A DNA stretch of 64,000 bases from an uncultured Prevotellaceae bacterium (GTDB lineage: Bacteria; Bacteroidota; Bacteroidia; Bacteroidales; Muribaculaceae). Location of the stretch: NCBI GenBank assembly GCA_900318205.1, contig ONJS01000010.1, positions 1 to 64,000 on the forward strand. Reading direction: 5' to 3'. Each line of letters starts with the position of its first letter. Position 1 is the stretch's first letter. A program made the translations under genes and the position numbers. Of the stretch, positions 1 through 64,000 are shown piece by piece. The notes beneath the pieces were generated by a model, which was not told the origin of the DNA, searched no databases, and was given only the letters and a program-made list of their open reading frames with translations.

Positions 1-104
1 TCGGCGCGCTGCGGCGTGGTGATGATACGTTCGTTCTTGTACAAACCGGCAGCCTGGATGTCGGCGAGCTCCTTCTGGAGATGTTCCTGAAATTTTCCAA
101 ACAT
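1..104 (-). CDS. kbl: Glycine C-acetyltransferase (2-amino-3-ketobutyrate CoA ligase), N-terminal fragment
   Basis: Only the first 34 codons are in the window, reading MFGKFQEHLQKELADIQAAG then LYKNERIITTPQRA. This matches the conserved start of Kbl, the PLP enzyme that converts 2-amino-3-ketobutyrate plus CoA to glycine and acetyl-CoA in the cytoplasm. The catalytic lysine and PLP site lie outside the window. The start is the only ATG in frame and sits about 52 nt below a clear -7 box. The partner enzyme, threonine 3-dehydrogenase, is at 12636-13595 on the same strand, about 12.5 kb away, which supports the call. Other alpha-oxoamine synthases cannot be excluded from so short a piece. Confidence 0.75.
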   Translation of the reverse strand, partial: MFGKFQEHLQKELADIQAAGLYKNERIITTPQRA

Positions 105-161
105 GATAAAAAACTAATATTATTAAAGGTTTGACATTAAGTTAGGTTCATTAGATGGCTA

Positions 162-169
162 CAAAGGTA
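162..169 (-). promoter_or_regulatory. -7 box of the kbl promoter
   Basis: On the minus strand this reads TACCTTTG, an exact match to the Bacteroidetes primary-sigma -7 motif TAnnTTTG. It predicts a transcript start near 156 and a leader of about 50 nt before kbl. Confidence 0.6.
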
Positions 170-180
170 GTATTTTTTTC

Positions 181-224
181 TTTAGTTCTCAGTTTTTCAG
201 TCGTCAGTTTTTTTAGTTTTCAGT
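181..224. repeat. Degenerate 7-mer array (TTYAGTT units)
   Basis: Repeated TTTAGTT, CTCAGTT, TTCAGT and GTCAGTT units lie between the kbl promoter and the end of the glucosaminidase gene. The inverse orientation (AACTAAA, AACTGAA) is found at 1659-1683, so the two arrays bracket the glucosaminidase and cdd genes. Confidence 0.55.
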
Positions 225-246
225 GAGATGACTCTCCCCCTGAAGC

Positions 247-1002
247 CTAATCGTTGTCGGCACTGGAGGCGACGAGGCCTTGGCGCTGCGGCATGTTGAC
301 ATCCTGCTGCCCTTGGACGGGCTCCTGCTGGATGTTGTTCTGGCTACGGTTGCGGTCGCGGCGCTTGCGGTGGTGCCAGCGTGAACTGCTCGGAGCCTCT
401 TCCTCGGCTTCGACCTGCTGGGCGGGTTTGGCACCGTCAAGTCGCTTGCCGCCGTTGAGGGCATACAGCTCATATTGCTCGATGATGTTGATGAGTTTGG
501 TGGGATAGTTGATGTCCTCGGCATAGCCGCAGTCGCGGAGCCCCTGTGCCCAGCTGCGATAGTCGGTCACTTCCAGTTCATAGAGGATGCTGTAGCGGGG
601 ACCCTTGAGGAACTTGGCGTGGTCCAGGAAGGAATCCTCGGGGGCACCATACTTGCGGTAGCCCACATTGCTGCTCAGGGAGTCGCCCTTGCCATAGATC
701 TCACCTTTCCAGTGATAGGCCTTGATGCCGAAGTGGTTGTTGGCTTCCTTGGCCATGCGACTCTTGCCGGCGTAGCTCTCCAGGATGCCCTGGGCCAGCG
801 TGATGCTGGCAGGAACACCGTATTCCTGCTCAAACTGTAACGCTACGGGCTTGTAGCGCTCGATATACTCCAAATAATCCTGTCTTGTAGTCTGTGAAGA
901 GGCCGTAAAGGCATAAAAAATGGCAAAAATCAAGCAAAAAATGTAAATTCGCTTGTTTATCGGGAAATTATCTATAATTTTGCGTTCTAAGTAAAAACTC
1001 AT
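247..1002 (-). CDS. Secreted glucosaminidase-domain protein (GH73-type peptidoglycan hydrolase)
   Basis: The protein of about 251 residues starts with a short charged stretch and a hydrophobic segment (IYIFCLIFAIFYAF) that should act as signal peptide or membrane anchor. It continues into a GH73 glucosaminidase domain: GVPASITLAQGILESYAGKS holds the expected catalytic Glu in ILES, followed by NNHFGIKAYHWKGE and a repeated HAKFL/Y pattern. GH73 enzymes cut the glycan strands of peptidoglycan. The C-terminal 50 residues are basic then Gln-rich and low-complexity. The open frame extends to 1077, but that would run into the divergent cdd gene, so I place the start at the ATG at 1002, only 9 nt from the cdd start codon. 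Confidence 0.8.
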   Translation of the reverse strand: MSFYLERKIIDNFPINKRIYIFCLIFAIFYAFTASSQTTRQDYLEYIERYKPVALQFEQEYGVPASITLAQGILESYAGKSRMAKEANNHFGIKAYHWKGEIYGKGDSLSSNVGYRKYGAPEDSFLDHAKFLKGPRYSILYELEVTDYRSWAQGLRDCGYAEDINYPTKLINIIEQYELYALNGGKRLDGAKPAQQVEAEEEAPSSSRWHHRKRRDRNRSQNNIQQEPVQGQQDVNMPQRQGLVASSADND

Positions 1003-1009
1003 AATTTTG
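974..1009 (+). promoter_or_regulatory. Two candidate -7 boxes before cdd
   Basis: TAATTTTG occurs near 975-982 and again at 1002-1009. The upstream one gives a leader of about 20 nt; the downstream one would start transcription at the cdd ATG itself. The stretch also overlaps the start of the divergent glucosaminidase gene, so the two genes share a very compact control region. Confidence 0.4.
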
Positions 1010-1011
1010 TT

Positions 1012-1476
1012 ATGACTGAAAAGAAAATCACCACAAAGGTAAGGGTTTATTCTTATAATGAGCTCACCGAAGAGCAAAAAAAATTAGTTGACCTTGCTCG
1101 AGAGGCCACGATGAATTCCTATTCGCCCTATAGCAACTTCAAGGTTGGAGCCGCTCTAGAGCTTGACAACGGCGAGGTGTTTATCGGTGCAAATCAGGAG
1201 AATGCGGCCTTTGCAGGCATCTGCGGTGAGCGTGCCGCACTCTATGCTGCAGGCGCAAAATACCCTGGTGTGCCTGTCAAGTCGGTAGCCATCACTTCTT
1301 ACACGCGAGACGAGTTTGTCGTCGAGCCAACCGCCCCCTGCGGCGTCTGCCGCCAGGCTTTCCTGGAATTTGAGAAAAACGGCCATCCCATCGAGCTCAT
1401 TCTCGCCGGCAAGGAAAAGATTTACATCCTTGACAGCTTCCAGGACACCATGCCCCTCTCCTTCACCGAATTCTAA
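1012..1476 (+). CDS. cdd: Cytidine deaminase
   Basis: This 154-residue protein deaminates cytidine and deoxycytidine to uridine and deoxyuridine in pyrimidine salvage. Residues 36-60 (NSYSPYSNFKVGAALELDNG) form the family signature and substrate pocket. The zinc site is complete: Cys71 and the catalytic Glu73 in GICGERAAL, and Cys110 and Cys113 in APCGVCRQAF. The length is typical of homotetrameric Cdd enzymes, with about 20 extra residues at the N terminus, as seen in other Bacteroidales. It is divergent from the glucosaminidase gene and appears monocistronic. Confidence 0.95.
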   Translation: MTEKKITTKVRVYSYNELTEEQKKLVDLAREATMNSYSPYSNFKVGAALELDNGEVFIGANQENAAFAGICGERAALYAAGAKYPGVPVKSVAITSYTRDEFVVEPTAPCGVCRQAFLEFEKNGHPIELILAGKEKIYILDSFQDTMPLSFTEF

Positions 1477-1502
1477 GATTTTTCAGACAACCCAGACAAC
1501 AC

Positions 1503-1556
1503 AGGAGGGACAACCTTGACAACACAATTCGTTAGTTGTTCAAGGTTGCCCCTCCT
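1503..1556. terminator. Long imperfect hairpin after cdd
   Basis: Two arms of about 21 nt (1503-1523 and 1535-1556; AGGAGGGACAACCTTGACAA against its near-complement) pair with two irregularities around an 11-nt loop. It lies 26 nt after the cdd stop and may end transcription, but it is followed by a C-rich tract rather than a T-run. Confidence 0.5.
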
Positions 1557-1657
1557 AGTTCCCCCACAATCCCCCCATTGTCCCCCCCTCCCCAGTTCTC
1601 CCATTATTCCCATTGCTCCCATCACCCCCTATCACTCCCCATCCCCTAATTTCTCCC
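1557..1657. other. C/T-rich intergenic tract
   Basis: About 100 nt made almost only of C, T and A on the plus strand, with repeated runs of C (CCCCCC at several places) and short CCCAT/CCCCAT phrases. No reading frame or promoter is seen in it. It sits between the cdd hairpin and the yfhO promoter. Confidence 0.6.
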
Positions 1658-1658
1658 A

Positions 1659-1683
1659 ACTAAAAACTAAAAACTGAAAACTT
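1659..1683. repeat. Degenerate 7-mer array (AACTRAA units)
   Basis: AACTAAA, AACTAAA and AACTGAA follow one another directly. They are the reverse complement of the unit found at 181-224. The array ends just before the yfhO promoter. Confidence 0.55.
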
Positions 1684-1688
1684 TTCCC

Positions 1689-1696
1689 TACCTTTG
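1689..1696 (+). promoter_or_regulatory. -7 box of the yfhO promoter
   Basis: TACCTTTG matches TAnnTTTG; the start codon follows about 40 nt downstream. Confidence 0.6.
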
Positions 1697-1735
1697 CAGG
1701 TTGTAATCAAGAAAACCTAATCATCAACTACAATA

Positions 1736-4270
1736 ATGAAGAGTAACTTAGACAAGAAACTGGTGGGGTCGCTGTCGCTGGCCGACGTGATCCACTTTGC
1801 GATTGCGGTCATTATCTTTGCCGCCATCTCATGGATTTATTTCTATCCCAATGACGTGAACGGCGATGTCCTGCAGCAGAACGACGTGATGCAGGGTGCC
1901 GCCAACAGTCAGGAAATCAACTCGTTTGAGCAGCAGACGGGTGAGAAGTCATGGTGGACCGATGCCCTATTTGGCGGTATGCCCGCCTTCCAGATCACGC
2001 CGTCCTATGAGGGAACGACTATGCTGAGTCCCGCCTCGGCACTCTATCGCTTGGGCTTCCCGACGCCTGTGAGCTGGGTATTTATCCTCATGCTGGGCTT
2101 CTTCCTGCTGATGCTGGCGTTTAAGGTTAAATGGTACTATGCCGTCCTTGGCGCTATTGGCTATGCGTTCTCGAGTTACTTCTTCATCCTGATGGGCGCC
2201 GGCCACATCTGGAAACTGATGGTGCTCGCCTATATTCCGCCCACGATTGCAGGTATCGTCTGGTGTTATCGTGGCAAGTACCTGGGCGGTATGGCTGTTG
2301 CAGCCTTCTTTGCCGCTCTGCAGCTGGCCAGCAACCATGTGCAGATGACCTATTACTCGATGTTCCTCATCGTGGCGTTGGTTATCGCCTATCTCGTTAA
2401 GGCCATCATCGACAAGCAGGTGGGCCGCTGGTGCATCGCTACTGCTGCGTTGGCAGTGGCAGCCGGATTGGCACTGCTGGCCAATTCGCCCAACCTGTTC
2501 ATGACCTACAAATATGCCCAGGAGACCATGCGCGGCGGTCACAGCGAACTCACGCCTCAGGGCGAAGATGCCGTCAACGCCAAGCCCACCGAGGGAGGTC
2601 TGGACAAGGACTACATCACCCAGTGGAGCTATGGCAAGGACGAGACTTTCACCTTGCTCATCCCCAATGTGAAGGGCGGTGCTACCCTCAAGCCCGAGCA
2701 CGGCGACCACCGCATGCTGGTGTTGAGTGATACCGATAAGGCCACTAAGATGGCTAACACTGGCCAGATGAGCCAGCAAGATGTCCAGATTCTGAGCCAG
2801 TTCCCGCAGTACTTCGGTGACCAGCCGATGACCAACGGCCCCGTCTATGTGGGTGCCCTCATTTGTGCCCTCTTCCTGCTGGGTTGCTTCATCGTGAGGG
2901 GTCCAGTGAAATGGGCTCTGCTCATCGCCACCATCATCAGTATCCTGCTCTCGTGGGGCCACAACATGATGTGGCTCACCGACTGGATGATTGACCATTT
3001 CCCCATGTACAACAAGTTCCGCACTGTGGCGTCAATCCTCGTCATCGCCGAGATTGCGATGCCCATCCTGGCCGTGCTGGGATTGCGGGAACTCTTCAAG
3101 GAGCCCGACGGCTGGCGCAAGCACAAGGTCGCCCTGTTGGCATCCTTCGGCTTCTGCGCCTTCGTTTGCCTGTTGACGGCGATATTCCCGGGCATATTTG
3201 GCCACTTCTCGGCTCAGGAGCATGAGCAGTTGGTCGCTACGGGTCAGATTCAGCAGTATCCCAGTGTTGACGCTGCTATCGCTGCCGTGCGTGGCGCCCT
3301 GGTCAGCGGTGACGCTTGGCGCAGCCTCATCGTCATCCTGCTCGGCTTCGGTGTCATCTTTGTTTACCTGAAAGGCAAAGTCAATGAGATGGTCGCCACC
3401 CTCGTGCTGGCTGCTATCGTGCTGGTGGACATGTATGCCGTGAACAAGCGCTACATCAACGCCGACACCTTCACTTCCCACTATGATGTATCCGAGCAGC
3501 AGTTTGTACAGCGTCCTGCCGACGCCCAGATTCTGCAAGACAAGGACATGAACTACCGCGTGATGGATGTGCAGCACTTCGGCGAGGCGATGCCCAGTTA
3601 CTTCCACAAGACCGTCGGTGGTTATCATGCAGCCAAGTTGACGCGTTACAACGACCTCATCAACAACCAGATTGCCAAGAACAACGTGCAGGTGCTCAAT
3701 ATGCTCAACACCCGCTACGTCATCGTTGATGACCAGACCGTGCAGCGCAACCCCGATGCCCTGGGCAACGCGTGGTTTGTCGATTCGCTCACCTATGTCA
3801 ACAATGCCGATGAGGAAATGGCATTCCTCGACAACTTCAATCCCGCTAAGAGTGCCGTGGCTGATGCCAAGTTCAAGCAGCAGTTGGGCGATGCCCGTGC
3901 GGCACAGCCTGGCGATACCATCTACGAGACCAGCTATGCCCCCAATCACCTGACCTATAAGAGCCACAGCGCCAACGGCGGCCTGGCTGTATTCAGCGAG
4001 GTGTATTTCCCCTGGGGCTGGAAGGTGACGGTTGACGGCAAGCCCGCTGAGATGGGCCGCGTGAACTACATCCTGCGTGCCTTGCAGTTGCCCGCAGGTG
4101 ACCATGAGATTGACTTCAAGTTTGTCCCCGACGAGGTCAACAAGACCCAGTCGTGGGCCAAGTTTGCAGTCATCGCCATCTACTTGTTGCTCCTGTTGGC
4201 GTTGAACTACGCTCTGTTCGGCGACAAGTTGCGCAAGAACAAGGTTGAAAAAGAGGCCCCTGAAGCCTAA
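1736..4270 (+). CDS. YfhO-family polytopic membrane protein
   Basis: The 844-residue protein has a hydrophobic segment near residues 18-36, then many membrane segments between about 95 and 480, a further segment near 540-560, a long soluble part, and a last membrane segment near 815-833. An extracytoplasmic loop after the first segment holds acidic residues (FYPNDVNGDVLQQND) and GGMPAF, as in YfhO proteins, which have a GT-C-like fold and are thought to use polyprenyl-linked sugars on cell-surface polymers. The acceptor cannot be deduced here. It is followed after 11 nt by a possible methyltransferase gene, so the two probably form an operon. Confidence 0.8.
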   Translation: MKSNLDKKLVGSLSLADVIHFAIAVIIFAAISWIYFYPNDVNGDVLQQNDVMQGAANSQEINSFEQQTGEKSWWTDALFGGMPAFQITPSYEGTTMLSPASALYRLGFPTPVSWVFILMLGFFLLMLAFKVKWYYAVLGAIGYAFSSYFFILMGAGHIWKLMVLAYIPPTIAGIVWCYRGKYLGGMAVAAFFAALQLASNHVQMTYYSMFLIVALVIAYLVKAIIDKQVGRWCIATAALAVAAGLALLANSPNLFMTYKYAQETMRGGHSELTPQGEDAVNAKPTEGGLDKDYITQWSYGKDETFTLLIPNVKGGATLKPEHGDHRMLVLSDTDKATKMANTGQMSQQDVQILSQFPQYFGDQPMTNGPVYVGALICALFLLGCFIVRGPVKWALLIATIISILLSWGHNMMWLTDWMIDHFPMYNKFRTVASILVIAEIAMPILAVLGLRELFKEPDGWRKHKVALLASFGFCAFVCLLTAIFPGIFGHFSAQEHEQLVATGQIQQYPSVDAAIAAVRGALVSGDAWRSLIVILLGFGVIFVYLKGKVNEMVATLVLAAIVLVDMYAVNKRYINADTFTSHYDVSEQQFVQRPADAQILQDKDMNYRVMDVQHFGEAMPSYFHKTVGGYHAAKLTRYNDLINNQIAKNNVQVLNMLNTRYVIVDDQTVQRNPDALGNAWFVDSLTYVNNADEEMAFLDNFNPAKSAVADAKFKQQLGDARAAQPGDTIYETSYAPNHLTYKSHSANGGLAVFSEVYFPWGWKVTVDGKPAEMGRVNYILRALQLPAGDHEIDFKFVPDEVNKTQSWAKFAVIAIYLLLLLALNYALFGDKLRKNKVEKEAPEA

Positions 4271-4281
4271 AACCTAAAATC

Positions 4282-4977
4282 TTGTTTCAGCCAAAACGAT
4301 ATCTCAATGCTTGGAGCCGTCACCACCGCAGTGGCGGCTTCGGCATCCATTCACCCTACGCTTACCAGTTTGTGCGCAACGTGTGGAGCCAGCGCCTGCC
4401 TTATTATGCCTATGGGGGCTTGAGGCAGTTGATTGGTACCATCAGGGACGTCACGACCAGGCAGCAGCGACGTGAGCTGGACCTTATCAGCGAGCCTGAG
4501 GCGAAATTATTGTTCAGGGTGACCAATTTCTTCAACCCCACAAGAATTCTTCAGGTGGGAGCCGCTACGGGCGTTGAGAGCGTCGCCATGCTGGAGGTGA
4601 ACAGCCAGAGCCGTCTCTACCTCTATGACCCGCAACTGGAGCAGAAGGCACTTGCCGTGCGTGTGCTGCAAAGCCAGCTCAATAGGGTAGAGTGCTATGA
4701 CGATGCGACGGTAGCCGTCAATGATATGTTGCAGCACGCCCCCGGGCCGATGTTGGCGTTGGTTAACATGCCGGTTGATGAAGCCATGCTAAGACGTCTC
4801 CTGAATGCCCAATGCGTGGTCGTGATACGCAACCTGAATCGCGACGAGGTTATGTCGCGCCTATTTGCTGGTTGTTGCGGGTACATGCCCATGGGCCAGA
4901 CCTATACCAACAACAAAATCGCCATCCTCAATCCTAATCCCAAGCTGCAGCGCGAGGACTTCCTCCTGTGGCTATAG
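4282..4977 (+). CDS. Conserved protein with a possible Rossmann methyltransferase-like domain
   Basis: The frame begins with a TTG codon 11 nt after the yfhO stop, and this start gives an N terminus MFQPKRYLNAWSRHHRSGGF that looks genuine; no nearby ATG fits. Residues about 90-105 (PTRILQVGAATGVESVAMLE) resemble the SAM-binding motif I of class I methyltransferases, and a later LYLYDP resembles motif II. Motifs beyond that are weak, so activity is uncertain. It has no signal peptide and should be cytoplasmic. Close spacing suggests translational coupling to the YfhO-family gene and a shared role in surface-polymer modification, which is inference. Confidence 0.6.
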   Translation: MFQPKRYLNAWSRHHRSGGFGIHSPYAYQFVRNVWSQRLPYYAYGGLRQLIGTIRDVTTRQQRRELDLISEPEAKLLFRVTNFFNPTRILQVGAATGVESVAMLEVNSQSRLYLYDPQLEQKALAVRVLQSQLNRVECYDDATVAVNDMLQHAPGPMLALVNMPVDEAMLRRLLNAQCVVVIRNLNRDEVMSRLFAGCCGYMPMGQTYTNNKIAILNPNPKLQREDFLLWL

Positions 4978-5045
4978 CAAAGCGAAGGATCTCATCTAAC
5001 GAGAGTTCGACGTGAATATACTCTGGTTAGCCGCTGAGACATGTA

Positions 5046-5067
5046 GAGACGCAAAATTTTGCGTCTC
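5046..5067. repeat. Perfect 22-bp palindrome
   Basis: GAGACGCAAAA is followed directly by its exact reverse complement. Perfect symmetry without a loop suggests a REP-like extragenic element or a dimeric-protein site rather than a terminator. Confidence 0.7.
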
Positions 5068-5186
5068 CAATCGTTAGGCATTACCAAAATGCAGCCTATG
5101 GGGATGTGTCATAGATGAAAGCCAATAGTTACTCAAACAGATATAAGAGCAAATAGATATATTACTTTGATAAAGATATAGCAATT

Positions 5187-5228
5187 ATGAAAGCACAATT
5201 AATTAACAATAAATGGAAAAGACTATGA
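5187..5228 (+). CDS. Possible 13-residue leader peptide
   Basis: ATG at 5187 opens a frame MKAQLINNKWKRL that stops at 5226-5228. Its TGA overlaps the ATG at 5225, the second possible start of the next gene, as ATGA. This could be a translationally coupled leader, or chance in AT-rich DNA. Confidence 0.25.
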   Translation: MKAQLINNKWKRL

Positions 5229-5458
5229 AAGAGAGAATATTAGCTTTTTTAAAGACTCACCAGTGGTGTATAATAGTTATTATGATAATACTTACCTTCT
5301 ATCAATTAAAAGTAAATGTAGATGGTATGATAATAGAACACCAGCAAGAGCAAATAGAGAAATACAAGGCACAATCCAGAGAGTACAAAGATGCTTACTG
5401 GCAGATGGTAGATGAAAAGAACAGATGGCGAGAGATAGCAGAAGAATTAGGCAGATAA
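5213..5458 (+). CDS. Small single-span membrane protein with coiled coil
   Basis: I do not recognise a family. The 81-residue product has one membrane segment (WCIIVIMIILTFYQL, about residues 18-32) and then a charged, Gln/Glu/Lys-rich helix of about 45 residues (EHQQEQIEKYKAQSREYKD) likely to form a coiled coil. This arrangement resembles many small phage or mobile-element membrane proteins, but that is only a general likeness. The true start may be the ATG at 5225 (MKERILAFL), which overlaps the stop of a possible leader peptide. Codon use is AT-rich and unlike the flanking genes. Confidence 0.55.
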   Translation: MEKTMKERILAFLKTHQWCIIVIMIILTFYQLKVNVDGMIIEHQQEQIEKYKAQSREYKDAYWQMVDEKNRWREIAEELGR

Positions 5459-5471
5459 AGCACAATTAACC

Positions 5472-5500
5472 CCACCAGTATGTTTTCTAAGGTGGTTTTT
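5472..5500. terminator. Terminator between convergent genes
   Basis: CCACC and GGTGG arms separated by 14 nt are followed by TTTTT on the plus strand, directly after the small membrane-protein gene and against the end of the convergent 5499-5786 gene. Confidence 0.55.
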
Positions 5501-5786
5501 ATATATTAAAATCATCCATAAAATCATCACCAGATAAATCAAGAATATTATCTTTAAGACTATCTGTCTCTTCTCCCAAATAGTTCAAGAGATCATTATA
5601 GTAACGATTTATTAATCTTTGTTGAACCTCTAATACTAATGACAAAAGGAATCCCAGTAAAATAGAGGCTGTAGCACAAATATTAGCCCCAGATGGCTCT
5701 TTAATGAGTAGATATATTGAGAAGCCCAGTAGGACAATAAAACACCCTATCACAACATTCAAAGCCATTTTTATAACAGTATTCAT
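5499..5786 (-). CDS. Small protein with two membrane segments
   Basis: No family is recognised. The 95-residue protein has two hydrophobic segments (about residues 5-27 and 35-52) separated by a short polar turn with KEPSGAN, then a soluble tail of about 40 residues that is acidic at the end (SGDDFMDDFN). The topology would place both termini on the same side of the membrane. It has its own -7 box upstream and converges with the 5213-5458 gene. Base composition marks it as part of the AT-rich island. Confidence 0.55.
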   Translation of the reverse strand: MNTVIKMALNVVIGCFIVLLGFSIYLLIKEPSGANICATASILLGFLLSLVLEVQQRLINRYYNDLLNYLGEETDSLKDNILDLSGDDFMDDFNI

Positions 5787-5830
5787 AAGATAATCGTATT
5801 AGCAGTTTATATGAGTCTATTAATTTACCG

Positions 5831-5838
5831 CAAAGATA
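5831..5838 (-). promoter_or_regulatory. -7 box of the 5499-5786 gene
   Basis: The minus strand reads TATCTTTG, matching TAnnTTTG, about 45 nt before the start codon. Confidence 0.55.
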
Positions 5839-5876
5839 TAATATTTTAGTTATTCAACTACTATGAAATAAACTAA

Positions 5877-5904
5877 GAGCCAGCCCTTAAATAGGGTTTG
5901 GCTC
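5877..5904 (-). terminator. Hairpin after the 5922-6377 gene
   Basis: GAGCCAGCCCT pairs with AGGGTTTGGCTC across a 5-nt loop, with a small bulge. It lies between two minus-strand island genes. A closely similar hairpin recurs at 6430-6454. Confidence 0.55.
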
Positions 5905-5921
5905 TTGTTGTTTCTATGGCG

Positions 5922-6377
5922 TCATTTCCTTATTTGTTCTAGTATTTCTGGATGCTCCCTTACATAACCCAATATCATATCTACCAATCTGTTTATATCA
6001 GCAATATTTACTTCACTATCTTCATTTACATCACCTTTGATTATGGTTTGACCTGATGAAACTTCTTTTGATAATAAGTAAGATAAACAATGATTAATAT
6101 CACTAGTCACAAATTCTACTTCATACCCGTAACTAGATAGCAAATTCAGAATTTCCCCTATTGTATATATTCTAATAGAGTTGTCATAATACCAGTAGTG
6201 CGAGTTGCTACTATATACAAAACCCTCAATATTATCAGGAACATCACCTGTTATTCTATAATATGCATCACTAGCACCTCCGCTAAATGTATTTGAATAA
6301 ACTGTTATATAACTCTTTCTTGCAGATGCGGTGACACTTACTAAAACAAGCAGTAATAATAAAATAATCTTCTTCAT
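5922..6377 (-). CDS. Small secreted protein with one dockerin-like motif
   Basis: The 151-residue protein has a classical signal peptide (MKKIILLLLLVLVSVTASA). The middle (about 22-110) is rich in Tyr, Ser and Asn and matches nothing I know. Residues about 112-137 (KGDVNEDSEVNIADINRLVD) form a dockerin-like calcium loop and helix; a full dockerin normally has two such halves, so this may be a half module or an anchoring remnant. The gene is AT-rich, yet the motif is the same type as in the GC-richer secreted enzymes of this window. It suggests an exported, surface-linked protein, but binding partners are unknown. Confidence 0.65.
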   Translation of the reverse strand: MKKIILLLLLVLVSVTASARKSYITVYSNTFSGGASDAYYRITGDVPDNIEGFVYSSNSHYWYYDNSIRIYTIGEILNLLSSYGYEVEFVTSDINHCLSYLLSKEVSSGQTIIKGDVNEDSEVNIADINRLVDMILGYVREHPEILEQIRK

Positions 6378-6409
6378 AATATAATTGTTTTTAAAGTTAA
6401 TAGATACTG

Positions 6410-6417
6410 CAAAGATA
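6410..6417 (-). promoter_or_regulatory. -7 box of the dockerin-motif gene
   Basis: The minus strand reads TATCTTTG, about 33 nt before the start codon at 6377. Confidence 0.5.
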
Positions 6418-6429
6418 GTGAAAAAACAA

Positions 6430-6454
6430 AAGCCAGCCCTAATTGGGTTGGCTC
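6430..6454 (-). terminator. Terminator of the 6460-7227 gene
   Basis: On the minus strand GAGCCAACCC pairs with GGGCTGGCTT over a 5-nt loop and is followed by TTTTGTTTTTT, a good intrinsic terminator directly after the stop codon. Confidence 0.7.
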
Positions 6455-6459
6455 TTTTA

Positions 6460-7227
6460 TTATATCAACAATAGCAATAGTGATGGTATCAGTATCAAGC
6501 CCAGAAGCAGCATACATCCTTTATTCTTAGTAGGCTCTGGTTGTTTAACTGGCTCTTCATCCATTAGCTTTGATAGATCTACCTTTATAGTAGCTGAAGT
6601 GTAGTCATCTTCTTCCAAAGGTCGGCTTTTAGCAAATTCCCTGCATTGCCTTCTAATCTCAGAGTAATCAAAATCTTCTGTGAATGGGATAGTAAACCAG
6701 TTATAAGGATTACGCAAGTCAGACCTACCACCTCCTAGGGTAACTTCAAATGAATCTGAGATATAGAAGTATGTGGTTTTATAAGGAAATATGAAGATTT
6801 TGGCTTCATTCCAGTCTATATTATAATTATCCTTTGCATACTGGATTCTATCACGCAAATTATTCTCTGTAAGCCTATCTATGTGTAACTCCCTATCCTT
6901 CCTAATCACCAAATCACCATCTACAAACATCACAGTCATTTGTCGGTGTGATAAGTGCATTTCAAAAGATACCGCATCTTCACCAGTACCATAGTAAGGT
7001 TTTACCCTTTCATAAGCATCTATGATTTCTTGTGAAGGTGCATCATCAGGAAAACAGTAGAATGTTTCACCTACCCTACCACCATACTTTTCTTTAGCTA
7101 CTTCTGGTGGTACTAAGTAGGCTTCATTCTCTGCTATAGCCTTCTTACTGGTTTTCTTCAGTTGGTTTACCAGTTGCTGAATATGCTGGGCATATTCCTC
7201 TGCTTTTGTATCTTTAAGTGGAATCAT
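6460..7227 (-). CDS. Tail-anchored protein of unknown function
   Basis: No family is recognised. The 255-residue product lacks a signal peptide. Residues 8-32 are a charged helix (YAQHIQQLVNQLKKTSKKA), the middle has alternating beta-type segments with many aromatic residues (FIFPYKTTYFYISDSF), and residues about 215-235 form a Pro/Glu/Lys linker. The last 20 residues (CMLLLGLILIPSLLLLLI) form a single C-terminal membrane anchor, so the bulk of the protein should be cytoplasmic and attached to the inner membrane. It has its own terminator and a -7 box upstream. Codon use is that of the AT-rich island. Confidence 0.6.
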   Translation of the reverse strand: MIPLKDTKAEEYAQHIQQLVNQLKKTSKKAIAENEAYLVPPEVAKEKYGGRVGETFYCFPDDAPSQEIIDAYERVKPYYGTGEDAVSFEMHLSHRQMTVMFVDGDLVIRKDRELHIDRLTENNLRDRIQYAKDNYNIDWNEAKIFIFPYKTTYFYISDSFEVTLGGGRSDLRNPYNWFTIPFTEDFDYSEIRRQCREFAKSRPLEEDDYTSATIKVDLSKLMDEEPVKQPEPTKNKGCMLLLGLILIPSLLLLLI

Positions 7228-7251
7228 AATAGTAGTACTTTATTGATTGCC

Positions 7252-7259
7252 CAAAGATA
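7252..7259 (-). promoter_or_regulatory. -7 box of the tail-anchored protein gene
   Basis: The minus strand reads TATCTTTG, 25 nt before the start codon at 7227. Confidence 0.55.
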
Positions 7260-7434
7260 ATCATAATACGGCAAATTTTAGCAAATATCACCCTATTTTA
7301 TATAAACCAGACTCCAATTCCAGTAAATTTTCATTTTTCTTCAAATTATTTTACAGATGTAAGTCTTTATAAATAAGCAAGTTATAAAAGTATGTAGTTT
7401 GAGTAGTTAATTTCAATCTATGCTTGTACTAATG

Positions 7435-7545
7435 TCCGTGCTTCGCACGGAGAAATTAAACAAAAATTTGTATAAAAATTAAACAAGACAAGTTTTCATT
7501 TAATTTTATTAATAATTTTGCTTAATTTCTCGGCCGTAAGGCCGA
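7435..7545. repeat. Double-hairpin palindromic element in a 484-nt gene-free stretch
   Basis: The gap 7228-7711 holds no gene. It contains hairpin 7435-7451 (TCCGTG/CACGGA), hairpin 7530-7545 (TCGGCC/GGCCGA), and inside these an inverted pair GAGAAATTAAAC (7450-7461) and GCTTAATTTCTC (7520-7531) around about 58 nt of AT-rich DNA. The whole is symmetrical: hairpin, repeat, spacer, inverted repeat, hairpin. This resembles paired REP elements. Confidence 0.6.
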
Positions 7546-7660
7546 TTAAAAATTATGAAGCGAATTATGACACACCTCCTACATCGCGGATGAAATGAGT
7601 ATCAGCACTTTTTCTTATTGAACTCTCGTTATCTAGAGTCCATTCCTGTAGATGAAAAAA

Positions 7661-7689
7661 ATCCGCTCGACCTAAAAAGTCGGGCGGAT
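7661..7689 (-). terminator. Terminator of the FKBP operon
   Basis: On the minus strand ATCCGCCCGAC pairs with GTCGAGCGGAT over a short loop and is followed by TTTTTT. It lies 23 nt after the last FKBP gene. Confidence 0.8.
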
Positions 7690-7711
7690 TCTGTTTCAGT
7701 ATTATAACTGA

Positions 7712-8593
7712 TTACCTCTTCTTGGCAACGGGCAGTTGCTGAATCTTGGGAGTAGCGGGCTTGCTGTCGTCAACACCGAGGGTCTCGATGTCGAAAATCA
7801 GCGTCTCGTTGGGATCAATACCGCGGTTACCCTGGGCACCGTAAGCGAGCTCACCGGGGATGACAACGGTTACCTTGCTGCCGGGCTTCATGAGCTGGAT
7901 CATCTCGGCGAAACCGGGGATGACTTGCTTCAGGTTGAAGGGCACGGGGTTCTCACCGCTCTTGTCAAATTCGGTACCATCCAAGTGACGGCCTACGTAG
8001 TTCACCTTAACGACGTCGCTGTCGCTGAAGTTCTTGCCCTCACCAGCGGCGAGCACCTTGTAGGCGATACCACTCTTGGTGAAAGTATAGCTCTTGTCGT
8101 TTTTCAGCTTTGCCATGTACTCCTCACCGGCCTTCTTGTTGGCAATGGCCTTGGGAGACTGCTCGATAGCCTTGTTGAGCAGCGGCTCAATCTTGCTCTG
8201 CATAGCCATCATGTCTTCCTGGCTAAGGGGAGTAGTCTTCATGATGGCATCACGCAGGTGCTGCATGAACAGGCTCTTGTTGATGGGCATACCGCACTGC
8301 TGCTCAATACCCTGATAGAGCTGTGCGATCTGCATACCCATCTGGAGACCCATCTGGAAATTCTTGCTGGTGTCAGCGTTAGCGATCATCTCCATACCCT
8401 TGAGGGCCTGCTCGATGTTGATGGTGGAGTCCATGCTGCGGAGCTGCTGACCCATACCAGAACCGTAGAGGTCACCAAATGCCATACTCAGAGAGTCCAT
8501 AGCCTCACTGCTACCGCTTGCACCCTTGCTGTTGCAGCCAACAAAACCAACGGTCAAAAGACCTGCTGCTGCAAATGCTAAAATCTTCTTCAT
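7712..8593 (-). CDS. FKBP-type peptidyl-prolyl isomerase lipoprotein
   Basis: The 293-residue protein catalyses proline cis-trans isomerisation during folding of exported proteins. A lipoprotein signal ends at Cys20 (GLLTVGFVGC). Residues about 25-165 are helical and match the FKBP N-terminal dimerisation domain seen in FkpA/Mip proteins; residues about 190-275 form the FKBP domain, with VKVNYVGRHLDGTEFDKS, VIPGFAEMIQLM and IPGELAYGAQG. The active-site aromatic residues are mostly kept. A C-terminal tail is Pro/Lys-rich. It is the last of three tandem FKBP genes and is followed by a strong terminator. No acidic export tag follows the Cys, so a periplasm-facing location is most likely. Confidence 0.9.
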   Translation of the reverse strand: MKKILAFAAAGLLTVGFVGCNSKGASGSSEAMDSLSMAFGDLYGSGMGQQLRSMDSTINIEQALKGMEMIANADTSKNFQMGLQMGMQIAQLYQGIEQQCGMPINKSLFMQHLRDAIMKTTPLSQEDMMAMQSKIEPLLNKAIEQSPKAIANKKAGEEYMAKLKNDKSYTFTKSGIAYKVLAAGEGKNFSDSDVVKVNYVGRHLDGTEFDKSGENPVPFNLKQVIPGFAEMIQLMKPGSKVTVVIPGELAYGAQGNRGIDPNETLIFDIETLGVDDSKPATPKIQQLPVAKKR

Positions 8594-8645
8594 AATAATA
8601 AAACCAGTTTTTTAAATGAATTTTGAATGTTGTTTATAAAGTTTT

Positions 8646-9167
8646 TTAGTTCTTCTTTGTCACCTTAATCAACTCTACGTCAAAGATAAGCGTTGAGTTG
8701 GGAAGAATCTTGTCGCCGGCGCCCTTGGAGCCGTAGGCCAGCTCGCTGGGGATGAACAGGCGATATTTTGAACCCTCACTCATGAGTTGCAGACCCTCGG
8801 TCCAACCAGGGATAACCTTGTTAAGAGGGAAACTAGCGGGTTCGCCACGCTCAACACTGCTGTCAAACACGGTGCCGTCCAGCAGTTTGCCGGTGTAGTG
8901 TACGGTTACAGTGTCCTCAGCGCTAGGCTTGGCACCGGTACCTTCTTTCAGCACCATGTACTGCAGACCGCTTGTCGTCTGTACCACACTGTCATTCTTG
9001 GCGTTTTGCTCCATGAATTCGCGGCCCACGGTCTTGTTGTCCTTGATCTGCTGGCCATAGTCGGGAGCAGCCTCCTCGGTGTTCTCGTTGCTGGAAGTGT
9101 TGTTGCTGCAACTTGCCATGCCTGCCATCAGCAGGGCTGCCATAACGATAGCAAATATCTTTTTCAT
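8646..9167 (-). CDS. FKBP-type peptidyl-prolyl isomerase lipoprotein, short form
   Basis: The 173-residue protein has a lipoprotein signal ending at Cys20 ([10 protein letters not shown]), an Asn/Ser/Glu-rich linker, and one FKBP domain (about 85-170) with [30 protein letters not shown] and [11 protein letters not shown]. The open frame runs upstream to 9314, but that part is out-of-frame antisense-like sequence overlapping the next gene; the ATG at 9167 gives a perfect signal peptide and a 25-nt gap. The FKBP domain is much closer to that of the neighbour at 9193-9780 than to the 7712 gene, which suggests local duplication. Confidence 0.9.
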
Positions 9168-9192
9168 TGCTTCAATAATTGTGTTGGCGATA

Positions 9193-9780
9193 TTACTTCT
9201 TTTCAACCTTAAGCAGCTGTACGTCAAAGATGAGCGTCGAGTTGGGCTTGATGGGGCCGGTTCCGTGAGGACCATAAGCCAGGTTGCTGGGGATGAACAG
9301 CCTGTAGGCAGCACCCTCGCGCATGAGTTGCAGACCCTCGACCCAGCCGGGGATCACCTGACCAACGGCGAAGGTAGCGGGCTCGCCACGCTCAACACTG
9401 CTGTCAAATACGGTACCGTCAATCAGTCTGCCGGTATAGTGTACGGTAACCACGTCGTTGGGACCAGGCTGAGCGCCGTCGCCTTCCTTAATTACCATAT
9501 ACTGCAAGCCGCTCTCGGTCACTTTCACGCCCTCGGCGCTCTTGTTCTTCTCCAAGTACTCGCGACCCAGGCGCTCGTTCTCTTCGGCACCCTGTTTCTC
9601 AAGATTGGTGAAAAACTCGGTAACAATCTGCTTGGCCTCATCAAAGGTCATCTTCTGTTCTGCACCTTCGTAGATAGCCCTCAAGCCGTCAGCAAAGTCA
9701 TTGATATCCAGTTTCTTAATGCCAGAGCCGATGAAGTTTCCACCCATGCTCAAGCCTAATGCATAGCTCAATTTATCCAT
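9193..9780 (-). CDS. Cytoplasmic FklB-like peptidyl-prolyl isomerase
   Basis: The 195-residue protein has no signal peptide. Residues 1-80 form the helical FKBP_N dimerisation region ([20 protein letters not shown] matches FklB/Mip-type starts), and residues about 105-193 form the FKBP domain with [18 protein letters not shown] and [12 protein letters not shown]. It is the first gene of a three-gene FKBP operon; a -7 box lies 33 nt upstream. Lack of export signal places it in the cytoplasm, in contrast to its two lipoprotein partners, so the operon supplies the same activity to different compartments. Confidence 0.9.
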
Positions 9781-9812
9781 TGAAAAATCTACTTTTTTTG
9801 TAAAAAACGGTG

Positions 9813-9820
9813 CAAAGATA
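9813..9820 (-). promoter_or_regulatory. -7 box of the FKBP operon
   Basis: The minus strand reads TATCTTTG, 33 nt before the first FKBP start codon. Confidence 0.65.
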
Positions 9821-9863
9821 GTGATTTATGTGATTAGCGAGTACGTTTTTAGAAAAATTTTAC

Positions 9864-9871
9864 TATTTTTG
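9864..9871 (+). promoter_or_regulatory. -7 box of the sirtuin gene
   Basis: TATTTTTG matches TAnnTTTG, 43 nt before the start codon and divergent from the FKBP operon promoter. Confidence 0.55.
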
Positions 9872-9914
9872 CTATCACATTATAGAATAAGGAGACTCCA
9901 ACCTAAATAAGCCA

Positions 9915-10625
9915 ATGACTATGAATAAAAAGAAATTAGTGATCTCATCGGGTGCTGGCATCAGCGCCGAGAGCGGCATCAAGACTTTTCGCGATGCCGA
10001 TGGTCTGTGGGAGAATTATCCCGTAATGGATGTAGCCAGCCATGAGGGCTTCTTGCGCAACCCTGCTCTCATCCACAAGTTTTACAATGAGCGCCGTGAG
10101 CAACTGATTAACGCTCAGCCCAATGCTGCCCACTTGGGACTGGTGGAACTGGAGAAGGATTTTGACGTGCGTGTCATCACCCAGAATGTGGATGACCTGC
10201 ATGAACGTGCCGGTAGCTCCAGCGTGCTGCACCTGCATGGAGAGTTGATGAAGGTGCGCTCGCTCAGACATGAGGAGCGCGTTTACACCTTGCCGTGCGA
10301 TGATCTCACCGACAAGGGTTTGGTGACTAGTGTAGATACGTTAGACCCCTATGGTGACCACGTGAGGCCGCACATCGTGTTCTTTGGCGAGGCGGTGCCC
10401 AACATGGATGCTGCTGCTCAACTGGCGCATGACGCCGACATCTTTGTCGTTATCGGCACCTCGCTGGTGGTCTATCCTGCTGCCGCACTCATCCAGTATG
10501 TGAAACGCAACGTGCCCATCTATTACATCGACCCCCGACCCGCCGCTGTGCCTGATTGGGTCCATGTCATCCAGAAGCCTGCCACCCAGGGTGTCGCCGA
10601 CTTGATTAACATCCTGCGCGGCTGA
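9915..10625 (+). CDS. cobB: Sir2-family NAD-dependent protein deacylase
   Basis: The 236-residue protein has the sirtuin core: GAGISAESGI (13-22) for NAD binding, TQNVDDLHERAG (89-100), the catalytic His108 in LHLHGE, and FGEAVP. Residues Tyr57 and Arg60 in FYNER match the YxxR pair that class III sirtuins (CobB, SIRT5) use to bind succyl-type acyl groups, so desuccinylase or demalonylase activity is plausible. The four zinc-binding cysteines of most sirtuins are absent; only Cys128 remains in that region. Such zinc-less forms occur in Bacteroidetes. Start may be ATG 9915 or 9921. It is a single gene with its own promoter and terminator. Confidence 0.88.
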   Translation: MTMNKKKLVISSGAGISAESGIKTFRDADGLWENYPVMDVASHEGFLRNPALIHKFYNERREQLINAQPNAAHLGLVELEKDFDVRVITQNVDDLHERAGSSSVLHLHGELMKVRSLRHEERVYTLPCDDLTDKGLVTSVDTLDPYGDHVRPHIVFFGEAVPNMDAAAQLAHDADIFVVIGTSLVVYPAAALIQYVKRNVPIYYIDPRPAAVPDWVHVIQKPATQGVADLINILRG

Positions 10626-10655
10626 CGCACCTCGAGCAAGAAACAGCAGAATAAA

Positions 10656-10688
10656 CCCCATGCTTGACCCTCAAAATCAAGCATGGGG
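10656..10688. terminator. Bidirectional terminator between sirtuin and BspA-like genes
   Basis: CCCCATGCTTGA pairs perfectly with TCAAGCATGGGG across a 9-nt loop, followed by a T-rich stretch on the plus strand. The two flanking genes converge on it. Confidence 0.75.
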
Positions 10689-10702
10689 ATTGTTCTTTAT
10701 AT

Positions 10703-12058
10703 TTACCAATATTGCTTGAGCAGATAGTCGATGAGGGTGGTGACATCACTGATGCGGATGCTGCTGTCCAAGTCGCAGTCGGCAGCTGCGGGATTGATTA
10801 ATGAGGCATCGCCCGAGATCAGATAGTTGATCAGGTCGGTCACATCGTTGATGTTTACCATATGGTCACCGTTCACGTCGCCGCGCAGGACGCTGGACTT
10901 GGATGTGAAATAGCCTGGCGCTGACGGGCCACCGTCAATGCGGGCGTAGGTCTTGTCGGTGTGGTTTTCGTTATAGACCGTTCCCATTCCGCCCACCAGA
11001 GCAGTGCAGTTGGTGAACAAGCCTTCACCCCATTCGCCATAGACATTATCAGTAGTCCATCCTGTTCCGGCGTAGATGGTGGTCAGATGAGTGCAGTCCT
11101 TGAACATGTTGGTCATGTACCAGGTGTTGAAGGTGTTCCAGTCCGAGATGTCTAGCGAGGTTAGGCCCGTGCATCCTGAGAACATGTTTTGCATGTCGTT
11201 GACACTTATGGTATTCCACCTTGAGATATTCAGAGAGGTCAGGCTTTTACAACCATTAAACATGTTGTCCATGCTGATGACATTGGCTGTGTTCCAATTT
11301 GAGAGGTCGAGTGAGGTTAGGCTCGAGCAACCAGAGAACATGGCTACCATAGTCATTACAGTGCTTGTGTCCCATCCCGAGAGATTGAGAGAAGTTAGGC
11401 TTCGGCAACCATAGAACATTTGGGTCATACTGGAAACATTGGCGGTGTTGAAACCCGAGAGGTCGAGTGAAGTTAAGCTTTCGCAACTATTGAACATGTG
11501 ATACATGTCGATGACATTGGAGGTGTCCCAACCTGTAAGGTCAATTGAGCTCAGACTCAAGCAGTAGTAGAACATTAAGCCCATGTCGATGACATTGGCA
11601 GTGTTCCATCCCGAGAGGTTGAGCGAAGTGAGGCTTTCGCAGTAGCAGAACATCTCGAACATATCGGTAACATTGGCGACGTTCCAGCTTGACAGGTCAA
11701 GCGATGTCAGGCTTGAACAGTCGCGGAACATCCTTTTTGCATTAGTCATTTCGCTGGTGTTTACCTGACTCAGGTCCATGCTCTCACAATGATTGAAATT
11801 ATAGAACAGTTGTGAGCAGTCACCAGTGAAACTCACTTCGCTGGTAGCAGTGACACTCTTGACGGATGTGTTGATGACGTCACCGCTCCAATTGTTGTAC
11901 TGGTTGAATTCGCCCCAGTTGAGCGTCAGTGCACCGGTAGCACTGTTGTAGGTGTACTGGGGCGTTGAGGCGGCAGAGTCGGGGCCCGCATCAATGGGTA
12001 GGGCTTGCGCTGTGAGCTCTGCAAGGAACGTAACGAGAAGTAATAAAACTTTTTTCAT
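10703..12058 (-). CDS. BspA-like (DUF285) repeat surface protein with C-terminal dockerin pair
   Basis: The 451-residue protein begins with a signal peptide (MKKVLLLLVTFLAELTAQA); the longer open frame to 12208 has no signal and is rejected. About ten repeats of 23 residues run from about 90 to 340, of the form SLTSLDLSGWNTANVxxMxxMF, the DUF285/BspA-type leucine-rich pattern found in surface proteins that bind host or matrix molecules. The last 60 residues hold two dockerin-like halves (GDVNGDHMVNINDVTDLINY and DCDLDSSIRISDVTTLIDYL). The near-identical DNA of successive repeats would allow copy-number change by slippage. Ligand unknown. Confidence 0.85.
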   Translation of the reverse strand: MKKVLLLLVTFLAELTAQALPIDAGPDSAASTPQYTYNSATGALTLNWGEFNQYNNWSGDVINTSVKSVTATSEVSFTGDCSQLFYNFNHCESMDLSQVNTSEMTNAKRMFRDCSSLTSLDLSSWNVANVTDMFEMFCYCESLTSLNLSGWNTANVIDMGLMFYYCLSLSSIDLTGWDTSNVIDMYHMFNSCESLTSLDLSGFNTANVSSMTQMFYGCRSLTSLNLSGWDTSTVMTMVAMFSGCSSLTSLDLSNWNTANVISMDNMFNGCKSLTSLNISRWNTISVNDMQNMFSGCTGLTSLDISDWNTFNTWYMTNMFKDCTHLTTIYAGTGWTTDNVYGEWGEGLFTNCTALVGGMGTVYNENHTDKTYARIDGGPSAPGYFTSKSSVLRGDVNGDHMVNINDVTDLINYLISGDASLINPAAADCDLDSSIRISDVTTLIDYLLKQYW

Positions 12059-12191
12059 AAGCAGATGGGTAATTTGTTTGTTATTATCAATCAGCAAATT
12101 TAGAAACTTTTCCAGAATAATTGCTAAAACGAGGAAAGAAACAGTTTCTAACCTATCGTCAACAGGTGTTGACTTTTTCGCATAAAGCGAA

Positions 12192-12223
12192 TTAGCCTCC
12201 GCAGGCAACCCTGCGGAGGCTAA
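12192..12223 (-). terminator. Perfect 14-bp stem hairpin
   Basis: TTAGCCTCCGCAGG pairs exactly with CCTGCGGAGGCTAA over a 4-nt loop. It follows the 12269-12622 gene on the minus strand and probably ends the tdh-lipoprotein transcript, although a T-run is short. Confidence 0.7.
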
Positions 12224-12268
12224 AGCAAATCTTACTGCCGTTTACTCGTCGGTCTTGTAGTTTGAAAA

Positions 12269-12622
12269 TCAGTCCTTGAACTTGATGATGCAGTCCTCGC
12301 CGGCTTTGATTTCTACGATATCCTGGAAGAGCAAACGTTCGTTCTGTTGACGGATCATGACGCGGCGCGTGCCTTGTTGGGCTCCATAACGCATGCCCTT
12401 GACCTCGCCGTCAACGATTTGGGCCGTGGAAGCAAGAAACGTCTTCTTCAAACCCGAAATATTGACCCACAGGTCGTCGTATTGCTTACCGGACTCACTG
12501 ACGAATACCAGATAGCCGAAAGAATCGGTCGAAGCGTAGTCTTTGGCCAGCTTGTAGCTGTCGTTGCAACCTGTCAATAAAAGGCAGATTGCACACATCA
12601 ACAGGCACAAGCTTCTCTTCAT
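12269..12622 (-). CDS. Small lipoprotein of unknown function
   Basis: The 117-residue product has a lipoprotein signal with the lipobox LLTGC at Cys19. The mature part of about 98 residues is mixed beta-type (SFGYLVFVSESGKQYDDLWV, RRVMIRQQNERLLFQDIVEI) and resembles no family I can name. It starts 13 nt after the tdh stop codon, so it is very likely co-transcribed with tdh, and a perfect hairpin follows it. Nothing links it directly to threonine breakdown; the pairing may be passive. Confidence 0.65.
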   Translation of the reverse strand: MKRSLCLLMCAICLLLTGCNDSYKLAKDYASTDSFGYLVFVSESGKQYDDLWVNISGLKKTFLASTAQIVDGEVKGMRYGAQQGTRRVMIRQQNERLLFQDIVEIKAGEDCIIKFKD

Positions 12623-12635
12623 CGTTGTTACAGTA

Positions 12636-13595
12636 TTACTTGTTAAGACCGAACTTGATGCGCAGTTTCTCGATCATGTCCTTGGTCATGGCGTCGAGGT
12701 CGTATTCGGGCTTCCAGTCCCACTCGACACGGGCGCAAGTGTCATCGAGCTTGTTGGGCCAGCTGTCAGCAATACCTTGGCGCAGCGGGTCAACATCATA
12801 TTCCATCTCAAAGCTGGGGATGTACTCCTTGATCTTGTGGTAAATGACCTCGGGGTCAAAGCTCATCGAAGCAATGTTGAATGAGTTGCGGTGTACCAGA
12901 CGACTGGGATCGGCTTCCATAATCTCGATGGCAGCGCGCAGGGCGTCGGGCATGTACATCATGTCCATCAACGTGCCGGCAGCAATGGGACAGATGAACT
13001 TCTTGCCTTGTACGGCGCTATAGTAGATGTCCACTGCATAGTCGGTCGTGCCGCCGCCCGGAGGGGTGACGTAGCTGATCAGACCGGGGAAGCGCACCGA
13101 ACGGGTGTCAACACCGAACTTCAGCGCGTAGTAGTTGCTCAGCAACTCGCCGGTGACCTTGGTTACACCGTACATCGTGCGCGGCTGCTGGATGGTATCC
13201 TGAGGCGTTCCGTCCTTGGGGGCGTTGGGACCAAAGGAACCGATGCTGCTGGGGGTGAATACGGCGCATTTCTTCTCGCGCGATACTTCCAACACGTTCA
13301 TCAGGCCGTCGATACCGATGTGCCAAGCCAGCTGGGGCTTGTTCTCGGCAACGGCGCTCAGCAAGGCTGCCAGGTTGTAAATCGTGTCAATGTTGTACTT
13401 GTCAACGACAGCACCAATCTGCTGGGCATTGGTGATATCAACAATCTCCGAGGGACCGCTCTCAGCGAGTTCGCCCTTGGGCTCTGCACCAGGGATATAA
13501 CCAGCCACGACATTACCCGAGTAGATGCCTCTCAACTTCATTGTCAGCTCTGAGCCGATTTGACCCGTTGAGCCGATGATCAGGATATTTTTCAT
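12636..13595 (-). CDS. tdh: L-threonine 3-dehydrogenase, SDR/epimerase type
   Basis: The 319-residue enzyme oxidises L-threonine to 2-amino-3-ketobutyrate with NAD. Residues 8-14 (GSTGQIG) form the Rossmann glycine motif, Ser116/117 in FTPSSIGSFG and Tyr142-x3-Lys146 in MYGVTK are catalytic, and the PGGGTTDYAVDIYYSAV segment (about 179-196) is the hallmark that separates this short-chain threonine dehydrogenase from UDP-sugar epimerases. The product is used by Kbl, whose gene begins at 104 on the same strand. A -7 box lies about 50 nt upstream. A small lipoprotein gene follows after 13 nt. Confidence 0.9.
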   Translation of the reverse strand: MKNILIIGSTGQIGSELTMKLRGIYSGNVVAGYIPGAEPKGELAESGPSEIVDITNAQQIGAVVDKYNIDTIYNLAALLSAVAENKPQLAWHIGIDGLMNVLEVSREKKCAVFTPSSIGSFGPNAPKDGTPQDTIQQPRTMYGVTKVTGELLSNYYALKFGVDTRSVRFPGLISYVTPPGGGTTDYAVDIYYSAVQGKKFICPIAAGTLMDMMYMPDALRAAIEIMEADPSRLVHRNSFNIASMSFDPEVIYHKIKEYIPSFEMEYDVDPLRQGIADSWPNKLDDTCARVEWDWKPEYDLDAMTKDMIEKLRIKFGLNK

Positions 13596-13643
13596 TGCAG
13601 TATATCTTATATATGTTCAGGTTTATGTTTTTAAATCAAGGCA

Positions 13644-13651
13644 CAAAAATA
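13644..13651 (-). promoter_or_regulatory. -7 box of the tdh operon
   Basis: The minus strand reads TATTTTTG, 49 nt before the tdh start codon. Confidence 0.5.
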
Positions 13652-13779
13652 CACCAATTCTCATAATTGTGCAATATTGACCCCAATTATTTTTTAACCT
13701 CCCCCCTAAATTAAACCCCTGTGACCTCATGTTAGGTATTTGTTCCGCTCTGTGTGATTGGTTATTTCAGGAATTGTTG

Positions 13780-13787
13780 TAATTTTG
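13780..13787 (+). promoter_or_regulatory. -7 box directly before the DUF4421-like gene
   Basis: TAATTTTG ends only 7 nt before the ATG at 13795, so the transcript would have almost no leader. Confidence 0.5.
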
Positions 13788-13794
13788 TGGGCAA

Positions 13795-15003
13795 ATGAGA
13801 AGCTTTCGTTACATATTGGTTTCGCTGATCACGTTGGTATCTCTTGCAGCGTGGGGACATAATGACGTGCCTGTCGATACGGTCGCAGTCGCCGATACAA
13901 CAGTGCACCTGAACAGGTTCCAGCGAGCTAAGCTAAAGGCGAAAGAACGCATCCAGGAGAAGATGAATGAGCCCTACGACACCATCCGTGACAAGGGCTA
14001 CTGGTGGCGTGCCTTGAAGCACGGCAAGGTGGATTTGGACGGCGGGACAATCGACTATCCGGCGTTTATCGACTTCTGCTGGAAAGTCTATAAGTGGGGC
14101 GACAAGGCGTTCAACAGTTACGATACGGCCTATGTGGTCAGCACGGGTAAGAACTGGAAGTTCATGTTCAAGTCCAACAACTGGAACGACAACTATCAGG
14201 GTGAACCCTCCAACGAAGGCATCCGTGTGGACATGCGCAGCAAGTTGGCAGCCAACATGGGTTTCCAACTTTCATTTATGGCAGTGAGTGTGGGCTACAG
14301 CTTGGGTATTACCAATCTGATCAATGGCGAGAAAGTTTCCAACAAGGTGGACTTCTCGTTTACCTGTGCCCGCTTTGCCGCCGATGCCTATTATATGGAA
14401 AACCGCGGTACCACTACGGCTTGGGTGACAGGCAAATACGGTGGCGAAAAAATAAAGTCTAAGATTAAGGAATTTGGTGGTCTGCACCGCAAGTCCTACG
14501 GCTTGAGTGCCTACTATTTTTTCAACAACCGTCGTTATGCCCAAGCGGCTGCTTACTGTTTCTCCAAGTACCAGAAGCGCAATGCCGGCTCACTGATCGC
14601 TGGTATCTGCCTGCAGCATCGCGACATGAGCATCAACATGGACGAACTGCCTCAAGTGGTTAAGGACTATCTCCCCGCCGATGTGGAGATGCCTCACTTC
14701 CTGTACAATGACTATTGTGTGATGGTGGGCTATGGCCATAACTGGGTATTAGGTCCCAAGTGGCTGCTCAATTTCACGGTGACACCTTATGTGGGCTATC
14801 GCCACCTGCTGGAAACGCAGAACGAGGACCGTGCCAGCGCGTGGTCCCTCAACATAAGGGCACGCATGGGCGCCGTCTATAACCATAAGCAGTATTTTGT
14901 GGGACTGCAGAGCTTTGGCGACATCCACCGCTATAAATCCGAAACACACCACTTCTTTGGCTCCCTGCTGGAGTTTGTCGCCCTCGTCGGCATCCGCTTC
15001 TGA
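13795..15003 (+). CDS. DUF4421-like outer-membrane beta-barrel protein
   Basis: The 402-residue protein has a signal peptide (MRSFRYILVSLITLVSLAAW) and then a basic helical stretch (RFQRAKLKAKERIQEKMNE). The rest has alternating aromatic and polar strands typical of an outer-membrane barrel: FMFKSNNWND, LSFMAVSVGYSLGITNL, KSYGLSAYYFFNNRRY, MVGYGHNWVLGPKWLLNFTV, and a final strand ending in Phe (FVALVGIRF), the usual barrel C terminus. It resembles DUF4421 proteins of Bacteroidetes, whose role is not established. It sits alone between tdh and dnaX with its own promoter. Confidence 0.75.
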   Translation: MRSFRYILVSLITLVSLAAWGHNDVPVDTVAVADTTVHLNRFQRAKLKAKERIQEKMNEPYDTIRDKGYWWRALKHGKVDLDGGTIDYPAFIDFCWKVYKWGDKAFNSYDTAYVVSTGKNWKFMFKSNNWNDNYQGEPSNEGIRVDMRSKLAANMGFQLSFMAVSVGYSLGITNLINGEKVSNKVDFSFTCARFAADAYYMENRGTTTAWVTGKYGGEKIKSKIKEFGGLHRKSYGLSAYYFFNNRRYAQAAAYCFSKYQKRNAGSLIAGICLQHRDMSINMDELPQVVKDYLPADVEMPHFLYNDYCVMVGYGHNWVLGPKWLLNFTVTPYVGYRHLLETQNEDRASAWSLNIRARMGAVYNHKQYFVGLQSFGDIHRYKSETHHFFGSLLEFVALVGIRF

Positions 15004-15058
15004 ACCTCTTGTTGAAAAATTATTTTGATGGGGTAGGGAAAAGTCGGGTTAAATGTAT

Positions 15059-15066
15059 TATCTTTG
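15059..15066 (+). promoter_or_regulatory. -7 box of dnaX
   Basis: TATCTTTG lies 32 nt before the dnaX start codon. Confidence 0.6.
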
Positions 15067-15098
15067 CAGGTTAGAGAAATAGACAATTTTGTAATCCG

Positions 15099-16925
15099 AT
15101 GAGTGACAATTATATCGTATCGGCGCGTAAGTATAGACCCTCGACGTTTCGCAGCGTGGTGGGGCAGCAGTCATTGACCCATACATTGAAAACCGCGATT
15201 GCCAGCGGCAGGTTGGCGCATGCCTACCTCTTCTGTGGCCCGCGTGGTGTGGGCAAGACGACGTGTGCCCGCATCTTTGCCAAAACCATCAACTGTGAGC
15301 ATCCTACGGCCGAGGGCGAGGCCTGCAACGAGTGCCCGTCATGCAAGGCGTTCAACGAGCAACGTTCCTACAACATCAATGAGCTGGATGCCGCATCCAA
15401 CAACAGTGTGGACAACATCCGCGACTTGACCGAGCAGGTGCGCATCCCGCCGCAGACTGGCCGTTACCGCGTCTTCATCATCGATGAGGTCCACATGCTT
15501 TCCCAAGCGGCCTTTAATGCTTTCCTCAAGACGCTGGAAGAGCCGCCCGCATACGCTATCTTCATCCTTGCCACTACCGAGAAGCAGAAGGTCATCCCCA
15601 CCATCCTGTCCCGCTGCCAGATTTATGATTTCGCCCGCATCACCGTGCCCGATATTGTGCAGCAACTGCAGTATGTGTGTGAACAGGAACATATCGATGC
15701 CGAGCCTGCCGCGCTCAACGTCATTGCCCAGAAGGCCGACGGCGCCATGCGCGACGCCCTCTCTATCTTTGACCAGGTAGCCGCCTCTACCGAGGGGCAT
15801 ATCACCTATCAGAGCGCTCTTGACAACCTCAATGTGCTGGACTATGACTACTACTTCAGGCTTGTGGATTGTTTCCTTGCCGGAGACGTGAACCAGTCCT
15901 TGCTGATATATAAGGAAATACGCGATAGGGGCTTTGACTCGCAGTTCTTCATCAACGGTCTGGCGCAGCACATGCGTGACCTGATGGTTGCCGCCACGCC
16001 CCAAACGCGCAAGTTGCTCGAGATGAATGATGAGGTGGCTCAGCGCTATGGCGAGCAGAGTACTAAGTTGGCTCCTGCTTTCTATTACCGTGCACTGGAC
16101 CTGTGCAATACCTGTGACTTGAATTACCGCAATGCCAGCAGCAAGCAACTGTTGGTGGAGTTGACACTGGTCAAGTTATGCCAACTGGTGACGCCACAGC
16201 CGCAACAGGCAGCCCAGCCGTCTCTCCAGAAGATTACGCCGGCCGCCGCACCTGCTCAGCCGTCGCCCCAAGCGCGTCCCGCCGCACCGCAACAGCCTCA
16301 AGCACAAGCGGCACCCAGGGTTCAGCCTCAGGCTCCGACACAGCCGCAGCCTCAACCCCAGGCTCAACCCCAGGCTCCAGCTCGGCCTCAACCTCAGGCA
16401 GCAAATCCCGCCCCGCAGCCGCGTCCTGCCGCTCCGTCACCTACGGGTAACCCCCTGCCGCGCGCTTTAGGCAACAAGCCACGCATCATGATGAATGTGG
16501 CCAATGTGGATGTGGCACCCAAGCAGGCTCCCGCCCCGACACAGCCCAAGCGCTCCGAGGCCTTCACTGCCGAACAGTTGCAGGAGGCATGGCAGGAGTA
16601 TATGGATCAGCACCCTCAGGAAAAGGCATTGCTGGCCACGATGTCCTATGCACGTCCGCAATCCGATGGCAATAGCGTCGAGCACTATGTGGTGACCGTC
16701 GCCAGTCCGACGGAGTTGAAGAATGTAGAGGAACACAAGGAAGCCCTGATGCGGTTCCTGTGCGATGCCTTGAAGAATGATCTTTTGACTCTTGATGTCA
16801 AGTTGAGCGATGTGCCAATGGACACGCCCAAGATTCTGTCTCCCCGCGAAGTCGTGGAACAGATCAAGCAGAATAACCCCAATTTCACTCAGTTCCTGAA
16901 AGACTTCGACTTGGGATTAGCCTAA
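15099..16925 (+). CDS. dnaX: DNA polymerase III subunit gamma/tau
   Basis: The 608-residue protein is the clamp-loader ATPase that links the replicative polymerase to the sliding clamp. It has Walker A GPRGVGKT (47-54), zinc-module cysteines 66, 76, 79 and 82, a Walker B region around VFIIDEVHML, and the SRC sensor region TILSRCQIYDF. Residues about 365-455 form a flexible linker rich in Pro, Gln and Ala encoded by imperfect CCTCAGGC-type repeats, followed by a C-terminal domain of about 150 residues that differs from the E. coli tau tail. I see no A6G-like slippery site, so only the full-length product is expected. It converges on the CotH gene with only 4 nt between them. Confidence 0.95.
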   Translation: MSDNYIVSARKYRPSTFRSVVGQQSLTHTLKTAIASGRLAHAYLFCGPRGVGKTTCARIFAKTINCEHPTAEGEACNECPSCKAFNEQRSYNINELDAASNNSVDNIRDLTEQVRIPPQTGRYRVFIIDEVHMLSQAAFNAFLKTLEEPPAYAIFILATTEKQKVIPTILSRCQIYDFARITVPDIVQQLQYVCEQEHIDAEPAALNVIAQKADGAMRDALSIFDQVAASTEGHITYQSALDNLNVLDYDYYFRLVDCFLAGDVNQSLLIYKEIRDRGFDSQFFINGLAQHMRDLMVAATPQTRKLLEMNDEVAQRYGEQSTKLAPAFYYRALDLCNTCDLNYRNASSKQLLVELTLVKLCQLVTPQPQQAAQPSLQKITPAAAPAQPSPQARPAAPQQPQAQAAPRVQPQAPTQPQPQPQAQPQAPARPQPQAANPAPQPRPAAPSPTGNPLPRALGNKPRIMMNVANVDVAPKQAPAPTQPKRSEAFTAEQLQEAWQEYMDQHPQEKALLATMSYARPQSDGNSVEHYVVTVASPTELKNVEEHKEALMRFLCDALKNDLLTLDVKLSDVPMDTPKILSPREVVEQIKQNNPNFTQFLKDFDLGLA

Positions 16926-16929
16926 AACC

Positions 16930-18858
16930 TTATTGCAGCGTATTGATGCTGGAGGCCTTGACGGTAAAGAAGTTATCGTCGTTGCTCTTCAGCAGGTTGT
17001 AATTGCGGTTGCTCCACGAGGCAGGCTTGTCCTCAACCATGGTGTCCTCGCCGGTGTCGTTGTTGACATATTGCTCGATGCGTGCCTGCCAAGCGCGGAT
17101 GCGTGCCTGGGATGATTGTCGGTCCATTAACCCTGTACCCGATTTCACCAGTTCCTTGAGATAAGCGATATACTTGGTCCTGAAATCAATGAACTTGAGC
17201 ACCCTTGCGATGAGGGGGTTGTTGTCGTTGCCCCAATGGAGCGGGTCCTGACGTCCGGCATCATCCTGAACACCGCAGCGCAGGCTTGTTCCCAACGTGT
17301 TGTCGTAGTCATAGGGAATGATGAAGAACTTGTAACCGCTGGTTTCGGTGCCATTAAAGTAGATGTAATAGTTGTTGGCGTTGTTCCAATAGTCGTCCCA
17401 CATACCCACGGCGACGTTGACGGCATAGGTCTTGAGTAACAAATCGACGTCAGTCGCCTCCTTGATCCAAGCATAGAATTCACTGTCTTTCAAATGGCAG
17501 ACTTTATCCATGAAGTCCACCAACTGGACGCGTGCGATGTCAAACTCCGTGGTGTTGGTCTCCAGCGTGTAGGCATGGCGGTCGTCGCTGTCATCGTCAT
17601 ACCAAATGTCGCCATTGGGGTTGTTGAGACCTGCAGCGGCATTGCGACATTTCCACAGGTAGCCGTCGCTGCTGCCGAATCGGCTCTTGCGGTCCTTGAG
17701 ATAACGCTTGTCGATGGGCTCAATCATCTCATAGACGCCATAATAGGCTTCCTTGCTGTCGCCCTCGACGTGGAGCCACAAGCGGCAATAAGTGTCGCGC
17801 ACAGCGGTCCAGACGCCGGCACGGCGGAAGAGGTCATAGCAGAACATTTCACGCACATAGGCTGGGTCGTCCTTGAACCACTTGAGGTGGAGTTTGCGCA
17901 CACCTTGGATGGTGTGGGCATCGTCATCGACATATTTGCGCAGATTGAGCCCGAAGTGGGCGTGGTGCCAGTCGGTGTTGTCTTGCTCGTGCATCTGCCC
18001 CTTCCAGCCCTCGGGACGGCGGCGGGAAGTGTTGCCCTTGAGGCGCAGTCCCACATTGTCGATGATGGTGGTTTCCCCTCCCTTAACAAACGAGGCTGTC
18101 GCCACCACATACTGTGTGGTGTAGGGGTTGATGTCATACAGTGTCAATAACCTGTTCCACTGGTAGCGGCTGATGTCGATATGGACTTCGGGGATGACAT
18201 CATTGTCCCATACATAGTCATAACCTTCCTTGACGCGCTCTGGCAGGTCTCCGCCCAGCAGGTAGTCAATGAGGACGTTGACATCAGCGATGTTCACTTC
18301 GGCATCGTAGTTGACATCGGCTCGATGGTGGGTGTCATAGTCGGCTTTACCGCCCAGCAGCAGGTCAATCAGGGTATTGATGTCGGCGATGTTGATTTCG
18401 CCGTCACCATTCACGTCGCCCGCGCTGATGCTGAACGGGTCTGGTGTGAGAGGCTCACTATATTCTTCAACCTTGAATTCAAGCCTGTTGAGGTCAAATG
18501 TGAAGGTGTACTCCCCATGGGCGTCTCTGAACATGTAGGAGTGATTGTTGTTGGCTTTCTGTGTGGTATAGGTCACCGAGGGGGACACCGTCTGACTGCT
18601 GTTGCCGTTGGGACCAAAGCGGTGGTTGGCGTTAAAGTCATTCCAGTCGCTGGTAAGCCCGTCGGCAAAAACAAACCACACCGTTTCGTTGATGTCGGTT
18701 GTCAAGGTGTAGATGCCTTTCCCCATGTCTGTCATCTCGACACCATGGGCTGGGTTCCACCCTCCAAGAGGACCGCTGCCGACTATATAGATGGCTGCTT
18801 GTGCCGGCATAATCGCCAGCACAAGCGCCATGACGGTCCATAGAAAATACTTCTTCAT
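16930..18858 (-). CDS. CotH-kinase family secreted protein with internal dockerin pair
   Basis: The 642-residue protein has a signal peptide (MKKYFLWTVMALVLAIMPAQA) and an N-terminal beta-type domain (22-135) that resembles starch-binding or SusE-like modules (GSGPLGGWNPAHG). Two dockerin-like halves follow at 146-204 (GDVNGDGEINIADIN and DVNYDAEVNIADVN). The CotH domain covers about 215-600, with LRLKGNTSRR, a Lys-rich KLHLKWFKDDP stretch, EMFCYDLFRRAGV and the metal-binding type segment PYDYDNTLG. CotH proteins are atypical protein kinases; secreted forms occur in many Bacteroidetes. Dockerins usually sit at an end, so their position between two domains is odd. Substrate unknown. Confidence 0.85.
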   Translation of the reverse strand: MKKYFLWTVMALVLAIMPAQAAIYIVGSGPLGGWNPAHGVEMTDMGKGIYTLTTDINETVWFVFADGLTSDWNDFNANHRFGPNGNSSQTVSPSVTYTTQKANNNHSYMFRDAHGEYTFTFDLNRLEFKVEEYSEPLTPDPFSISAGDVNGDGEINIADINTLIDLLLGGKADYDTHHRADVNYDAEVNIADVNVLIDYLLGGDLPERVKEGYDYVWDNDVIPEVHIDISRYQWNRLLTLYDINPYTTQYVVATASFVKGGETTIIDNVGLRLKGNTSRRRPEGWKGQMHEQDNTDWHHAHFGLNLRKYVDDDAHTIQGVRKLHLKWFKDDPAYVREMFCYDLFRRAGVWTAVRDTYCRLWLHVEGDSKEAYYGVYEMIEPIDKRYLKDRKSRFGSSDGYLWKCRNAAAGLNNPNGDIWYDDDSDDRHAYTLETNTTEFDIARVQLVDFMDKVCHLKDSEFYAWIKEATDVDLLLKTYAVNVAVGMWDDYWNNANNYYIYFNGTETSGYKFFIIPYDYDNTLGTSLRCGVQDDAGRQDPLHWGNDNNPLIARVLKFIDFRTKYIAYLKELVKSGTGLMDRQSSQARIRAWQARIEQYVNNDTGEDTMVEDKPASWSNRNYNLLKSNDDNFFTVKASSINTLQ

Positions 18859-18880
18859 CTCTTGAATCTTGGTTAATCAC

Positions 18881-18941
18881 TCTAGTGATTCTAGATGCTC
18901 TAGATTTTCTAGATGCTCTAGATTGTCTAGAATAACTAGAT
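18881..18941. repeat. 9-mer tandem array with seven CTAG tetramers
   Basis: The unit TCTAGnnnn is repeated six times in exact 9-nt phase (TCTAGATGC, TCTAGATTT, TCTAGATGC, TCTAGATTG and relatives) and ends with ACTAGAT. It fills the gap between the carbonic-anhydrase-like gene and the CotH gene, both on the minus strand, so it would lie in the CotH leader or promoter. Confidence 0.75.
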
Positions 18942-18942
18942 A

Positions 18943-19458
18943 TTATTGCTCATACCAGGTGGAGTACATCAGGTAATTCTTGGCGATTTTCACGTTGATT
19001 TCGCTGGCCTGCTTGGGGTCAACCATCTTCTTGAACTTCGCCGGACTGCCTGCCCACAACTCGTGAGGACCCACCTTTGTGCCGCCCAGGACGACGCTGC
19101 CTGCAGCAATGATAGCACCCTCGCCAATTTCGGCGTGGTCCAGGATGATGCTGCCCATGCCGATGAGTGCCATATCTCCGATTTTGGCACCGTGTACGAC
19201 CACGTTATGGCCGATAGACACGTCGTTGCCGATTTCGGTGACCGATTTCTCGTAGAGTGTGTGTATCACACTGTTGTCCTGGATGTTGACGCGGTTGCCA
19301 ATGGTGATGGTGTTCACATCACCACGCAGCACTGCATTGAACCAGATGCTGCAATCCTTTCCCATCGTCACGTCGCCCACAACGACAGCGTTGTCGGCCA
19401 GGAAACAGTTCTCTCCAATCTTGGGCTCAAAGCCCCTAACTTTCTTGATGATTGCCAT
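18943..19458 (-). CDS. Gamma-carbonic-anhydrase-like hexapeptide-repeat protein
   Basis: The 171-residue protein is a left-handed beta-helix built from hexapeptide repeats ([IV]GxxxxI: VVVGDV, ITIGNR, AKIGDM, AEIGEG) with a C-terminal helix. His66 (NSVIH), His84 (SIGHN) and His89 (VVVHG) match the three metal ligands of gamma carbonic anhydrases of the YrdA/PaaY/CaiE group, which act as trimers. Carbonic anhydrase activity in this group is often weak or untested. It begins 39 nt after the aminopeptidase gene and probably shares its transcript. No signal peptide, so cytoplasmic. Confidence 0.85.
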   Translation of the reverse strand: MAIIKKVRGFEPKIGENCFLADNAVVVGDVTMGKDCSIWFNAVLRGDVNTITIGNRVNIQDNSVIHTLYEKSVTEIGNDVSIGHNVVVHGAKIGDMALIGMGSIILDHAEIGEGAIIAAGSVVLGGTKVGPHELWAGSPAKFKKMVDPKQASEINVKIAKNYLMYSTWYEQ

Positions 19459-19496
19459 TGTTTTTGGTATAGTGTTTGAAGTTTAGTGTTTAAGGG

Positions 19497-21278
19497 TTAG
19501 AGTTCTTGTGTTTTGACTGCGAGCCAAGCGGCCTCGTCGGTGTTGAGCAGCGGGGTGATGCGCTCGCGCACCATGCGGTGGTAATCGTTGATCTGTGCCA
19601 CCTCTTCGGCGGTGAGCATCGAGCGATCAATCAGTTGCAGGTCATAGGGGTAGAGCGTCAGCGGCTCAAAGGCAAGGAAGTTACCGAAGTCCTCGGTCTT
19701 CTCGGCCTCGACGACGAGCAACAGGTTCTCGGTGCGGATGCCGTATTCTCCGGTCTTGTACAGGCCGGGCTCATTACTTGTGATCATGCCGGGCATCAGC
19801 TTTACATCCACCAGATTGGTGCGGATGCTCTGAGGTCCCTCGTGGCAACCCAGGAAGTGGCCCACGCCGTGACCCGTGCCGTGACCGTAGGTCATGGCCT
19901 CTTGCCATAGCGGCAGACGCGCCAGTACGTCAAGCTGGCAGCCAGTAGTTCCCACGGGGAACTTGGCACGTTGCAGGGCGAGATGGCCCTTGAGTACGAG
20001 TGTGAAGTCATGCTTCTCCTGAGCGGTGGGATTACCCAAAGTGATGGTGCGGGTGATGTCGGTGGTTCCATCGAGGAATTGTGCACCGCTATCAACGAGC
20101 AGGATGCCCTCGCCGTGCAGGGTCGAAGCACTCTCGTCGGTTGCCTCATAGTGTACGATGGCGCCGTGCTCCTTGTAGCCACAGATCATGGCGAAACTGT
20201 CCTCGCGGTACAGGTCCTGCTGGGCGCGATATTCCATGCCCTTGTTCCACACGTCCACCTCGTTGATGGTGCCACTGGGAGCCATCTCTTCAATCCACTT
20301 GAACAGACGCACCAGTGCAGCGCCGTCACGTTCCATGGCGTGGCGGAAGCCCTCGATTTGTACCTCGTTCTTGATGCACTTCAGGTCGGTGATGGGCGAG
20401 CGGAAATATACTTTCTGGCAGGGTAGGGCATTGGCCAGCGTGTCGCTCACGCGGTTCGGGTCGATAAGTACCACTTCGTGCTCGTTCACGCGCTCCAGGA
20501 AGTGGACGATATCGTCATAGTTGCGCACCCTCACGCCACAGTCTTTAAGGTGCTGGCGCACCTCATCGGTTACCTTGTTCTCGTCAATGAACAGTTCCTT
20601 GTTGTTGCGTGAGATGTAGGCAAACGCGATGGCCACCGGGGTGAAGGCTACATCATTGCCGCGCAGGTTGAGCAACCAGGCAATATCGTCGAGGGCGGTC
20701 ACCAGCATGGCGGTAGCATCGTTGTCCTCGAGCACCTTGAGCAGGCGTTCAATCTTAGTGCTGGCTTCCTCGCCGGCATATTTCACGTCGTGGACAAAGG
20801 CAGGTTCGCTGGGACGTGCAGGACGGTCGGTCCAGATATTGTCGGCAGGGTAGAACTCGGTGGCGAGCATAAAGCCGTTCTCGCCGCAGAAACGTTCCAG
20901 TTGGTTGGCATCCTGTGCACTATACAATCTGCCATCGATAGCGATAACCGAATCTTCCTCAAGAACTTGTAACAGCCACTCGTGGATGGTGGGGTCATTG
21001 CCCATGTTTTCCTTCATCATGATGAAACCGCTGTCGGCCAATTCAATTTCGGCCTGCAGGAAATAGCGGGAATCGGTCCACAGTGCTGCTTGGTCAAGGG
21101 TCACTACAGCGGTGCCGTTACTGCCCGTGAAGCCGCAGAGCCAGTCACGGAATTTCCAGTGGTCACAGATGTATTCACTTTGGTGTGGGTCGGTGCCAGG
21201 AATGATGACGGCATCGACATTCAGGCGGCGCATCTCCTCGCGCAGTGCCTCAAGGTGAGAAAAAGTCTCTTTACTCAT
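19497..21278 (-). CDS. pepP: Xaa-Pro aminopeptidase, M24B family
   Basis: The 593-residue cytoplasmic enzyme removes N-terminal residues that precede proline. Two creatinase-like N-terminal domains (about 1-310) carry the substrate-recognition elements, and the catalytic pita-bread domain has the five metal ligands: Asp in LLVDSGAQF, Asp in GTTDITRT, His in GHGVGHFLGCHEG, Glu in SNEPGLY, and Glu in IRTENLLLV. The extra middle domain and a 60-residue C-terminal extension make it the long, three-domain form also found in eukaryotic APP1 and many Bacteroidetes. A -7 box at 21324-21331 precedes it. Confidence 0.93.
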   Translation of the reverse strand: MSKETFSHLEALREEMRRLNVDAVIIPGTDPHQSEYICDHWKFRDWLCGFTGSNGTAVVTLDQAALWTDSRYFLQAEIELADSGFIMMKENMGNDPTIHEWLLQVLEEDSVIAIDGRLYSAQDANQLERFCGENGFMLATEFYPADNIWTDRPARPSEPAFVHDVKYAGEEASTKIERLLKVLEDNDATAMLVTALDDIAWLLNLRGNDVAFTPVAIAFAYISRNNKELFIDENKVTDEVRQHLKDCGVRVRNYDDIVHFLERVNEHEVVLIDPNRVSDTLANALPCQKVYFRSPITDLKCIKNEVQIEGFRHAMERDGAALVRLFKWIEEMAPSGTINEVDVWNKGMEYRAQQDLYREDSFAMICGYKEHGAIVHYEATDESASTLHGEGILLVDSGAQFLDGTTDITRTITLGNPTAQEKHDFTLVLKGHLALQRAKFPVGTTGCQLDVLARLPLWQEAMTYGHGTGHGVGHFLGCHEGPQSIRTNLVDVKLMPGMITSNEPGLYKTGEYGIRTENLLLVVEAEKTEDFGNFLAFEPLTLYPYDLQLIDRSMLTAEEVAQINDYHRMVRERITPLLNTDEAAWLAVKTQEL

Positions 21279-21323
21279 TGTTCTATTGTTATTGGATTGT
21301 TTAGTGTCTGATTAACTAACCCG

Positions 21324-21331
21324 CAAAGTTA
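21324..21331 (-). promoter_or_regulatory. -7 box of the aminopeptidase gene
   Basis: The minus strand reads TAACTTTG, 45 nt before the start codon at 21278. Confidence 0.6.
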
Positions 21332-21411
21332 CTATTTTCTCCATTAAAATAATGTAAATAGCCTCGTTTTTTCACCATGATGAGACTTGCCGAGCTGTAG
21401 ATGGATAAAAC

Positions 21412-21444
21412 AGTAGTGCCGGCGCGGGTGGGCGTCGGCACTAC
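21412..21444 (-). terminator. Terminator of the first SusC-SusD operon
   Basis: AGTAGTGCCG pairs with CGGCACTACT across a 13-nt GC-rich loop and is followed on the minus strand by GTTTTATCC. Confidence 0.7.
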
Positions 21445-21479
21445 TTGTGTTATGTAATGTCAAGTGGTGAACTTGAGCA

Positions 21480-23045
21480 TTAGTCGGCGGGGGTGATGAC
21501 ACCGTCGCGAACGGCCTTGTTGTAGTCTGTCTCGCGGGTCGGGATCATATAACGCCACTCGTTCTTCTCCTCGGGCTTGATGGTTACAGCCAGCGTGGCC
21601 AGGAAGTTACCACCGTCCTCGTAGGTGTGACGCACGAGGGTGTCTTTCCAGCGCTTCAGGTCGAACCAGTCAAAGCCTTCGCCCCACAGCTCGATGCGGC
21701 GATAGAGCTTGATCTCGTTGAGCAGGTCGGTACCGGTCTTGCTGCAGCTGTACTCGGGATCGCGGCCCGAAGTCTTGTTCAGAGCAACCAGAGCAGCCTG
21801 GGCAGCACCAGTGTTACCCATCATGTGCTCGGCCTCGGCCTCGATGAGCAGCATCTCGCTGGAGCGGAAGTTGTTCAGCTCACCAACACCCGGGGTGTCG
21901 TTGCAGCGAACCTTGAACTGCATGTAGGCATAGACGGTAGCATTGCTCAGCAGGTCGGGATATTTGGCGCGGGTATTCTTGGCCAAATCAGTGCTGTTGG
22001 CAGCCACACCAGTTGTGGTGGTGTAGGTGTAGCCCGTGGGATCGAGCCACCACTGACGGCGAACGTCGGTTGCGGGAATTTGGTTGAACAACTCCCTGTT
22101 GATGCACTTGGGATAGTTGCGCACGTTACCGGCATTACTGTTGTAAGCAATGTAAGCATGGTAGCTGTAGTAGTACAGCGTCTGGTCGCTGGCACTGTAG
22201 CCACCCCAGATCCACTCACTGTTGTGGTTGCAGAAACCGTCGCTCAGCAACTGGGCGTTGCTCATCAGCGGGTGGTTGGCGCGAGCCAGCTTGGCATACT
22301 TGGAGGCGTTAGCCCAGTCGCAACGGTTAAGGGCAGCGCGGGCATAGGTGGCATAGGCTACATCGAGGTCGGGCAAGAAGAACTCGTCGGCACCACGACT
22401 TCTGCCGGATTCCTGATAGAGGCTGATGGCCTCATCAAGGTCAGAGTAAATCTGCTCATAGGCATCGGCGAGCGAAGTCAGAGGCAGGTCACCCACGCTC
22501 TCGTCCAGACGGAGCACCAGACCCGGGCAACTGCCGTTGTCAGAGTCAACCCAGCGCTTGCAGTAAATCTGGGCAAGCATCATGTAGGCATAGGCGCGGA
22601 AAGTCAGACCCTGGGCTTTCAGGAACTGCTTGTCGGCCTCGATACCTTCGGCATCATCAACGTTCAGGATAACACTGTTGGCGTTGCTGATCAGCTTGTA
22701 GTAGTAGAACCAGGGATAGTAGGTGTACAGACTGTTGGGCGTGTCGTGTACGTTTTGGTTGATCAGCGATGCCCAGCCGGGAAGGTTCACAAAGAAGTCC
22801 TGGCCAGGATAGTTACCGTACCACATCTTGATGCAACCCTCACCACACATACCCTGTGTGCTCAGGTACTGGTTCATCATCACGCGGGCGCAGCCATTGA
22901 TGGCTAGCTTAACATTCTCGGTGGTCTCGAATGCGGTTGCCGTACCGGTTTCGGCGGTCGGAGCGGTGTCAAGGTAATCTTTAGAACACGATGACAGCCC
23001 CAAAGCAACTAGACCTGCAATCAGTATATATTTGAAAATCTTCAT
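21480..23045 (-). CDS. SusD/RagB-family surface glycan- or nutrient-binding lipoprotein
   Basis: The 521-residue lipoprotein has its signal ending at Cys20 (GLVALGLSSC) followed by SKDYLD, the usual SusD start. SusD proteins form a lid over the paired SusC transporter and bind the ligand at the cell surface. Conserved parts include the LKAQGLTFRAYAYMMLAQIY helix pair, the RSSEMLLIEAEAEHMMG segment and the C-terminal RRIELWGEGFDWFDLKRW signature. It begins 34 nt after the SusC gene and is followed by a strong terminator, so the unit is a simple two-gene pair. No carbohydrate enzyme is next to it, so the substrate cannot be named; it could be glycan, peptide or glycoprotein. Confidence 0.92.
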   Translation of the reverse strand: MKIFKYILIAGLVALGLSSCSKDYLDTAPTAETGTATAFETTENVKLAINGCARVMMNQYLSTQGMCGEGCIKMWYGNYPGQDFFVNLPGWASLINQNVHDTPNSLYTYYPWFYYYKLISNANSVILNVDDAEGIEADKQFLKAQGLTFRAYAYMMLAQIYCKRWVDSDNGSCPGLVLRLDESVGDLPLTSLADAYEQIYSDLDEAISLYQESGRSRGADEFFLPDLDVAYATYARAALNRCDWANASKYAKLARANHPLMSNAQLLSDGFCNHNSEWIWGGYSASDQTLYYYSYHAYIAYNSNAGNVRNYPKCINRELFNQIPATDVRRQWWLDPTGYTYTTTTGVAANSTDLAKNTRAKYPDLLSNATVYAYMQFKVRCNDTPGVGELNNFRSSEMLLIEAEAEHMMGNTGAAQAALVALNKTSGRDPEYSCSKTGTDLLNEIKLYRRIELWGEGFDWFDLKRWKDTLVRHTYEDGGNFLATLAVTIKPEEKNEWRYMIPTRETDYNKAVRDGVITPAD

Positions 23046-23079
23046 AATGTATTCTATATTAAAATGTTACGATTGTTGA

Positions 23080-26000
23080 TTAGAAACCGAACTTCACACC
23101 GAACGAGAATACGCGCGGAGTTACCATGTAGTCACCCACATAACCGCTGAAGTTCTGCTGTGCGTTCATACCCTTGCGGGCAGTCTTGGTGTACAGGTTC
23201 TCAACGGTTGCCGAGAGCGAGATGTTGGTGAAGCCAATCTTGTTCAAGATGAAGCGAGGCAGGCGGTAGGTTACACCGATGTTCTTAACGATAAAGTAGT
23301 TCGATGAGGTGATGTAGCGATCGCTGGTAGCGCTGTTGTAGCTGTTGTCACCCGAGAAGACAGCGGGGGTGCCGTTGGGATCCAAGCGGTTAGCAGGATA
23401 GTTCACATAGCTGTTCTCGCCTTCGCCCACGGTCATGCCCTTGATCTGATCATCGCTGTAGACAACGGCGGTGCCGTCAAGGTCCTTAACCCAAGCCTTG
23501 GTCATGTCGGCATGGATGGCACTGGGAGTACCGCCCATCGAAGTCAGGCTCTGGTAGGTCCAGTCGATACACTTGCCACCCAGCTGGAAGGCGAAGATAG
23601 CGCCCAACGTAAAGTTCTTGAAGTCAATCGTGGGATTGAAGCTGCCGTACAACTTGGGAACAGCAGTACCGTGCCACTCACGCTTGCCATAGGTGGCGGG
23701 CTTGTAAACGTAGGGAATACCGTCGATAACAACGAACTCCTCGGCGGGGATAGCCTCGCGCTCACCGATGTCCTCACCGGCTTTCAACATGCCGGGTACA
23801 TAGAAGTCATGATCGTTGAAGGTATAGAGTGCCCTACCGGTCATGTCGTCGATGCCCTTATAGGTATAGGTATAGAAGGAGTACATCGAGTGACCCTTGC
23901 GGTAGTTGTACTGACCGCTCTGCAAACCTGCAGTGTACTCATCCTTCTCTTCGCCAACATTGTAGATGTCCGGCATCTTGGTGATCTTGTTCTTCAGGTA
24001 GGTCAGGTTCAGACCCAGGTTGAAGCGGAAGTCACGAGTCTTGAAAATATCGGCATCGGCCGAGAGCTCAAAACCGCGGTTCACCATGTTACCCAGGTTC
24101 ACCTGTACTTGTGATACTGCACTGCTGGTGCTGGTTGCACCTGCCGACAGCGGCTGGTTGAGGCTGAAGATCAGGTCATGCGAGCCCTTGGAGAAGTACT
24201 CGATGCTGAAGTTCAGGCGGTTGAACAGACGGCCCTCAAGACCGACGCTCAGGTTCCTAACCGACTCCCAGCTGAGGAGCTCGTTGGTCAACTGGCTCTT
24301 AACAAGAGCACCCATGCCACCATTGACGGTGATGTCATACAGTGCCATGTAGCTGTAGTAGTCAGCGGCACGGTCGTTAGCGGCCTCACCATAGGCAGCA
24401 CGGAACTTCAGGTTGTTGATCCATTCATACTTGCGGATGAAGTCCTCGCGGCTCATGATCCAGCTGGCACCAATGCTGTAGAAGTTACCCCAACGGTGTT
24501 TCGGATGGAAGCGTGAGCTACCGTCGCGGCGGAAGGTACCCTCAACAGAATACTTGTTGTCCAGGACATAACGTACACGGCCCAGGTAGCTCTCCCTGCG
24601 GTCGTTGTTCTCGTAGTCATACAGGTTCTGGATGTCCGAGAAGTTGATCATGTCGATGTGTCCAGCCAGGGTCTCGTTAGCCTTGTAACCATACAGGTAG
24701 TTGTACTTGTAGTAGTAGTTCTCATGACCCAGCAGTACCTCAAATGCATGACGATCAGCATAGGTGCGGTTCCAGTTCAACAGTTGCTGGAGGGTGTAGT
24801 TCTTGTAACGGTAGATGACGCGCTTGGTGCGGGCGTTGTTACCCATACCGTCACCGATGATGGCGTTGTCATACTCGCGGTTCTCGGTGTTGCGCACGTT
24901 CAAGTCGGCATTCAACGTGAGGTCAAATCCATAAGGCAGCACAAAGGTGACATAGCCCTGACCATCCAAGGTATTGCGGTAGGTCTTGTCCATATCCAGC
25001 TCGGTCTCCCACAGGTAGTGGCGGCCAGGATATTGGGGACGGGTGTATTCTTCACCGCTGTCATAAACCTTGTTACCCGTCTCGTCCAGAACGAAGTCAC
25101 CGTTTGGTGTAGCCAGGTCGTGCAGATAAACAGGATAGATAGGCGCAATGTTACGGCAGTAGCTGAAGGCGTTCTTGTAGCTGTTCTCGCTGTCGCTGTG
25201 GAAGCGGGTGAGCTGGTGTGAACCCGAAAGGTTCAAACCGGTCTTGAACCAGGACTTGGGCTCCAGATTGACGCGGGCGCGACCGCTGATGCGCTCGAAG
25301 CCGGACTCCTTGGTGTAACCGTCCTCCTTGGTGTAACCTACACCGAGGTAGTAGTTAGAGGTCTTGCTACCACCATCACCGCTGACGTTGTACTCCTGGC
25401 GGAAACCGCTACGGATAGCGGCCTTGAACCAGTCAAGGTCACCGGCGATGTTGCTCTTGATCTGAGCATCGCTCCTCAACGTGTAACCATCGAACAGATT
25501 ATCGTCGGCCAGGTTGAAGATGTTGTAGTGCAGATAAGAACCGATGATTTCCTGGTTGGCTTTGTTCATGGCGTCACTCCAAGTCATGGAATTGTCGCCA
25601 CTGTTGCCTGCGGTGTAAAACTCGCGCACGTAGCTCTGCATCATGGCATTCATCCACTGGCGGGCATCCATGCGGTCATACTCGGGAATACCGCGGGTGT
25701 AAGTACCCAACATGATTGATGCATTGATGCGAGACTTGTCGTTGCGGCCTTTCTTGGTGTTGATCATGATGACACCATTACCGGCACGGTTACCGTACAG
25801 GGCTGCCGATGTAGCATCCTTCAACACGGTGATGCTCTCGATATCGGCACTGTTCAAGTCGCTGATGTTGCCGCCGAAGGGTACACCGTCGATGACATAC
25901 AAGGGCTCGTTGCTACCGTTAATCGAAGCGAAACCGCGGATGCGGATCGAGGCATCGCTACCAGGCTGGCCATAAGTTGAGTTAACCACCAGACCGGTCG

Positions 26001-26427
26001 TGGTACCCTCCAGTGCCGAGGTGACACTGGTCACGGGACGGGCCTCAATCTGTTGGGAAGTCACCTGTGACACGGCACCGGTGAGCTCACTCTTCTTGGC
26101 AGTACCATAAGCAACTACCACAACCTCGTCAAGGTCCTGAGTGTTGCTGTAAAGTTCAACTGTCATGCCGTTCTCGGCCTTCACCGTGACAGGCGTCATG
26201 CCGATGTAGGTGACGTGCAGCTGACTGTTGGCATTAGGCACAGTGATGGTGAAGCGGCCATCGAGGTCGGTGGCGGTTCCCGTCTTGGTGCCTACAACGG
26301 TGACTGATGCACCGATGACAGGTTCGTTGTCACTTGCCGATACTACGGTACCAGTGACAGTGACCTGTGCAAGCGCTGCTGTACATATCAGCAGCAAACT
26401 TGCTAGCAGTAATGAGAATCTTTTCAT
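23080..26427 (-). CDS. SusC/RagA-family TonB-linked outer-membrane transporter
   Basis: The 1115-residue protein has a signal peptide (MKRFSLLLASLLLICTAALA), an N-terminal carboxypeptidase-regulatory-like domain (about 23-100, VTGTVVSASDNEPVIGASVT), a TonB-box/plug region starting near DEVVVVAYGTAKKSELTGA, the plug signature IRIRGFASINGSNEPLYVID, and a 22-strand barrel ending in Phe (FSFGVKFGF). It imports ligands handed over by the SusD partner, powered by TonB. The promoter box at 26580-26587 leaves a leader of about 145 nt, long for this window, which could hold post-transcriptional control. There is no sigma/anti-sigma pair nearby. Confidence 0.95.
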   Translation of the reverse strand: MKRFSLLLASLLLICTAALAQVTVTGTVVSASDNEPVIGASVTVVGTKTGTATDLDGRFTITVPNANSQLHVTYIGMTPVTVKAENGMTVELYSNTQDLDEVVVVAYGTAKKSELTGAVSQVTSQQIEARPVTSVTSALEGTTTGLVVNSTYGQPGSDASIRIRGFASINGSNEPLYVIDGVPFGGNISDLNSADIESITVLKDATSAALYGNRAGNGVIMINTKKGRNDKSRINASIMLGTYTRGIPEYDRMDARQWMNAMMQSYVREFYTAGNSGDNSMTWSDAMNKANQEIIGSYLHYNIFNLADDNLFDGYTLRSDAQIKSNIAGDLDWFKAAIRSGFRQEYNVSGDGGSKTSNYYLGVGYTKEDGYTKESGFERISGRARVNLEPKSWFKTGLNLSGSHQLTRFHSDSENSYKNAFSYCRNIAPIYPVYLHDLATPNGDFVLDETGNKVYDSGEEYTRPQYPGRHYLWETELDMDKTYRNTLDGQGYVTFVLPYGFDLTLNADLNVRNTENREYDNAIIGDGMGNNARTKRVIYRYKNYTLQQLLNWNRTYADRHAFEVLLGHENYYYKYNYLYGYKANETLAGHIDMINFSDIQNLYDYENNDRRESYLGRVRYVLDNKYSVEGTFRRDGSSRFHPKHRWGNFYSIGASWIMSREDFIRKYEWINNLKFRAAYGEAANDRAADYYSYMALYDITVNGGMGALVKSQLTNELLSWESVRNLSVGLEGRLFNRLNFSIEYFSKGSHDLIFSLNQPLSAGATSTSSAVSQVQVNLGNMVNRGFELSADADIFKTRDFRFNLGLNLTYLKNKITKMPDIYNVGEEKDEYTAGLQSGQYNYRKGHSMYSFYTYTYKGIDDMTGRALYTFNDHDFYVPGMLKAGEDIGEREAIPAEEFVVIDGIPYVYKPATYGKREWHGTAVPKLYGSFNPTIDFKNFTLGAIFAFQLGGKCIDWTYQSLTSMGGTPSAIHADMTKAWVKDLDGTAVVYSDDQIKGMTVGEGENSYVNYPANRLDPNGTPAVFSGDNSYNSATSDRYITSSNYFIVKNIGVTYRLPRFILNKIGFTNISLSATVENLYTKTARKGMNAQQNFSGYVGDYMVTPRVFSFGVKFGF

Positions 26428-26579
26428 ACGCTGTTTGTTTTAGTTTAGTTTATAGTTATACAATTTAGTAAATAAAGTTAAATTTTCAAGTTGCAAACAC
26501 CTTTAGGGTGCGGTGGTGATATTATCATGACAGGCTCTGATTCAGGCTTCTATCAGGTCCTTTTTTGAAAAAAGTGTTA

Positions 26580-26587
26580 CAAAGTTA
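26580..26587 (-). promoter_or_regulatory. -7 box of the first SusC-SusD operon
   Basis: The minus strand reads TAACTTTG, with TTTG about 21 nt further upstream as a possible -33 element. The 145-nt leader that follows contains a small CACC/GGTG hairpin and an AT-rich end. Confidence 0.6.
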
Positions 26588-26652
26588 CTACATTTTTTTT
26601 AATTTATTCCAAAAAAGGCTAAAATATTATTATTTATTGTAGAATGGGCTGT

Positions 26653-28113
26653 TCAGAAAATGGGAGTCCCGATGCAGCCGTTGGGCGCCTGGATATGTAA
26701 CATGGCGCACACGGTGGCGGCGATGTCAGTCATGTGAGTCAGTCGTGAGGTTTCACCGGGCGTGATGTGCCAACCCATGAAAATCAGGGGGATGTGTGAG
26801 TCGCTCTGACTCCATGAGCCATGGTTTGAGCCTGCTTCATTGGGGCTGCCGGAATAGAAGCCCGTGCGTGGTACGACGTATATCTCGCCGCTGCGGCCAG
26901 GGAAATAGCCGAGTTTGATGCGCTCCTTGAGGATGGAGGGTATGGGGCAACTGTCGATGTTGAGGACATCTACTGCCCATTCAATATCGTCTGACTTCAT
27001 CAGCGCTTTGCAGGCGGCACGCGTCACTGCTGCACAATCAAGGTTAGCGCTGTCGATGACCTCGGTATTGATATAGTATGTATATCCCATGCTCAACTTG
27101 ATGAGCTTGGGTACACCAAACTGCTTCTCGAGCTCGATATTGGCGGCATTGACATTGGCGGAGTTGCTCACGCATCCGCTGGGCAGGCCGTGTTCGGTCA
27201 TGCGAGGATAGCTGTGTGTGCCGCCGTGGTCGGCCGTGAGGAACAGCAGGTAGTTGCCGCGCCCGATGCGCTGGTCGAGCAACTGGATAAAGCTGGCGAG
27301 CTCCTTGTCAAGTTGGTAGTAGATCGCATCCACTTTGGGTGAATGGCTGCCGAAACTGTGGGCACACATATCGGTGTTAGAGACACTGAGGGTGAGCATG
27401 TCGGTCGCCTCACCTTGACCCAGCTTCTCGTTGATAATAGCCTGCTCGGCAAGGGCGAATGTCATTGTCGTGCCTATCGGCAGGTTGCTGAGGTCCATCG
27501 AGAGTTCGTCGTGATGTTTCTTGTTGAAGTCAGCGACCCATTTGGGCAACTTGTCCATATAGTAGGTGCTTGTGACAAACGACTTGCTGCTACTGTCAAA
27601 CCAATAAGCGCCGATGGGGTGGTGGCCCGACGGCAGGATCGAGGCGCGGTCCTTGAGTGCGATGCCCACGGTGCGGCTCTTGAAGTTGGTCGCCAGCTGC
27701 AGTTGGTCGGCGATGTTGGTGGTAATCAGGTTGCGCGGTGACTTGCCACGGGTCTTTTCGTTACCTCCCACAGCACGCTCGGTGTCGTCCTGCACGCTGG
27801 TGACGTTTTGCCCGTTAAGCATGAAGTTGTTTCCCGCGATGCCGTGGAAGGCGGGCGTCGTGCCCGAGAAAATGGTGGCATGGCCCGCTGCGGTGACAGT
27901 AGGCACATAGTCGATGATGGTGTTATTACACAAGTAGCCATCCTGGAGCAAAGTCTTGAAGCCTCCCTCTCCCCACTGGTAATTATAGAGGTAGTCCCAC
28001 CTCATCTGGTCCACAACCAGCCCAACAATCAACTTGGGCCTCTCCACCTGGCCACTCACGCATAGTGCAACAGCAGCCATCACAACAACTAAAATCCTTT
28101 TCATTCGTTCCAT
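26653..28113 (-). CDS. PafA-like periplasmic alkaline phosphatase
   Basis: The 486-residue protein has a signal peptide (MKRILVVVMAAVALCVSG; ATG at 28104 may be the true start). It belongs to the alkaline phosphatase superfamily: a metal Asp in VVDQMRWDYL, the nucleophile region VPTVTAAGHATIFSG (Thr72 or Thr74), NN at 95-96, and the Lys154-x-Arg156 pair in ALKDRASILPSG, which together match the phosphate-irrepressible phosphomonoesterase PafA. TADHGGTHSY and the C-terminal SNHGSWSQSDSHIPLIFMG supply further zinc ligands. It would release phosphate from organic phosphates in the periplasm. It lies between the first SusCD pair and the GxxExxY cassette, on the same strand as both. Confidence 0.88.
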   Translation of the reverse strand: MERMKRILVVVMAAVALCVSGQVERPKLIVGLVVDQMRWDYLYNYQWGEGGFKTLLQDGYLCNNTIIDYVPTVTAAGHATIFSGTTPAFHGIAGNNFMLNGQNVTSVQDDTERAVGGNEKTRGKSPRNLITTNIADQLQLATNFKSRTVGIALKDRASILPSGHHPIGAYWFDSSSKSFVTSTYYMDKLPKWVADFNKKHHDELSMDLSNLPIGTTMTFALAEQAIINEKLGQGEATDMLTLSVSNTDMCAHSFGSHSPKVDAIYYQLDKELASFIQLLDQRIGRGNYLLFLTADHGGTHSYPRMTEHGLPSGCVSNSANVNAANIELEKQFGVPKLIKLSMGYTYYINTEVIDSANLDCAAVTRAACKALMKSDDIEWAVDVLNIDSCPIPSILKERIKLGYFPGRSGEIYVVPRTGFYSGSPNEAGSNHGSWSQSDSHIPLIFMGWHITPGETSRLTHMTDIAATVCAMLHIQAPNGCIGTPIF

Positions 28114-28155
28114 ATCATTTGAGTATTAATTTATAGATTGCTAGTATCGATATTC

Positions 28156-28181
28156 AAAAACAACTCAAACAACTTAAACAA
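28156..28181. repeat. 26-bp terminal inverted repeat, left copy (9-mer units)
   Basis: Units AAACAACTC and AAACAACTT follow each other and are continued by AAACAATTT. All 26 bases are repeated exactly, inverted, at 28649-28674. This copy sits 5 nt after the stop codon side of the GxxExxY gene. Confidence 0.85.
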
Positions 28182-28186
28182 TTTTA

Positions 28187-28639
28187 TTAGTGACTTGGAA
28201 TTGATCTTTTGAAGTTGTAAAATACATCTCCATCAATGGTGATAATATTCTTTGTCTCTTGGTCATAAAAATATCGTTCAAGATCATAATTCCTTGGGGC
28301 AAAATTTACAATGATTCCGCAAGGCTTATTCAAGAGCCGCATGTAATTAAAAAGTTGAGCACGATGTGCAGAAATCAATTCACCCACAGACTTACATTCA
28401 ACAATGATGTTTTCTTTGCATAAAAAATCAATGCGAAATACAGCTTGCATTTCCTTTCCATGGTAGCGGGGATGGAATGATTGTTCTCGTATGAATGGTA
28501 TTCCTTGCTCTTCAAGTTGGAATTGCAGCCCCTCTTGATAACAAGATTCATTAAGTCCTGCACCCAATTCAGCGTGAACCTCGTGAATTGCTCCAACAAC
28601 ATCATACATATAACTCTTTAAAGATTTTATGTCGAGCAT
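28187..28639 (-). CDS. GxxExxY-family protein (PD-(D/E)XK-nuclease-like)
   Basis: The 150-residue protein carries the family motif at 28-34 (GLNESCY). A nuclease-type core follows: Asp71 in RIDFLC, then Glu81 and Lys83 in IIVECKS, the pattern of PD-(D/E)XK metal-dependent nucleases, plus Gln95 in RAQLFNYM. Nuclease activity has to my knowledge not been settled for the family. There is no signal peptide. The gene is more AT-rich than its neighbours and is enclosed by perfect 26-bp inverted repeats made of 9-mers, the upstream copy ending about 10 nt before the ATG. It interrupts the space between lacI and the phosphatase gene and has no functional link to either. Confidence 0.85.
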   Translation of the reverse strand: MLDIKSLKSYMYDVVGAIHEVHAELGAGLNESCYQEGLQFQLEEQGIPFIREQSFHPRYHGKEMQAVFRIDFLCKENIIVECKSVGELISAHRAQLFNYMRLLNKPCGIIVNFAPRNYDLERYFYDQETKNIITIDGDVFYNFKRSIPSH

Positions 28640-28648
28640 AAATAATTG

Positions 28649-28674
28649 TTGTTTAAGTTGTTTGAGTTGTTTTT
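28649..28674. repeat. 26-bp terminal inverted repeat, right copy (9-mer units)
   Basis: Units TTGTTTAAG and TTGTTTGAG precede TTGTTTTT. The sequence is the exact reverse complement of 28156-28181. On the minus strand it forms the 5' leader of the GxxExxY gene. Confidence 0.85.
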
Positions 28675-28702
28675 AAAAAAAATGTGAGTTGTTTTTTGGG
28701 GG

Positions 28703-29734
28703 TTAGGGGTGGCGGGTGGTGCCGCGGATGACGAGGCGGGTTTTGACGATGCGTTTCTCGGCATGGTCGGCGGGAAGGGTGCCCTCCACAAGGCCGATGA
28801 GGATGTCGGCGGCCTCTTTACCTACCTGGGATCCGCGCTGCTCTACTGTCGTCAGCATCGGGTCGCACACCGTGGCGCGGAAGCCATTGGTGAATCCGCA
28901 GATGCTCACCTCGTCGGGCACATTGTAACCTAACCGTTTCACCACTGTGAGGATACCGATGGCGGTCTCGTCGTTGACAGCAAAGAATGCGTCAGGCCTG
29001 TTCTCCATGCGCATCATTGCGGGCGTGATGCGCTCGGCGTCGGCACGGTTGTCACAGATGCGCACCAGCGACTCGTCAAGCGTCAGTCCATGCTTGTACA
29101 GGGCGTCGCGGTATCCATTGAAGCGGTTTTTGGCAATAATCATGTTCATTGATGCGCCGAAGAAGGCGACTCGCTTGCAGCCCGTCTCTATCAGGTGGGA
29201 CACGGCATTCAAGGTGCCCATATAATCATCGACCACGACGCGACTGGCATTCAATGCGGGACAGATGCGGTCATAGAAGACCAGCGGAACACCGGCTTGT
29301 TCCAAGTGCTCAAAGTGGTCATAGCGTTCGGTGTCCTTGGCTTGGGAAACGATGATGCCGCACACCTTGTTCTTGAGCATTGATTCACAGATCTGTACCT
29401 CACGCTGGTAGCTCTCGTTACTCTTGGCCACCAGGATGTGGTAACCGCGTGCCGAGGCCTCGGACTCAATACCGTCAAGGATGGAGGAAAAGTAGTAGTG
29501 TACCAGTTCGGGGACGATCACACCGATGGCACGTGACGGGTTGCGGCGGCTGTGGCGCAACTGCTCTGCAATGACGTTGGGGAAATAATTGTGTTCGCGG
29601 GCAAATTGCTGAATCGCCTGGCGGCGTTCCTTGGATATGCTGGGGCTGTCGCTCAACGCTCGCGACACGGTAGCCACCGACACGCCCAGCTCACGGGCGA
29701 TGTCCTTCATCGTCAGTTGTTGCTTGTCATTCAT
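28703..29734 (-). CDS. LacI-family transcriptional regulator of the starch locus
   Basis: The 343-residue protein has an N-terminal helix-turn-helix (about 8-32, MKDIARELGVSVATVSRALS) and hinge helix, then a periplasmic-binding-type ligand domain (about 62-335; IGVIVPELVHYYFSSILDGI, CGIIVSQ, GFTNGFRATVCDPMLTTVEQ). It is divergent from the susC operon, and a near-palindromic LacI-type operator at 29824-29837 lies between them. The same operator recurs before the amylase gene and the transporter-malQ-pulA operon, so this protein most likely controls the whole starch regulon, with a maltooligosaccharide or derivative as ligand (inference). The operator would overlap the -33 region of its own promoter, which suggests autoregulation. 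Confidence 0.9.
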   Translation of the reverse strand: MNDKQQLTMKDIARELGVSVATVSRALSDSPSISKERRQAIQQFAREHNYFPNVIAEQLRHSRRNPSRAIGVIVPELVHYYFSSILDGIESEASARGYHILVAKSNESYQREVQICESMLKNKVCGIIVSQAKDTERYDHFEHLEQAGVPLVFYDRICPALNASRVVVDDYMGTLNAVSHLIETGCKRVAFFGASMNMIIAKNRFNGYRDALYKHGLTLDESLVRICDNRADAERITPAMMRMENRPDAFFAVNDETAIGILTVVKRLGYNVPDEVSICGFTNGFRATVCDPMLTTVEQRGSQVGKEAADILIGLVEGTLPADHAEKRIVKTRLVIRGTTRHP

Positions 29735-29797
29735 CTTGTGACGGAAATTTTATGAGTTGGATTATACTTGAACATGAGCTATAATTGCTATACGGGG

Positions 29798-29805
29798 CGA
29801 AGATA
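29798..29805 (-). promoter_or_regulatory. Candidate -7 box of the LacI-type regulator gene
   Basis: The minus strand reads TATCTTCG, one mismatch from TAnnTTTG, about 64 nt before the start codon. The starch operator would fall on its -33 region. Confidence 0.35.
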
Positions 29806-29823
29806 AAGCAAAAAATCGAACTA

Positions 29824-29837
29824 CGCAAACGATTGCA
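29824..29837. promoter_or_regulatory. LacI-type operator 1 (susC operon)
   Basis: CGCAAACGATTGCA differs by one base from the copy at 37683-37696. Its centre is 62.5 bp from the first base of the susC -7 box. Confidence 0.75.
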
Positions 29838-29892
29838 TTTATTTAAACAAAAATTTAACATTATAAAAAAAGGAAAAAAGATATAATATCTC

Positions 29893-29900
29893 TATTTTTG
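29893..29900 (+). promoter_or_regulatory. -7 box of the susCDEF operon
   Basis: TATTTTTG matches TAnnTTTG. The leader to the susC ATG is about 120 nt. No good -33 element is visible, as expected for an activator-dependent promoter. Confidence 0.6.
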
Positions 29901-30028
29901 CCTTGTTTTAATTGCGGTAAAAGCCCCAATTAGGACCTCGCTGTGATTGGACAGCCTTGCTGGCTTTGCTTAACTTCAAGTATTAAATATTTGATTACCA
30001 ATATAATATTAACTTTAAAAATTTTAAA

Positions 30029-33000
30029 ATGAAGCAGGTAAACATCAGAATTCCGTTTAGGATTCTTACCCTCGTGATGGGACTGTTCCTGTCACTGGGA
30101 GCCTATGCACAGATTACTGTGAATGGCGTTGTGAAGGATGCTACCGGCGAGCCTGTCATCGGCGCGAGTGTTCGTGTCGTCGGCACGCAGCAGGGTACAG
30201 TTACCGACTTTGACGGTCTCTTTACCCTCGAAGGCGTGCCCCAGGGCGCCAAGCTCCAGATTTCGTCGATTGGCTATGACGCCCAGGAGGTGACAGCAGC
30301 CAGTGACGTGGTAGTAACACTTGCCGAGAGCAGCCAGATGCTCCAGAATCTGGTGGTCATCGGTTATGGTGTCGTTAAGAAAAAAGACTTGACCGGTTCG
30401 GTCGCTTCTCTCAAGCCCGATGAGAAGAACCACGGTCTGGTTGTTAACGCACAGGACATGATCCAGGGTAAGATTGCCGGTGTGAACGTGACCAGCGGTG
30501 ACGGTGTGCCTGGCGGCGCTCCCACCATCCGCATCCGCGGTGGTTCGTCACTGAACGCATCCAACGACCCCCTCATCGTGATTGATGGTCTGGCTCTGGA
30601 CCGCCAGGGTGTCAAGGGTGTTGCTAACCCCTTGTCTATGGTCAATCCCGCCGACATCGAGAGCTTCACCGTCTTGAAAGACGCATCGGCCACCGCCATC
30701 TATGGTAGCCGTGGTTCTAACGGTGTCATCATCATCACCACCAAGAAGGGTCGCAAGGGTCAGGCTCCGCGCGTGAGCTACAATGGTAGCGTCGGCTTCT
30801 CGACTGTTAAGAAGACGCTCGGTGTGCTCAATGCCGACGAGTACCGCAACTTCATCTACAACTATTATGGTGAGGAAAGCGATGCCGCTAAGTTGCTTGG
30901 CAACGCCAACACCGACTGGCAGAAGGAGATATACCGCAATGCCATGACGACCGACCACAACGTGACCGTTTCGGGTGGCTTGGCCAATTTGCCTTATCGC
31001 GTGAGCGCTGGTTATACCTATCAGGATGGTGTCTTGAAGACCTCCAACTTCCAGCGTGCCACTGTCAGCGCAACATTGAACCCCTCGTTCCTGAACGACC
31101 ATCTGAATTTCAACATCAATGGTAAATTCATGTATGCCAAGAACCGTTATGCTAATGGCTCGGCCATTGGCGAGGCTGTTCGCATGGATCCCACCCAGCC
31201 CATTATGGTGGCTGAAGGCTTTGATAAATTCGGTGGCTACTTCACTTGGACCGACAAGGGTGATCTGGGTGATCCCAATTTCCCGCTGGTTCCCAACCGT
31301 AACACGGCCAAGAACCCTGTCGCTCTGCTCAACGAGAAGGACGACCGCGCCAACTCCTACGACTACATGGGTAATGTCGAGGTGGACTATCAGATCCATG
31401 GCTTTGAGGACCTGCGCTTGCACATGAACCTCAGCGGTGACTGGAGCAACGGTAAGCAGAACACCTACTACGCTCCCTGGGGTCCGACAAACTTCTACTA
31501 TGGCAATGACGGCTTCACCAAGGAGAAAAAGTACAACTTGACCTATTCAGCCTATGCTCAGTACTTCAAGGACTTCACCGAGACCCAGCACTTCGACATC
31601 ATGGGCGGTTATGAGTGGAGCCACAATAAATACTGGGGCAACTCTTATTACACTGGCTGGTATCCTGCCACTAACGAGACCACACTGGAAGATGGTACTC
31701 CCGCCGCAGGCAAGGCCTACAAGCCCAGCATTGGCGAGTGGAAGCAGGAGAACTACCTGGTATCGTTCTATGGCCGTGCCAACTATATCGGTTGGGACCG
31801 CTATCTGTTGACCTTCACTGTTCGTCGCGACGGTTCGAGCCGCTTCAAACAGCACTGGGCAACATTCCCCTCGGTAGCATTAGGTTGGAAGATCAGCGAG
31901 GAATCCTTCTTGAAGGACCTCGGCTGGATGGATGAACTCAAGCTCCGTCTGGGTTGGGGTAAGACCGGTCAGCAGGATGGTATCGGTAACTACAACTACT
32001 TTGCTAGTTATAATGTGAACACCAACAACACCGACGGTCGTTATCCTCTCGTGGGCCTGAACGACGAAGGTCTTCTCTATCGTCCCGATGCTTTCAACTT
32101 GGATTTGAAGTGGGAGACCACTACGACCTACAATGCCGGTCTTGATTTCATGTTCTTCCATAACCGCTTGAGCGGTAGCTTTGATTACTATTACCGCAAG
32201 ACCACTGACCTGATCAATACCGCTACTGTATCGGCAGGTTCTAACTTCCGCAACCAGGTGCCCCAGAATATCGGTTCACTGGAGAACCGCGGTTTTGAGG
32301 CTTCGATTACCGTTCGTCCCATCTCGACCGAGGACTGGCAGTGGGAGCTCACCGGTAACTTTACCTATAACAAGAACAAGATCACTGAGTTGACAGGTGA
32401 GTCAGCACTCGTTAGAACGGGTGGCATCTCGGCAGGTACCGGTAACACCGTACAGGCCCATGCTGTTGGTCACCCTGCAAGCTCGTTCTATGTCTATCAG
32501 CAGGTCTATGGCGAGGACGGCCGACCCTTGGAGGGCGTCTTTGTTGACCGCAACTCCGATGGTCAGATTTCGGAGGACGACCTCTATTTCTACAAGAGCC
32601 CGGCAGCTCCCTACACCGCTGGCTTGAGCTCACGTCTCCAGTACAGGAATTGGGACCTCGGTTTCAACCTGCGTGCCAACTTCGACAACTATGTTTACTG
32701 GGATAGAGGCGCTGGTTATTCTAACGTCGCAAAGCGTTATGACAGCTCATTCGGCTATCTCCAGAACGTGATTCCCCAGGCTGTTGCTAACGGTTGGACG
32801 ACCTATGACAAGGTGGTCAGCGACTACTTCGTGCGCAACGCTTCGTTCCTCAAGTGTGACAACATCACGCTGGGTTACAGCTTCGCCAACCTCCTGCACA
32901 GGGGTAACTGGCAGGGTATGAATGGCCGCGTTTATGTAAGTGCTACCAACGTGTTCACCATCACCAAGTATGATGGCCTTGATCCTGAGGTCTTCGGTGG

Positions 33001-33064
33001 TATTGACGGTGGCATTTATCCCCGTCCCTTCACAGTTCAGCTCGGTCTGAACATGAATTTCTGA
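30029..33064 (+). CDS. susC: SusC-type TonB-linked starch oligosaccharide transporter
   Basis: The 1011-residue outer-membrane protein has a signal peptide (about 1-27, ending SLGAYA), a carboxypeptidase-regulatory-like domain (VNGVVKDATGEPVIGASVRV), a plug with IRIRGGSSLNASNDPLIVID and DASATAIYGSRGSNGVIIIT, and a long barrel ending in Phe (FTVQLGLNMNF). Substrate assignment rests on its operon (SusD, two SusE/F-type lipoproteins) and on the shared operator with alpha-amylase, malQ and pullulanase genes. It would import maltooligosaccharides across the outer membrane using TonB energy, capped by SusD. It is clearly different in sequence from the SusC protein at 23080-26427. Confidence 0.93.
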   Translation: MKQVNIRIPFRILTLVMGLFLSLGAYAQITVNGVVKDATGEPVIGASVRVVGTQQGTVTDFDGLFTLEGVPQGAKLQISSIGYDAQEVTAASDVVVTLAESSQMLQNLVVIGYGVVKKKDLTGSVASLKPDEKNHGLVVNAQDMIQGKIAGVNVTSGDGVPGGAPTIRIRGGSSLNASNDPLIVIDGLALDRQGVKGVANPLSMVNPADIESFTVLKDASATAIYGSRGSNGVIIITTKKGRKGQAPRVSYNGSVGFSTVKKTLGVLNADEYRNFIYNYYGEESDAAKLLGNANTDWQKEIYRNAMTTDHNVTVSGGLANLPYRVSAGYTYQDGVLKTSNFQRATVSATLNPSFLNDHLNFNINGKFMYAKNRYANGSAIGEAVRMDPTQPIMVAEGFDKFGGYFTWTDKGDLGDPNFPLVPNRNTAKNPVALLNEKDDRANSYDYMGNVEVDYQIHGFEDLRLHMNLSGDWSNGKQNTYYAPWGPTNFYYGNDGFTKEKKYNLTYSAYAQYFKDFTETQHFDIMGGYEWSHNKYWGNSYYTGWYPATNETTLEDGTPAAGKAYKPSIGEWKQENYLVSFYGRANYIGWDRYLLTFTVRRDGSSRFKQHWATFPSVALGWKISEESFLKDLGWMDELKLRLGWGKTGQQDGIGNYNYFASYNVNTNNTDGRYPLVGLNDEGLLYRPDAFNLDLKWETTTTYNAGLDFMFFHNRLSGSFDYYYRKTTDLINTATVSAGSNFRNQVPQNIGSLENRGFEASITVRPISTEDWQWELTGNFTYNKNKITELTGESALVRTGGISAGTGNTVQAHAVGHPASSFYVYQQVYGEDGRPLEGVFVDRNSDGQISEDDLYFYKSPAAPYTAGLSSRLQYRNWDLGFNLRANFDNYVYWDRGAGYSNVAKRYDSSFGYLQNVIPQAVANGWTTYDKVVSDYFVRNASFLKCDNITLGYSFANLLHRGNWQGMNGRVYVSATNVFTITKYDGLDPEVFGGIDGGIYPRPFTVQLGLNMNF

Positions 33065-33099
33065 TAACTAATGACAATAGAACTTCAATATTCTTAGAT

Positions 33100-34806
33100 A
33101 TGATGAACTTAAGTTTTTTCAAAAAGATAATGCTTGGCGCAACCTGCCTGCTCGCTACAGGATTGAGTTCTTGTGTCAATGACCTGGATGTTACTCCGAT
33201 CGACCCGAGTACTACTATGGAGGCCGACGAGGTTGCTCTGTTCACCAAGTGCTATGCCACTATGGCCCTTGCTGGTAACACTGGCGCCAACGGCGATTGC
33301 GACATCGACCGTCTGGATGGCGGTACCACAGGTTTCGTTCGCCAGCTCTGGAATGCCAATGAGTTGACCACCGACGAGGCCATCTGTGCTTGGGGTGACC
33401 CTGGTATTCCCGGTTTTAACTATAACCAGTGGGATGCATCCCATCCCATGCTGGAGGGTTTCTATAACCGCCTCTACTCGAGTATTTCCTATTGCAACCA
33501 CTATCTCGAGTTGTTCTCTGGCGTTGACAAGACGCGTGAGGCCGAGGTGCGCTTCCTGCGCTGCCTGTACTACTATCACTTGATGGATTGCTACGGCAAT
33601 GTGCCTTTTGCCACCACAATTCTCATGACCTCGCTCCCCGAGCAGATTCAGCGTGCTGACCTGTTCAAGTGGATTGAGGAGGAATTGCTGGCCGTGAAGG
33701 ATGATATGATGACTCCCGCAGCTCGTAAGAGCACTGACAATGGTTATGGCCGCGCCGACCAGGATGCTGCCAATCTGTTGCTGGCCCGTATGTACTTGAA
33801 CGCTGAGGTTTATACCGGCACTGCCCGTTGGTCCGACGCGCTGAAGTATGCCAAGATGGTCATCGATGGTCCCCACAAGCTTTGGACTAACGGCACCGAC
33901 CAGTGGAGCGCTTACCAGATGCTCTTTATGGGTGACAACGGTGAGAATGGTGCTTCTCAGGAAGCTATCCTTCCCTTGTTGCAAGATGGCTTGAAGACCA
34001 CCAGTTGGGGTACTACCCTGTTCCTGATGGCTTCGACCTGGAAGAGCGACATGGATGAGAGTCTCTATGACCTTGGTAACGGTGACGAGGGCTGGTTGCC
34101 CACTGGTACCGTGGATAACGATCCCGACGATGGCATTGACACCGTTCTGATTCGCAGCTATGCTTATGGCACCACCGAGTTCTGGGCTGGTAACCGTGCA
34201 CGTTTCCAACTGCTTCAGAAATTCTTCCCTGGTGGTACTGTGCCCAGCGTGAATATCCAGAATATGGTTGAGGCTGCTGGCGATGACCGTGCCTTGTTCT
34301 ACGGCAAGGGCCGCACCGCTAATGTGGACAATCCCAGTGAATATACCTCGGGTTATGCTGTTGGTAAGTACCGCAACACCTACTCGACGGGTGCAAATTC
34401 ACACAGTACACAATTTGTTGACGCTGACTACTTCCTGATGCGTTCGGCCGAGGCTTACCTCATCGCTGCCGAGGCTGATGCCCGCCTGAATGGTGGTCAG
34501 ACGACTCCCGAGGGTGCCGGTTACATCAATGCACTGCGCAACCGTGCCAACACTTGGACTGTAAGCCAGTACTCTCTGGATCAGATTCTTGACGAGCGTT
34601 CACGCGAGTTGTATTACGAGGGCTTCCGCCGCACCGACCTTATCCGTTATGGATACTTTGGTGGTGACAGGAGCGGTGCTTATCTGTGGGAGTGGAAAGG
34701 CGGTGCCCAGAATGGTGCCCCGATTCCCGCATTCCGCAACCTGTTTGCTATTCCTGCCGAGGACGTGAATGCCAATCCCAAGCTCGTTCAGAACCCAGGT
34801 TATTAA
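33100..34806 (+). CDS. susD: SusD-type starch-binding surface lipoprotein
   Basis: The 568-residue lipoprotein has a signal ending at Cys25 (LLATGLSSC) followed by VNDLDV; the start may be either of two adjacent ATGs. SusD-family features are the tetratricopeptide-like helices (EVRFLRCLYYYHLMDCYGNV), RSAEAYLIAAEADARLNGG and the C-terminal LDQILDERSRELYYEGFRRT DLIRYG signature, read with its natural continuation. It begins 35 nt after susC. By analogy with Bacteroides SusD it should cover the SusC channel and bind helical starch through aromatic residues, which cannot be located by eye here. Confidence 0.92.
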   Translation: MMNLSFFKKIMLGATCLLATGLSSCVNDLDVTPIDPSTTMEADEVALFTKCYATMALAGNTGANGDCDIDRLDGGTTGFVRQLWNANELTTDEAICAWGDPGIPGFNYNQWDASHPMLEGFYNRLYSSISYCNHYLELFSGVDKTREAEVRFLRCLYYYHLMDCYGNVPFATTILMTSLPEQIQRADLFKWIEEELLAVKDDMMTPAARKSTDNGYGRADQDAANLLLARMYLNAEVYTGTARWSDALKYAKMVIDGPHKLWTNGTDQWSAYQMLFMGDNGENGASQEAILPLLQDGLKTTSWGTTLFLMASTWKSDMDESLYDLGNGDEGWLPTGTVDNDPDDGIDTVLIRSYAYGTTEFWAGNRARFQLLQKFFPGGTVPSVNIQNMVEAAGDDRALFYGKGRTANVDNPSEYTSGYAVGKYRNTYSTGANSHSTQFVDADYFLMRSAEAYLIAAEADARLNGGQTTPEGAGYINALRNRANTWTVSQYSLDQILDERSRELYYEGFRRTDLIRYGYFGGDRSGAYLWEWKGGAQNGAPIPAFRNLFAIPAEDVNANPKLVQNPGY

Positions 34807-34831
34807 TCCACTCACTTAAGAATACAGTAAT

Positions 34832-36052
34832 ATGAAAAAGATATTTTTCTATGCAATGATGTTGGTGGCCTGCACTATGGCATTCACATCGTGCAGTGAC
34901 GATAATGACTCTAACCCGACGCTCATTCAGCCCACTGAGTTCAAACTCAATGAGCTCACCCTTGATGCTAATGCACTGATTGACCTCGAGGAGAGCAAGA
35001 CCATCCCCATGTCATGGTCACAGCCCGTGTACACCACCTTTAATGCTCCTGTAATTGCCACCTATTCTATCCAGGTTTCTAAGAATGGCAACTACACTAA
35101 CGAGTACGATGCTAGTCAGGAGGACAATTCAGCTGCCGACTTTGTGACGCTGGACGAGACCTTCACCACTTGCAAGGTTAACGTGTCAACCGAGAGCATT
35201 GACAAAGCCCTGGTTCGTCTGTATGGATGGACCGAGGATTCTATCATCCCCAACGAGGTTCCCGTCTTTATCCGTGTGAAGTCTGCCGTTCAGGACGCTT
35301 CGTTCAACGAGTATGGCACGGTTTATTCCAACGTGATCAAGATGAGGGCTGTTCCCTATTACATCGAGTTGGCTGATGCTCCCATCGAGTTGTGGTACCT
35401 CACTGGTAACTGCATTGCCGATGGTTCGTGGACCAATAGCGAAGATGCTATCGGTACAAAGATGACTCCGATGTATCCTATCCCCGGCATGGAGTATGAT
35501 AAGATTACTGGCCAGGGTGTCATTGAGTATGCTGGCTACTTCCCCGAGGGTGCCCAGTTCAAGATTATTGCTAAAGCCGGATTGAGCAACTGGAATTACG
35601 GCATGTGTGGCGGTGATGAGAATGGTGGTCAGGTTTACCGTGATGGCGGTGACGATCCCGGTAATATCTCCATCACCGAGGCAGGATGGTACAGAATTGA
35701 GATCAATACTAAGACTCACGAGATGTCTTGGGATAAACTCGGGGAATGTCCTGTCTTTACTCAGATCTCAATGCCTGGCGGATACCAAGGATGGGATACC
35801 AGCAAGAATCTCATGAATGCAGTGACTACTGTTACCGAGAACCATGACTGGTATGTTGGCAAGATGGAGATTACCGAGGACACTGAACTCAAGTTTGCTG
35901 CCGACAACGCTTGGGCTATAAACTGGGGTAAAGATGTATTCCCCTATGGTAAGGGTGAACAAGATGGCAAAAACATTCCCGTTACTGCTGGTACTTATAA
36001 TGTGTTCTTCAACGACATTTTGGGCACTTATAACTTTATCCTTATTAAGTAA
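34832..36052 (+). CDS. susE: SusE/SusF-type starch-binding lipoprotein (first)
   Basis: The 406-residue lipoprotein signal ends at Cys21, followed by SDDNDS, an acidic tag typical of lipoproteins sent to the cell surface in Bacteroidetes. An N-terminal SusE-type immunoglobulin-like domain (about 30-160, ATYSIQVSKNGNYTNEYD) is followed by two starch-binding-type modules: about 185-300 (ELWYLTGNCIADGSWTNS) and 305-406 (MPGGYQGWDTSKNLMNAV). The last module is closely similar to that of the next gene. Such proteins hold starch at the surface and are not enzymes. The gap to the next gene contains a strong hairpin. Confidence 0.88.
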   Translation: MKKIFFYAMMLVACTMAFTSCSDDNDSNPTLIQPTEFKLNELTLDANALIDLEESKTIPMSWSQPVYTTFNAPVIATYSIQVSKNGNYTNEYDASQEDNSAADFVTLDETFTTCKVNVSTESIDKALVRLYGWTEDSIIPNEVPVFIRVKSAVQDASFNEYGTVYSNVIKMRAVPYYIELADAPIELWYLTGNCIADGSWTNSEDAIGTKMTPMYPIPGMEYDKITGQGVIEYAGYFPEGAQFKIIAKAGLSNWNYGMCGGDENGGQVYRDGGDDPGNISITEAGWYRIEINTKTHEMSWDKLGECPVFTQISMPGGYQGWDTSKNLMNAVTTVTENHDWYVGKMEITEDTELKFAADNAWAINWGKDVFPYGKGEQDGKNIPVTAGTYNVFFNDILGTYNFILIK

Positions 36053-36063
36053 TTAATAACAGT

Positions 36064-36108
36064 TCTGACGGATGGGCCGTGGCCCGTGCGACGGCCCACC
36101 CAGTCAGA
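36064..36108 (+). terminator. Strong intercistronic hairpin between the SusE- and SusF-type genes
   Basis: Nested arms TCTGAC/GTCAGA and TGGGCCGT/ACGGCCCA enclose a 10-nt GC-rich loop. There is no T-run after it, so partial termination or protection of the upstream transcript end from exonucleases are both possible. Confidence 0.55.
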
Positions 36109-36131
36109 TATAATATCGATACATAGTTATT

Positions 36132-37598
36132 ATGAAGAAGTTTTTATATATTGCTGCAATGACCTTGTTGCTGGCAAGTTGTACCGAGGATTTCAAGGAC
36201 TGGGCAACCCCCCAGAGCAATCCCCAGGGAGAAATGGTGGCCTTCGGTAACGGTTCGGTTGCCGCTGTGGACGTCATCGATCTGGCTGAGATTCCCGAGG
36301 GTAACGATGTGGTCAAGGTGTGCAACATTACTGCTCCCACATCCAATGATACGACCTACAAACCCGAGTATATCATCTATCTGAATGATAACCCCTTCGT
36401 TCTGAATATGGATGGTACCATGAGCGTGAAGGATCTGTCTGACTTTGTGGTATCGCTCTTCGGTCAGGCTCCCGAGGTGCGTGAGCTCACCGCTCGCGTC
36501 AAGAGCACCATGACCAACGGCGCGACCGCCACCAGCATCATGAGTGGTGAGTTCCCCGTGAAGGTTATTCCCGCTACCCCCATGGTTTCGAGTGCTTATT
36601 ATTACATCGGTACCAGCAACGGTTGGACCGCATGTGATCCCACTTATCAGCTGGATAACGGCGGTGGTGATGTTTATTCTAACCCCGTATTCACCGTTGT
36701 AGTTCCCGCTACCGGTGAGGACAACTGGTTCAAGATCTATTCTCAGGAGACCATGGACCTCGGTGTGGACAATTTCTGGAGCGGTGACTTCATCGGCTTC
36801 GCCGTGAACGGTGAGAACGAGATGAGCGGTAGCTTCGTGGAGGGCGCTAACGACGAGATCGCATTCGCCTTCAAGATTCCCGCCGACATCCGTGCCGACA
36901 AGTATCGTCTGACCTTCGACATGCTGAACCGCACCTTCGAGTTCGAGCCCATCATTGAGCTGGGTACTCCCGACCTGTGGTACCTCGTGGGCAGCTGCAT
37001 CGGTAACGGCTCGTGGGGCAATGCTCCCGATGCCCTTGGCACTGCACTGATTCCCCTGTATCCCGCTATCGATAACTACGCAATCCTGAGCTATGTGGGC
37101 TACTTCCCCGCTGGCCAGGGCTTCAAGCTCATCCACACGCCCGGCAACTGGGACGAGCAGTGGGGTATGACCGACGGCGTTCTCGTGAAGAATGACGGTG
37201 GCAGCGGTAACATTGAGGTGGCCGAGGATGGCTACTATCAGATTACCTATGACATGGATTTCGATGCTCTGACCATCACCAAGTACACCGGTCCTGTGGG
37301 CGTTTACGGCGCTATGGGTATGCCTGGCGACTATCAGGATTGGAATCCTGCCGGCACGCTGATGAATCCCATGAGCTCTGTCGTTGAGAACCACGACTGG
37401 GTGAAGAAGGATGTGACTTATGGTGCTGACACCGACCTCAAGTTTGCTGCCGACGGTAGTTGGGCTGCTAACTGGGGTGCTGCTGGCTTCCCCGTGGGCG
37501 TTGGTACCCAGGGCGGTGCTAACATCCATGTTGTAGCCGGTACCTATGATGTCATCTTCAACGACATCATGGGCAACTACTACTTCATCGCCAAGTAA
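36132..37598 (+). CDS. susF: SusE/SusF-type starch-binding lipoprotein (second)
   Basis: The 488-residue lipoprotein signal ends at Cys17 (TLLLASC), followed by TEDFKD, an acidic surface-export tag. After an N-terminal beta domain (about 20-140) come three starch-binding-type modules: about 150-270 (YYYIGTSNGWTACDPTYQLD), 275-390 (DLWYLVGSCIGNGSWGNAPD) and 395-488 (MPGDYQDWNPAGTLMNPMSS). The second and third align well with the two modules of the preceding lipoprotein, so the pair arose by duplication, with one module more here. A terminator hairpin follows. Confidence 0.88.
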   Translation: MKKFLYIAAMTLLLASCTEDFKDWATPQSNPQGEMVAFGNGSVAAVDVIDLAEIPEGNDVVKVCNITAPTSNDTTYKPEYIIYLNDNPFVLNMDGTMSVKDLSDFVVSLFGQAPEVRELTARVKSTMTNGATATSIMSGEFPVKVIPATPMVSSAYYYIGTSNGWTACDPTYQLDNGGGDVYSNPVFTVVVPATGEDNWFKIYSQETMDLGVDNFWSGDFIGFAVNGENEMSGSFVEGANDEIAFAFKIPADIRADKYRLTFDMLNRTFEFEPIIELGTPDLWYLVGSCIGNGSWGNAPDALGTALIPLYPAIDNYAILSYVGYFPAGQGFKLIHTPGNWDEQWGMTDGVLVKNDGGSGNIEVAEDGYYQITYDMDFDALTITKYTGPVGVYGAMGMPGDYQDWNPAGTLMNPMSSVVENHDWVKKDVTYGADTDLKFAADGSWAANWGAAGFPVGVGTQGGANIHVVAGTYDVIFNDIMGNYYFIAK

Positions 37599-37623
37599 TC
37601 ACGAGCGATTAACTTGATTATCC

Positions 37624-37657
37624 CAGCGGGGGCGTGCCGTCAGGCGCGGCCCCGCTG
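37624..37657 (+). terminator. Terminator of the susCDEF operon
   Basis: CAGCGGGG and CCCCGCTG form a perfect stem with a GC-rich 18-nt loop that can pair further; TCGTTTATAG follows. Confidence 0.7.
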
Positions 37658-37682
37658 TCGTTTATAGTCACTTTCACACCTC

Positions 37683-37696
37683 TGCAAACGATTGCA
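37683..37696. promoter_or_regulatory. LacI-type operator 2 (alpha-amylase operon)
   Basis: TGCAAACGATTGCA; centre 63.5 bp from the first base of the -7 box at 37753. Confidence 0.8.
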
Positions 37697-37752
37697 CGGT
37701 GAATATGTGTTGAGTTTTTTTGATCAGATGTTTGGAATTGCCGATATTTTGG

Positions 37753-37760
37753 TATATTTG
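37753..37760 (+). promoter_or_regulatory. -7 box of the alpha-amylase operon
   Basis: TATATTTG matches TAnnTTTG, with TTTG at 37731-37734 as a plausible -33 element 18 nt upstream. The leader is about 43 nt. Confidence 0.65.
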
Positions 37761-37808
37761 TGGGGATTATAGCGAACAATAATAACTGAACAAAAATATA
37801 TTAAGACT

Positions 37809-39875
37809 ATGAAAAAGATTTTTACTACAGCACTTGTATTGATGTTGCCATTACTGATGATGGCACAGGGCTGGCCGTCAAAGTATAGCGGCGTGATGTT
37901 ACAGGGTTTCTATTGGAATTCCTTTAACGACTCCCGATGGCCCAAACTCGAGGCTCAGGCCGATGAGTTCGCTGAGTTCTTTAAGCTCGTGTGGATTCCC
38001 CAGAGCGCCAAGTGTAGCAATGGTCAGTCGATGGGCTATGATGACCTGTACTGGCTCACCAATTATACCAGCGCCTTTGGTAATGAGTCACAACTGCGCT
38101 CGATGATCAAGACCTTCAAGAACAAGGGCATCGGTACCATTGCCGACGTGGTGATCAACCACCGCGCCACCATCAACGACTGGGTGACCTTCCCCGTCGA
38201 GGTGTATAATGGTGTGACCTACAAGATGCTCCCGTCCGACATTTGCAAGAATGACGATGGCGGTGCCACTCAAAACTGGGCAAGCCAGAACGGCATTTCC
38301 TTGAGTAATAATAACGATACCGGTGAGGACTGGGGCGGCATGCGTGACCTGGATCACCGCAGCACCAATGTGCAGGAGATCGTAAAGGCTTACGTCAAGA
38401 TGCTGCTCGATGACCTGGGCTATGCTGGCTTCCGCTATGACATGGTCAAGGGCTACGGTGCGACCTATACGGGCATGTACAATTCCTATGCTGCTCCCGA
38501 GTTCTCGGTGGGCGAGTACTGGGATGGCAATCAGGGTGCTGTCAAGAACTGGATCGACGGCACTAAGGTGAATGGCATCGTTCAGAGTGCGGCATTTGAC
38601 TTCCCCTTCCGCTACGTCATTCGCGACGCGGTCAATAATAACCGCTGGACCAATCTGGGTACCTCTAGCAACAAGGGACTCTGCCAGGAGAACAATTACC
38701 GCCGCTATGCGGTTACCTTCATTGAGAACCACGATACCGAGTACCGCAGTGCCAATGAGCAGCAGGATCCCATCCGCAACAACATCGAGGCCGGTAATGC
38801 CTACATGCTCGCCATGCCGGGCACTCCCTGCGTCTTCCTCAAGCACTGGATTGCTTACAAGGAGAGCATCAAGCAGATGATTTATGTGCGTCAGTTGGCT
38901 GGTGTGACCAACACAAGCAATACCTATAATGTGGACATGAATGCTGGCTCGAACTACTATGTTCAGCGCACGATTGGTGATCGTGGCGTGATCCTGGCAG
39001 CCATGGGTAGCACTTCCTATCAGATTCCTCAAAACTATGTTGAAGTGGCTAGCGGAACGAACTACCGCCTGGCGTTGAGCCGCACTACCGAGACTGCATG
39101 GGTGAGCAAACCCAGCGGTGAATATGAGGGCACCATCGACGTGAAGTTCACAGCGGTGAGCCAGACAGGCGATGCCAAGCTCGTCTATACCATTGACGGC
39201 AGTGATCCCACCGCCAGCAACGGCACCCAGGTCGCCGATGGCACTACCATCAGCCTCGACAAGACCACGACCTTGAAGGTGGGTCTGTTGATTGGCAACG
39301 CAGTGAGCGGCGTGATTGTGCGCAACTACACCATCGACAACTCGGAGTTTGAGCCCTATGAGATTACCGTTTTCCTCAAGGATCCTACCGTTGCGCCCAA
39401 CAACTGGAGCGTGGTCAACTACTACACTTGGGACAGCTCTAACCAGCAGTTCAACGGCAACTGGCCCGGTCAGACCATCACTGCTACCAAAATGGTCAAC
39501 GGTGTCAAGTTCTACTATCACAACTATACGATCAAGAACAAGGACTACTATGTGAACTTCGTGTTCAACCAGGGCGGTGCCACTGCCAGCAGTCACCAGA
39601 CCGAGGACGTGACCGATATCAACAAGACTTCCTTCTTTGAAGTCACCACTCAGACTAACAAGTATCAGGTGCGTGACATCACCGATCAGTTCTTGCCTTA
39701 TCTGGACGGTAACAAGTATGATGTGAACAATGACGGTGAGGTGAACATTGCCGACATCAATACGATTCTTGATTTCATCCTCGCCAATTCAAGCAGTGCA
39801 ACGGCTGATGTGAATGGCGACGGTGAGGTGAACATCGCTGATGTAAACGATGAGATTGACTATATCTTGAAGTAA
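37809..39875 (+). CDS. Secreted GH13 alpha-amylase with starch-binding module and C-terminal dockerin pair
   Basis: The 688-residue enzyme cuts internal alpha-1,4 bonds of starch outside the cell. After the signal peptide (about 1-20) the GH13 barrel starts at MLQGFYWNSF; catalytic residues are Asp in GFRYDMVKGY, Glu in FSVGEYWDG and Asp in FIENHDTEYR. A Fn3/CHB-like beta domain (about 440-515) and a CBM26-like starch-binding module (about 520-620, ITVFLKDPTVAPNNW) follow. The last 55 residues are two dockerin-like halves (DVNNDGEVNIADIN, DVNGDGEVNIADVN). It has its own operator and promoter and is followed 18 nt later by the GH53 gene. Confidence 0.93.
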   Translation: MKKIFTTALVLMLPLLMMAQGWPSKYSGVMLQGFYWNSFNDSRWPKLEAQADEFAEFFKLVWIPQSAKCSNGQSMGYDDLYWLTNYTSAFGNESQLRSMIKTFKNKGIGTIADVVINHRATINDWVTFPVEVYNGVTYKMLPSDICKNDDGGATQNWASQNGISLSNNNDTGEDWGGMRDLDHRSTNVQEIVKAYVKMLLDDLGYAGFRYDMVKGYGATYTGMYNSYAAPEFSVGEYWDGNQGAVKNWIDGTKVNGIVQSAAFDFPFRYVIRDAVNNNRWTNLGTSSNKGLCQENNYRRYAVTFIENHDTEYRSANEQQDPIRNNIEAGNAYMLAMPGTPCVFLKHWIAYKESIKQMIYVRQLAGVTNTSNTYNVDMNAGSNYYVQRTIGDRGVILAAMGSTSYQIPQNYVEVASGTNYRLALSRTTETAWVSKPSGEYEGTIDVKFTAVSQTGDAKLVYTIDGSDPTASNGTQVADGTTISLDKTTTLKVGLLIGNAVSGVIVRNYTIDNSEFEPYEITVFLKDPTVAPNNWSVVNYYTWDSSNQQFNGNWPGQTITATKMVNGVKFYYHNYTIKNKDYYVNFVFNQGGATASSHQTEDVTDINKTSFFEVTTQTNKYQVRDITDQFLPYLDGNKYDVNNDGEVNIADINTILDFILANSSSATADVNGDGEVNIADVNDEIDYILK

Positions 39876-39892
39876 AGATTTCATAATCAGAT

Positions 39893-41263
39893 ATGAACAA
39901 AACCATAAGATTGTTTTGTGTGTCATTGGCGCTGGTGTTTTCGGCATTTAGCGCCAATGCCGTTAATCAATATGACGTGAACGTCGACGGTGAAGTGAAC
40001 ATCGCCGATGTCAACGCTGTGATTGATGCGATATTGAGCAATAGCGCCACTGCCTCATGTGATGTGAACGGTGACGGTGAGGTAAACATCGCTGACGTGA
40101 ATGCCCTCATTGACTATATCCTTACAGGAGGTGGTGAAGAGCAGCCCTATGATGGCCCGGTAGTGGGTGGTGACATATCGATGTTGACCAAGTATGAGGC
40201 TCACCAGCGTATGGCGCAATCGCGCTATAACATCACCTGGGCCCATTACTATGACCAGTATGGTGCGGTTATTGACGATGTCATCACTTGGACCAAGCAA
40301 CAGGGCTGGAACGCGGCACGCGTGCGCCTGTTTTTCAATCCCGCCAATGCGTCGGCAGCCGATAAGGGGCAGGGTGTCATCCAGAACCTGGACACTGTCA
40401 AGGTGCTGGGCCAGCGCATTAAGGCTGCAGGGATGCAGTTCATGCTTGACTTCCATTACAGCGACAGCTGGGCCGACCCTGTAAAGCAGTTTACCCCTGC
40501 CGATTGGGCTACACTTGACGATGCGGCTCTGGTACAGAAGATTTATGAATACACCCGTGACTGCCTGAGTGAGCTCAAGGCTGCAGGTGCCGAACCCGAT
40601 TATATCCAGACGGGTAACGAGATCAGTTACGGTATGCTGTGGGGACCCGTTGGAACGCCCGACTCCCAGCTCAAGAAGTGCTATGTCGGTAACGAGGCCA
40701 ACTGGGGACGTTTCACCGATTTGCTCAAGGCTGCCGGTCGTGCTTGCCGTGAGGTGTGTCCCAATGCCAAGATTATCCTGCACACCGAGCGCGTTGCCAA
40801 GCTCAACATCCTGCTCAATTTCTATAACCAGATGCGTGACAAGCATGTGGACTATGACATCATCGGCTTGAGTTATTATCCTTACTTCCACGGTAACTTG
40901 TCAACTCTGGCAACTGCGCTCAACAACGTGAGCAATACCTATCAGGACAAGGATATCATGATTGTCGAGACTGGCTATAGCTACAAGTATAAAGTGGGGG
41001 ATCAGGACTTCTCCTCAACATGGCCGTTGACCCTTGAGGGACAGCGTAAGTACACATCCGACCTGATTGCCAAGTTGGCGCCCTATGCCCGCGTGAAGGG
41101 CCTCTTCTGGTGGTTCCCCGAGGCCAACGAGTATGGCTTGGGCGGTAACAACTGGAGCGTGCTGCACGTCAATGACGCTTGGTATAATGCCGGACTGTGG
41201 AACCACGAGACAGGACGTGCTACTCCAGCACTGTATGAACTGAAGAATTTCCTGCAGAAGTGA
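39893..41263 (+). CDS. Secreted GH53 endo-beta-1,4-galactanase with N-terminal dockerin pair
   Basis: The 456-residue protein has a signal peptide (about 1-23), then two dockerin-like halves directly at the mature N terminus (about 28-82), and a GH53 barrel (about 95-456). GH53 residues are Glu in YIQTGNEISYGMLW (acid/base) and Glu in IMIVETGYSY (nucleophile). GH53 enzymes cut beta-1,4-galactan side chains of pectin, so its place behind the amylase in a starch operon is unexpected; joint use of plant cell-wall and starch granule material is one explanation. The dockerins are at the opposite end from those of the amylase, and the coding DNA of the two dockerin pairs is closely similar. Confidence 0.9.
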   Translation: MNKTIRLFCVSLALVFSAFSANAVNQYDVNVDGEVNIADVNAVIDAILSNSATASCDVNGDGEVNIADVNALIDYILTGGGEEQPYDGPVVGGDISMLTKYEAHQRMAQSRYNITWAHYYDQYGAVIDDVITWTKQQGWNAARVRLFFNPANASAADKGQGVIQNLDTVKVLGQRIKAAGMQFMLDFHYSDSWADPVKQFTPADWATLDDAALVQKIYEYTRDCLSELKAAGAEPDYIQTGNEISYGMLWGPVGTPDSQLKKCYVGNEANWGRFTDLLKAAGRACREVCPNAKIILHTERVAKLNILLNFYNQMRDKHVDYDIIGLSYYPYFHGNLSTLATALNNVSNTYQDKDIMIVETGYSYKYKVGDQDFSSTWPLTLEGQRKYTSDLIAKLAPYARVKGLFWWFPEANEYGLGGNNWSVLHVNDAWYNAGLWNHETGRATPALYELKNFLQK

Positions 41264-41282
41264 TTGTGGATAAACAAATGTG

Positions 41283-41318
41283 GGGTCTTATGGCTTTTCA
41301 GCCGTAAGGCCCTTTTTT
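41283..41318. terminator. Terminator between the GH53 and methyltransferase genes
   Basis: GGGTCTTATGGC pairs with GCCGTAAGGCCC (one mismatch) over 6 nt and is followed by TTTTTT on the plus strand. It serves the amylase-GH53 operon. Confidence 0.8.
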
Positions 41319-41949
41319 ATGGCTTTATGCCTGTGACGCAGATGAAGTGGCGCTCTTCATCATGGCGTGACTTGATGTCGGTGAAGCCGGCCTCAGTAAG
41401 ATACTCAGTAAGTTCCTCAATCGTGTAGATGCGCATGTGGCCGACGAGCTTGGCCCATTTATGCCCTTCGGGATCAACGCCGTCGGTCTCATTGGCGATG
41501 ACGACCTTGCCGCCAGATTTGAGCACGCGGTGAATCTCGGAGAGGCATTCACTGAATGAGGGCCAATAATATACCGTTTCAAATGCGGTAATCAGGTCAT
41601 GGGTTTCTTTGAGTAGAGGTAACAATTTGGCATTCCCGCCAACGATTTTGCACCTTCCGGCAGCAATGGCTTCCTTGTTGACCCTGAGAGCCATATTGAT
41701 GGCCACTTGTGAGAAGTCCACACCAGAGACTTTACTATCGGGAAACTTATCAAGCATCCGGGCTACATTGGCACCGCCGCCACAGCCGATATCAGCAATA
41801 GAGGCATCGCTGTTGAGTTGAACATCCTTGAGTGCCCACTCGGCGAGGGTTCCGTGGCGCTTACCATTCATGCGGTAAACAACATAGCGTCCTAGTAGTC
41901 CCTCTGGAAGCCTGAAATTTGCATAATATGTCCTTCTTGGTGATTTCAA
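41317..41949 (-). CDS. Class I SAM-dependent methyltransferase (copy 1)
   Basis: The 210-residue cytoplasmic protein has SAM motif I ADIGCGGGANVARML (about 71-85), an acidic motif II residue in VSGVDFS, and motif IV/post-I region around DLITAFETVYYWPS, as in the Methyltransf_11/25 group. Substrate is unknown. It is paralogous along its whole length to the next gene (42132-42767), including the C-terminal end SRHDEERHFICVTGIKP. It converges on the GH53 gene, sharing the terminator. The start could not be confirmed by a promoter box. Confidence 0.85.
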   Translation of the reverse strand: MKSPRRTYYANFRLPEGLLGRYVVYRMNGKRHGTLAEWALKDVQLNSDASIADIGCGGGANVARMLDKFPDSKVSGVDFSQVAINMALRVNKEAIAAGRCKIVGGNAKLLPLLKETHDLITAFETVYYWPSFSECLSEIHRVLKSGGKVVIANETDGVDPEGHKWAKLVGHMRIYTIEELTEYLTEAGFTDIKSRHDEERHFICVTGIKP

Positions 41950-42072
41950 GATGCATTGAATTTAATATATTTGCAAAATTACGCCGATTATACCGAATAG
42001 AGTATAACTCAAAGCTTAAATAATGTTAATCTCCTTCCCATGGGATTTAATAGCAGACAGCACATGACTTCT

Positions 42073-42098
42073 ACTGCCGTGAGTTGCTTAGCGGCAGT
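42073..42098 (-). terminator. Hairpin after methyltransferase copy 2
   Basis: ACTGCCG and CGGCAGT form a 7-bp stem; a second small stem (CGTAA/TTACG) lies closer to the stop codon. No T-run, so termination is uncertain. Confidence 0.4.
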
Positions 42099-42131
42099 TC
42101 GTAATGATTAAGGACGTTACGACGGGGGATG

Positions 42132-42767
42132 TTATGGTTTCTTGGCCGTCACGCAGATGAAGTGACGCTCCTCATCATGGCGTTGCTTGATGTCGATAAA
42201 GCCGACTTTGGCGAGAATGTCGCTAATGTCTTCTATGGAATAGACCAGCATTGCGATGGATTTTTCCAACTTTTTGTGTTCAGGATCAAGTCCATCCATT
42301 TCGTTGGCGATGACACAAGTGCCGCCAGGCTTGAGTACCCTGAATATCTCTTTCAAGCCAAGTTCCAGCGAGGACCAGTAATAGACGGTTTCAAAGGCGG
42401 TCACGAGATCATATATCTCCTTGGCTCGTGGCATCTGGACTGCGTTGCCACCCACGATATAGCATTTCTTGTCAACGATAGCGCGGTAGTTGTAGTCGTT
42501 GGCTTCTTCAAGGGCGAGGGTGGAGTAGTCCATGCCTGTTACAATGCCTTCAGGGCACATCTCAAGCATGCGTGCTACATTGGCACCGCCGCCGCACCCC
42601 ACGTCAAGCACTTGAGCATCCTTTTTGATTTCAAGATCGGCAAAAACCCATTCTGGCAATGCAGCATGCTGCTTGCCATTCATCGCTTTGATGACGCGAT
42701 AGCCCCAAAAGCCTTTGGGATTTCTTGAACGCTGGTAGTGCTTACGTAGGCTCATATTATGATACAA
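42132..42767 (-). CDS. Class I SAM-dependent methyltransferase (copy 2)
   Basis: The 211-residue protein has motif I VLDVGCGGGANVARMLEMCP, motif II in GMDYSTLALEEA and the DLVTAFETVYYWSS segment. It is roughly half identical to copy 1 by eye, strongest around motif I and at the C terminus (QRHDEERHFICVTAKKP), so the pair is a tandem duplication that has diverged. The start may be the second ATG at 42755 (MSLRKHYQRS). Substrate is unknown. These two genes split the starch locus and have no evident link to it. Confidence 0.85.
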   Translation of the reverse strand: MYHNMSLRKHYQRSRNPKGFWGYRVIKAMNGKQHAALPEWVFADLEIKKDAQVLDVGCGGGANVARMLEMCPEGIVTGMDYSTLALEEANDYNYRAIVDKKCYIVGGNAVQMPRAKEIYDLVTAFETVYYWSSLELGLKEIFRVLKPGGTCVIANEMDGLDPEHKKLEKSIAMLVYSIEDISDILAKVGFIDIKQRHDEERHFICVTAKKP

Positions 42768-42862
42768 TCATTCGAATTGCAAAAGTACATATATATTTTT
42801 AATTCAACAATAACTGTAATCAATAAATATCACCATTTGTTGTAGGATGTTGTAATTATTAT

Positions 42863-42899
42863 TTACAACCCCCTGAAGCAAATAGTCAGGGGGTTGTAA
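42863..42899 (-). terminator. Terminator of the SusA-like gene
   Basis: TTACAACCCCCTGA pairs perfectly with TCAGGGGGTTGTAA over 9 nt, directly after the stop codon on the minus strand, and is followed by an AT-rich run. Confidence 0.75.
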
Positions 42900-42908
42900 G
42901 GATTGTTC

Positions 42909-44774
42909 TTAGAAGTCCAGGACGAGCGTGCCGCGTGCAGGGAGCGAAATCACGCCGTCGGCGAGGCTGACAGTTTTGCCAGTGGGCACATCGCGTGCGA
43001 CGGTAGCGTTACCAAATACCTCGTGATAGCGTTCGAGCTTCATTTCGCGCGGTTGAGTGGTGCCGTTGATGATGGTAACGGCATGCCTGTTACCCAGAGT
43101 GCGGGCGACGACATAGATGCCGTCCTTGGGAATGAACTGCGTCATCTTGCCCTTGGTGATGACGGCATTGCCCTGGCGCCAGTGCAACAGGGCACTCAGC
43201 CAGTTGAACATGTCGTTTTGTTCAGGGGTGCGGCCTTCGGCTGTGAAGGCATTGTGCGGGTCACCGGGGAAGCCGCCGGGGAAGTCCTTGCGTACGTTGC
43301 CGTCGGTCACCTGCTTGGTGCCGTTCATCAGCACCTCGGTGCCGTAGTACAGCTGTGGGATGCGCTTGATAGTGAGCAGCAGGGCAAGGGCCTGTTTCAG
43401 GGCTGCCACATCCTGGCCGTTGCGCAGGAAGCGGTCGGTATCGTGGTTCTCGATAAAGGCCATCACGCTCGACGGGTTGGGGTAGAGGTAGTCGTGGCAC
43501 AGGCTGTTATACACGCGGTTGTAGCCGCGCCACCAGCCGTCAGTTTCCTCGTGCTTGGCACTATCAATTTTCTCGTAGAAGGAGAAGTCCATCACGGTGG
43601 GCAGGTAGCTCTCGGGCTTGCCCATCTTATTGCCTTTTTGCCATGCAGCGGTATAGGCAGGATTCTCGACCCAGGTCTCGCCCACGACGTTGAAGTTGGG
43701 ATACTCGGTGTTGAGCACCTTCATCCAGCGTGCCATAGCGTCGGCATAGGCATACGGGTAGGTGTCCATGCGGATGCCGTCGATGCCTGCGGTCTCAATC
43801 CACCAGATGCTGTTCTGGATCAAGTAATTCATCACGTGCACATTGTGGTGGTTCAAGTCAGGCATTGAGGGGACGAACCAGCCCTCGACGGTCTCCTTAA
43901 GGTCAATCTCGCTGGCATAAGGATCCATCACGGGGGTGAGCTTGTAGCTCGTCTGCAGGTAATTGTTCTTGTAGTCTGGCTGGTTGAACCAGTCATGGGT
44001 GGGCATGTCGTTGAGCCAAGGGTGGTGGGCGCCGCAGTGGTTGAAGATCATGTCCATGACCACCTTCAGCCCGCGACCATGGGCCTCGTCACACAGGCGG
44101 CGATACTCCTCATTGGTGCCGAAGCGCGGATCCACCTTGTAGTAGTTGGTCGTGGCATAGCCGTGATAGGTCGAGTGGTTGTGGCCATCGGGCGAGTTGT
44201 TTTCCAATACGGGAGTGAACCAGAGGGCGGTCACTCCAAGTTGGTTGAAGTAGTCCAGGTGCTGGCGGATGCCCTCAATGTCGCCACCATGGCGCAGGCT
44301 GGGCTGCGTCCTGTCGTTCTTGTAGGCCTCCATGCCTGCAAGCTGGTTGTTGGCGGGGTTACCGTCGGCAAAGCGGTCAGGCATGAGCATGTAGAGCACA
44401 TCGGCATTGGTGAATCCCATACGCTCACTGCCGCGTTTCTCACGGGCCTTGAGTTGGTACTTCACAGTCTTCTTGCTCTTGCCCTGCTGGAACTTGAGTT
44501 CCATCGTGCCCGGCTGGGCATGACGGGTATCCATGTAAATCAACAGATAATTGGGCGAATCTACTCTCACCACGCTGTCGATGGTCACTCCGGGATATTG
44601 TGTGCTCACTTGAGCGGTGCCGATGCCGGTGCCATACACCATCAGTTGCACGCTGGGCACACTGTTGATGCCCACAAACCAGTCTGTCGGCTCAATGCGG
44701 TCCACATTGACCTTAGCTGCCTGGGCAGTCAGTATTCCCGCAGCCAAGGCAAATAATAAAAATATCTTCTTCAT
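42909..44774 (-). CDS. susA: SusA-like GH13 neopullulanase / cyclomaltodextrinase
   Basis: The 621-residue protein has a signal peptide (MKKIFLLFALAAGILTAQA), an N-terminal cyclomaltodextrinase-type beta domain (about 22-120, RIEPTDWFVGINSVPSVQLM), the GH13 barrel (about 125-520) and a C-terminal beta domain. Catalytic residues are Asp in GIDGIRMDTYPY, Glu in NVVGETWVEN and Asp in FIENHDTDRF. It should cut imported maltooligosaccharides or pullulan in the periplasm. The frame extends upstream to 45029 without a signal peptide, but that part overlaps murF and is rejected; ATG 44774 lies 31 nt after murF. No starch operator is found before it, so it may be read through from murF. Confidence 0.92.
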   Translation of the reverse strand: MKKIFLLFALAAGILTAQAAKVNVDRIEPTDWFVGINSVPSVQLMVYGTGIGTAQVSTQYPGVTIDSVVRVDSPNYLLIYMDTRHAQPGTMELKFQQGKSKKTVKYQLKAREKRGSERMGFTNADVLYMLMPDRFADGNPANNQLAGMEAYKNDRTQPSLRHGGDIEGIRQHLDYFNQLGVTALWFTPVLENNSPDGHNHSTYHGYATTNYYKVDPRFGTNEEYRRLCDEAHGRGLKVVMDMIFNHCGAHHPWLNDMPTHDWFNQPDYKNNYLQTSYKLTPVMDPYASEIDLKETVEGWFVPSMPDLNHHNVHVMNYLIQNSIWWIETAGIDGIRMDTYPYAYADAMARWMKVLNTEYPNFNVVGETWVENPAYTAAWQKGNKMGKPESYLPTVMDFSFYEKIDSAKHEETDGWWRGYNRVYNSLCHDYLYPNPSSVMAFIENHDTDRFLRNGQDVAALKQALALLLTIKRIPQLYYGTEVLMNGTKQVTDGNVRKDFPGGFPGDPHNAFTAEGRTPEQNDMFNWLSALLHWRQGNAVITKGKMTQFIPKDGIYVVARTLGNRHAVTIINGTTQPREMKLERYHEVFGNATVARDVPTGKTVSLADGVISLPARGTLVLDF

Positions 44775-44805
44775 TTTGGTTATTGAGTTGGTTGTCTTCA
44801 AAAGG

Positions 44806-46122
44806 TTACAGGAGTTCGGGCAGTTGGAACAGGCGGGTGCCGTTGGAACCCTTGATGAGGATGTAGCAGCCCTCGGGACGGTTGGCGGCGATGGCGGCTT
44901 TGACCTCTTCCACGTCGTCAAACTTGCGGTAAGGGCAGTCGATGTCCTTGAATTCCTTGCCCACGAGCCATACTTCGTCAAAGGGGCAGTTTGCCAGTTT
45001 CTCCACGACACGGTGGTGCTCCTCAGCACTGCTGTCGCCCAACTCGCGCATCTCGCCCAGGATAGCCATCTTGGGAGATACCTCCATCATGCTGAAGTTG
45101 TCGAGAGCTGCTGCCATTGATGTCGGGTTGGCATTATAGGCATCCACGATGAGGTGGTTGTGCTCGGTTTCAGTAAGTTGGGAACGGTTGTTGGCAGGAA
45201 TATAGTTCTCTATCGCATGGCAAATCTGTTCGGGGGTCAATTCAAAGTGCAGGCCCACGGTGACTGCTGCCAGCACGTTGTCGAGGTTATAGCTGCCGAT
45301 GAGGTGGGTTGCTACTTCATGCCACTCGCCATCCTGTCCATTTTTCCACTTCAGACGCAGGAACGGGTCGCAGGCAATGATTTTGCCATACACTTGAGCA
45401 TCGGGCTTGTTTTCGTCTTGGGTATAATATTCGGCCTTGACGCCTTTGGGCAGAATACCCATTAGGTACTCGTTGTCGGCGTTGATAAAGATGACGCTGC
45501 CCTCCCGTTTTGCTAGATTGTCATAGAGTTCACCCTTGGTGTGAATGACGCCCTCCAGTGAACCGAAACCCTGCAAATGGGCCTTGCCTACGTTGGTGAT
45601 CAGGCCGCAGGTCGGCTCAGCCGTCTCGGCAAGCGTCTTGATGTCACCTGGGTGGCTCGCTCCCATTTCAACGACAGCAATCTCGTGCATGACACTAAGG
45701 CGGAACAAGGTCTTGGGCACGCCGATGTCGTTATTGAAATTGCCCTCGGTCGCCATCTCGTCGTAGCGTTCGGCGAGGACGGCACGCACGAGTTCCTTGG
45801 TTGTAGTTTTGCCGTTTGTTCCTGTGATGGCAATGACGGGGATGTCAAAGCGGCGGCGGTGCTCGCGTGCCATGTCTTTGTAGGCTTGCAGCGTGTCGGG
45901 AACAAGTATCATCTGCTTGTTGCCGTGATAATCGTTATATACCTGCTCATCGCTCACGATGGCGACGGCGCAGCCCTTGTCAAGTGCTTGGGCTGCAAAT
46001 TGGTTTCCGTCAAATGATTCACCCTTCAAGGCGATGAAAATGCTGCCCTCAGGGCAATCGCGGCTATCGGTAGTGATAACAGGATGTTGCTCGTAGATTG
46101 CGTAAAGTTCTTTGCTGTCCAT
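44806..46122 (-). CDS. murF: UDP-N-acetylmuramoyl-tripeptide--D-alanyl-D-alanine ligase
   Basis: The 438-residue cytoplasmic enzyme adds D-Ala-D-Ala to the UDP-MurNAc-tripeptide, the last cytoplasmic step of the peptidoglycan stem. Mur-ligase features are the ATP loop AITGTNGKTTTKE (98-110), the VEMGASHPGDI segment, the NVGKAHLQGFGS region and the DAYNANPTSM motif with the C-terminal domain. It is divergent from the D-Ala-D-Ala ligase gene that supplies its substrate, with 74 nt between the start codons and facing -7 boxes, so both steps can be controlled together. Confidence 0.95.
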   Translation of the reverse strand: MDSKELYAIYEQHPVITTDSRDCPEGSIFIALKGESFDGNQFAAQALDKGCAVAIVSDEQVYNDYHGNKQMILVPDTLQAYKDMAREHRRRFDIPVIAITGTNGKTTTKELVRAVLAERYDEMATEGNFNNDIGVPKTLFRLSVMHEIAVVEMGASHPGDIKTLAETAEPTCGLITNVGKAHLQGFGSLEGVIHTKGELYDNLAKREGSVIFINADNEYLMGILPKGVKAEYYTQDENKPDAQVYGKIIACDPFLRLKWKNGQDGEWHEVATHLIGSYNLDNVLAAVTVGLHFELTPEQICHAIENYIPANNRSQLTETEHNHLIVDAYNANPTSMAAALDNFSMMEVSPKMAILGEMRELGDSSAEEHHRVVEKLANCPFDEVWLVGKEFKDIDCPYRKFDDVEEVKAAIAANRPEGCYILIKGSNGTRLFQLPELL

Positions 46123-46144
46123 AATCTTATCAGTTATTTTGCCA

Positions 46145-46183
46145 CAAAATTACTGAAAAAGCCGATTATTTTATATAATTTTG
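46145..46183. promoter_or_regulatory. Facing -7 boxes of murF and ddl
   Basis: TAATTTTG on the minus strand at 46145-46152 (murF) and TAATTTTG on the plus strand at 46176-46183 (ddl) are identical and 23 nt apart, so the two promoters overlap. Confidence 0.6.
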
Positions 46184-46196
46184 CACCCGATTTTTA

Positions 46197-47216
46197 ATGT
46201 GTGTGCAAAAAATGAATTCAACCAAGAGAACCATTGCCATCGTCTGTGGTGGCGACTCATCAGAATATGAGGTTTCCCTGCGTTCGGCACAGGGGCTTTT
46301 CGATGCGTTTGACCATGACCGTTACCACGTTTATATCGTCATGATCAGGAAGAATGACTGGCATGTGAACCTGCCCGACGGTCAGGAATCGGTCATCGAC
46401 AAGAATGATTTCTCGTTCTTGAAGGATGGTGAAAAGATCTGTTTTGACTATGCCTATATCACCATTCATGGCACTCCGGGCGAGAACGGTGTGTTGCAAG
46501 GCTATTTTGACATGATCGGTCTGCCTTACTCGACTAGCAACGTGCTGGTCGAGGCACTGACTTTCCACAAGTTCGCATTGAACAACTACCTGAAGGCCTT
46601 CGGCTGCTCGGTGCCCGATAGTATCCAGGTGCGTCGCAGTGTGGCTCATGGCTGGACAGCCGAGAAGGTCAAGGATTATCTGGGTATGCCTTGCTTTGTT
46701 AAACCGACCGCCGACGGCTCGAGCTTCGGTGTGACCAAGGTGAAGAGTTGTGACCAGTTGGACGATGCCATGGAGTTTGCTTTCAAGCAGTGCGACAATG
46801 TGATGATTGAGCGTTTCCTTGATGGAACCGAGGTCACTGTGGGCTGTTATAAGACCAAGAAGAAATCTGTCGTATTCCCTGTTACCGAGGTTGTGACCGA
46901 CAACGAGTTCTTTGACTACGATGCCAAGTACAACGGTCAGGTCGAGGAAATTACGCCTGCCCGCATCAGCGATGAACTGACCGCCGCTCTGCAGGCCGAG
47001 ACGTCACGCATCTATGACATCCTGCACTGCAACGGCATCATCCGCATCGATTTTATCATTACCAAGAATCCCGATGGCACCGACCACATCAACTTGCTGG
47101 AGGTCAACACCACCCCAGGCATGACCGTCACCAGCTTCATCCCTCAGCAAGTCCGTGCCGCTGGCCTCTCCCTCACCGACGTCCTCACCGACATCGTCGA
47201 GAACCAGTTCCAGTAA
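46197..47216 (+). CDS. ddl: D-alanine--D-alanine ligase
   Basis: The 339-residue enzyme (or 334 from the ATG at 46212, which fits the family better) joins two D-alanines using ATP. ATP-grasp features are the N-terminal GGDSSEYEVSLRSAQGL, the HGTPGENGVLQGYFDMIGLP substrate loop, PCFVKPTADGSSFGVTKV for nucleotide binding, and the metal-binding end RIDFIITKN and LLEVNTTPGM. It supplies D-Ala-D-Ala to MurF, encoded divergently. A good terminator follows. Confidence 0.95.
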   Translation: MCVQKMNSTKRTIAIVCGGDSSEYEVSLRSAQGLFDAFDHDRYHVYIVMIRKNDWHVNLPDGQESVIDKNDFSFLKDGEKICFDYAYITIHGTPGENGVLQGYFDMIGLPYSTSNVLVEALTFHKFALNNYLKAFGCSVPDSIQVRRSVAHGWTAEKVKDYLGMPCFVKPTADGSSFGVTKVKSCDQLDDAMEFAFKQCDNVMIERFLDGTEVTVGCYKTKKKSVVFPVTEVVTDNEFFDYDAKYNGQVEEITPARISDELTAALQAETSRIYDILHCNGIIRIDFIITKNPDGTDHINLLEVNTTPGMTVTSFIPQQVRAAGLSLTDVLTDIVENQFQ

Positions 47217-47218
47217 AA

Positions 47219-47246
47219 AACAAGAGCCCAAAAGGCTCTTGTTTTT
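47219..47246 (+). terminator. Terminator of ddl
   Basis: CAAGAGCC pairs with GGCTCTTG over 5 nt and is followed by TTTTTG; the upstream side has AAAAAA, so it can also act in reverse. Confidence 0.85.
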
Positions 47247-47281
47247 GATTAGTGATTAGTGATTAGAGATTAGAGATTAGT
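47247..47281. repeat. Five-unit 7-mer array, left border of the four-helix-bundle gene
   Basis: GATTAGT, GATTAGT, GATTAGA, GATTAGA, GATTAGT in exact phase. It contains the stop codon and last codons of the four-helix-bundle gene and is repeated inverted at 47657-47684. Confidence 0.85.
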
Positions 47282-47641
47282 GAGGGTGGCGGCTTTGCTG
47301 GATCGCAATCCGCTAATCAGTTTTGATGTGTTGAAGATTTGGGGCTTGATTTGATTAAAATCTTCTTCTGAAATATAACCCAGGTCAAGTGCAATTTGCA
47401 GTTGGCAATATACTTCCATGACAGAACCAAAAGCTATTTCCAGGAAATGGATTTGTTCTTTAATGGCTATTCGGCCATTGCCTTCTGCAATGTTTGACGG
47501 AATAGAAATCACAGCACGGCGTAACTGATTGCACAGCGCAAAGCGCTCATCTTCGGGGAATTTCTTGAGTAACCGATAGACGGCTACTACCAATTTCCTG
47601 GATTCTTGCCATGCATTTAATCGCTCAAATTGATATTCCAT
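47270..47641 (-). CDS. Four-helix-bundle protein (23S rRNA intervening-sequence protein family)
   Basis: The 123-residue product reads MEYQFERLNAWQESRKLVVA at the start and has the family's helix pattern: VYRLLKKFPEDERFALCNQL, RRAVISIPSNIAEGNGR (the most conserved part) and FLEIAFGSVMEVYCQLQIA. Related proteins occur inside 23S rRNA intervening sequences and as accessory proteins (Avd) of diversity-generating retroelements, but here neither an rRNA gene nor a reverse transcriptase is present. A longer frame begins with GTG at 47665 inside the right-hand repeat array; the ATG at 47641 aligns better with the family. The last codons and stop lie inside the left-hand array, so the repeats form part of the gene. 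Confidence 0.85.
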   Translation of the reverse strand: MEYQFERLNAWQESRKLVVAVYRLLKKFPEDERFALCNQLRRAVISIPSNIAEGNGRIAIKEQIHFLEIAFGSVMEVYCQLQIALDLGYISEEDFNQIKPQIFNTSKLISGLRSSKAATLTNL

Positions 47642-47656
47642 CTTGTAGTAATCTTC

Positions 47657-47684
47657 ACTAATCACTAATCTCTAATCACTAATC
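47657..47684. repeat. Four-unit 7-mer array, right border of the four-helix-bundle gene
   Basis: ACTAATC, ACTAATC, TCTAATC, ACTAATC: on the minus strand these are GATTAGT/GATTAGA units, inverted relative to 47247-47281. A perfect palindrome at 47686-47711 follows directly. Confidence 0.85.
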
Positions 47685-47685
47685 T

Positions 47686-47711
47686 ATCCTGCACAACTAG
47701 TTGTGCAGGAT
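47686..47711. terminator. Perfect 26-bp palindrome spanning the pullulanase stop codon
   Basis: ATCCTGCACAACT is followed without loop by its exact complement. The last codons and TAG stop of the pullulanase gene lie inside it. It may end the transporter-malQ-pulA transcript, or be a target-site-like element next to the 7-mer array. Confidence 0.65.
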
Positions 47712-49616
47712 TAGGGCACTTTGAGGCGGGACGTTGATTTTTCCGTCGGCAATGACGGTGTTGATGCCGCCATTGGGGGTGCAGGAGGTTTTGTAGCAGA
47801 CGATGGTGTAGTTGCCGTTGGGGACCTCTATCGAGCGTGCAATCTTATTGGCATTGAATGCAACATAGATATCTCCCCACTTTTCGCCGGGCACGTTGCG
47901 GCCGTTGATATGGAACGCTACGAGGTTCTGCTTAATGGGCAGGAAATGAAGGTTTTCACGCACCATGTCGGCACTGCCCATGTGGAAGGCGGGATGTGCC
48001 TTGCGCATGGCTATCAGGTTGCTGTAGTATTCCATCACTTGCGGGTAACGCTTCAGGTTATCCCAGTCCAGATGATTGATTTCATCAGGGCTCTCATAAC
48101 TGTTGTGCACACCCTTCTTGTCGCGCAGCATCTCCTCGCCGCTGAGCAGGAACGGTACACCCTGAGAGGTCATCACGACAGTCTGTGCCAGCAGGTCGAG
48201 GCGGATGAGCTCGTCCTCGGTAATCTTGGGGATGCTGGTCTTGAGGCGATCCACGAGGCACATGTCGTCGTGACAGCTCACGTAGGCTATCATCTGGGTT
48301 GGCTCGGTGGCATAGGGTGCCTTGCTGTAGTTGACCTTGCTATAGTCCACATCAGGGTGCTGGATGGCACCCACAATGCCAAACTTGATGCTCTCTTCGT
48401 TGCCGCGGATTCCACCCAGGAAAGCAGCCTTCTTGTTGCTGTCCCACGGACCGCGCAGCGCATCGCGCATCTCGTCGCTGAAGGCTGCAATACCCGGCAG
48501 ATAACTGATGTTGGCCTTCATGGCCAACTTGTTCTCTGGCAGGGCGCATGCCCCAGCACTCCATCCTTCACCATAGATGAAGATGTCGCTGGGCACAGCC
48601 TTGCGGATGGCGTTCATCGTCTCAATGTCGTGCACGCCCATCAGGTCGAAGCGGAAGCCGTCGATGTGGTATTCATCAACCCAATACTTCACACTCTCGA
48701 TCATGAACTGGCGCATGCTTTCGCGCTCGCTTGCCGTCTCGTTGCCGCAACCGCTGCCGTTGCTGTAGGAGCCGTCAGCGCTCTTGCGGTAGTAATAGTC
48801 GGGACGTGTGAGCTGGAAGTTGCTCCCATCAATGTTCCAGGTGTGGTTATAGACCACATCGAGGATAACCTTGATGCCAGCCTTGTGAAGGGCCTGCACC
48901 ATCTGCTTGAACTCGTTGACGCGCACCTCGGGCTTGTAAGGGTCAGTCGAGTAACCGCCCTCGGGCACATTGTAGTTCACGGGATCGTAACCCCAGTTGT
49001 ACTGCGGCACGTTCAGGCGTGTCTCATCGACAGAGGCATAGTCAAACGACGGCAGGATGTGAATGGCATTCACGCCCAGCGCCTTCAGGTGCTCAATGGC
49101 TTTAGGCTCGGTCAAAGCAAGGAACTTGCCCTTGTTCTTGATGCCGCTGGATGCATCGATAGAGAAGTCGCGATGGTGCATCTCATAGATGATCAGGTCC
49201 TTGGGGGCGATGGCGGGACGCACGTCGGCATCCCATCCCTGCGGATTGGTCTGGGCCATGTCGATGATGGCGCCGCGGTTGCCGTTCACGCCGACTGCGG
49301 TTGCCCACACGCCAGCGCACTCGCCACGGAATTTACCGCCATAATTCACGTCAAACGTGTAGAACTTGCCCTTGAGGTCTCCCTTGACGGTCGCCTGCCA
49401 CAGATTGGCTTGGGATTTAGTCATCTTGACGGTCTTGGTCGCTTTCCCGCCCACACCGTCATCATAGATGCGCAAGGTCACCTGCTGGGCGTCCTCGTTG
49501 GTCTCTACCGAAAAGGTGCTCTCACCAGGGGCATAAGCTACCCTGGTGTGAGCACTGATGGCCTGCGGTAAGATGAATGTCATGATTATCGCTACCAGTA
49601 AAGTGAGATGTTTCAT
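47697..49616 (-). CDS. pulA: Secreted type I pullulanase (GH13)
   Basis: The 639-residue enzyme cuts alpha-1,6 branch points. It has a signal peptide (about 1-22), a CBM48-type N-terminal beta domain (about 25-110), and a GH13 barrel with the type I pullulanase signature YNWGYDP (about 206-212). Catalytic residues are Asp in GFRFDLMGVHD, Glu in IYGEGWSAG and Asp in SCHDDMCLVD. Its start codon overlaps the malQ stop by 4 nt, so the two are translationally coupled. The signal suggests periplasmic or surface location, whereas MalQ is cytoplasmic. The stop codon lies in the middle of a perfect palindrome. Confidence 0.93.
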   Translation of the reverse strand: MKHLTLLVAIIMTFILPQAISAHTRVAYAPGESTFSVETNEDAQQVTLRIYDDGVGGKATKTVKMTKSQANLWQATVKGDLKGKFYTFDVNYGGKFRGECAGVWATAVGVNGNRGAIIDMAQTNPQGWDADVRPAIAPKDLIIYEMHHRDFSIDASSGIKNKGKFLALTEPKAIEHLKALGVNAIHILPSFDYASVDETRLNVPQYNWGYDPVNYNVPEGGYSTDPYKPEVRVNEFKQMVQALHKAGIKVILDVVYNHTWNIDGSNFQLTRPDYYYRKSADGSYSNGSGCGNETASERESMRQFMIESVKYWVDEYHIDGFRFDLMGVHDIETMNAIRKAVPSDIFIYGEGWSAGACALPENKLAMKANISYLPGIAAFSDEMRDALRGPWDSNKKAAFLGGIRGNEESIKFGIVGAIQHPDVDYSKVNYSKAPYATEPTQMIAYVSCHDDMCLVDRLKTSIPKITEDELIRLDLLAQTVVMTSQGVPFLLSGEEMLRDKKGVHNSYESPDEINHLDWDNLKRYPQVMEYYSNLIAMRKAHPAFHMGSADMVRENLHFLPIKQNLVAFHINGRNVPGEKWGDIYVAFNANKIARSIEVPNGNYTIVCYKTSCTPNGGINTVIADGKINVPPQSALILHN

Positions 49617-52297
49617 TGTCTTCCGCTTTGATTGATGAGTTCTTTCACGTGGCTGTTGAATTCGTTGGAATTCATCAGCTGCTCAATGGTCATGTGCATG
49701 CGGTAGCGCCAGTAGTGGCGGGGATTGGCGGGGATGTTGATGCGCTCGGCATCGGCATCCTCCAGACGCATCTTCTCGTCGATGGCGAGCCAATCCTGCA
49801 ACGACAGCAGGCACAGCATTGACGGACAGTTGAGGTGGGCACGCACAATCTCGTCAGCGAGCCAGCCGGGCAGCGGATGGGGCGCAGCGTCATTGTGCCA
49901 TAGTGATGTGTTATAATACTCCTGTGTGCGGTCCCAATCCTCTTCCCACCATTGCCTCAACGTGGGCATGTCATGGGTCGAGATGGTAGCGACGCTACGG
50001 TAGGGATTGGAATTCAGGTTGCCGAACTTGATGTGATTGTCCTTGGGCATCGATTGGATTTCGAGGCTCAGGATGCGCAATTCGTTCATCACCCATGCCA
50101 CGCAGTCGGGCACCATGCCCAAGTCCTCGGCGCATACGAGCATGCGAGTTGCCTGCACCAGTTTGGGCAACTTCTTCATGGCCTCGTGATACCAGAAGTC
50201 GTTGTTGCGGTGGTAGAAGTACTCGTTGTACAGCTTGTTGAAGGCGGCCTTGTCGTTATCGTAGAGTGCCTCGTAGATAAAGTCAAATTGTACCGAGATG
50301 CGCGGATGGAACAGGGCCGGATTCTTGCGGTCGCGCACGAACAGCACGTCACTGATCAGGGCATACAGGCCGTCGCGCAGCCAGATGTCATCGTCACTCT
50401 CCTTGCCCTGGAAAGCGGCTTCAATCTTGCGCTGGGTGTCGTATTCGGGCTTCATGCGGTAGATGTCGTCATGCACACGCTCAACGTATTTCTCACGCAC
50501 GGTGTCAGCCAGCCTGCCGAAGATGCGGTCCAGTACCCAATCGGCAATGAACGGCTTGGTCATCAGTTCTTCCTGGAAATTGAGGCCATAGCTGCGGATT
50601 TCCTGAGCGCTCATACCCAGCGAGGGCGAGAACTGTCCCAGCAGACCATGAACGGCATCAATGGGGATTTCCCAAATGCGGAAGAATCCCAGCACGTGGT
50701 CTATGCGGTAGGCGTCAAAGTATTGAGCCATCTTGCGGAAACGTTTTACCCACCACTGGCAGCCGTCGGCGAGCATCACATCCCAGTTATAGGTCGGGAA
50801 GCCCCAATTCTGGCCGTTGGTCGAGAAAGCATCGGGTGGAGCACCGGCCTGGCCGTTGAGGTTGAAGTATTTGGGCTCTACCCAAGCTTCCACACTGTCA
50901 CGGCTGATGCCGATGGGGATATCACCCTTGAGGATGACATGCTTGCTCTGGGCATACTTGTGGGCACTGCGCATCTGCTTGTCAAGGAAGTACTGGATGA
51001 AGTACCACAGGCTCACTTCCTTGAAGGCCTTGGTGCGGGGATTGGCCATTGCTACACGCTCTTCGTCGGTGAGAACATGGTGGCTGGGCCAGCGTGAGAA
51101 TGATGCTGTGCCATACTCGTCACGGAAGTGGCAGAATGCGGCATAGGGTATCAACCAATCCTTATTGGAGGTGAAGAACTCCTTGAACTCGTCGCTCTTG
51201 AGCACCTTTTCACCTTCCTGCTTGAACAGCAGGGTCATGTATTCCCGCTTGGCGTTGTTCACGCGCTCATAGTCGATCTGCGGTAGGGCATTGAGTTCCT
51301 TGCGCAGCTTTTCAAACTCTGCCATGCGCTTCTTGTCCTCAAGTTTGGGCAGTTGACGCATGTCGAGGTACTGCGGGTGCAGGGCATAGATGCTGATGCT
51401 GTTGTAAGGATAGCTGTCACTCCAGGTGTGGGTGATTGTAGTGTCGTTGATGGGCAATACCTGCAATGCACGCTGGCCGGTGTTGGCCACCCAGTCAATC
51501 ATCAGCTTCAAGTCGCCGAAGTCACCCACACCGAAGCTGCCCTCGCTGCGCAGCGAGAAGATGGGCACCACAGTGCCCGCCAGCTTGGCGGGATAGAGGG
51601 GGAAGTAGGCCTGCTGCAGTTCATAGACGATGTGCTCACCCTCTTTCAGTACGGGAAGTAACACGGTGCGGTTATCACCGGTCTCCCAGATGGTCGGTTT
51701 GCCTTTTTCGGCCATGATGACGAACTTGAACTCGACAAAGGCCTTCTTGAAGGCGGCGCCATCAAGCGCGATGACCCACTCGTTATGGTTGTGCTCGGTC
51801 ATCTTGAGGGCTTTGGTCTCATCCCAATCGCCCAAAGTGGGTTCATTACCCACGATGCCCAGGACCTCGCCGGTGCGCAATTGGGGTGCGCGTACCTTTA
51901 CCTGTATGATGGTGGTGAACTTGCTCTTGGGCAGCGCCTGCTGTTTGCGCAGTGCGACACAGTCGGTAAATGCCGAGCTGTACAGGTAGCTGTCGTCAGG
52001 CATGTCATTCCAGTGGTCATAGGTGATGTATTTCGTGGCCTTGGCGGCATTCAGGTCCAGGCGGTGAGGGATGACAATCCACTCGTGGCGCAGTTCCTTG
52101 CCCTCGCGCTCCACACTGTAGTAATAATTGATGTAGCCAGCCTTGGCAGGAACATCCAGATCACATTTCCATGTCTTGTCACTTGCGGGCTTCATGGCAT
52201 GGCTTGCCACTTTCTCGCCCGAGGTGTTATCGATGATATTGAGTACCAGGTTCTCGCCGTAAACGGTGCTGTACTCCAGATTAAATCTGACTTTCAT
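49613..52297 (-). CDS. malQ: 4-alpha-glucanotransferase (amylomaltase, GH77) with N-terminal CBM20 pair
   Basis: The 894-residue cytoplasmic enzyme transfers glucan chains between maltooligosaccharides. Two starch-binding modules lie at the N terminus (about 1-110, and 125-230 with LRTGEVLGIVGNEPTLGDWD typical of CBM20), as in plant DPE2-type enzymes. The GH77 barrel follows from about 250: FSLRSEGSFGVGDFGDLKLM, Asp nucleophile in YRIDHVLGFFRIWEIP, Glu in CAEDLGMVPDCV and Asp in ISTHDMPTLRQWW. It is the middle gene of the transporter-malQ-pulA operon, beginning 28 nt after the transporter gene and overlapping pulA by 4 nt. Confidence 0.94.
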   Translation of the reverse strand: MKVRFNLEYSTVYGENLVLNIIDNTSGEKVASHAMKPASDKTWKCDLDVPAKAGYINYYYSVEREGKELRHEWIVIPHRLDLNAAKATKYITYDHWNDMPDDSYLYSSAFTDCVALRKQQALPKSKFTTIIQVKVRAPQLRTGEVLGIVGNEPTLGDWDETKALKMTEHNHNEWVIALDGAAFKKAFVEFKFVIMAEKGKPTIWETGDNRTVLLPVLKEGEHIVYELQQAYFPLYPAKLAGTVVPIFSLRSEGSFGVGDFGDLKLMIDWVANTGQRALQVLPINDTTITHTWSDSYPYNSISIYALHPQYLDMRQLPKLEDKKRMAEFEKLRKELNALPQIDYERVNNAKREYMTLLFKQEGEKVLKSDEFKEFFTSNKDWLIPYAAFCHFRDEYGTASFSRWPSHHVLTDEERVAMANPRTKAFKEVSLWYFIQYFLDKQMRSAHKYAQSKHVILKGDIPIGISRDSVEAWVEPKYFNLNGQAGAPPDAFSTNGQNWGFPTYNWDVMLADGCQWWVKRFRKMAQYFDAYRIDHVLGFFRIWEIPIDAVHGLLGQFSPSLGMSAQEIRSYGLNFQEELMTKPFIADWVLDRIFGRLADTVREKYVERVHDDIYRMKPEYDTQRKIEAAFQGKESDDDIWLRDGLYALISDVLFVRDRKNPALFHPRISVQFDFIYEALYDNDKAAFNKLYNEYFYHRNNDFWYHEAMKKLPKLVQATRMLVCAEDLGMVPDCVAWVMNELRILSLEIQSMPKDNHIKFGNLNSNPYRSVATISTHDMPTLRQWWEEDWDRTQEYYNTSLWHNDAAPHPLPGWLADEIVRAHLNCPSMLCLLSLQDWLAIDEKMRLEDADAERINIPANPRHYWRYRMHMTIEQLMNSNEFNSHVKELINQSGRQ

Positions 52298-52325
52298 GAT
52301 TTTTTATAGTTATTAGTTTTTGGGT

Positions 52326-53654
52326 TTATTTACGCTTCTTCTCTTCGATGATGAATACGCAGGCGGCGCCGACAGCCAGCAGGATACCTGCCAACAGCAG
52401 CATGTTGCCTTGTATACTGTTCATCAGCTTCAACAGCACGCCACCCAGGGCTGCAGCAATAATCTGCGGCACGCAGATGGTGCAGTTGAACAGGCCAAGT
52501 GCCGTACCCATGCGGCTACTGCCCTCAAAGGCGTTGGTCACCATGGTGAAAGGCATGGCGAGCATGGCAGCCCATGCGAAACCAATGAGGAAGTAGGGTA
52601 CAAACAGCATGTACTGGTTATGGATAAAGGGTACCATGGCAAAGCCGATACCACCGATGACGAGGCTCAACGCATAAGCCACCTTGATGTTCTTGAACTG
52701 CGGCAAAACGACTGCCCACAGCACACTGCCGATGGCCTGAACGGCAAACAGGATGCCCACCCAGTTGCCCGCCAGCTGATAACCCTCGCTGGCTGCGTCG
52801 GTGGTGCCCCAAACGGTGTCGGCGATGGTGCCGTTGGTGTAGGTCCACATGTACATGAAGGCTGCCCAGCAGAAGAATTGCACCAGACCAACTTCAAAGA
52901 AGACCTTGATGGCGTGGGACTTCTGGCTCTGACTCATCTCGGTTGAGGCTTGCTGGTTGCCTGCACCTTCAGCATTGGCGGCGGCATTGAACTCTGCCAT
53001 CTGTTGCGGGGTGTACTCCTTCACATTGCTGATGGTGTAGATGACACACAGAATGAGGATGGCAGCTCCCACATAGAAGGACCACTTCACGCTGTCGGGG
53101 ACAACACCCTCAGGGGCAATGTTTGCAATGCCGATGGCCGTGAACAGGAACGGGAAGATGTAACCTACAAGCGAACCTGCGTTGCATAGGAAGGACTGGA
53201 TACTGTAGGCTTTGGCCTTCTGTTTCTCGTTGACCATGTCACCCACCATCATCTTGAAGGGCTGCATCGCCATATTGATGCTGGTGTCAAGGAACATGAG
53301 GGCAATCAGACCAAAGGTCATGGCTCCTGCAATGGTCAAACCGAGTGAACCGGCGTTAGGCAACAGGCACATCACGATGACTGCGGCCAGCGCTCCAATC
53401 AGCAGATAGGGGATACGGCGGCCCCAGCGGCCCAGCCAAGTCTTGTCACTGAAGTAGCCCACCAGAGGCTGCACTACCATACCCATGAGCGGCGGCAAAA
53501 TCCAAAAGTAACTCAGGTTGTGGGGGTCGGCACCTAAAGTCGCAAAGATGCGGCTGATGTTGGCACTCTGTAGCGCGTAGGCAATCTGTACCCCGAAAAA
53601 ACCGAAGCTGATGTTCCACAGCTGGTTAAATTTTAAATCCGGTTTAGTCTTCAT
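52326..53654 (-). CDS. MFS sugar transporter (maltose/maltooligosaccharide type)
   Basis: The 442-residue inner-membrane protein has about 12 membrane segments and a central charged loop (about 205-245, EGAGNQQASTEMSQSQKS). MFS motifs include the loop 2/3 basic pattern DKTWLGRWGRRIPYLLIGAL, and the protein resembles the SLC45/GPH-type sugar carriers found in Bacteroidetes starch loci. It would bring maltose or short maltooligosaccharides from periplasm to cytoplasm for MalQ. It is the first gene of its operon, with the starch operator and -7 box upstream. Confidence 0.9.
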   Translation of the reverse strand: MKTKPDLKFNQLWNISFGFFGVQIAYALQSANISRIFATLGADPHNLSYFWILPPLMGMVVQPLVGYFSDKTWLGRWGRRIPYLLIGALAAVIVMCLLPNAGSLGLTIAGAMTFGLIALMFLDTSINMAMQPFKMMVGDMVNEKQKAKAYSIQSFLCNAGSLVGYIFPFLFTAIGIANIAPEGVVPDSVKWSFYVGAAILILCVIYTISNVKEYTPQQMAEFNAAANAEGAGNQQASTEMSQSQKSHAIKVFFEVGLVQFFCWAAFMYMWTYTNGTIADTVWGTTDAASEGYQLAGNWVGILFAVQAIGSVLWAVVLPQFKNIKVAYALSLVIGGIGFAMVPFIHNQYMLFVPYFLIGFAWAAMLAMPFTMVTNAFEGSSRMGTALGLFNCTICVPQIIAAALGGVLLKLMNSIQGNMLLLAGILLAVGAACVFIIEEKKRK

Positions 53655-53712
53655 AATTCTTGTTTTTTGTTATGTTAAGTTATAGTTTCGTTCTAATATG
53701 GGTTAACACCTA

Positions 53713-53720
53713 CAAAAATA
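53713..53720 (-). promoter_or_regulatory. -7 box of the transporter-malQ-pulA operon
   Basis: The minus strand reads TATTTTTG, giving a leader of about 52 nt. No clear -33 element is visible. Confidence 0.6.
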
Positions 53721-53775
53721 ACATTTTCTCGCCCGTTGTTATTATAAATAATGTGCAACAAATCAAAAAAATTAA

Positions 53776-53789
53776 TGCAACCGATTGCA
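53776..53789. promoter_or_regulatory. LacI-type operator 3 (transporter-malQ-pulA operon)
   Basis: TGCAACCGATTGCA, one base different from operator 2. Its centre is 62.5 bp from the first base of the -7 box at 53720. Confidence 0.78.
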
Positions 53790-53831
53790 TAAAATCGGCT
53801 GCATTGTGGTTGAGTGTCAGCAAGTGAATGC

Positions 53832-54911
53832 TTAACTACGGCGGAGCAGGCGCGCAACAGGCCTTGTGAACAGGCGGTTAACGCCCCATGCCAGCAGGAT
53901 GTCGATGGGAAGGATGAGCCAGACGATAAGTCCCGGCGCCGAGGCTCCCAGCAGATCGGCGGCAACATAGTCATAGACCCGTTGAACACCGATGTGGGCC
54001 AGCACGGGTGCCACCCAGTAGTTATAGACCAGTGCGGCGATGCCTTGAAGCATGAATATCTCGAAACTGATATTTCCGAGCCATTGCAGTGGCTTGGAAG
54101 CCAGAATCCTGCCGATAAAACCTTCCCGCTTGTCATAGAGTATGCAGGTCACCAGGATTACCGCTATGGGAAGCCACCACAGGACCGCATCGCTCCAGGG
54201 CAGCAGTGACGGATAACTGCGGAATAACATCACTCCAGCCGACAAAACAGCAAGCGAAATGAGTTCTGCGTCAATGCCAGTGGAACTCTTTCCCAACAAT
54301 TGTATCTTTTTGCTTTCTTGGCAGGCTTGGGCGAGCGCCATACCGATGACAAAATCAAGGAGTCGTACGGGAGGGAAGACGTAAAGTGCCGTGCGGCCAT
54401 AGTCGTCGGTCCCTGCCAGAATGAGGATGTCGATAATCACTAGCACGCCGATAATCAGCCACTTGATGGGTTGGGGCAGGGGAGTGAACCGCCGGGCCAG
54501 CAATGGATAGCACAGGTAGCAGAAGAGCAAGGTGCTCAGGAACCACGAGAACTTGTTGTAGGAGAAGTAGATGGAATGGGTCAGGGACCAGCTGTGCAGT
54601 AACGTGGCGTTGAGTGCAAGTGCCACAGGTTTAATGGCAAGCATGCCCAGCAGAGCCATCGCGACGAGCCACAATACCAGTGTGAGCCAGTGCAACGGGA
54701 ACAATTTGGCGGCATGGTTCCATGCAAAGCGACGATAGGATTGACCGTCAAGTTGCTCAAACGGGTATTTCCTTGCCATCAGGAATCCGCTGGCCATCAG
54801 GAAGAACGTCACGCCAGCCCAGGTCATTTCTTCAAATGAGGTGGCTCCGACATGAAAGAGCACGATCATCAGCGCGAAGACGGCGCGCCAGCCGTTGATT
54901 GTCCGTATCAT
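53832..54911 (-). CDS. Acyltransferase family 3 membrane protein (second of a pair)
   Basis: The 359-residue integral membrane protein has about ten membrane segments and the acyltransferase-3 start INGWRAVFALMIVLFHVGAT with the conserved His in segment 1, followed by FFLMASGFLMARKYPF. This family (OafA, NodX, WecH) moves acetyl or other acyl groups onto sugars of surface polysaccharides. Its first codons overlap the end of the preceding acyltransferase gene by 4 nt, and the two proteins match along their length, so they are tandem duplicates. They lie beside the polysaccharide cluster, which suggests they decorate its product. Confidence 0.88.
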   Translation of the reverse strand: MIRTINGWRAVFALMIVLFHVGATSFEEMTWAGVTFFLMASGFLMARKYPFEQLDGQSYRRFAWNHAAKLFPLHWLTLVLWLVAMALLGMLAIKPVALALNATLLHSWSLTHSIYFSYNKFSWFLSTLLFCYLCYPLLARRFTPLPQPIKWLIIGVLVIIDILILAGTDDYGRTALYVFPPVRLLDFVIGMALAQACQESKKIQLLGKSSTGIDAELISLAVLSAGVMLFRSYPSLLPWSDAVLWWLPIAVILVTCILYDKREGFIGRILASKPLQWLGNISFEIFMLQGIAALVYNYWVAPVLAHIGVQRVYDYVAADLLGASAPGLIVWLILPIDILLAWGVNRLFTRPVARLLRRS

Positions 54912-55963
54912 TTGTCTGTTGTTGATAATTTGCGTTGGATGAATTGGTTAACGGGTCGGGTAAAGTAACGGTTGACCACCCATGCCATGGGAATCAACAA
55001 GGGCAAGGCAAACCATGCCACCTGGTCATAGATGTGCCACCCGAGGTGCCCCGCAATGGGCGATATCACATAGCCGAAAAGACGGAATGCCACAAACTGC
55101 AGTACATAGACCTCAAAACTGATGCTCCCCAACCACTGCAGCGGCTTGCACATCAATGCCCGGCCGATGGCTCCTTCCTGGCCGCCCAGCCAAGCAAAAG
55201 CAAGCAGGATGGCCCCCTGTGGCAGCAGCCAGATGATGACGTCTTCCCAGGGACGTATCCATGTGGTGCTCATATTGACGGCAATGACAGCGGCAAGCGA
55301 CAGCAGGGCGACGGCTTCGATGACGGTAGCCATACGGTAACTCACCCGTGGCCACCGTTGCTTGAGGATATGAAACAGGTGTATCAGTCCAAGGCCCACT
55401 GTGATGTCAAGCACATGGGAAATCGGGTTGACAAAGACCGCTTCGCGCCTGGGGATATCCAAGGGTATCAGGATGGCTCCCAGGATGATAGCCAATACGA
55501 TGGCCAGCGCCACCTTGTGTCGCAGGCGCCATCGTCCCAGCCAGTGCGCCATGAAAGGATAAATCAGGTAGCAGAACAGTAGGGCGCACAGGTACCACGC
55601 CACGGGATTGAGCCCATAATGGACGTCATGGACCGGTGACCAGGAGTGCAGCAGCATGGCGCTCAATGCGGTGGCTCCCCAGTCAATCTTCTCGCCGGTG
55701 AACAGCAACGCCATGGCAATCAGCAAAGCCAATCCCAGCCAATGCAAGGGATAGAATCGCATGGCATGAGACAGGGCAAAATGGCGGTATTCACGGGACG
55801 TGAGCCGCTCAAACGGATGCCGCATCGCCAACAGGAAAGTGCTCGAAATGAAAAAGAACGTCACACCCGACACGGCCACGTTGTAAATCCAGCCCACGCC
55901 ACAGTGGAACAGTACCACTGCGACCGCCATGAGTCCGCGCCATGAGTTGATTGTCTTAATCAT
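54908..55963 (-). CDS. Acyltransferase family 3 membrane protein (first of a pair)
   Basis: The 351-residue protein reads INSWRGLMAVAVVLFHCGVG at the N terminus, with the catalytic-type His of the family, then TFLLAMRHPFERL and about ten membrane segments. Shared features with the next gene are the AMRFYPLHWLGLAL and CKPLQWLGSISFEVYVLQ segments. It is divergent from the flippase gene; a near-consensus -7 box (TAATTTCG on the minus strand around 56039-56046) could start the pair. Likely role: O-acylation of capsule, exopolysaccharide or lipopolysaccharide sugars. Confidence 0.88.
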   Translation of the reverse strand: MIKTINSWRGLMAVAVVLFHCGVGWIYNVAVSGVTFFFISSTFLLAMRHPFERLTSREYRHFALSHAMRFYPLHWLGLALLIAMALLFTGEKIDWGATALSAMLLHSWSPVHDVHYGLNPVAWYLCALLFCYLIYPFMAHWLGRWRLRHKVALAIVLAIILGAILIPLDIPRREAVFVNPISHVLDITVGLGLIHLFHILKQRWPRVSYRMATVIEAVALLSLAAVIAVNMSTTWIRPWEDVIIWLLPQGAILLAFAWLGGQEGAIGRALMCKPLQWLGSISFEVYVLQFVAFRLFGYVISPIAGHLGWHIYDQVAWFALPLLIPMAWVVNRYFTRPVNQFIQRKLSTTDK

Positions 55964-56088
55964 TTAGTCAAAACTCTTTCAAGTCAACTTTGCCAGTTAC
56001 TGATGATTATTCAGCGCCATCGGGCGCTCTTTGTCATGCGAAATTACAAACATTTGTTCAAAGAACGCCAAAAAACACAAATATTTTG

Positions 56089-56096
56089 TAATTTTG
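56089..56096 (+). promoter_or_regulatory. -7 box of the polysaccharide cluster
   Basis: TAATTTTG lies 17 nt before the flippase start codon, so the leader is only about 10 nt. Confidence 0.6.
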
Positions 56097-56112
56097 CACC
56101 CGCTAAATAAGA

Positions 56113-57561
56113 ATGGAGAGCAACCAAAACAATAATATATCCACTAACCGAGGTTCTAAGTTCTTGAAGGACATCGGTATTTATGCCATCGGCAATATCG
56201 GCTCCAAGGTCATCACGTTCTTGATGGTGCCCTTGTACACCTATTTTGTGCACGATACCTCCGACTTTGGCTACTATGATGTGTGCCTGACGGTATGCTT
56301 CCTGCTCATGCCATTCTTGACCCTGCAGTTGCGTGACGGCGCTTTCAGGTTCTTGCTCGACTGTGACGACGAGACGCGCAGGCAGCGCATCGTCACCTTT
56401 GTCAGCCGCACCATGCTTTCCACGATGTCGCTTGCCGTATTGGTGACCATTGTCTTGGCTTTGACGACCCATATCGCTTACCTCGGTTACGTGCTGGCAT
56501 TGCTGATAGCCATGTCGTTACAGGAGGTCTTTTCTCAGGTGTTCCGTGGATTGGGCAACAACCGCGCCTTTGTCATGGTGGGCATCTTGTCGGCCTTTGG
56601 CATCGGCTTGTTCAGTGTCCTCTTTGTCGCAGGCCTGAATTGGGGCATCAAGGGTATATTCATGGCTAACATTCTGGCGCGTGTGATAGCCCTGGCGATT
56701 GTTGAAATGCGTGTGCGCTTGATTGTCCGTAACACGCGATGGGGACTCAGTTCGCGCGAGGTGGGGCGAGCAATCCTCCGTTTCACGTTGCCGTTGCTGC
56801 CCGGTTCGATATGCTGGTGGATTACCGGTAGCAGTGAGCCGCTGTTTATCAAGCACTTTATCGGTCTTGAAGTCAATGGTGTATATGCTGTTGCCATGCG
56901 CTTCACGGGCATCATCAGCACACTGGCCATCATCTTCTATCAGGCATGGCAGGAAACCGCTATCTTACAGTACAATAGTCCCGACCGTGACCGTTTCTTC
57001 TCCAAGATGTTCAACGGATACATTTTCTTGCTGGCGACGATACTGGTGGGCTATGTGTTCATGCTCAAGGTCAATTACTGGTGGCTTGTTGCCGATGAGT
57101 ACCGCTCGAGCATCATCTTCATTTATCCCCTCGGCGTGTCGGCGGTGATTTTTGCTGTCGCCGCATTCTTTGACATGGGTTATCAGTGTGCCAAGGATAC
57201 CAAGCGCACGCTGCCTGCCATCGTGCTTGCCGCCGTGGTCAATGTGGTGCTCAATCTCACGCTCATCAGGCTGATTGGCATCTATGGCGTGATCATTGCC
57301 CAGTTGGTGACCTATATTGTGCTGGTGGTCTATCGTTGGCATGACATGAAGCGATACTTCGTCTTGAAAATTGATGTACGCGTTATTGTGCCCGTGGCTG
57401 TCATCTTGGTGAGTGCCCTGCCGTTCTATTTCAGCTCCAACTATTGGTATGACATCACCTTTATGCTGTTGGCACTGGTGATTATTGCATGGAGCAGTAA
57501 CCGCGAGATGCGTGAGATGCTGCTGTCAAAAATCCTCAAAAAACACAGGGATACAAAATAA
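56113..57561 (+). CDS. Polysaccharide flippase (Wzx-like, MOP superfamily)
   Basis: The 482-residue inner-membrane protein has about 12-14 membrane segments. Residues 13-35 (RGSKFLKDIGIYAIGNIGSK) and the first segments match the Polysacc_synt family of lipid-linked oligosaccharide flippases, and further family features are the QEVFSQVFRGLGNNRAF loop and LPLLPGSICWWITGSSEPLF. It would move undecaprenyl-linked repeat units to the periplasmic face. It heads a run of genes for Wza-, Wzc- and polymerase-like proteins on the same strand. Confidence 0.88.
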   Translation: MESNQNNNISTNRGSKFLKDIGIYAIGNIGSKVITFLMVPLYTYFVHDTSDFGYYDVCLTVCFLLMPFLTLQLRDGAFRFLLDCDDETRRQRIVTFVSRTMLSTMSLAVLVTIVLALTTHIAYLGYVLALLIAMSLQEVFSQVFRGLGNNRAFVMVGILSAFGIGLFSVLFVAGLNWGIKGIFMANILARVIALAIVEMRVRLIVRNTRWGLSSREVGRAILRFTLPLLPGSICWWITGSSEPLFIKHFIGLEVNGVYAVAMRFTGIISTLAIIFYQAWQETAILQYNSPDRDRFFSKMFNGYIFLLATILVGYVFMLKVNYWWLVADEYRSSIIFIYPLGVSAVIFAVAAFFDMGYQCAKDTKRTLPAIVLAAVVNVVLNLTLIRLIGIYGVIIAQLVTYIVLVVYRWHDMKRYFVLKIDVRVIVPVAVILVSALPFYFSSNYWYDITFMLLALVIIAWSSNREMREMLLSKILKKHRDTK

Positions 57562-57610
57562 ATCCCCGCTATCCTCGTTTATAGGGTAAAAACAATATTG
57601 TTATACCGTT

Positions 57611-58417
57611 ATGAAATCAAGATTTCTTATCGTGATGATTGCAGCGGTCACGCTGTTGTCATGTACTTCGTCTAAGGATAACACGCTCGCCTATTTCCAT
57701 AATTTGGGTGATGCGGCCAGTGGTGTTTTGCCCAATGTGCAGGGCAATTACCCTGTCAGGCTCCAGCCCGATGACGAGCTGGTCATCTCGGTGACATCGG
57801 CTGTCCCCGAGGCTACTGCCGTTTATAACGTGCCGATGAACAATCCCGCTACCCGTTCCGCTATTCTCACGGCAACAAATCCCCGCTCCCAGACCTATCT
57901 GGTCGATAGCCAGGGCTATATCATGATGCCCAAGCTGGGACGCATCGCTGTCGGCGGCAAGACCACCGAGGAGGTGAGGGAATGCATTACCGAGCTGGTG
58001 GCCAAGGATGTGAAGGACCCGTTCGTTCGCGTCGAGATTGTCAACTTCGGCATTGACGTGCTGGGCGAGGTGCGCAATCCTCACCGTGTGGTCACCGGGC
58101 AGCAGTGCTTCACTGTGCTCGACGCTCTGGCAGCGTGTGGCGACCTCACCGAGTATGGCAAACGTGACCGCGTCTATGTCATCCGCACCGAGGGGAACCA
58201 GCGCACTTATCATCGCCTGGACCTGACCAACAGCGAAGTCTTCAACTCTCCCTACTTCTACATGCAGCAGAATGATGTCGTGTATGTGGAACCTAACCAG
58301 ATCCGCATCGACAATTCCAAGTATAACCAGAACAATGCTTTCAAGCTCTCGGTCATCTCAACCATCGTGAGCAGTGTGTCGGTAGTCGCATCTCTCGTCA
58401 TCGCTCTCGCAAGATAA
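57611..58417 (+). CDS. Polysaccharide export lipoprotein (Wza-like)
   Basis: The 268-residue lipoprotein signal ends at Cys18 (AAVTLLSC). The Poly_export domain (about 45-145) has the family signature RLQPDDELVISVTS and DSQGYIMMPKLGRIAVGGKT; a SLBB-type beta-grasp domain (about 150-240) has VLGEVRNPHRVVTGQQCFTV and ALAACGDLTEYGKRD. A C-terminal hydrophobic helix (SVISTIVSSVSVVASLVIAL) would form the outer-membrane-crossing part of the export pore. It is short for Wza (one SLBB domain), as is common in Bacteroidetes. The Wzc-like gene follows after 17 nt. Confidence 0.92.
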   Translation: MKSRFLIVMIAAVTLLSCTSSKDNTLAYFHNLGDAASGVLPNVQGNYPVRLQPDDELVISVTSAVPEATAVYNVPMNNPATRSAILTATNPRSQTYLVDSQGYIMMPKLGRIAVGGKTTEEVRECITELVAKDVKDPFVRVEIVNFGIDVLGEVRNPHRVVTGQQCFTVLDALAACGDLTEYGKRDRVYVIRTEGNQRTYHRLDLTNSEVFNSPYFYMQQNDVVYVEPNQIRIDNSKYNQNNAFKLSVISTIVSSVSVVASLVIALAR

Positions 58418-58434
58418 TTTATTAAGAATCTGAC

Positions 58435-60765
58435 ATGGCAAAATTCAATACACCTCCCACTGCTCAGCAAGAGGAGCAGATTATTGACTTCAGTGCATTC
58501 GTGCGCAAGTACAAGCGTTATTGGTGGCTCTTCCTGCTGTCGCTGATTGCTTGTATCTCGCTGGCTTTTCTCTACTTGAGATCTGCCCAGCGCGTCTATA
58601 ATGTCAAGTCTGTCGTGCTGATTTCTCAGGATGACAATGGCAATGGTGCCGGCACCAACCTGCTCAAGAGCATGAAACTCATGGGGCAGGGTAGCAAGGT
58701 GGACGACGAGATGGTTGTTTTCTCGTCACAGGAATTGTGCACCCAGGTAGTTAAGCAGCTCAAGCTCAACCGCACCTATATCGAGGACAAGGGCTGGTTC
58801 AAGGCCGACAGGGACCACTACAACAGCTCGCCTGTCGAGATTGTTGCTCCCGAGGAGTTTTTTGATACCTTGACTACCTCCTTGAAGTTCAAGATTGACA
58901 TTGACAAGAACGGACTGGTGGATATTGAATCCAAGTTCCGCAAGAAAAAAATGGTTGACGTCAAGGATGCTACCTTGCCCGTCACTGTCAAGACGCCCTT
59001 CGGTGTATTCGCTTTCCAGGCTTCGGACAGTTTCAAGCCGGGTAAAGAGCGTCACCTCACGGCAAGCGTTTACGGTAACCAGTTCCGTGGTGAGCAGTTG
59101 AACCGTCGCGTGAAGATTAAACTCGCCACCAAGAAGTCCAATGGCATCAACTTGTCGATTGCCGAGACCAACAAGGCACGAGGCATCGACATCCTCAACA
59201 GGCTCATGGACCTGTACAACGAGCGTGGACAGCGCGAGAAGGACGAGGAGGCCATCAATACCGCCAAGTTCATTGACGAGCGACTGGCGCTCATCTACAA
59301 GGGATTGGCTGGCAGCGAGGCCGATATCGAGGCCTTCAGGCGCAGGAACAACATGATCAATTATGAGGTGCAGGTCAAGAGTGCCATGGCCAAGCAGGAA
59401 CTCGCCGACAATGCCATCATCAAGCTGGAAACCAATAAGCAGCTGCTGGGTATGTTGAGGGACTTCCTGACCGACCCCAAGAACAAGCATTCCTATATCC
59501 CCTTTGACGTGGACTCCAGTGCCGCCTCGGGCTCCATCAAGGCATATAACAACTTGCTGACCAAGCGTCAGGAACTGGAGCAGTCGGCCAAGGGAGACAA
59601 TATGGCCCTCAAGCAGATTGACGAGCAGATGGAGAGCCTGCACGGGAATATCCTGAAAGGTGTCAACACCTCTATCAAGGGAATCAACATGCAGCTCAAC
59701 AAGGCGCAAGGCCGTACCAACTCGGTCAACAATGATATGAGCAAAGTGCCCTCGGTGGAACGTGAGGCTCAAGACCTGTATCGCCAGCAAGCCATCCAGA
59801 ATACCCTCTACACCTTCCTGTTGCAGAAGCGTGAGGAGAACTCGCTGGTGCTGGCGGCTACTACCCCCAAGGGCAAGATTGTCGATCATGCCTATGCCCA
59901 GCATTCGCCCATCAGCCCCAACAAGATGATGGCTCTGGCGCTGGCTCTGATGGCAGGCCTGATGCTGCCCCTGTTGCTGGTTTACTTGAAAGACCTCTTC
60001 ACCACCAAGTTTGCCAACCAGGAAGAACTTGAGGAAATCACTCAGGTGCCCTTCATCGGTCATATCCACCACAACCGCCACAAGACTCCGCTCGTGGTCA
60101 AGGACGGCAAGACATCATCCATTGTCGAGCTGTTCCGCTACATCCGCAACAACCTGCAGTTCCTGCTCAACAAGGAGGAGGACAAGGTCATCCTGGTCAC
60201 CAGCAGCGTCAGCGGCGAGGGCAAGTCATTCATCAGCACCAATATCGCTTCGTCGTTTGCTCTGTTGGGTAAGCGTGTGGCCCTCGTGGGTATGGATATC
60301 CGTTCACCCAAGCTGGCCCAGATGCTTGAACTCAACGAGATGCCTGGTGTGACCTCTTACCTCTCGCGTGGCGATGTCACCCTTGAACAGATTGCACAGC
60401 CGTGCAAGGAGGTTAAGGGTATGGACGTCTTCGTCGGTGGTGCCATCCCGCCCAACCCCTCGGAGTTGTTGCTGGGTGACCGCGTGAAAGACTTCTTCCG
60501 CGACCTACGTGAACGTTATGACGTGATTATCGTGGATTCGGCACCGGTTGCACAGGTGAGCGACAGCTTTGCCCTGGACAAGTACAGCAACGCCACGGTC
60601 TATGTCACCCGTGCCAACTACACCCACCGCAACTTTGTCAAGTTCATGAACCGCATTGCCGCCAACAAGCAGCTCAAGAACATGTGCGTTGTCCTCAACG
60701 ACACCAAGCCCTCGGGCGACAACACCTACGGCTACGGCATCAGCAATACCAACAATAACGGGTAA
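58435..60765 (+). CDS. Wzc-like polysaccharide co-polymerase with BY-kinase domain
   Basis: The 776-residue protein has an inner-membrane segment near 28-45, a periplasmic Wzz-type region with long coiled coils (about 60-495), a second membrane segment near 500-520 (MALALALMAGLMLPLLLVYL), and a cytoplasmic kinase domain. The kinase has Walker A SSVSGEGKSFIST (about 587-600), A' ALVGMDIRSPKL and Walker B IIVDSAPVAQVSD. The usual C-terminal tyrosine cluster is reduced to two Tyr in NTYGYGISNTNNNG, so autophosphorylation control may be simplified. It works with the Wza-like protein in chain-length control and export. Confidence 0.92.
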   Translation: MAKFNTPPTAQQEEQIIDFSAFVRKYKRYWWLFLLSLIACISLAFLYLRSAQRVYNVKSVVLISQDDNGNGAGTNLLKSMKLMGQGSKVDDEMVVFSSQELCTQVVKQLKLNRTYIEDKGWFKADRDHYNSSPVEIVAPEEFFDTLTTSLKFKIDIDKNGLVDIESKFRKKKMVDVKDATLPVTVKTPFGVFAFQASDSFKPGKERHLTASVYGNQFRGEQLNRRVKIKLATKKSNGINLSIAETNKARGIDILNRLMDLYNERGQREKDEEAINTAKFIDERLALIYKGLAGSEADIEAFRRRNNMINYEVQVKSAMAKQELADNAIIKLETNKQLLGMLRDFLTDPKNKHSYIPFDVDSSAASGSIKAYNNLLTKRQELEQSAKGDNMALKQIDEQMESLHGNILKGVNTSIKGINMQLNKAQGRTNSVNNDMSKVPSVEREAQDLYRQQAIQNTLYTFLLQKREENSLVLAATTPKGKIVDHAYAQHSPISPNKMMALALALMAGLMLPLLLVYLKDLFTTKFANQEELEEITQVPFIGHIHHNRHKTPLVVKDGKTSSIVELFRYIRNNLQFLLNKEEDKVILVTSSVSGEGKSFISTNIASSFALLGKRVALVGMDIRSPKLAQMLELNEMPGVTSYLSRGDVTLEQIAQPCKEVKGMDVFVGGAIPPNPSELLLGDRVKDFFRDLRERYDVIIVDSAPVAQVSDSFALDKYSNATVYVTRANYTHRNFVKFMNRIAANKQLKNMCVVLNDTKPSGDNTYGYGISNTNNNG

Positions 60766-60794
60766 TCACCCGCTGCCATTCTGATTGCTTCAAG

Positions 60795-62273
60795 ATGGAT
60801 CGTGTCCTTATATTGGCGACCTTAGCTTTCGCATTAGTGTTTTTCCTTGTGCGGGCAAGCGCTCGTTTGACCAAGGTGCGCCTCTATGAGATCATCATTG
60901 CCATCTATACCTTTTCGTGCTGCTTCACGCGCCTGTATGTGCCTGTCCTCAAGGCGGCTACCGAGACCGAAGGCTCCTTTGGCGCCAGTTTGGCGGTGTG
61001 GCCGTTCTATGGGCTGTCACTGGTGCTGATCTGGATCATTGCCCGCGAGAAACAGTGGCGCATCCGTCGCCCGAACATCTGGTTGTTTTTCGTATTCACG
61101 GGCTATGCCATCTATACACTGGCCAACCCCTACGATGTCTCTCGTTTACAGACTGTTGTAGCGGTATTCTATCTGCTGTCGTTTGCCATTTTCATGTATC
61201 TGTTTGCCAACAGTTTCACGGTAAAGAACCTTGTTGACGGCATTTTCATGGGGCTTGCGGCAACGGTCGTGCTGCATTTCCTCCTGGCCATTATGTACCC
61301 TGTCCTGGATATGGAGATGGCCATCAAGCTGTTTGACAGTGATGCTGCCAACCGCAGCGATGACCGTGCGGGAGCAGTGGGCACGATGGGTCACCCCAAC
61401 GTGCTGGGAACCTATGTCTCTTATTATTTCTGTTTCTTTGTCGGTTGCTTCATTACCGCCTACAAGCGGCGCACCAGCGCTGTGCTGGCTGCCATGGCAT
61501 TCATTGTCATCATCCTGAGTGCAAGCCGCAGCGCACTGGCTTCGGCGGTATTAGCCATGCTGGCAATCGTGGTATTCTATGTGTATCGCCGTTACAAGCT
61601 GCTGAGTTTCCAGAGCATCCTCAAGGGTATCGTCCCGCTGGGCATCATCATTGCCTTGCTGCTCACGGGTCCCCTGAGCTTCCTGTTCAGTGATACCGAC
61701 AATCTTGACGAGATGACCACCTCGCGACTCATGCACTACTATTGCGGCTATGAGATTTTCCAGGATCATCCCTTGGTGGGCGTGGGATTGAATGACCACT
61801 TGAATTATCTTGTCGAGAACGGCTCGGCGATGATGTTTGAGCAGATTTTTGATGCAGCCGACATCTATCAGCCCGAGGAGTTCATGTTCTCCAATCCCAT
61901 CCACAACATCTGGATTATCCTGATTACCGAGTTGGGCCTCATCGGCTTTATTCCTATCCTGTGCTTTGTGTTCTGGTATATCGGGACCTTCAAGCGGCGA
62001 ACCCGCATGTCGCAGAACCGTTATTACAACATCTTGAACATATCAGGCTTGGGTGTGATTTTCTGTCTGCTGGTGCAGGGAAACAGTGACTGGGCCCCGT
62101 TGACGCCGCAGGTCTTGAACCTCTCGCTCATGTTCATAGGCCTGTCGCTCAACCGCCACTTTGCTGCCGAGGTGCATCCCGAGTTTGAGTCGGTCGAGGC
62201 TTCCAAGCGGCATCTGATTGAACAGCAAGAACAAGAAGAGCAGCAGGAAGTAAACACCGCTCAGCTGGCATGA
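60795..62273 (+). CDS. O-antigen ligase / polymerase-like (Wzy-type) membrane protein
   Basis: The 492-residue protein has about 12 membrane segments and a large periplasmic loop (about 300-375) with FQDHPLVGVGLNDHLNYLVE, followed by PIHNIWIILITELGLIGFIP; this HNxxL-type region is typical of the Wzy_C/O-antigen ligase family. A cluster ASRSALASAVLAML (about 240) also fits. The protein would polymerise lipid-linked repeat units or ligate chains. The C-terminal tail is Gln/Glu-rich. Its stop overlaps the start of the next gene by 4 nt. Confidence 0.85.
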   Translation: MDRVLILATLAFALVFFLVRASARLTKVRLYEIIIAIYTFSCCFTRLYVPVLKAATETEGSFGASLAVWPFYGLSLVLIWIIAREKQWRIRRPNIWLFFVFTGYAIYTLANPYDVSRLQTVVAVFYLLSFAIFMYLFANSFTVKNLVDGIFMGLAATVVLHFLLAIMYPVLDMEMAIKLFDSDAANRSDDRAGAVGTMGHPNVLGTYVSYYFCFFVGCFITAYKRRTSAVLAAMAFIVIILSASRSALASAVLAMLAIVVFYVYRRYKLLSFQSILKGIVPLGIIIALLLTGPLSFLFSDTDNLDEMTTSRLMHYYCGYEIFQDHPLVGVGLNDHLNYLVENGSAMMFEQIFDAADIYQPEEFMFSNPIHNIWIILITELGLIGFIPILCFVFWYIGTFKRRTRMSQNRYYNILNISGLGVIFCLLVQGNSDWAPLTPQVLNLSLMFIGLSLNRHFAAEVHPEFESVEASKRHLIEQQEQEEQQEVNTAQLA

Positions 62274-63391
62274 GAAAACCTTCACACCATATCCTGTTTA
62301 TCGCTACCGAGTATGCCGCCGGCATGAGACCCTATGCCAGCGCCATCATCCACTCGTTGTGGCAACAGGGTGACCATGTGCTCATTGTTGCCAAGGAGGA
62401 CAGCGTCAAGCGCGATATGGATGACCTGCCGGGCGACAGTGTCACGTGGGTGGATTACCCGACCGCCAAACTACAGAAACTGGCTTTCAGGTTCCGTCCG
62501 TCCCGATTGATGGAATGTATTGAGCAACTGGTCACCGAGCAGGGTATCCGGCTCATTTATTGCCTCACCGGTGAACTCATCCTTGTCAACTGTATCAAGC
62601 GCTTGCAGCGCATGGTGCCTGTCCTCTATACCGTCCATGACGCCGTGGGCCACGATTCCAAGTTCGAGGGGGTGGTGACATGGCTCAAGCACAAGGTGCT
62701 GATTGCCGGTCCCCAGCGGCGGCTCATCAAGCACACGCGGTATCAGATCACCAACAGCAAGTCCCAGCAGCAACTGGTCAAGGAACTGTATCCCTATCAC
62801 AAAGTCTTTTATGCTCCGTTCCCCACGCTGGTCACCGATGAGATTGCCCGTGGCGATGCAAGGGTAGCAGAGTTGGCTGATGTCACTGACGGGTATATCC
62901 TGTTTTTCGGCAACCTGCAGCTTTATAAGGGCATCCACTTGCTCTATGACGCCTATCTGTCACATCCCGAGTTACGGGAGCACCCCTTGGTCATCGCTGG
63001 TTCCGGTTATATCTATTTCAAGCGCCGTGACGATGAATCGGGGGTCACGTTTATCAACCGTTATGTCGATGATGCCGAGGTCAAAGACCTGTTCTCGCGT
63101 GCATCGGTCGTCGTTTATCCCTATGTTTCCGCCACCCAGAGTGGTGTGGTGAGCATCGCTTCCTATTACGGCAAGCCCGTGGTGCTCAGCGATGTGCCCT
63201 ATTTCAAGCAGACCTGTGAAGGCTATGAGGGCGTTGAGTTCTTTACGGCTGGGGACAGCGAGGCGCTTGCAGCCGCCATCAGTCGCTCATTGCAGTCACT
63301 TGCCACAACCAGTGACCTTTACAGCAGGGAGTATGCTCCCCAGGCCATGCGCGATGCCCTGGAAGGCATTTTCTCTACCATTCTTGACTGA
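62270..63391 (+). CDS. Glycosyltransferase family 4 type
   Basis: The 373-residue cytoplasmic enzyme has a GT-B fold: an N-terminal Rossmann-like half (about 1-180, HHILFIATEYAAGMRPYASA and VPVLYTVHDAVGHDSKF) and a nucleotide-sugar-binding half with ILFFGNLQLYKGIHLLYDAY, VIAGSGYIYF and the EX7E-like area VYPYVSATQSGVVSIASYYG followed by KPVVLSDVP. It would add one sugar to the lipid-linked repeat unit; donor and acceptor cannot be deduced. It is coupled to the polymerase-like gene by a 4-nt overlap, so the two probably belong to one operon. Confidence 0.88.
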   Translation: MRKPSHHILFIATEYAAGMRPYASAIIHSLWQQGDHVLIVAKEDSVKRDMDDLPGDSVTWVDYPTAKLQKLAFRFRPSRLMECIEQLVTEQGIRLIYCLTGELILVNCIKRLQRMVPVLYTVHDAVGHDSKFEGVVTWLKHKVLIAGPQRRLIKHTRYQITNSKSQQQLVKELYPYHKVFYAPFPTLVTDEIARGDARVAELADVTDGYILFFGNLQLYKGIHLLYDAYLSHPELREHPLVIAGSGYIYFKRRDDESGVTFINRYVDDAEVKDLFSRASVVVYPYVSATQSGVVSIASYYGKPVVLSDVPYFKQTCEGYEGVEFFTAGDSEALAAAISRSLQSLATTSDLYSREYAPQAMRDALEGIFSTILD

Positions 63392-63438
63392 TTCTTGAAA
63401 CTTGTTTGGCGTGATTTGTCACATTCAAGAATAAACAC

Positions 63439-63446
63439 TATCTTTG
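63439..63446 (+). promoter_or_regulatory. -7 box of the terminal beta-helix gene
   Basis: TATCTTTG, with TTTG at 63415-63418 as a possible -33 element; start codon about 29 nt downstream. Confidence 0.6.
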
Positions 63447-63474
63447 TCACCGAGTCTAACGGAAAAAGAATGAA

Positions 63475-64000
63475 ATGACTATGAAACAGTTCTTGAAATA
63501 CATGTGTCTTGTCATGCTCATCGGCATGGCTGCGGTGACTGGCCAAGCCCGTGTCATCAATATAGACGTCAATACTGTTAAGACCGACTTGGTTAAAAAC
63601 CTGCGTGAGCGATGTGCACGAGCAGCATATACCGATACCGTGGTACTCAACTTCGGCAAGGGTGAATATGTCATTGACGGTACGATTGAGTGTAAATGTA
63701 ATGTGATTATCAAGGGCCTTGGTAGCGACAAGACGACGATTGTGTTCAACCAAGGTCAAGACCGTAATGGCTTCAAGGCTTATACGTCTGATGCTTTTTT
63801 CAAGATTGTCGGCAAACCGAGTCAGCAGATTGCCGTTTCGATTACCGACATCGGTTTCGGCATCAAGAAGCATGAGGGCATCTGGTGGACAGAGCGTGAA
63901 CGCTATGCCGTGAAAATCTACCACGCTAATCGTGTGGATGTGCATAATGTGGATAGTTACCTGACCGATGCCTATATCACCAACCTGGACCTGCATGTGT
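63475..64000 (+). CDS. Secreted right-handed beta-helix (pectate-lyase-like) protein, truncated by window end
   Basis: An open frame starts at ATG 63475 (or 63481) and runs without stop to the window end, about 175 codons. It has a signal peptide (MKQFLKYMCLVMLIGMAAVT, then GQARV). The mature part begins like a parallel beta-helix: NLRERCARAAYTDTVVLNFG, KGEYVIDGTIECKCNVIIKG, LGSDKTTIVFNQG and repeated short strands (VKIYHANRVDVHNVDSYL), typical of pectate-lyase-superfold proteins in polysaccharide clusters, which may trim or modify the polymer. Catalytic residues would lie beyond the window, so enzyme or structural role stays open. Confidence 0.7.
   Translation, partial: MTMKQFLKYMCLVMLIGMAAVTGQARVINIDVNTVKTDLVKNLRERCARAAYTDTVVLNFGKGEYVIDGTIECKCNVIIKGLGSDKTTIVFNQGQDRNGFKAYTSDAFFKIVGKPSQQIAVSITDIGFGIKKHEGIWWTERERYAVKIYHANRVDVHNVDSYLTDAYITNLDLHV

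Follow-up and report, generated by a model that had tools for sequence, protein, structure and literature searches.

The analysed window, 64,000 nucleotides of contig ONJS01000010.1 from an uncultured Prevotellaceae bacterium (assembly GCA_900318205.1), contains two small minus-strand genes of unrelated families, each accompanied by a pair of short-unit tandem arrays in inverted orientation. One gene encodes a GxxExxY protein (GXE) and the other a four-helix-bundle protein (4HB), and the two elements are made up as follows.

28153..28181, plus strand: GXE left arm, 9-mer units AAACAACTC; arm sequence TTCAAAAACAACTCAAACAACTTAAACAA
28187..28639, minus strand: GXE gene, 150 aa, PD-(D/E)XK-type nuclease family
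28648..28676, minus strand: GXE right arm, the 9-mer array inverted; arm sequence GTTGTTTAAGTTGTTTGAGTTGTTTTTAA
47246..47283, plus strand: 4HB left arm, 7-mer TGATTAG in 5.4 copies, overlapping the gene at its 3′ end
47270..47665, minus strand: 4HB gene, 131 aa from GTG, 23S rRNA IVP family
47655..47684, minus strand: 4HB right arm, inverted 7-mer TCACTAA in 4.3 copies

The GXE arms match in inverted orientation without gaps (score 53), and the inverted match of the 4HB arms scores 55. Both structures lie where the preliminary description placed them, and profile searches confirm its two families: the GXE protein matches PF13366 (4.8e-31, 108 bits, cut-off 22) and TIGR04256 (4.4e-34, 117.3 bits, cut-off 35), and the 4HB protein matches PF05635 (1e-36, 125.8 bits, cut-off 33.8) and TIGR02436 (5.4e-34, 116.7 bits, cut-off 24). 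The same description had the arrays lying within a few bases of the gene ends; arrays are present at both genes, but the 131-aa 4HB reading frame overlaps both of its arms, with the stop codon in the left array and the GTG start in the right (the ATG-started form has 123 aa). Residues E31, Y34, D71, E81, K83, Q95 and Y99 do not vary among 5 or among 11 aligned GXE proteins and include the conserved motifs D...ExK and QxxxY. The closest solved relative of the 4HB protein is 2gsc (1.3e-24), the Xanthomonas protein XCC0516. The 4HB element is flanked by ddl and pullulanase genes and does not lie within a 23S rRNA gene. No Rfam family matches positions 26000-50000 of the window at gathering score, and no transposase model is among the profile matches of the two genes.

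Inverted short-unit arrays are found at 8/8 of the GXE and 4HB genes of this genome that exceed the profile cut-offs. With the inverted-repeat arm score thresholded at 30, 55 of 66 family loci pass (25/32 4HB and 30/34 GXE). Among 330 control genes from this DNA a single one passes, with a score of 39, and its arms look to us like a terminator and not like arrays. The match is a property of the individual element, as own-arm scores have medians of 48.5 (4HB) and 41.5 (GXE) compared with 18 and 19 for cross pairs between elements within one family. Flanks also match at 30 in direct orientation at 4/32 4HB and 8/34 GXE loci. A third family, 4helix_suffix (TIGR04258), shows the inverted-array pattern as well. 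The proposal that one architecture is common to unrelated folds is supported, as is an enrichment of these families. Inverted arms are absent at two GXE genes from outside the order of the window organism. The two gene families are present in 73 and in 82 of 101 related genomes.

A scan that starts from the arrays, as recommended in the preliminary description, leads back to the same families. Across 464 kb of the window organism's genome there are 141 tandem segments, and these form three distinct gene-spaced inverted pairs with scores of at least 28: the 4HB element of the window (55), its GXE element (53) and a weak pair (37). In 1.264 Mb from four genomes, with 758 tandem segments in total, nine such pairs enclose two 4HB and three GXE genes, one of the latter broken, and the offset controls give one and three pairs; as hit listings guided the choice of contigs from the other three genomes, this test is not fully blind. 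At score 28 and unmerged, direct and inverted array pairs in the 1.264 Mb number 24 versus 18 when gene-spaced and 47 versus 38 when close by, and in the 464 kb scan 2 versus 5. Long arrays and coding DNA of a repetitive kind may, we think, account for the many direct pairs.

Within an element the two arms are built from one unit, which differs from element to element. Similarity of the units covaries with that of the proteins (Mantel 0.55-0.62, 0/1000 permutations), also after removal of the copies at the PafA site other than that of the window, and the best period is 7 in 25/32 4HB loci and 9 in 27/34 GXE loci (counts made by eye, weak arrays included). Given the covariation and the family-specific period, the earlier suggestion that array structure, and not a fixed sequence, is recognised is not supported in the form in which it was put, and nothing here supports its idea that the genes are protected. 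In place of a single mobilising mechanism, each protein type may serve its own array type. The motif GCATCCGC was found no farther than 250 nt from 13/34 GXE and 4/32 4HB genes; as it occurs at a minority of loci and was not found beside either window gene, it was rejected as a shared defining part.

Movement of the 4HB unit is observed at one site. Among cyanobacterial plasmids with 97-98% identity, some carry the complete array-4HB-array unit and others lack it, and at a clean site represented by two filled and two empty records an exact 5-bp duplication, GTAAT, encloses array, gene and array. This is the one clean target duplication among eight plasmid sites compared: site L282 has an overlap of 3 bp, at L289 the sequence TTCTA was read by eye only, L290, L287 and L285 yielded no resolved duplication and have, according to the pair compared, between 31 and 175 nt of empty site without a match, and L281 and L284 gave no clean duplication. 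Of the insertion-like character proposed for both families, that of 4HB is borne out.

Among 67 close pairs (at least 70% identity; the pairs overlap and one is testable on one side only), 26 have no neighbouring gene in common within 1.5 kb and 41 have neighbours in common, which indicates that many copies are inherited in place. For 133 elements of the genus, 125 comparisons could be made with a syntenic place that lacks the element; among the comparisons listed, whose flanks have diverged, none shows a duplication at a clean empty site. Relaxing the gap limit gave 132 classed pairs, of which the 18 outside the PafA site likewise lack this combination. Some orthologous sites hold a gene-less foldback in one case and a gene in the other (L046 versus L074 of genome G000; L025 and L034 versus L075 of G000), the PafA site of G006 holds a gene-less foldback where others hold a gene, and one orthologous site carries two different foldbacks in G000 and G025. 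No transposase or reverse transcriptase was seen within the units.

Four genomes of this clade carry 21-24 gene-less inverted arrays per Mb. At a score of at least 28 there are 23 gene-less foldbacks in the 1.264 Mb versus 0 in each of three offset controls, and at a score of at least 26 there are 29 in this DNA, from four gene-rich genomes, versus 1 in 1.136 Mb from four gene-poor genomes, a contrast that is confounded because the gene-poor genomes belong to another clade. The likeness of the gene-less units to gene-side repeats was judged by eye for most. Genomes that have the matching GXE subtype carry more CGCTAAGN arrays, 27-72 (median 56) versus 1-94 (median 17) in the others (p = 5.3e-4, 10 versus 19 genomes; the subtype was cut at 63% identity once the list had been inspected, 2/10 subtype genes are broken or split, and gene-adjacent arrays are counted), and six genomes without this subtype carry 36-94 of them. 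Allele-matched array counts for the PafA site give p = 0.0099 for type A, 0.59 for type B and 0.15 for type C. The only-4HB genome G039 and the only-GXE genomes G038 and G029 contain 0, 0 and 1 gene-less arrays, too few to tell whether a single period remains where one of the families is missing.

The phylogenetic spread of the architecture was established from 4HB loci. In named records from many phyla, 47 of 78 scored 4HB loci reach at least 30 and 31 score below, versus 9/171 neighbouring genes and 2% of 400 cross pairs. The unit period is 7-8 at 39 of the 47 passing loci. In cyanobacterial plasmids, arrays accompany 10/10 fetched 4HB genes, with scores of 29-60.

Several known systems resemble these elements in part. 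PMC4990558 describes the 23S rRNA intervening sequences as identified more than 25 years before 2016, of unclear origin and with a proposed mobile origin, and that of Coxiella as having an S23 ORF, a 28-bp terminal stem, excision by RNase III in vitro, and tandem heptamers of varying copy number upstream of the ORF. The window 4HB element shares with the intervening sequences the S23/IVP (PF05635) family and terminal inverted repeats, but intervening sequences lie inside 23S rRNA genes, whereas the copies described here are intergenic or in operons. Most of these copies have arrays in both arms, gene-less relatives of them exist, and the unrelated GXE family has the same architecture. Foldback (FB) transposons likewise have long inverted ends made of short tandem units, although they are eukaryotic and much longer. 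RAYT proteins are tyrosine transposases of the Y1/HUH class, in contrast to the helical bundle or PD-(D/E)XK nuclease found here, and REPIN repeats are single palindromes where the present ones are tandem arrays of 7-9 bases. The likeness to REPIN/RAYT lies in the gene-less inverted pairs dispersed intergenically, the repeats beside the gene, the one protein per repeat type and the gene mostly inherited in place (PMC3116915).

The nearest solved relative of the window 4HB protein, XCC0516, also hints at a possible link to the short repeats of Xanthomonas. The short heptamer repeats of cyanobacteria (STRR), the Xanthomonas heptamer GGGAATC and the Beggiatoaceae heptamer TAACTGA have unit lengths equal to those here. 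Inverted pairs of GGGAATC are reported to number 70 in one genome and 75 in another (PMC4692102), and TAACTGA is described as a repeat (PMC4679880); the accessible parts of these papers name no protein-family partner for the heptamers and give 0 matches to 'four helix' and 'S23', with 0 matches to 'GxxExxY' in PMC4679880. The Anabaena 90 genome paper reports MITEs and has, in its accessible portion, no S23 or four-helix match (PMC3542288), and the passages of PMC8934634 add nothing further on these elements. Among the titles and abstract openings listed, in a search with preprints and most subscription titles outside its scope, no published link of these families to inverted arrays generally was found.

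Taken together, the data favor, with a probability of roughly 60%, foldback-type mobile elements that follow a REPIN/RAYT-like logic, are related to the 23S rRNA intervening sequences and encode a protein acting on its own array type. One element consists of a left array, one small gene and an inverted right array and, its arms being mirror images, can form a hairpin in single-stranded DNA or in RNA, a form that may be the intermediate of movement. Gene-bearing copies encode 4HB, 4helix_suffix or a PD-(D/E)XK nuclease (GXE), and the gene-less copies, with two arms joined by a short loop, would be the non-autonomous form. The protein would recognise the array type that belongs to it and help the hairpin unit to copy or move, either by itself or together with host enzymes, and array and protein would therefore evolve together as in RAYT/REPIN. 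The 4HB and GXE proteins would thus carry out or guide movement, presumably that of gene-less copies as well, and GXE elements would move as 4HB elements do. More tentatively, and at slightly under even odds, these elements may form a prokaryotic foldback class with ends of 7-10-base units and at least three gene families (4HB, 4helix_suffix, GXE), lacking a known transposase, whose gene-less offspring would account for the otherwise unexplained intergenic repeats, 7-9 bases long, that are found in cyanobacteria, in Bacteroidota and perhaps in Xanthomonas, with the 23S rRNA intervening sequences as one niche.

It is unlikely, by comparison, that the hairpin arrays came first as long-lived intergenic loci, with the small genes as passengers brought in and lost again by ordinary recombination and gene conversion keeping the arms alike. 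The orthologous sites that hold either a gene-less foldback or a gene, or two different foldbacks, would fit such a history, as would the close pairs with common neighbours, but the unit-protein covariation that holds without the other PafA-site copies, the family-specific period that 4HB loci keep across phyla, and the clean-site duplication enclosing array, gene and array together argue against it. A role at the RNA level, in which RNase III cuts the arm stem to give a removable insert or a self-regulating transcript and DNA movement is incidental, appears somewhat less probable still. The excision of the Coxiella intervening sequence is consistent with it, as are predicted folds of both window elements, in which 29 of the first 44 bases are paired with bases among the final 60, and arm mismatches that on the sense strand favor G.U over A.C (67 versus 41); however, this lean is small and too weak to decide, the window copies are intergenic, where excision would be needless, and gene-less copies are numerous too. 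Microsatellite slippage with chance pairing near AT-rich genes is highly improbable: although single arrays are common and direct array pairs as many as inverted ones in the 1.264 Mb, chance and slippage are in our view refuted by the offset controls, control genes and neighbouring genes, and arms match within and not between elements.

If the reading as protein-encoding foldback elements is correct, two widespread families of unknown function would gain a common role and would be tied to the 23S rRNA intervening sequences, and one could directly test where the short tandem repeats of many bacterial genomes come from. It would also mean that a transposition-like process can proceed without a recognised transposase, with a small helical bundle or a nuclease as its driver or guide.

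The window contains two minus-strand units, each a single gene bordered by inverted arrays of short repeats, as the preliminary description had claimed, and the assignment of their genes to the GxxExxY family (GXE; PF13366/TIGR04256) and the four-helix-bundle family (4HB; PF05635/TIGR02436) is firm. Both lie among ordinary genes, the former between an alkaline-phosphatase-like gene (PafA) and a LacI-type regulator and the latter between D-Ala-D-Ala ligase (ddl) and pullulanase. The genome's gene content appears to be of a Bacteroidota type.

28153-28181, left arm of the GXE element, 9-mer array
28187-28639, minus strand, GXE gene
28648-28676, right arm of the GXE element, mirror image of the 9-mer array
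47246-47283, left arm of the 4HB element, 7-mer array overlapping the gene end
47270-47665, minus strand, 4HB gene
47655-47684, right arm of the 4HB element, 7-mer array overlapping the gene end

In the window's own genome, all five GXE genes and all three 4HB genes over the cut-off carry inverted arrays with arm scores (the inverted match between the two flanks) of 31-59, each built from that gene's own unit. A scan for array pairs at gene spacing in 464 kb of this genome (the 64-kb window and a further 400 kb) returned no more than the two units of the window and a single weak pair. Arm scores of at least 30 were found at 55 of 66 family loci, a set comprising the own-genome genes and 58 others chosen mostly as the best match per top-ranking genome rather than drawn at random; one of 330 controls taken from the window's genome reaches that score. 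The single high-scoring control (39) is a 151-aa gene at 5922-6377 of the window that has inverted terminator-like flanking repeats and matches neither Pfam nor NCBIfam at 0.001. Arms within one element match with median scores of 48.5 (4HB) and 41.5 (GXE), compared with 18 and 19 between elements, and a direct-orientation flank match reaches 30 at 4 of 32 4HB and 8 of 34 GXE loci.

The test proposed in the preliminary description, starting from the arrays, covered 1.264 Mb from four genomes, 800 kb of it in contigs picked from family-match listings, and returned nine inverted pairs at gene spacing with scores of at least 28. Five enclose a family gene (two 4HB and three GXE, one of the latter broken by a stop); two others have no ORF above 70 codons, one holds an unrelated 154-codon ORF and one a putative acyl-CoA-dehydrogenase-like gene. 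Offset controls gave one and three pairs. This outcome favours the suggested link between array pairs and these families, with the choice of contigs and the direct pairs, as numerous as inverted pairs before merging, as caveats.

The association extends across bacteria for 4HB. Among 78 scorable loci from the 80 in named records, the best 80 of 586 public-genome matches to the 4HB alignment, 47 have arm scores of at least 30, a level reached by 9 of the 171 genes next to them and by 2% of cross pairs. Going by the titles of their records, many of which are metagenome bins, the 47 include Acidobacteria, Nitrospirae, Desulfobacteraceae, Firmicutes, Cyanobacteria, Bacteroidetes, Cloacimonadota, Phycisphaerae and others, with array periods of 7 (24 loci), 8 (15) or other lengths (8). 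Ten of the 26 plasmid records matching 4HB were examined, all cyanobacterial, and all ten genes lie between inverted arrays of heptamers or octamers, with scores from 29 to 60 (eight at 30 or more). Two GXE genes from outside the window's order, taken from a set of eight plasmid records, have no inverted arms, so the claim for GXE rests on that order. One of the two, lying between fabD and fabG on a Sphingomonas plasmid, is accompanied by a CGCGAAGN-like array on its upstream side alone (L389:715-794), the unit of which resembles CGCTAAGN of the window's genus.

Array unit and protein evolve together. With duplicates and rows of arm score below 30 removed, array similarity follows protein identity with a Mantel r of 0.617 for 63 GXE and 0.582 for 25 4HB loci, and of 0.545 for the 44 GXE loci left when PafA-site copies other than the window's are set aside; 0 of 1000 permutations reached the observed value in each of the three tests. 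Whole elements descending together account for part of this correlation. Of 67 close pairs (at least 70% identity), 41 have neighbours within 1.5 kb in common and the other 26 do not, indicating that elements are often inherited in place and are also present elsewhere.

Comparison of the sites brings in a third family. Among 30 congeneric loci at the ddl site, seven carry 4HB with 7-mer arrays, six have 9-mer arrays around a longer relative of 4HB, and two have arrays without a gene, the others lacking the neighbour, holding other genes or being cut off. One longer protein was profile-tested and is 4helix_suffix (TIGR04258), to which the rest are assigned by resemblance; one of the six genes, L141 in genome G023, is oppositely oriented. 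Three of four own-genome genes resembling 4helix_suffix (L004-L007) have arm scores of 33-37, and the fourth, with a 10-mer array on one side, reaches 17. Of 30 loci at the PafA site, 20 carry a GXE gene, identified by resemblance, with three unit types; remnants, single arrays or a gene-less hairpin occupy several of the others.

Foldbacks of similar units, two inverted arms joined by a short loop without a gene, lie between genes at 23 places in the 1.264 Mb (score at least 28; 0 in each of three offset controls). At score 26 each of the four genomes has 21-24 per Mb, and four genomes with 0-2 family genes, which belong to another clade, together gave one in 1.136 Mb. Several orthologous sites hold a gene unit in one species and a gene-less foldback in another, sometimes of a different unit. 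The 8-mer CGCTAAGN array has 1-94 copies in 29 of 61 genomes and none in the other 32, and its reversed pattern occurs once across all 61. It is commoner where the matching GXE subtype is present (27-72 copies in 10 genomes against 1-94 in 19; p = 5.3e-4), although six genomes without that subtype have at least 36 arrays, and only one of the three PafA-site unit types fits the array counts well. GCATCCGC lies near 13 of 34 GXE and 4 of 32 4HB genes, often at the inner array end of quite different units (L074, L075, L082, L085), and its intergenic own-genome copies, read by eye, mostly sit at an array end, as if it were one joint common to several array types.

Other repeats were also observed. 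At L081:19418-19665 an 8-mer foldback appears to enclose a complete 9-mer foldback as nested gene-less elements. In the window, a weak gene-less 9-mer foldback (GACAACCTTGACAAC...GTTGTTCAAGGTTG) lies at 1509-1556 downstream of a cytidine deaminase gene; a CTAGA-type 9-mer array (18880-18941) and a different short array (19470-19504), which do not look like inverted copies, adjoin the two ends of a gamma-carbonic-anhydrase-like gene (18943-19458); and five degenerate 78-bp repeats at 11250-11678 are probably coding.

Conjugative plasmids that are 97-98% identical over the region carry array-4HB-array in Trichormus variabilis and Scytonema and lack it in Tolypothrix PCC 7601 and Nostoc carneum, with net gains of 428 bp and 414 bp, respectively. 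By eye, the Nostoc C052 plasmid has a decayed copy there and the Brasilonema plasmid a gene-less hairpin. GTAAT occurs once in empty and twice in filled sites; presence and absence alone do not prove direction, and this duplication favours gain over precise loss. Seven further plasmid sites likewise hold or lack the gene with less clean junctions: L282 has a 3-bp ATG overlap and L289, by eye, TTCTA, no target duplication was resolved at L290, L287 or L285, and L281 and L284 are likewise unclear. Some insertions lie within cas operons; at L281, L284 and L286, 4HB elements occupy CRISPR operons (cas6-4HB-cas4, cas10-4HB-cmr3) of cyanobacterial plasmids and are missing from several relatives.

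Among known systems, the nearest relative is the 23S rRNA intervening sequence, which shares the protein family and a terminal stem and in Coxiella is described with heptamers (PMC4990558), and the nearest in logic is REPIN/RAYT (PMC3116915). Heptamer repeats of this kind are known in Xanthomonas (PMC4692102) and Beggiatoaceae (PMC4679880), and the available portions of these two papers name no GXE or 4HB protein alongside them. The simplest account would be a foldback element whose own array is acted on by its protein. In alignments, GXE proteins carry the residues of a PD-(D/E)XK nuclease, and 4HB has only a weak match to Avd, an accessory protein of diversity-generating retroelements (8.1e-6, below the model cut-off). 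No catalytic activity is known for 4HB, so it would act by binding and recruiting.
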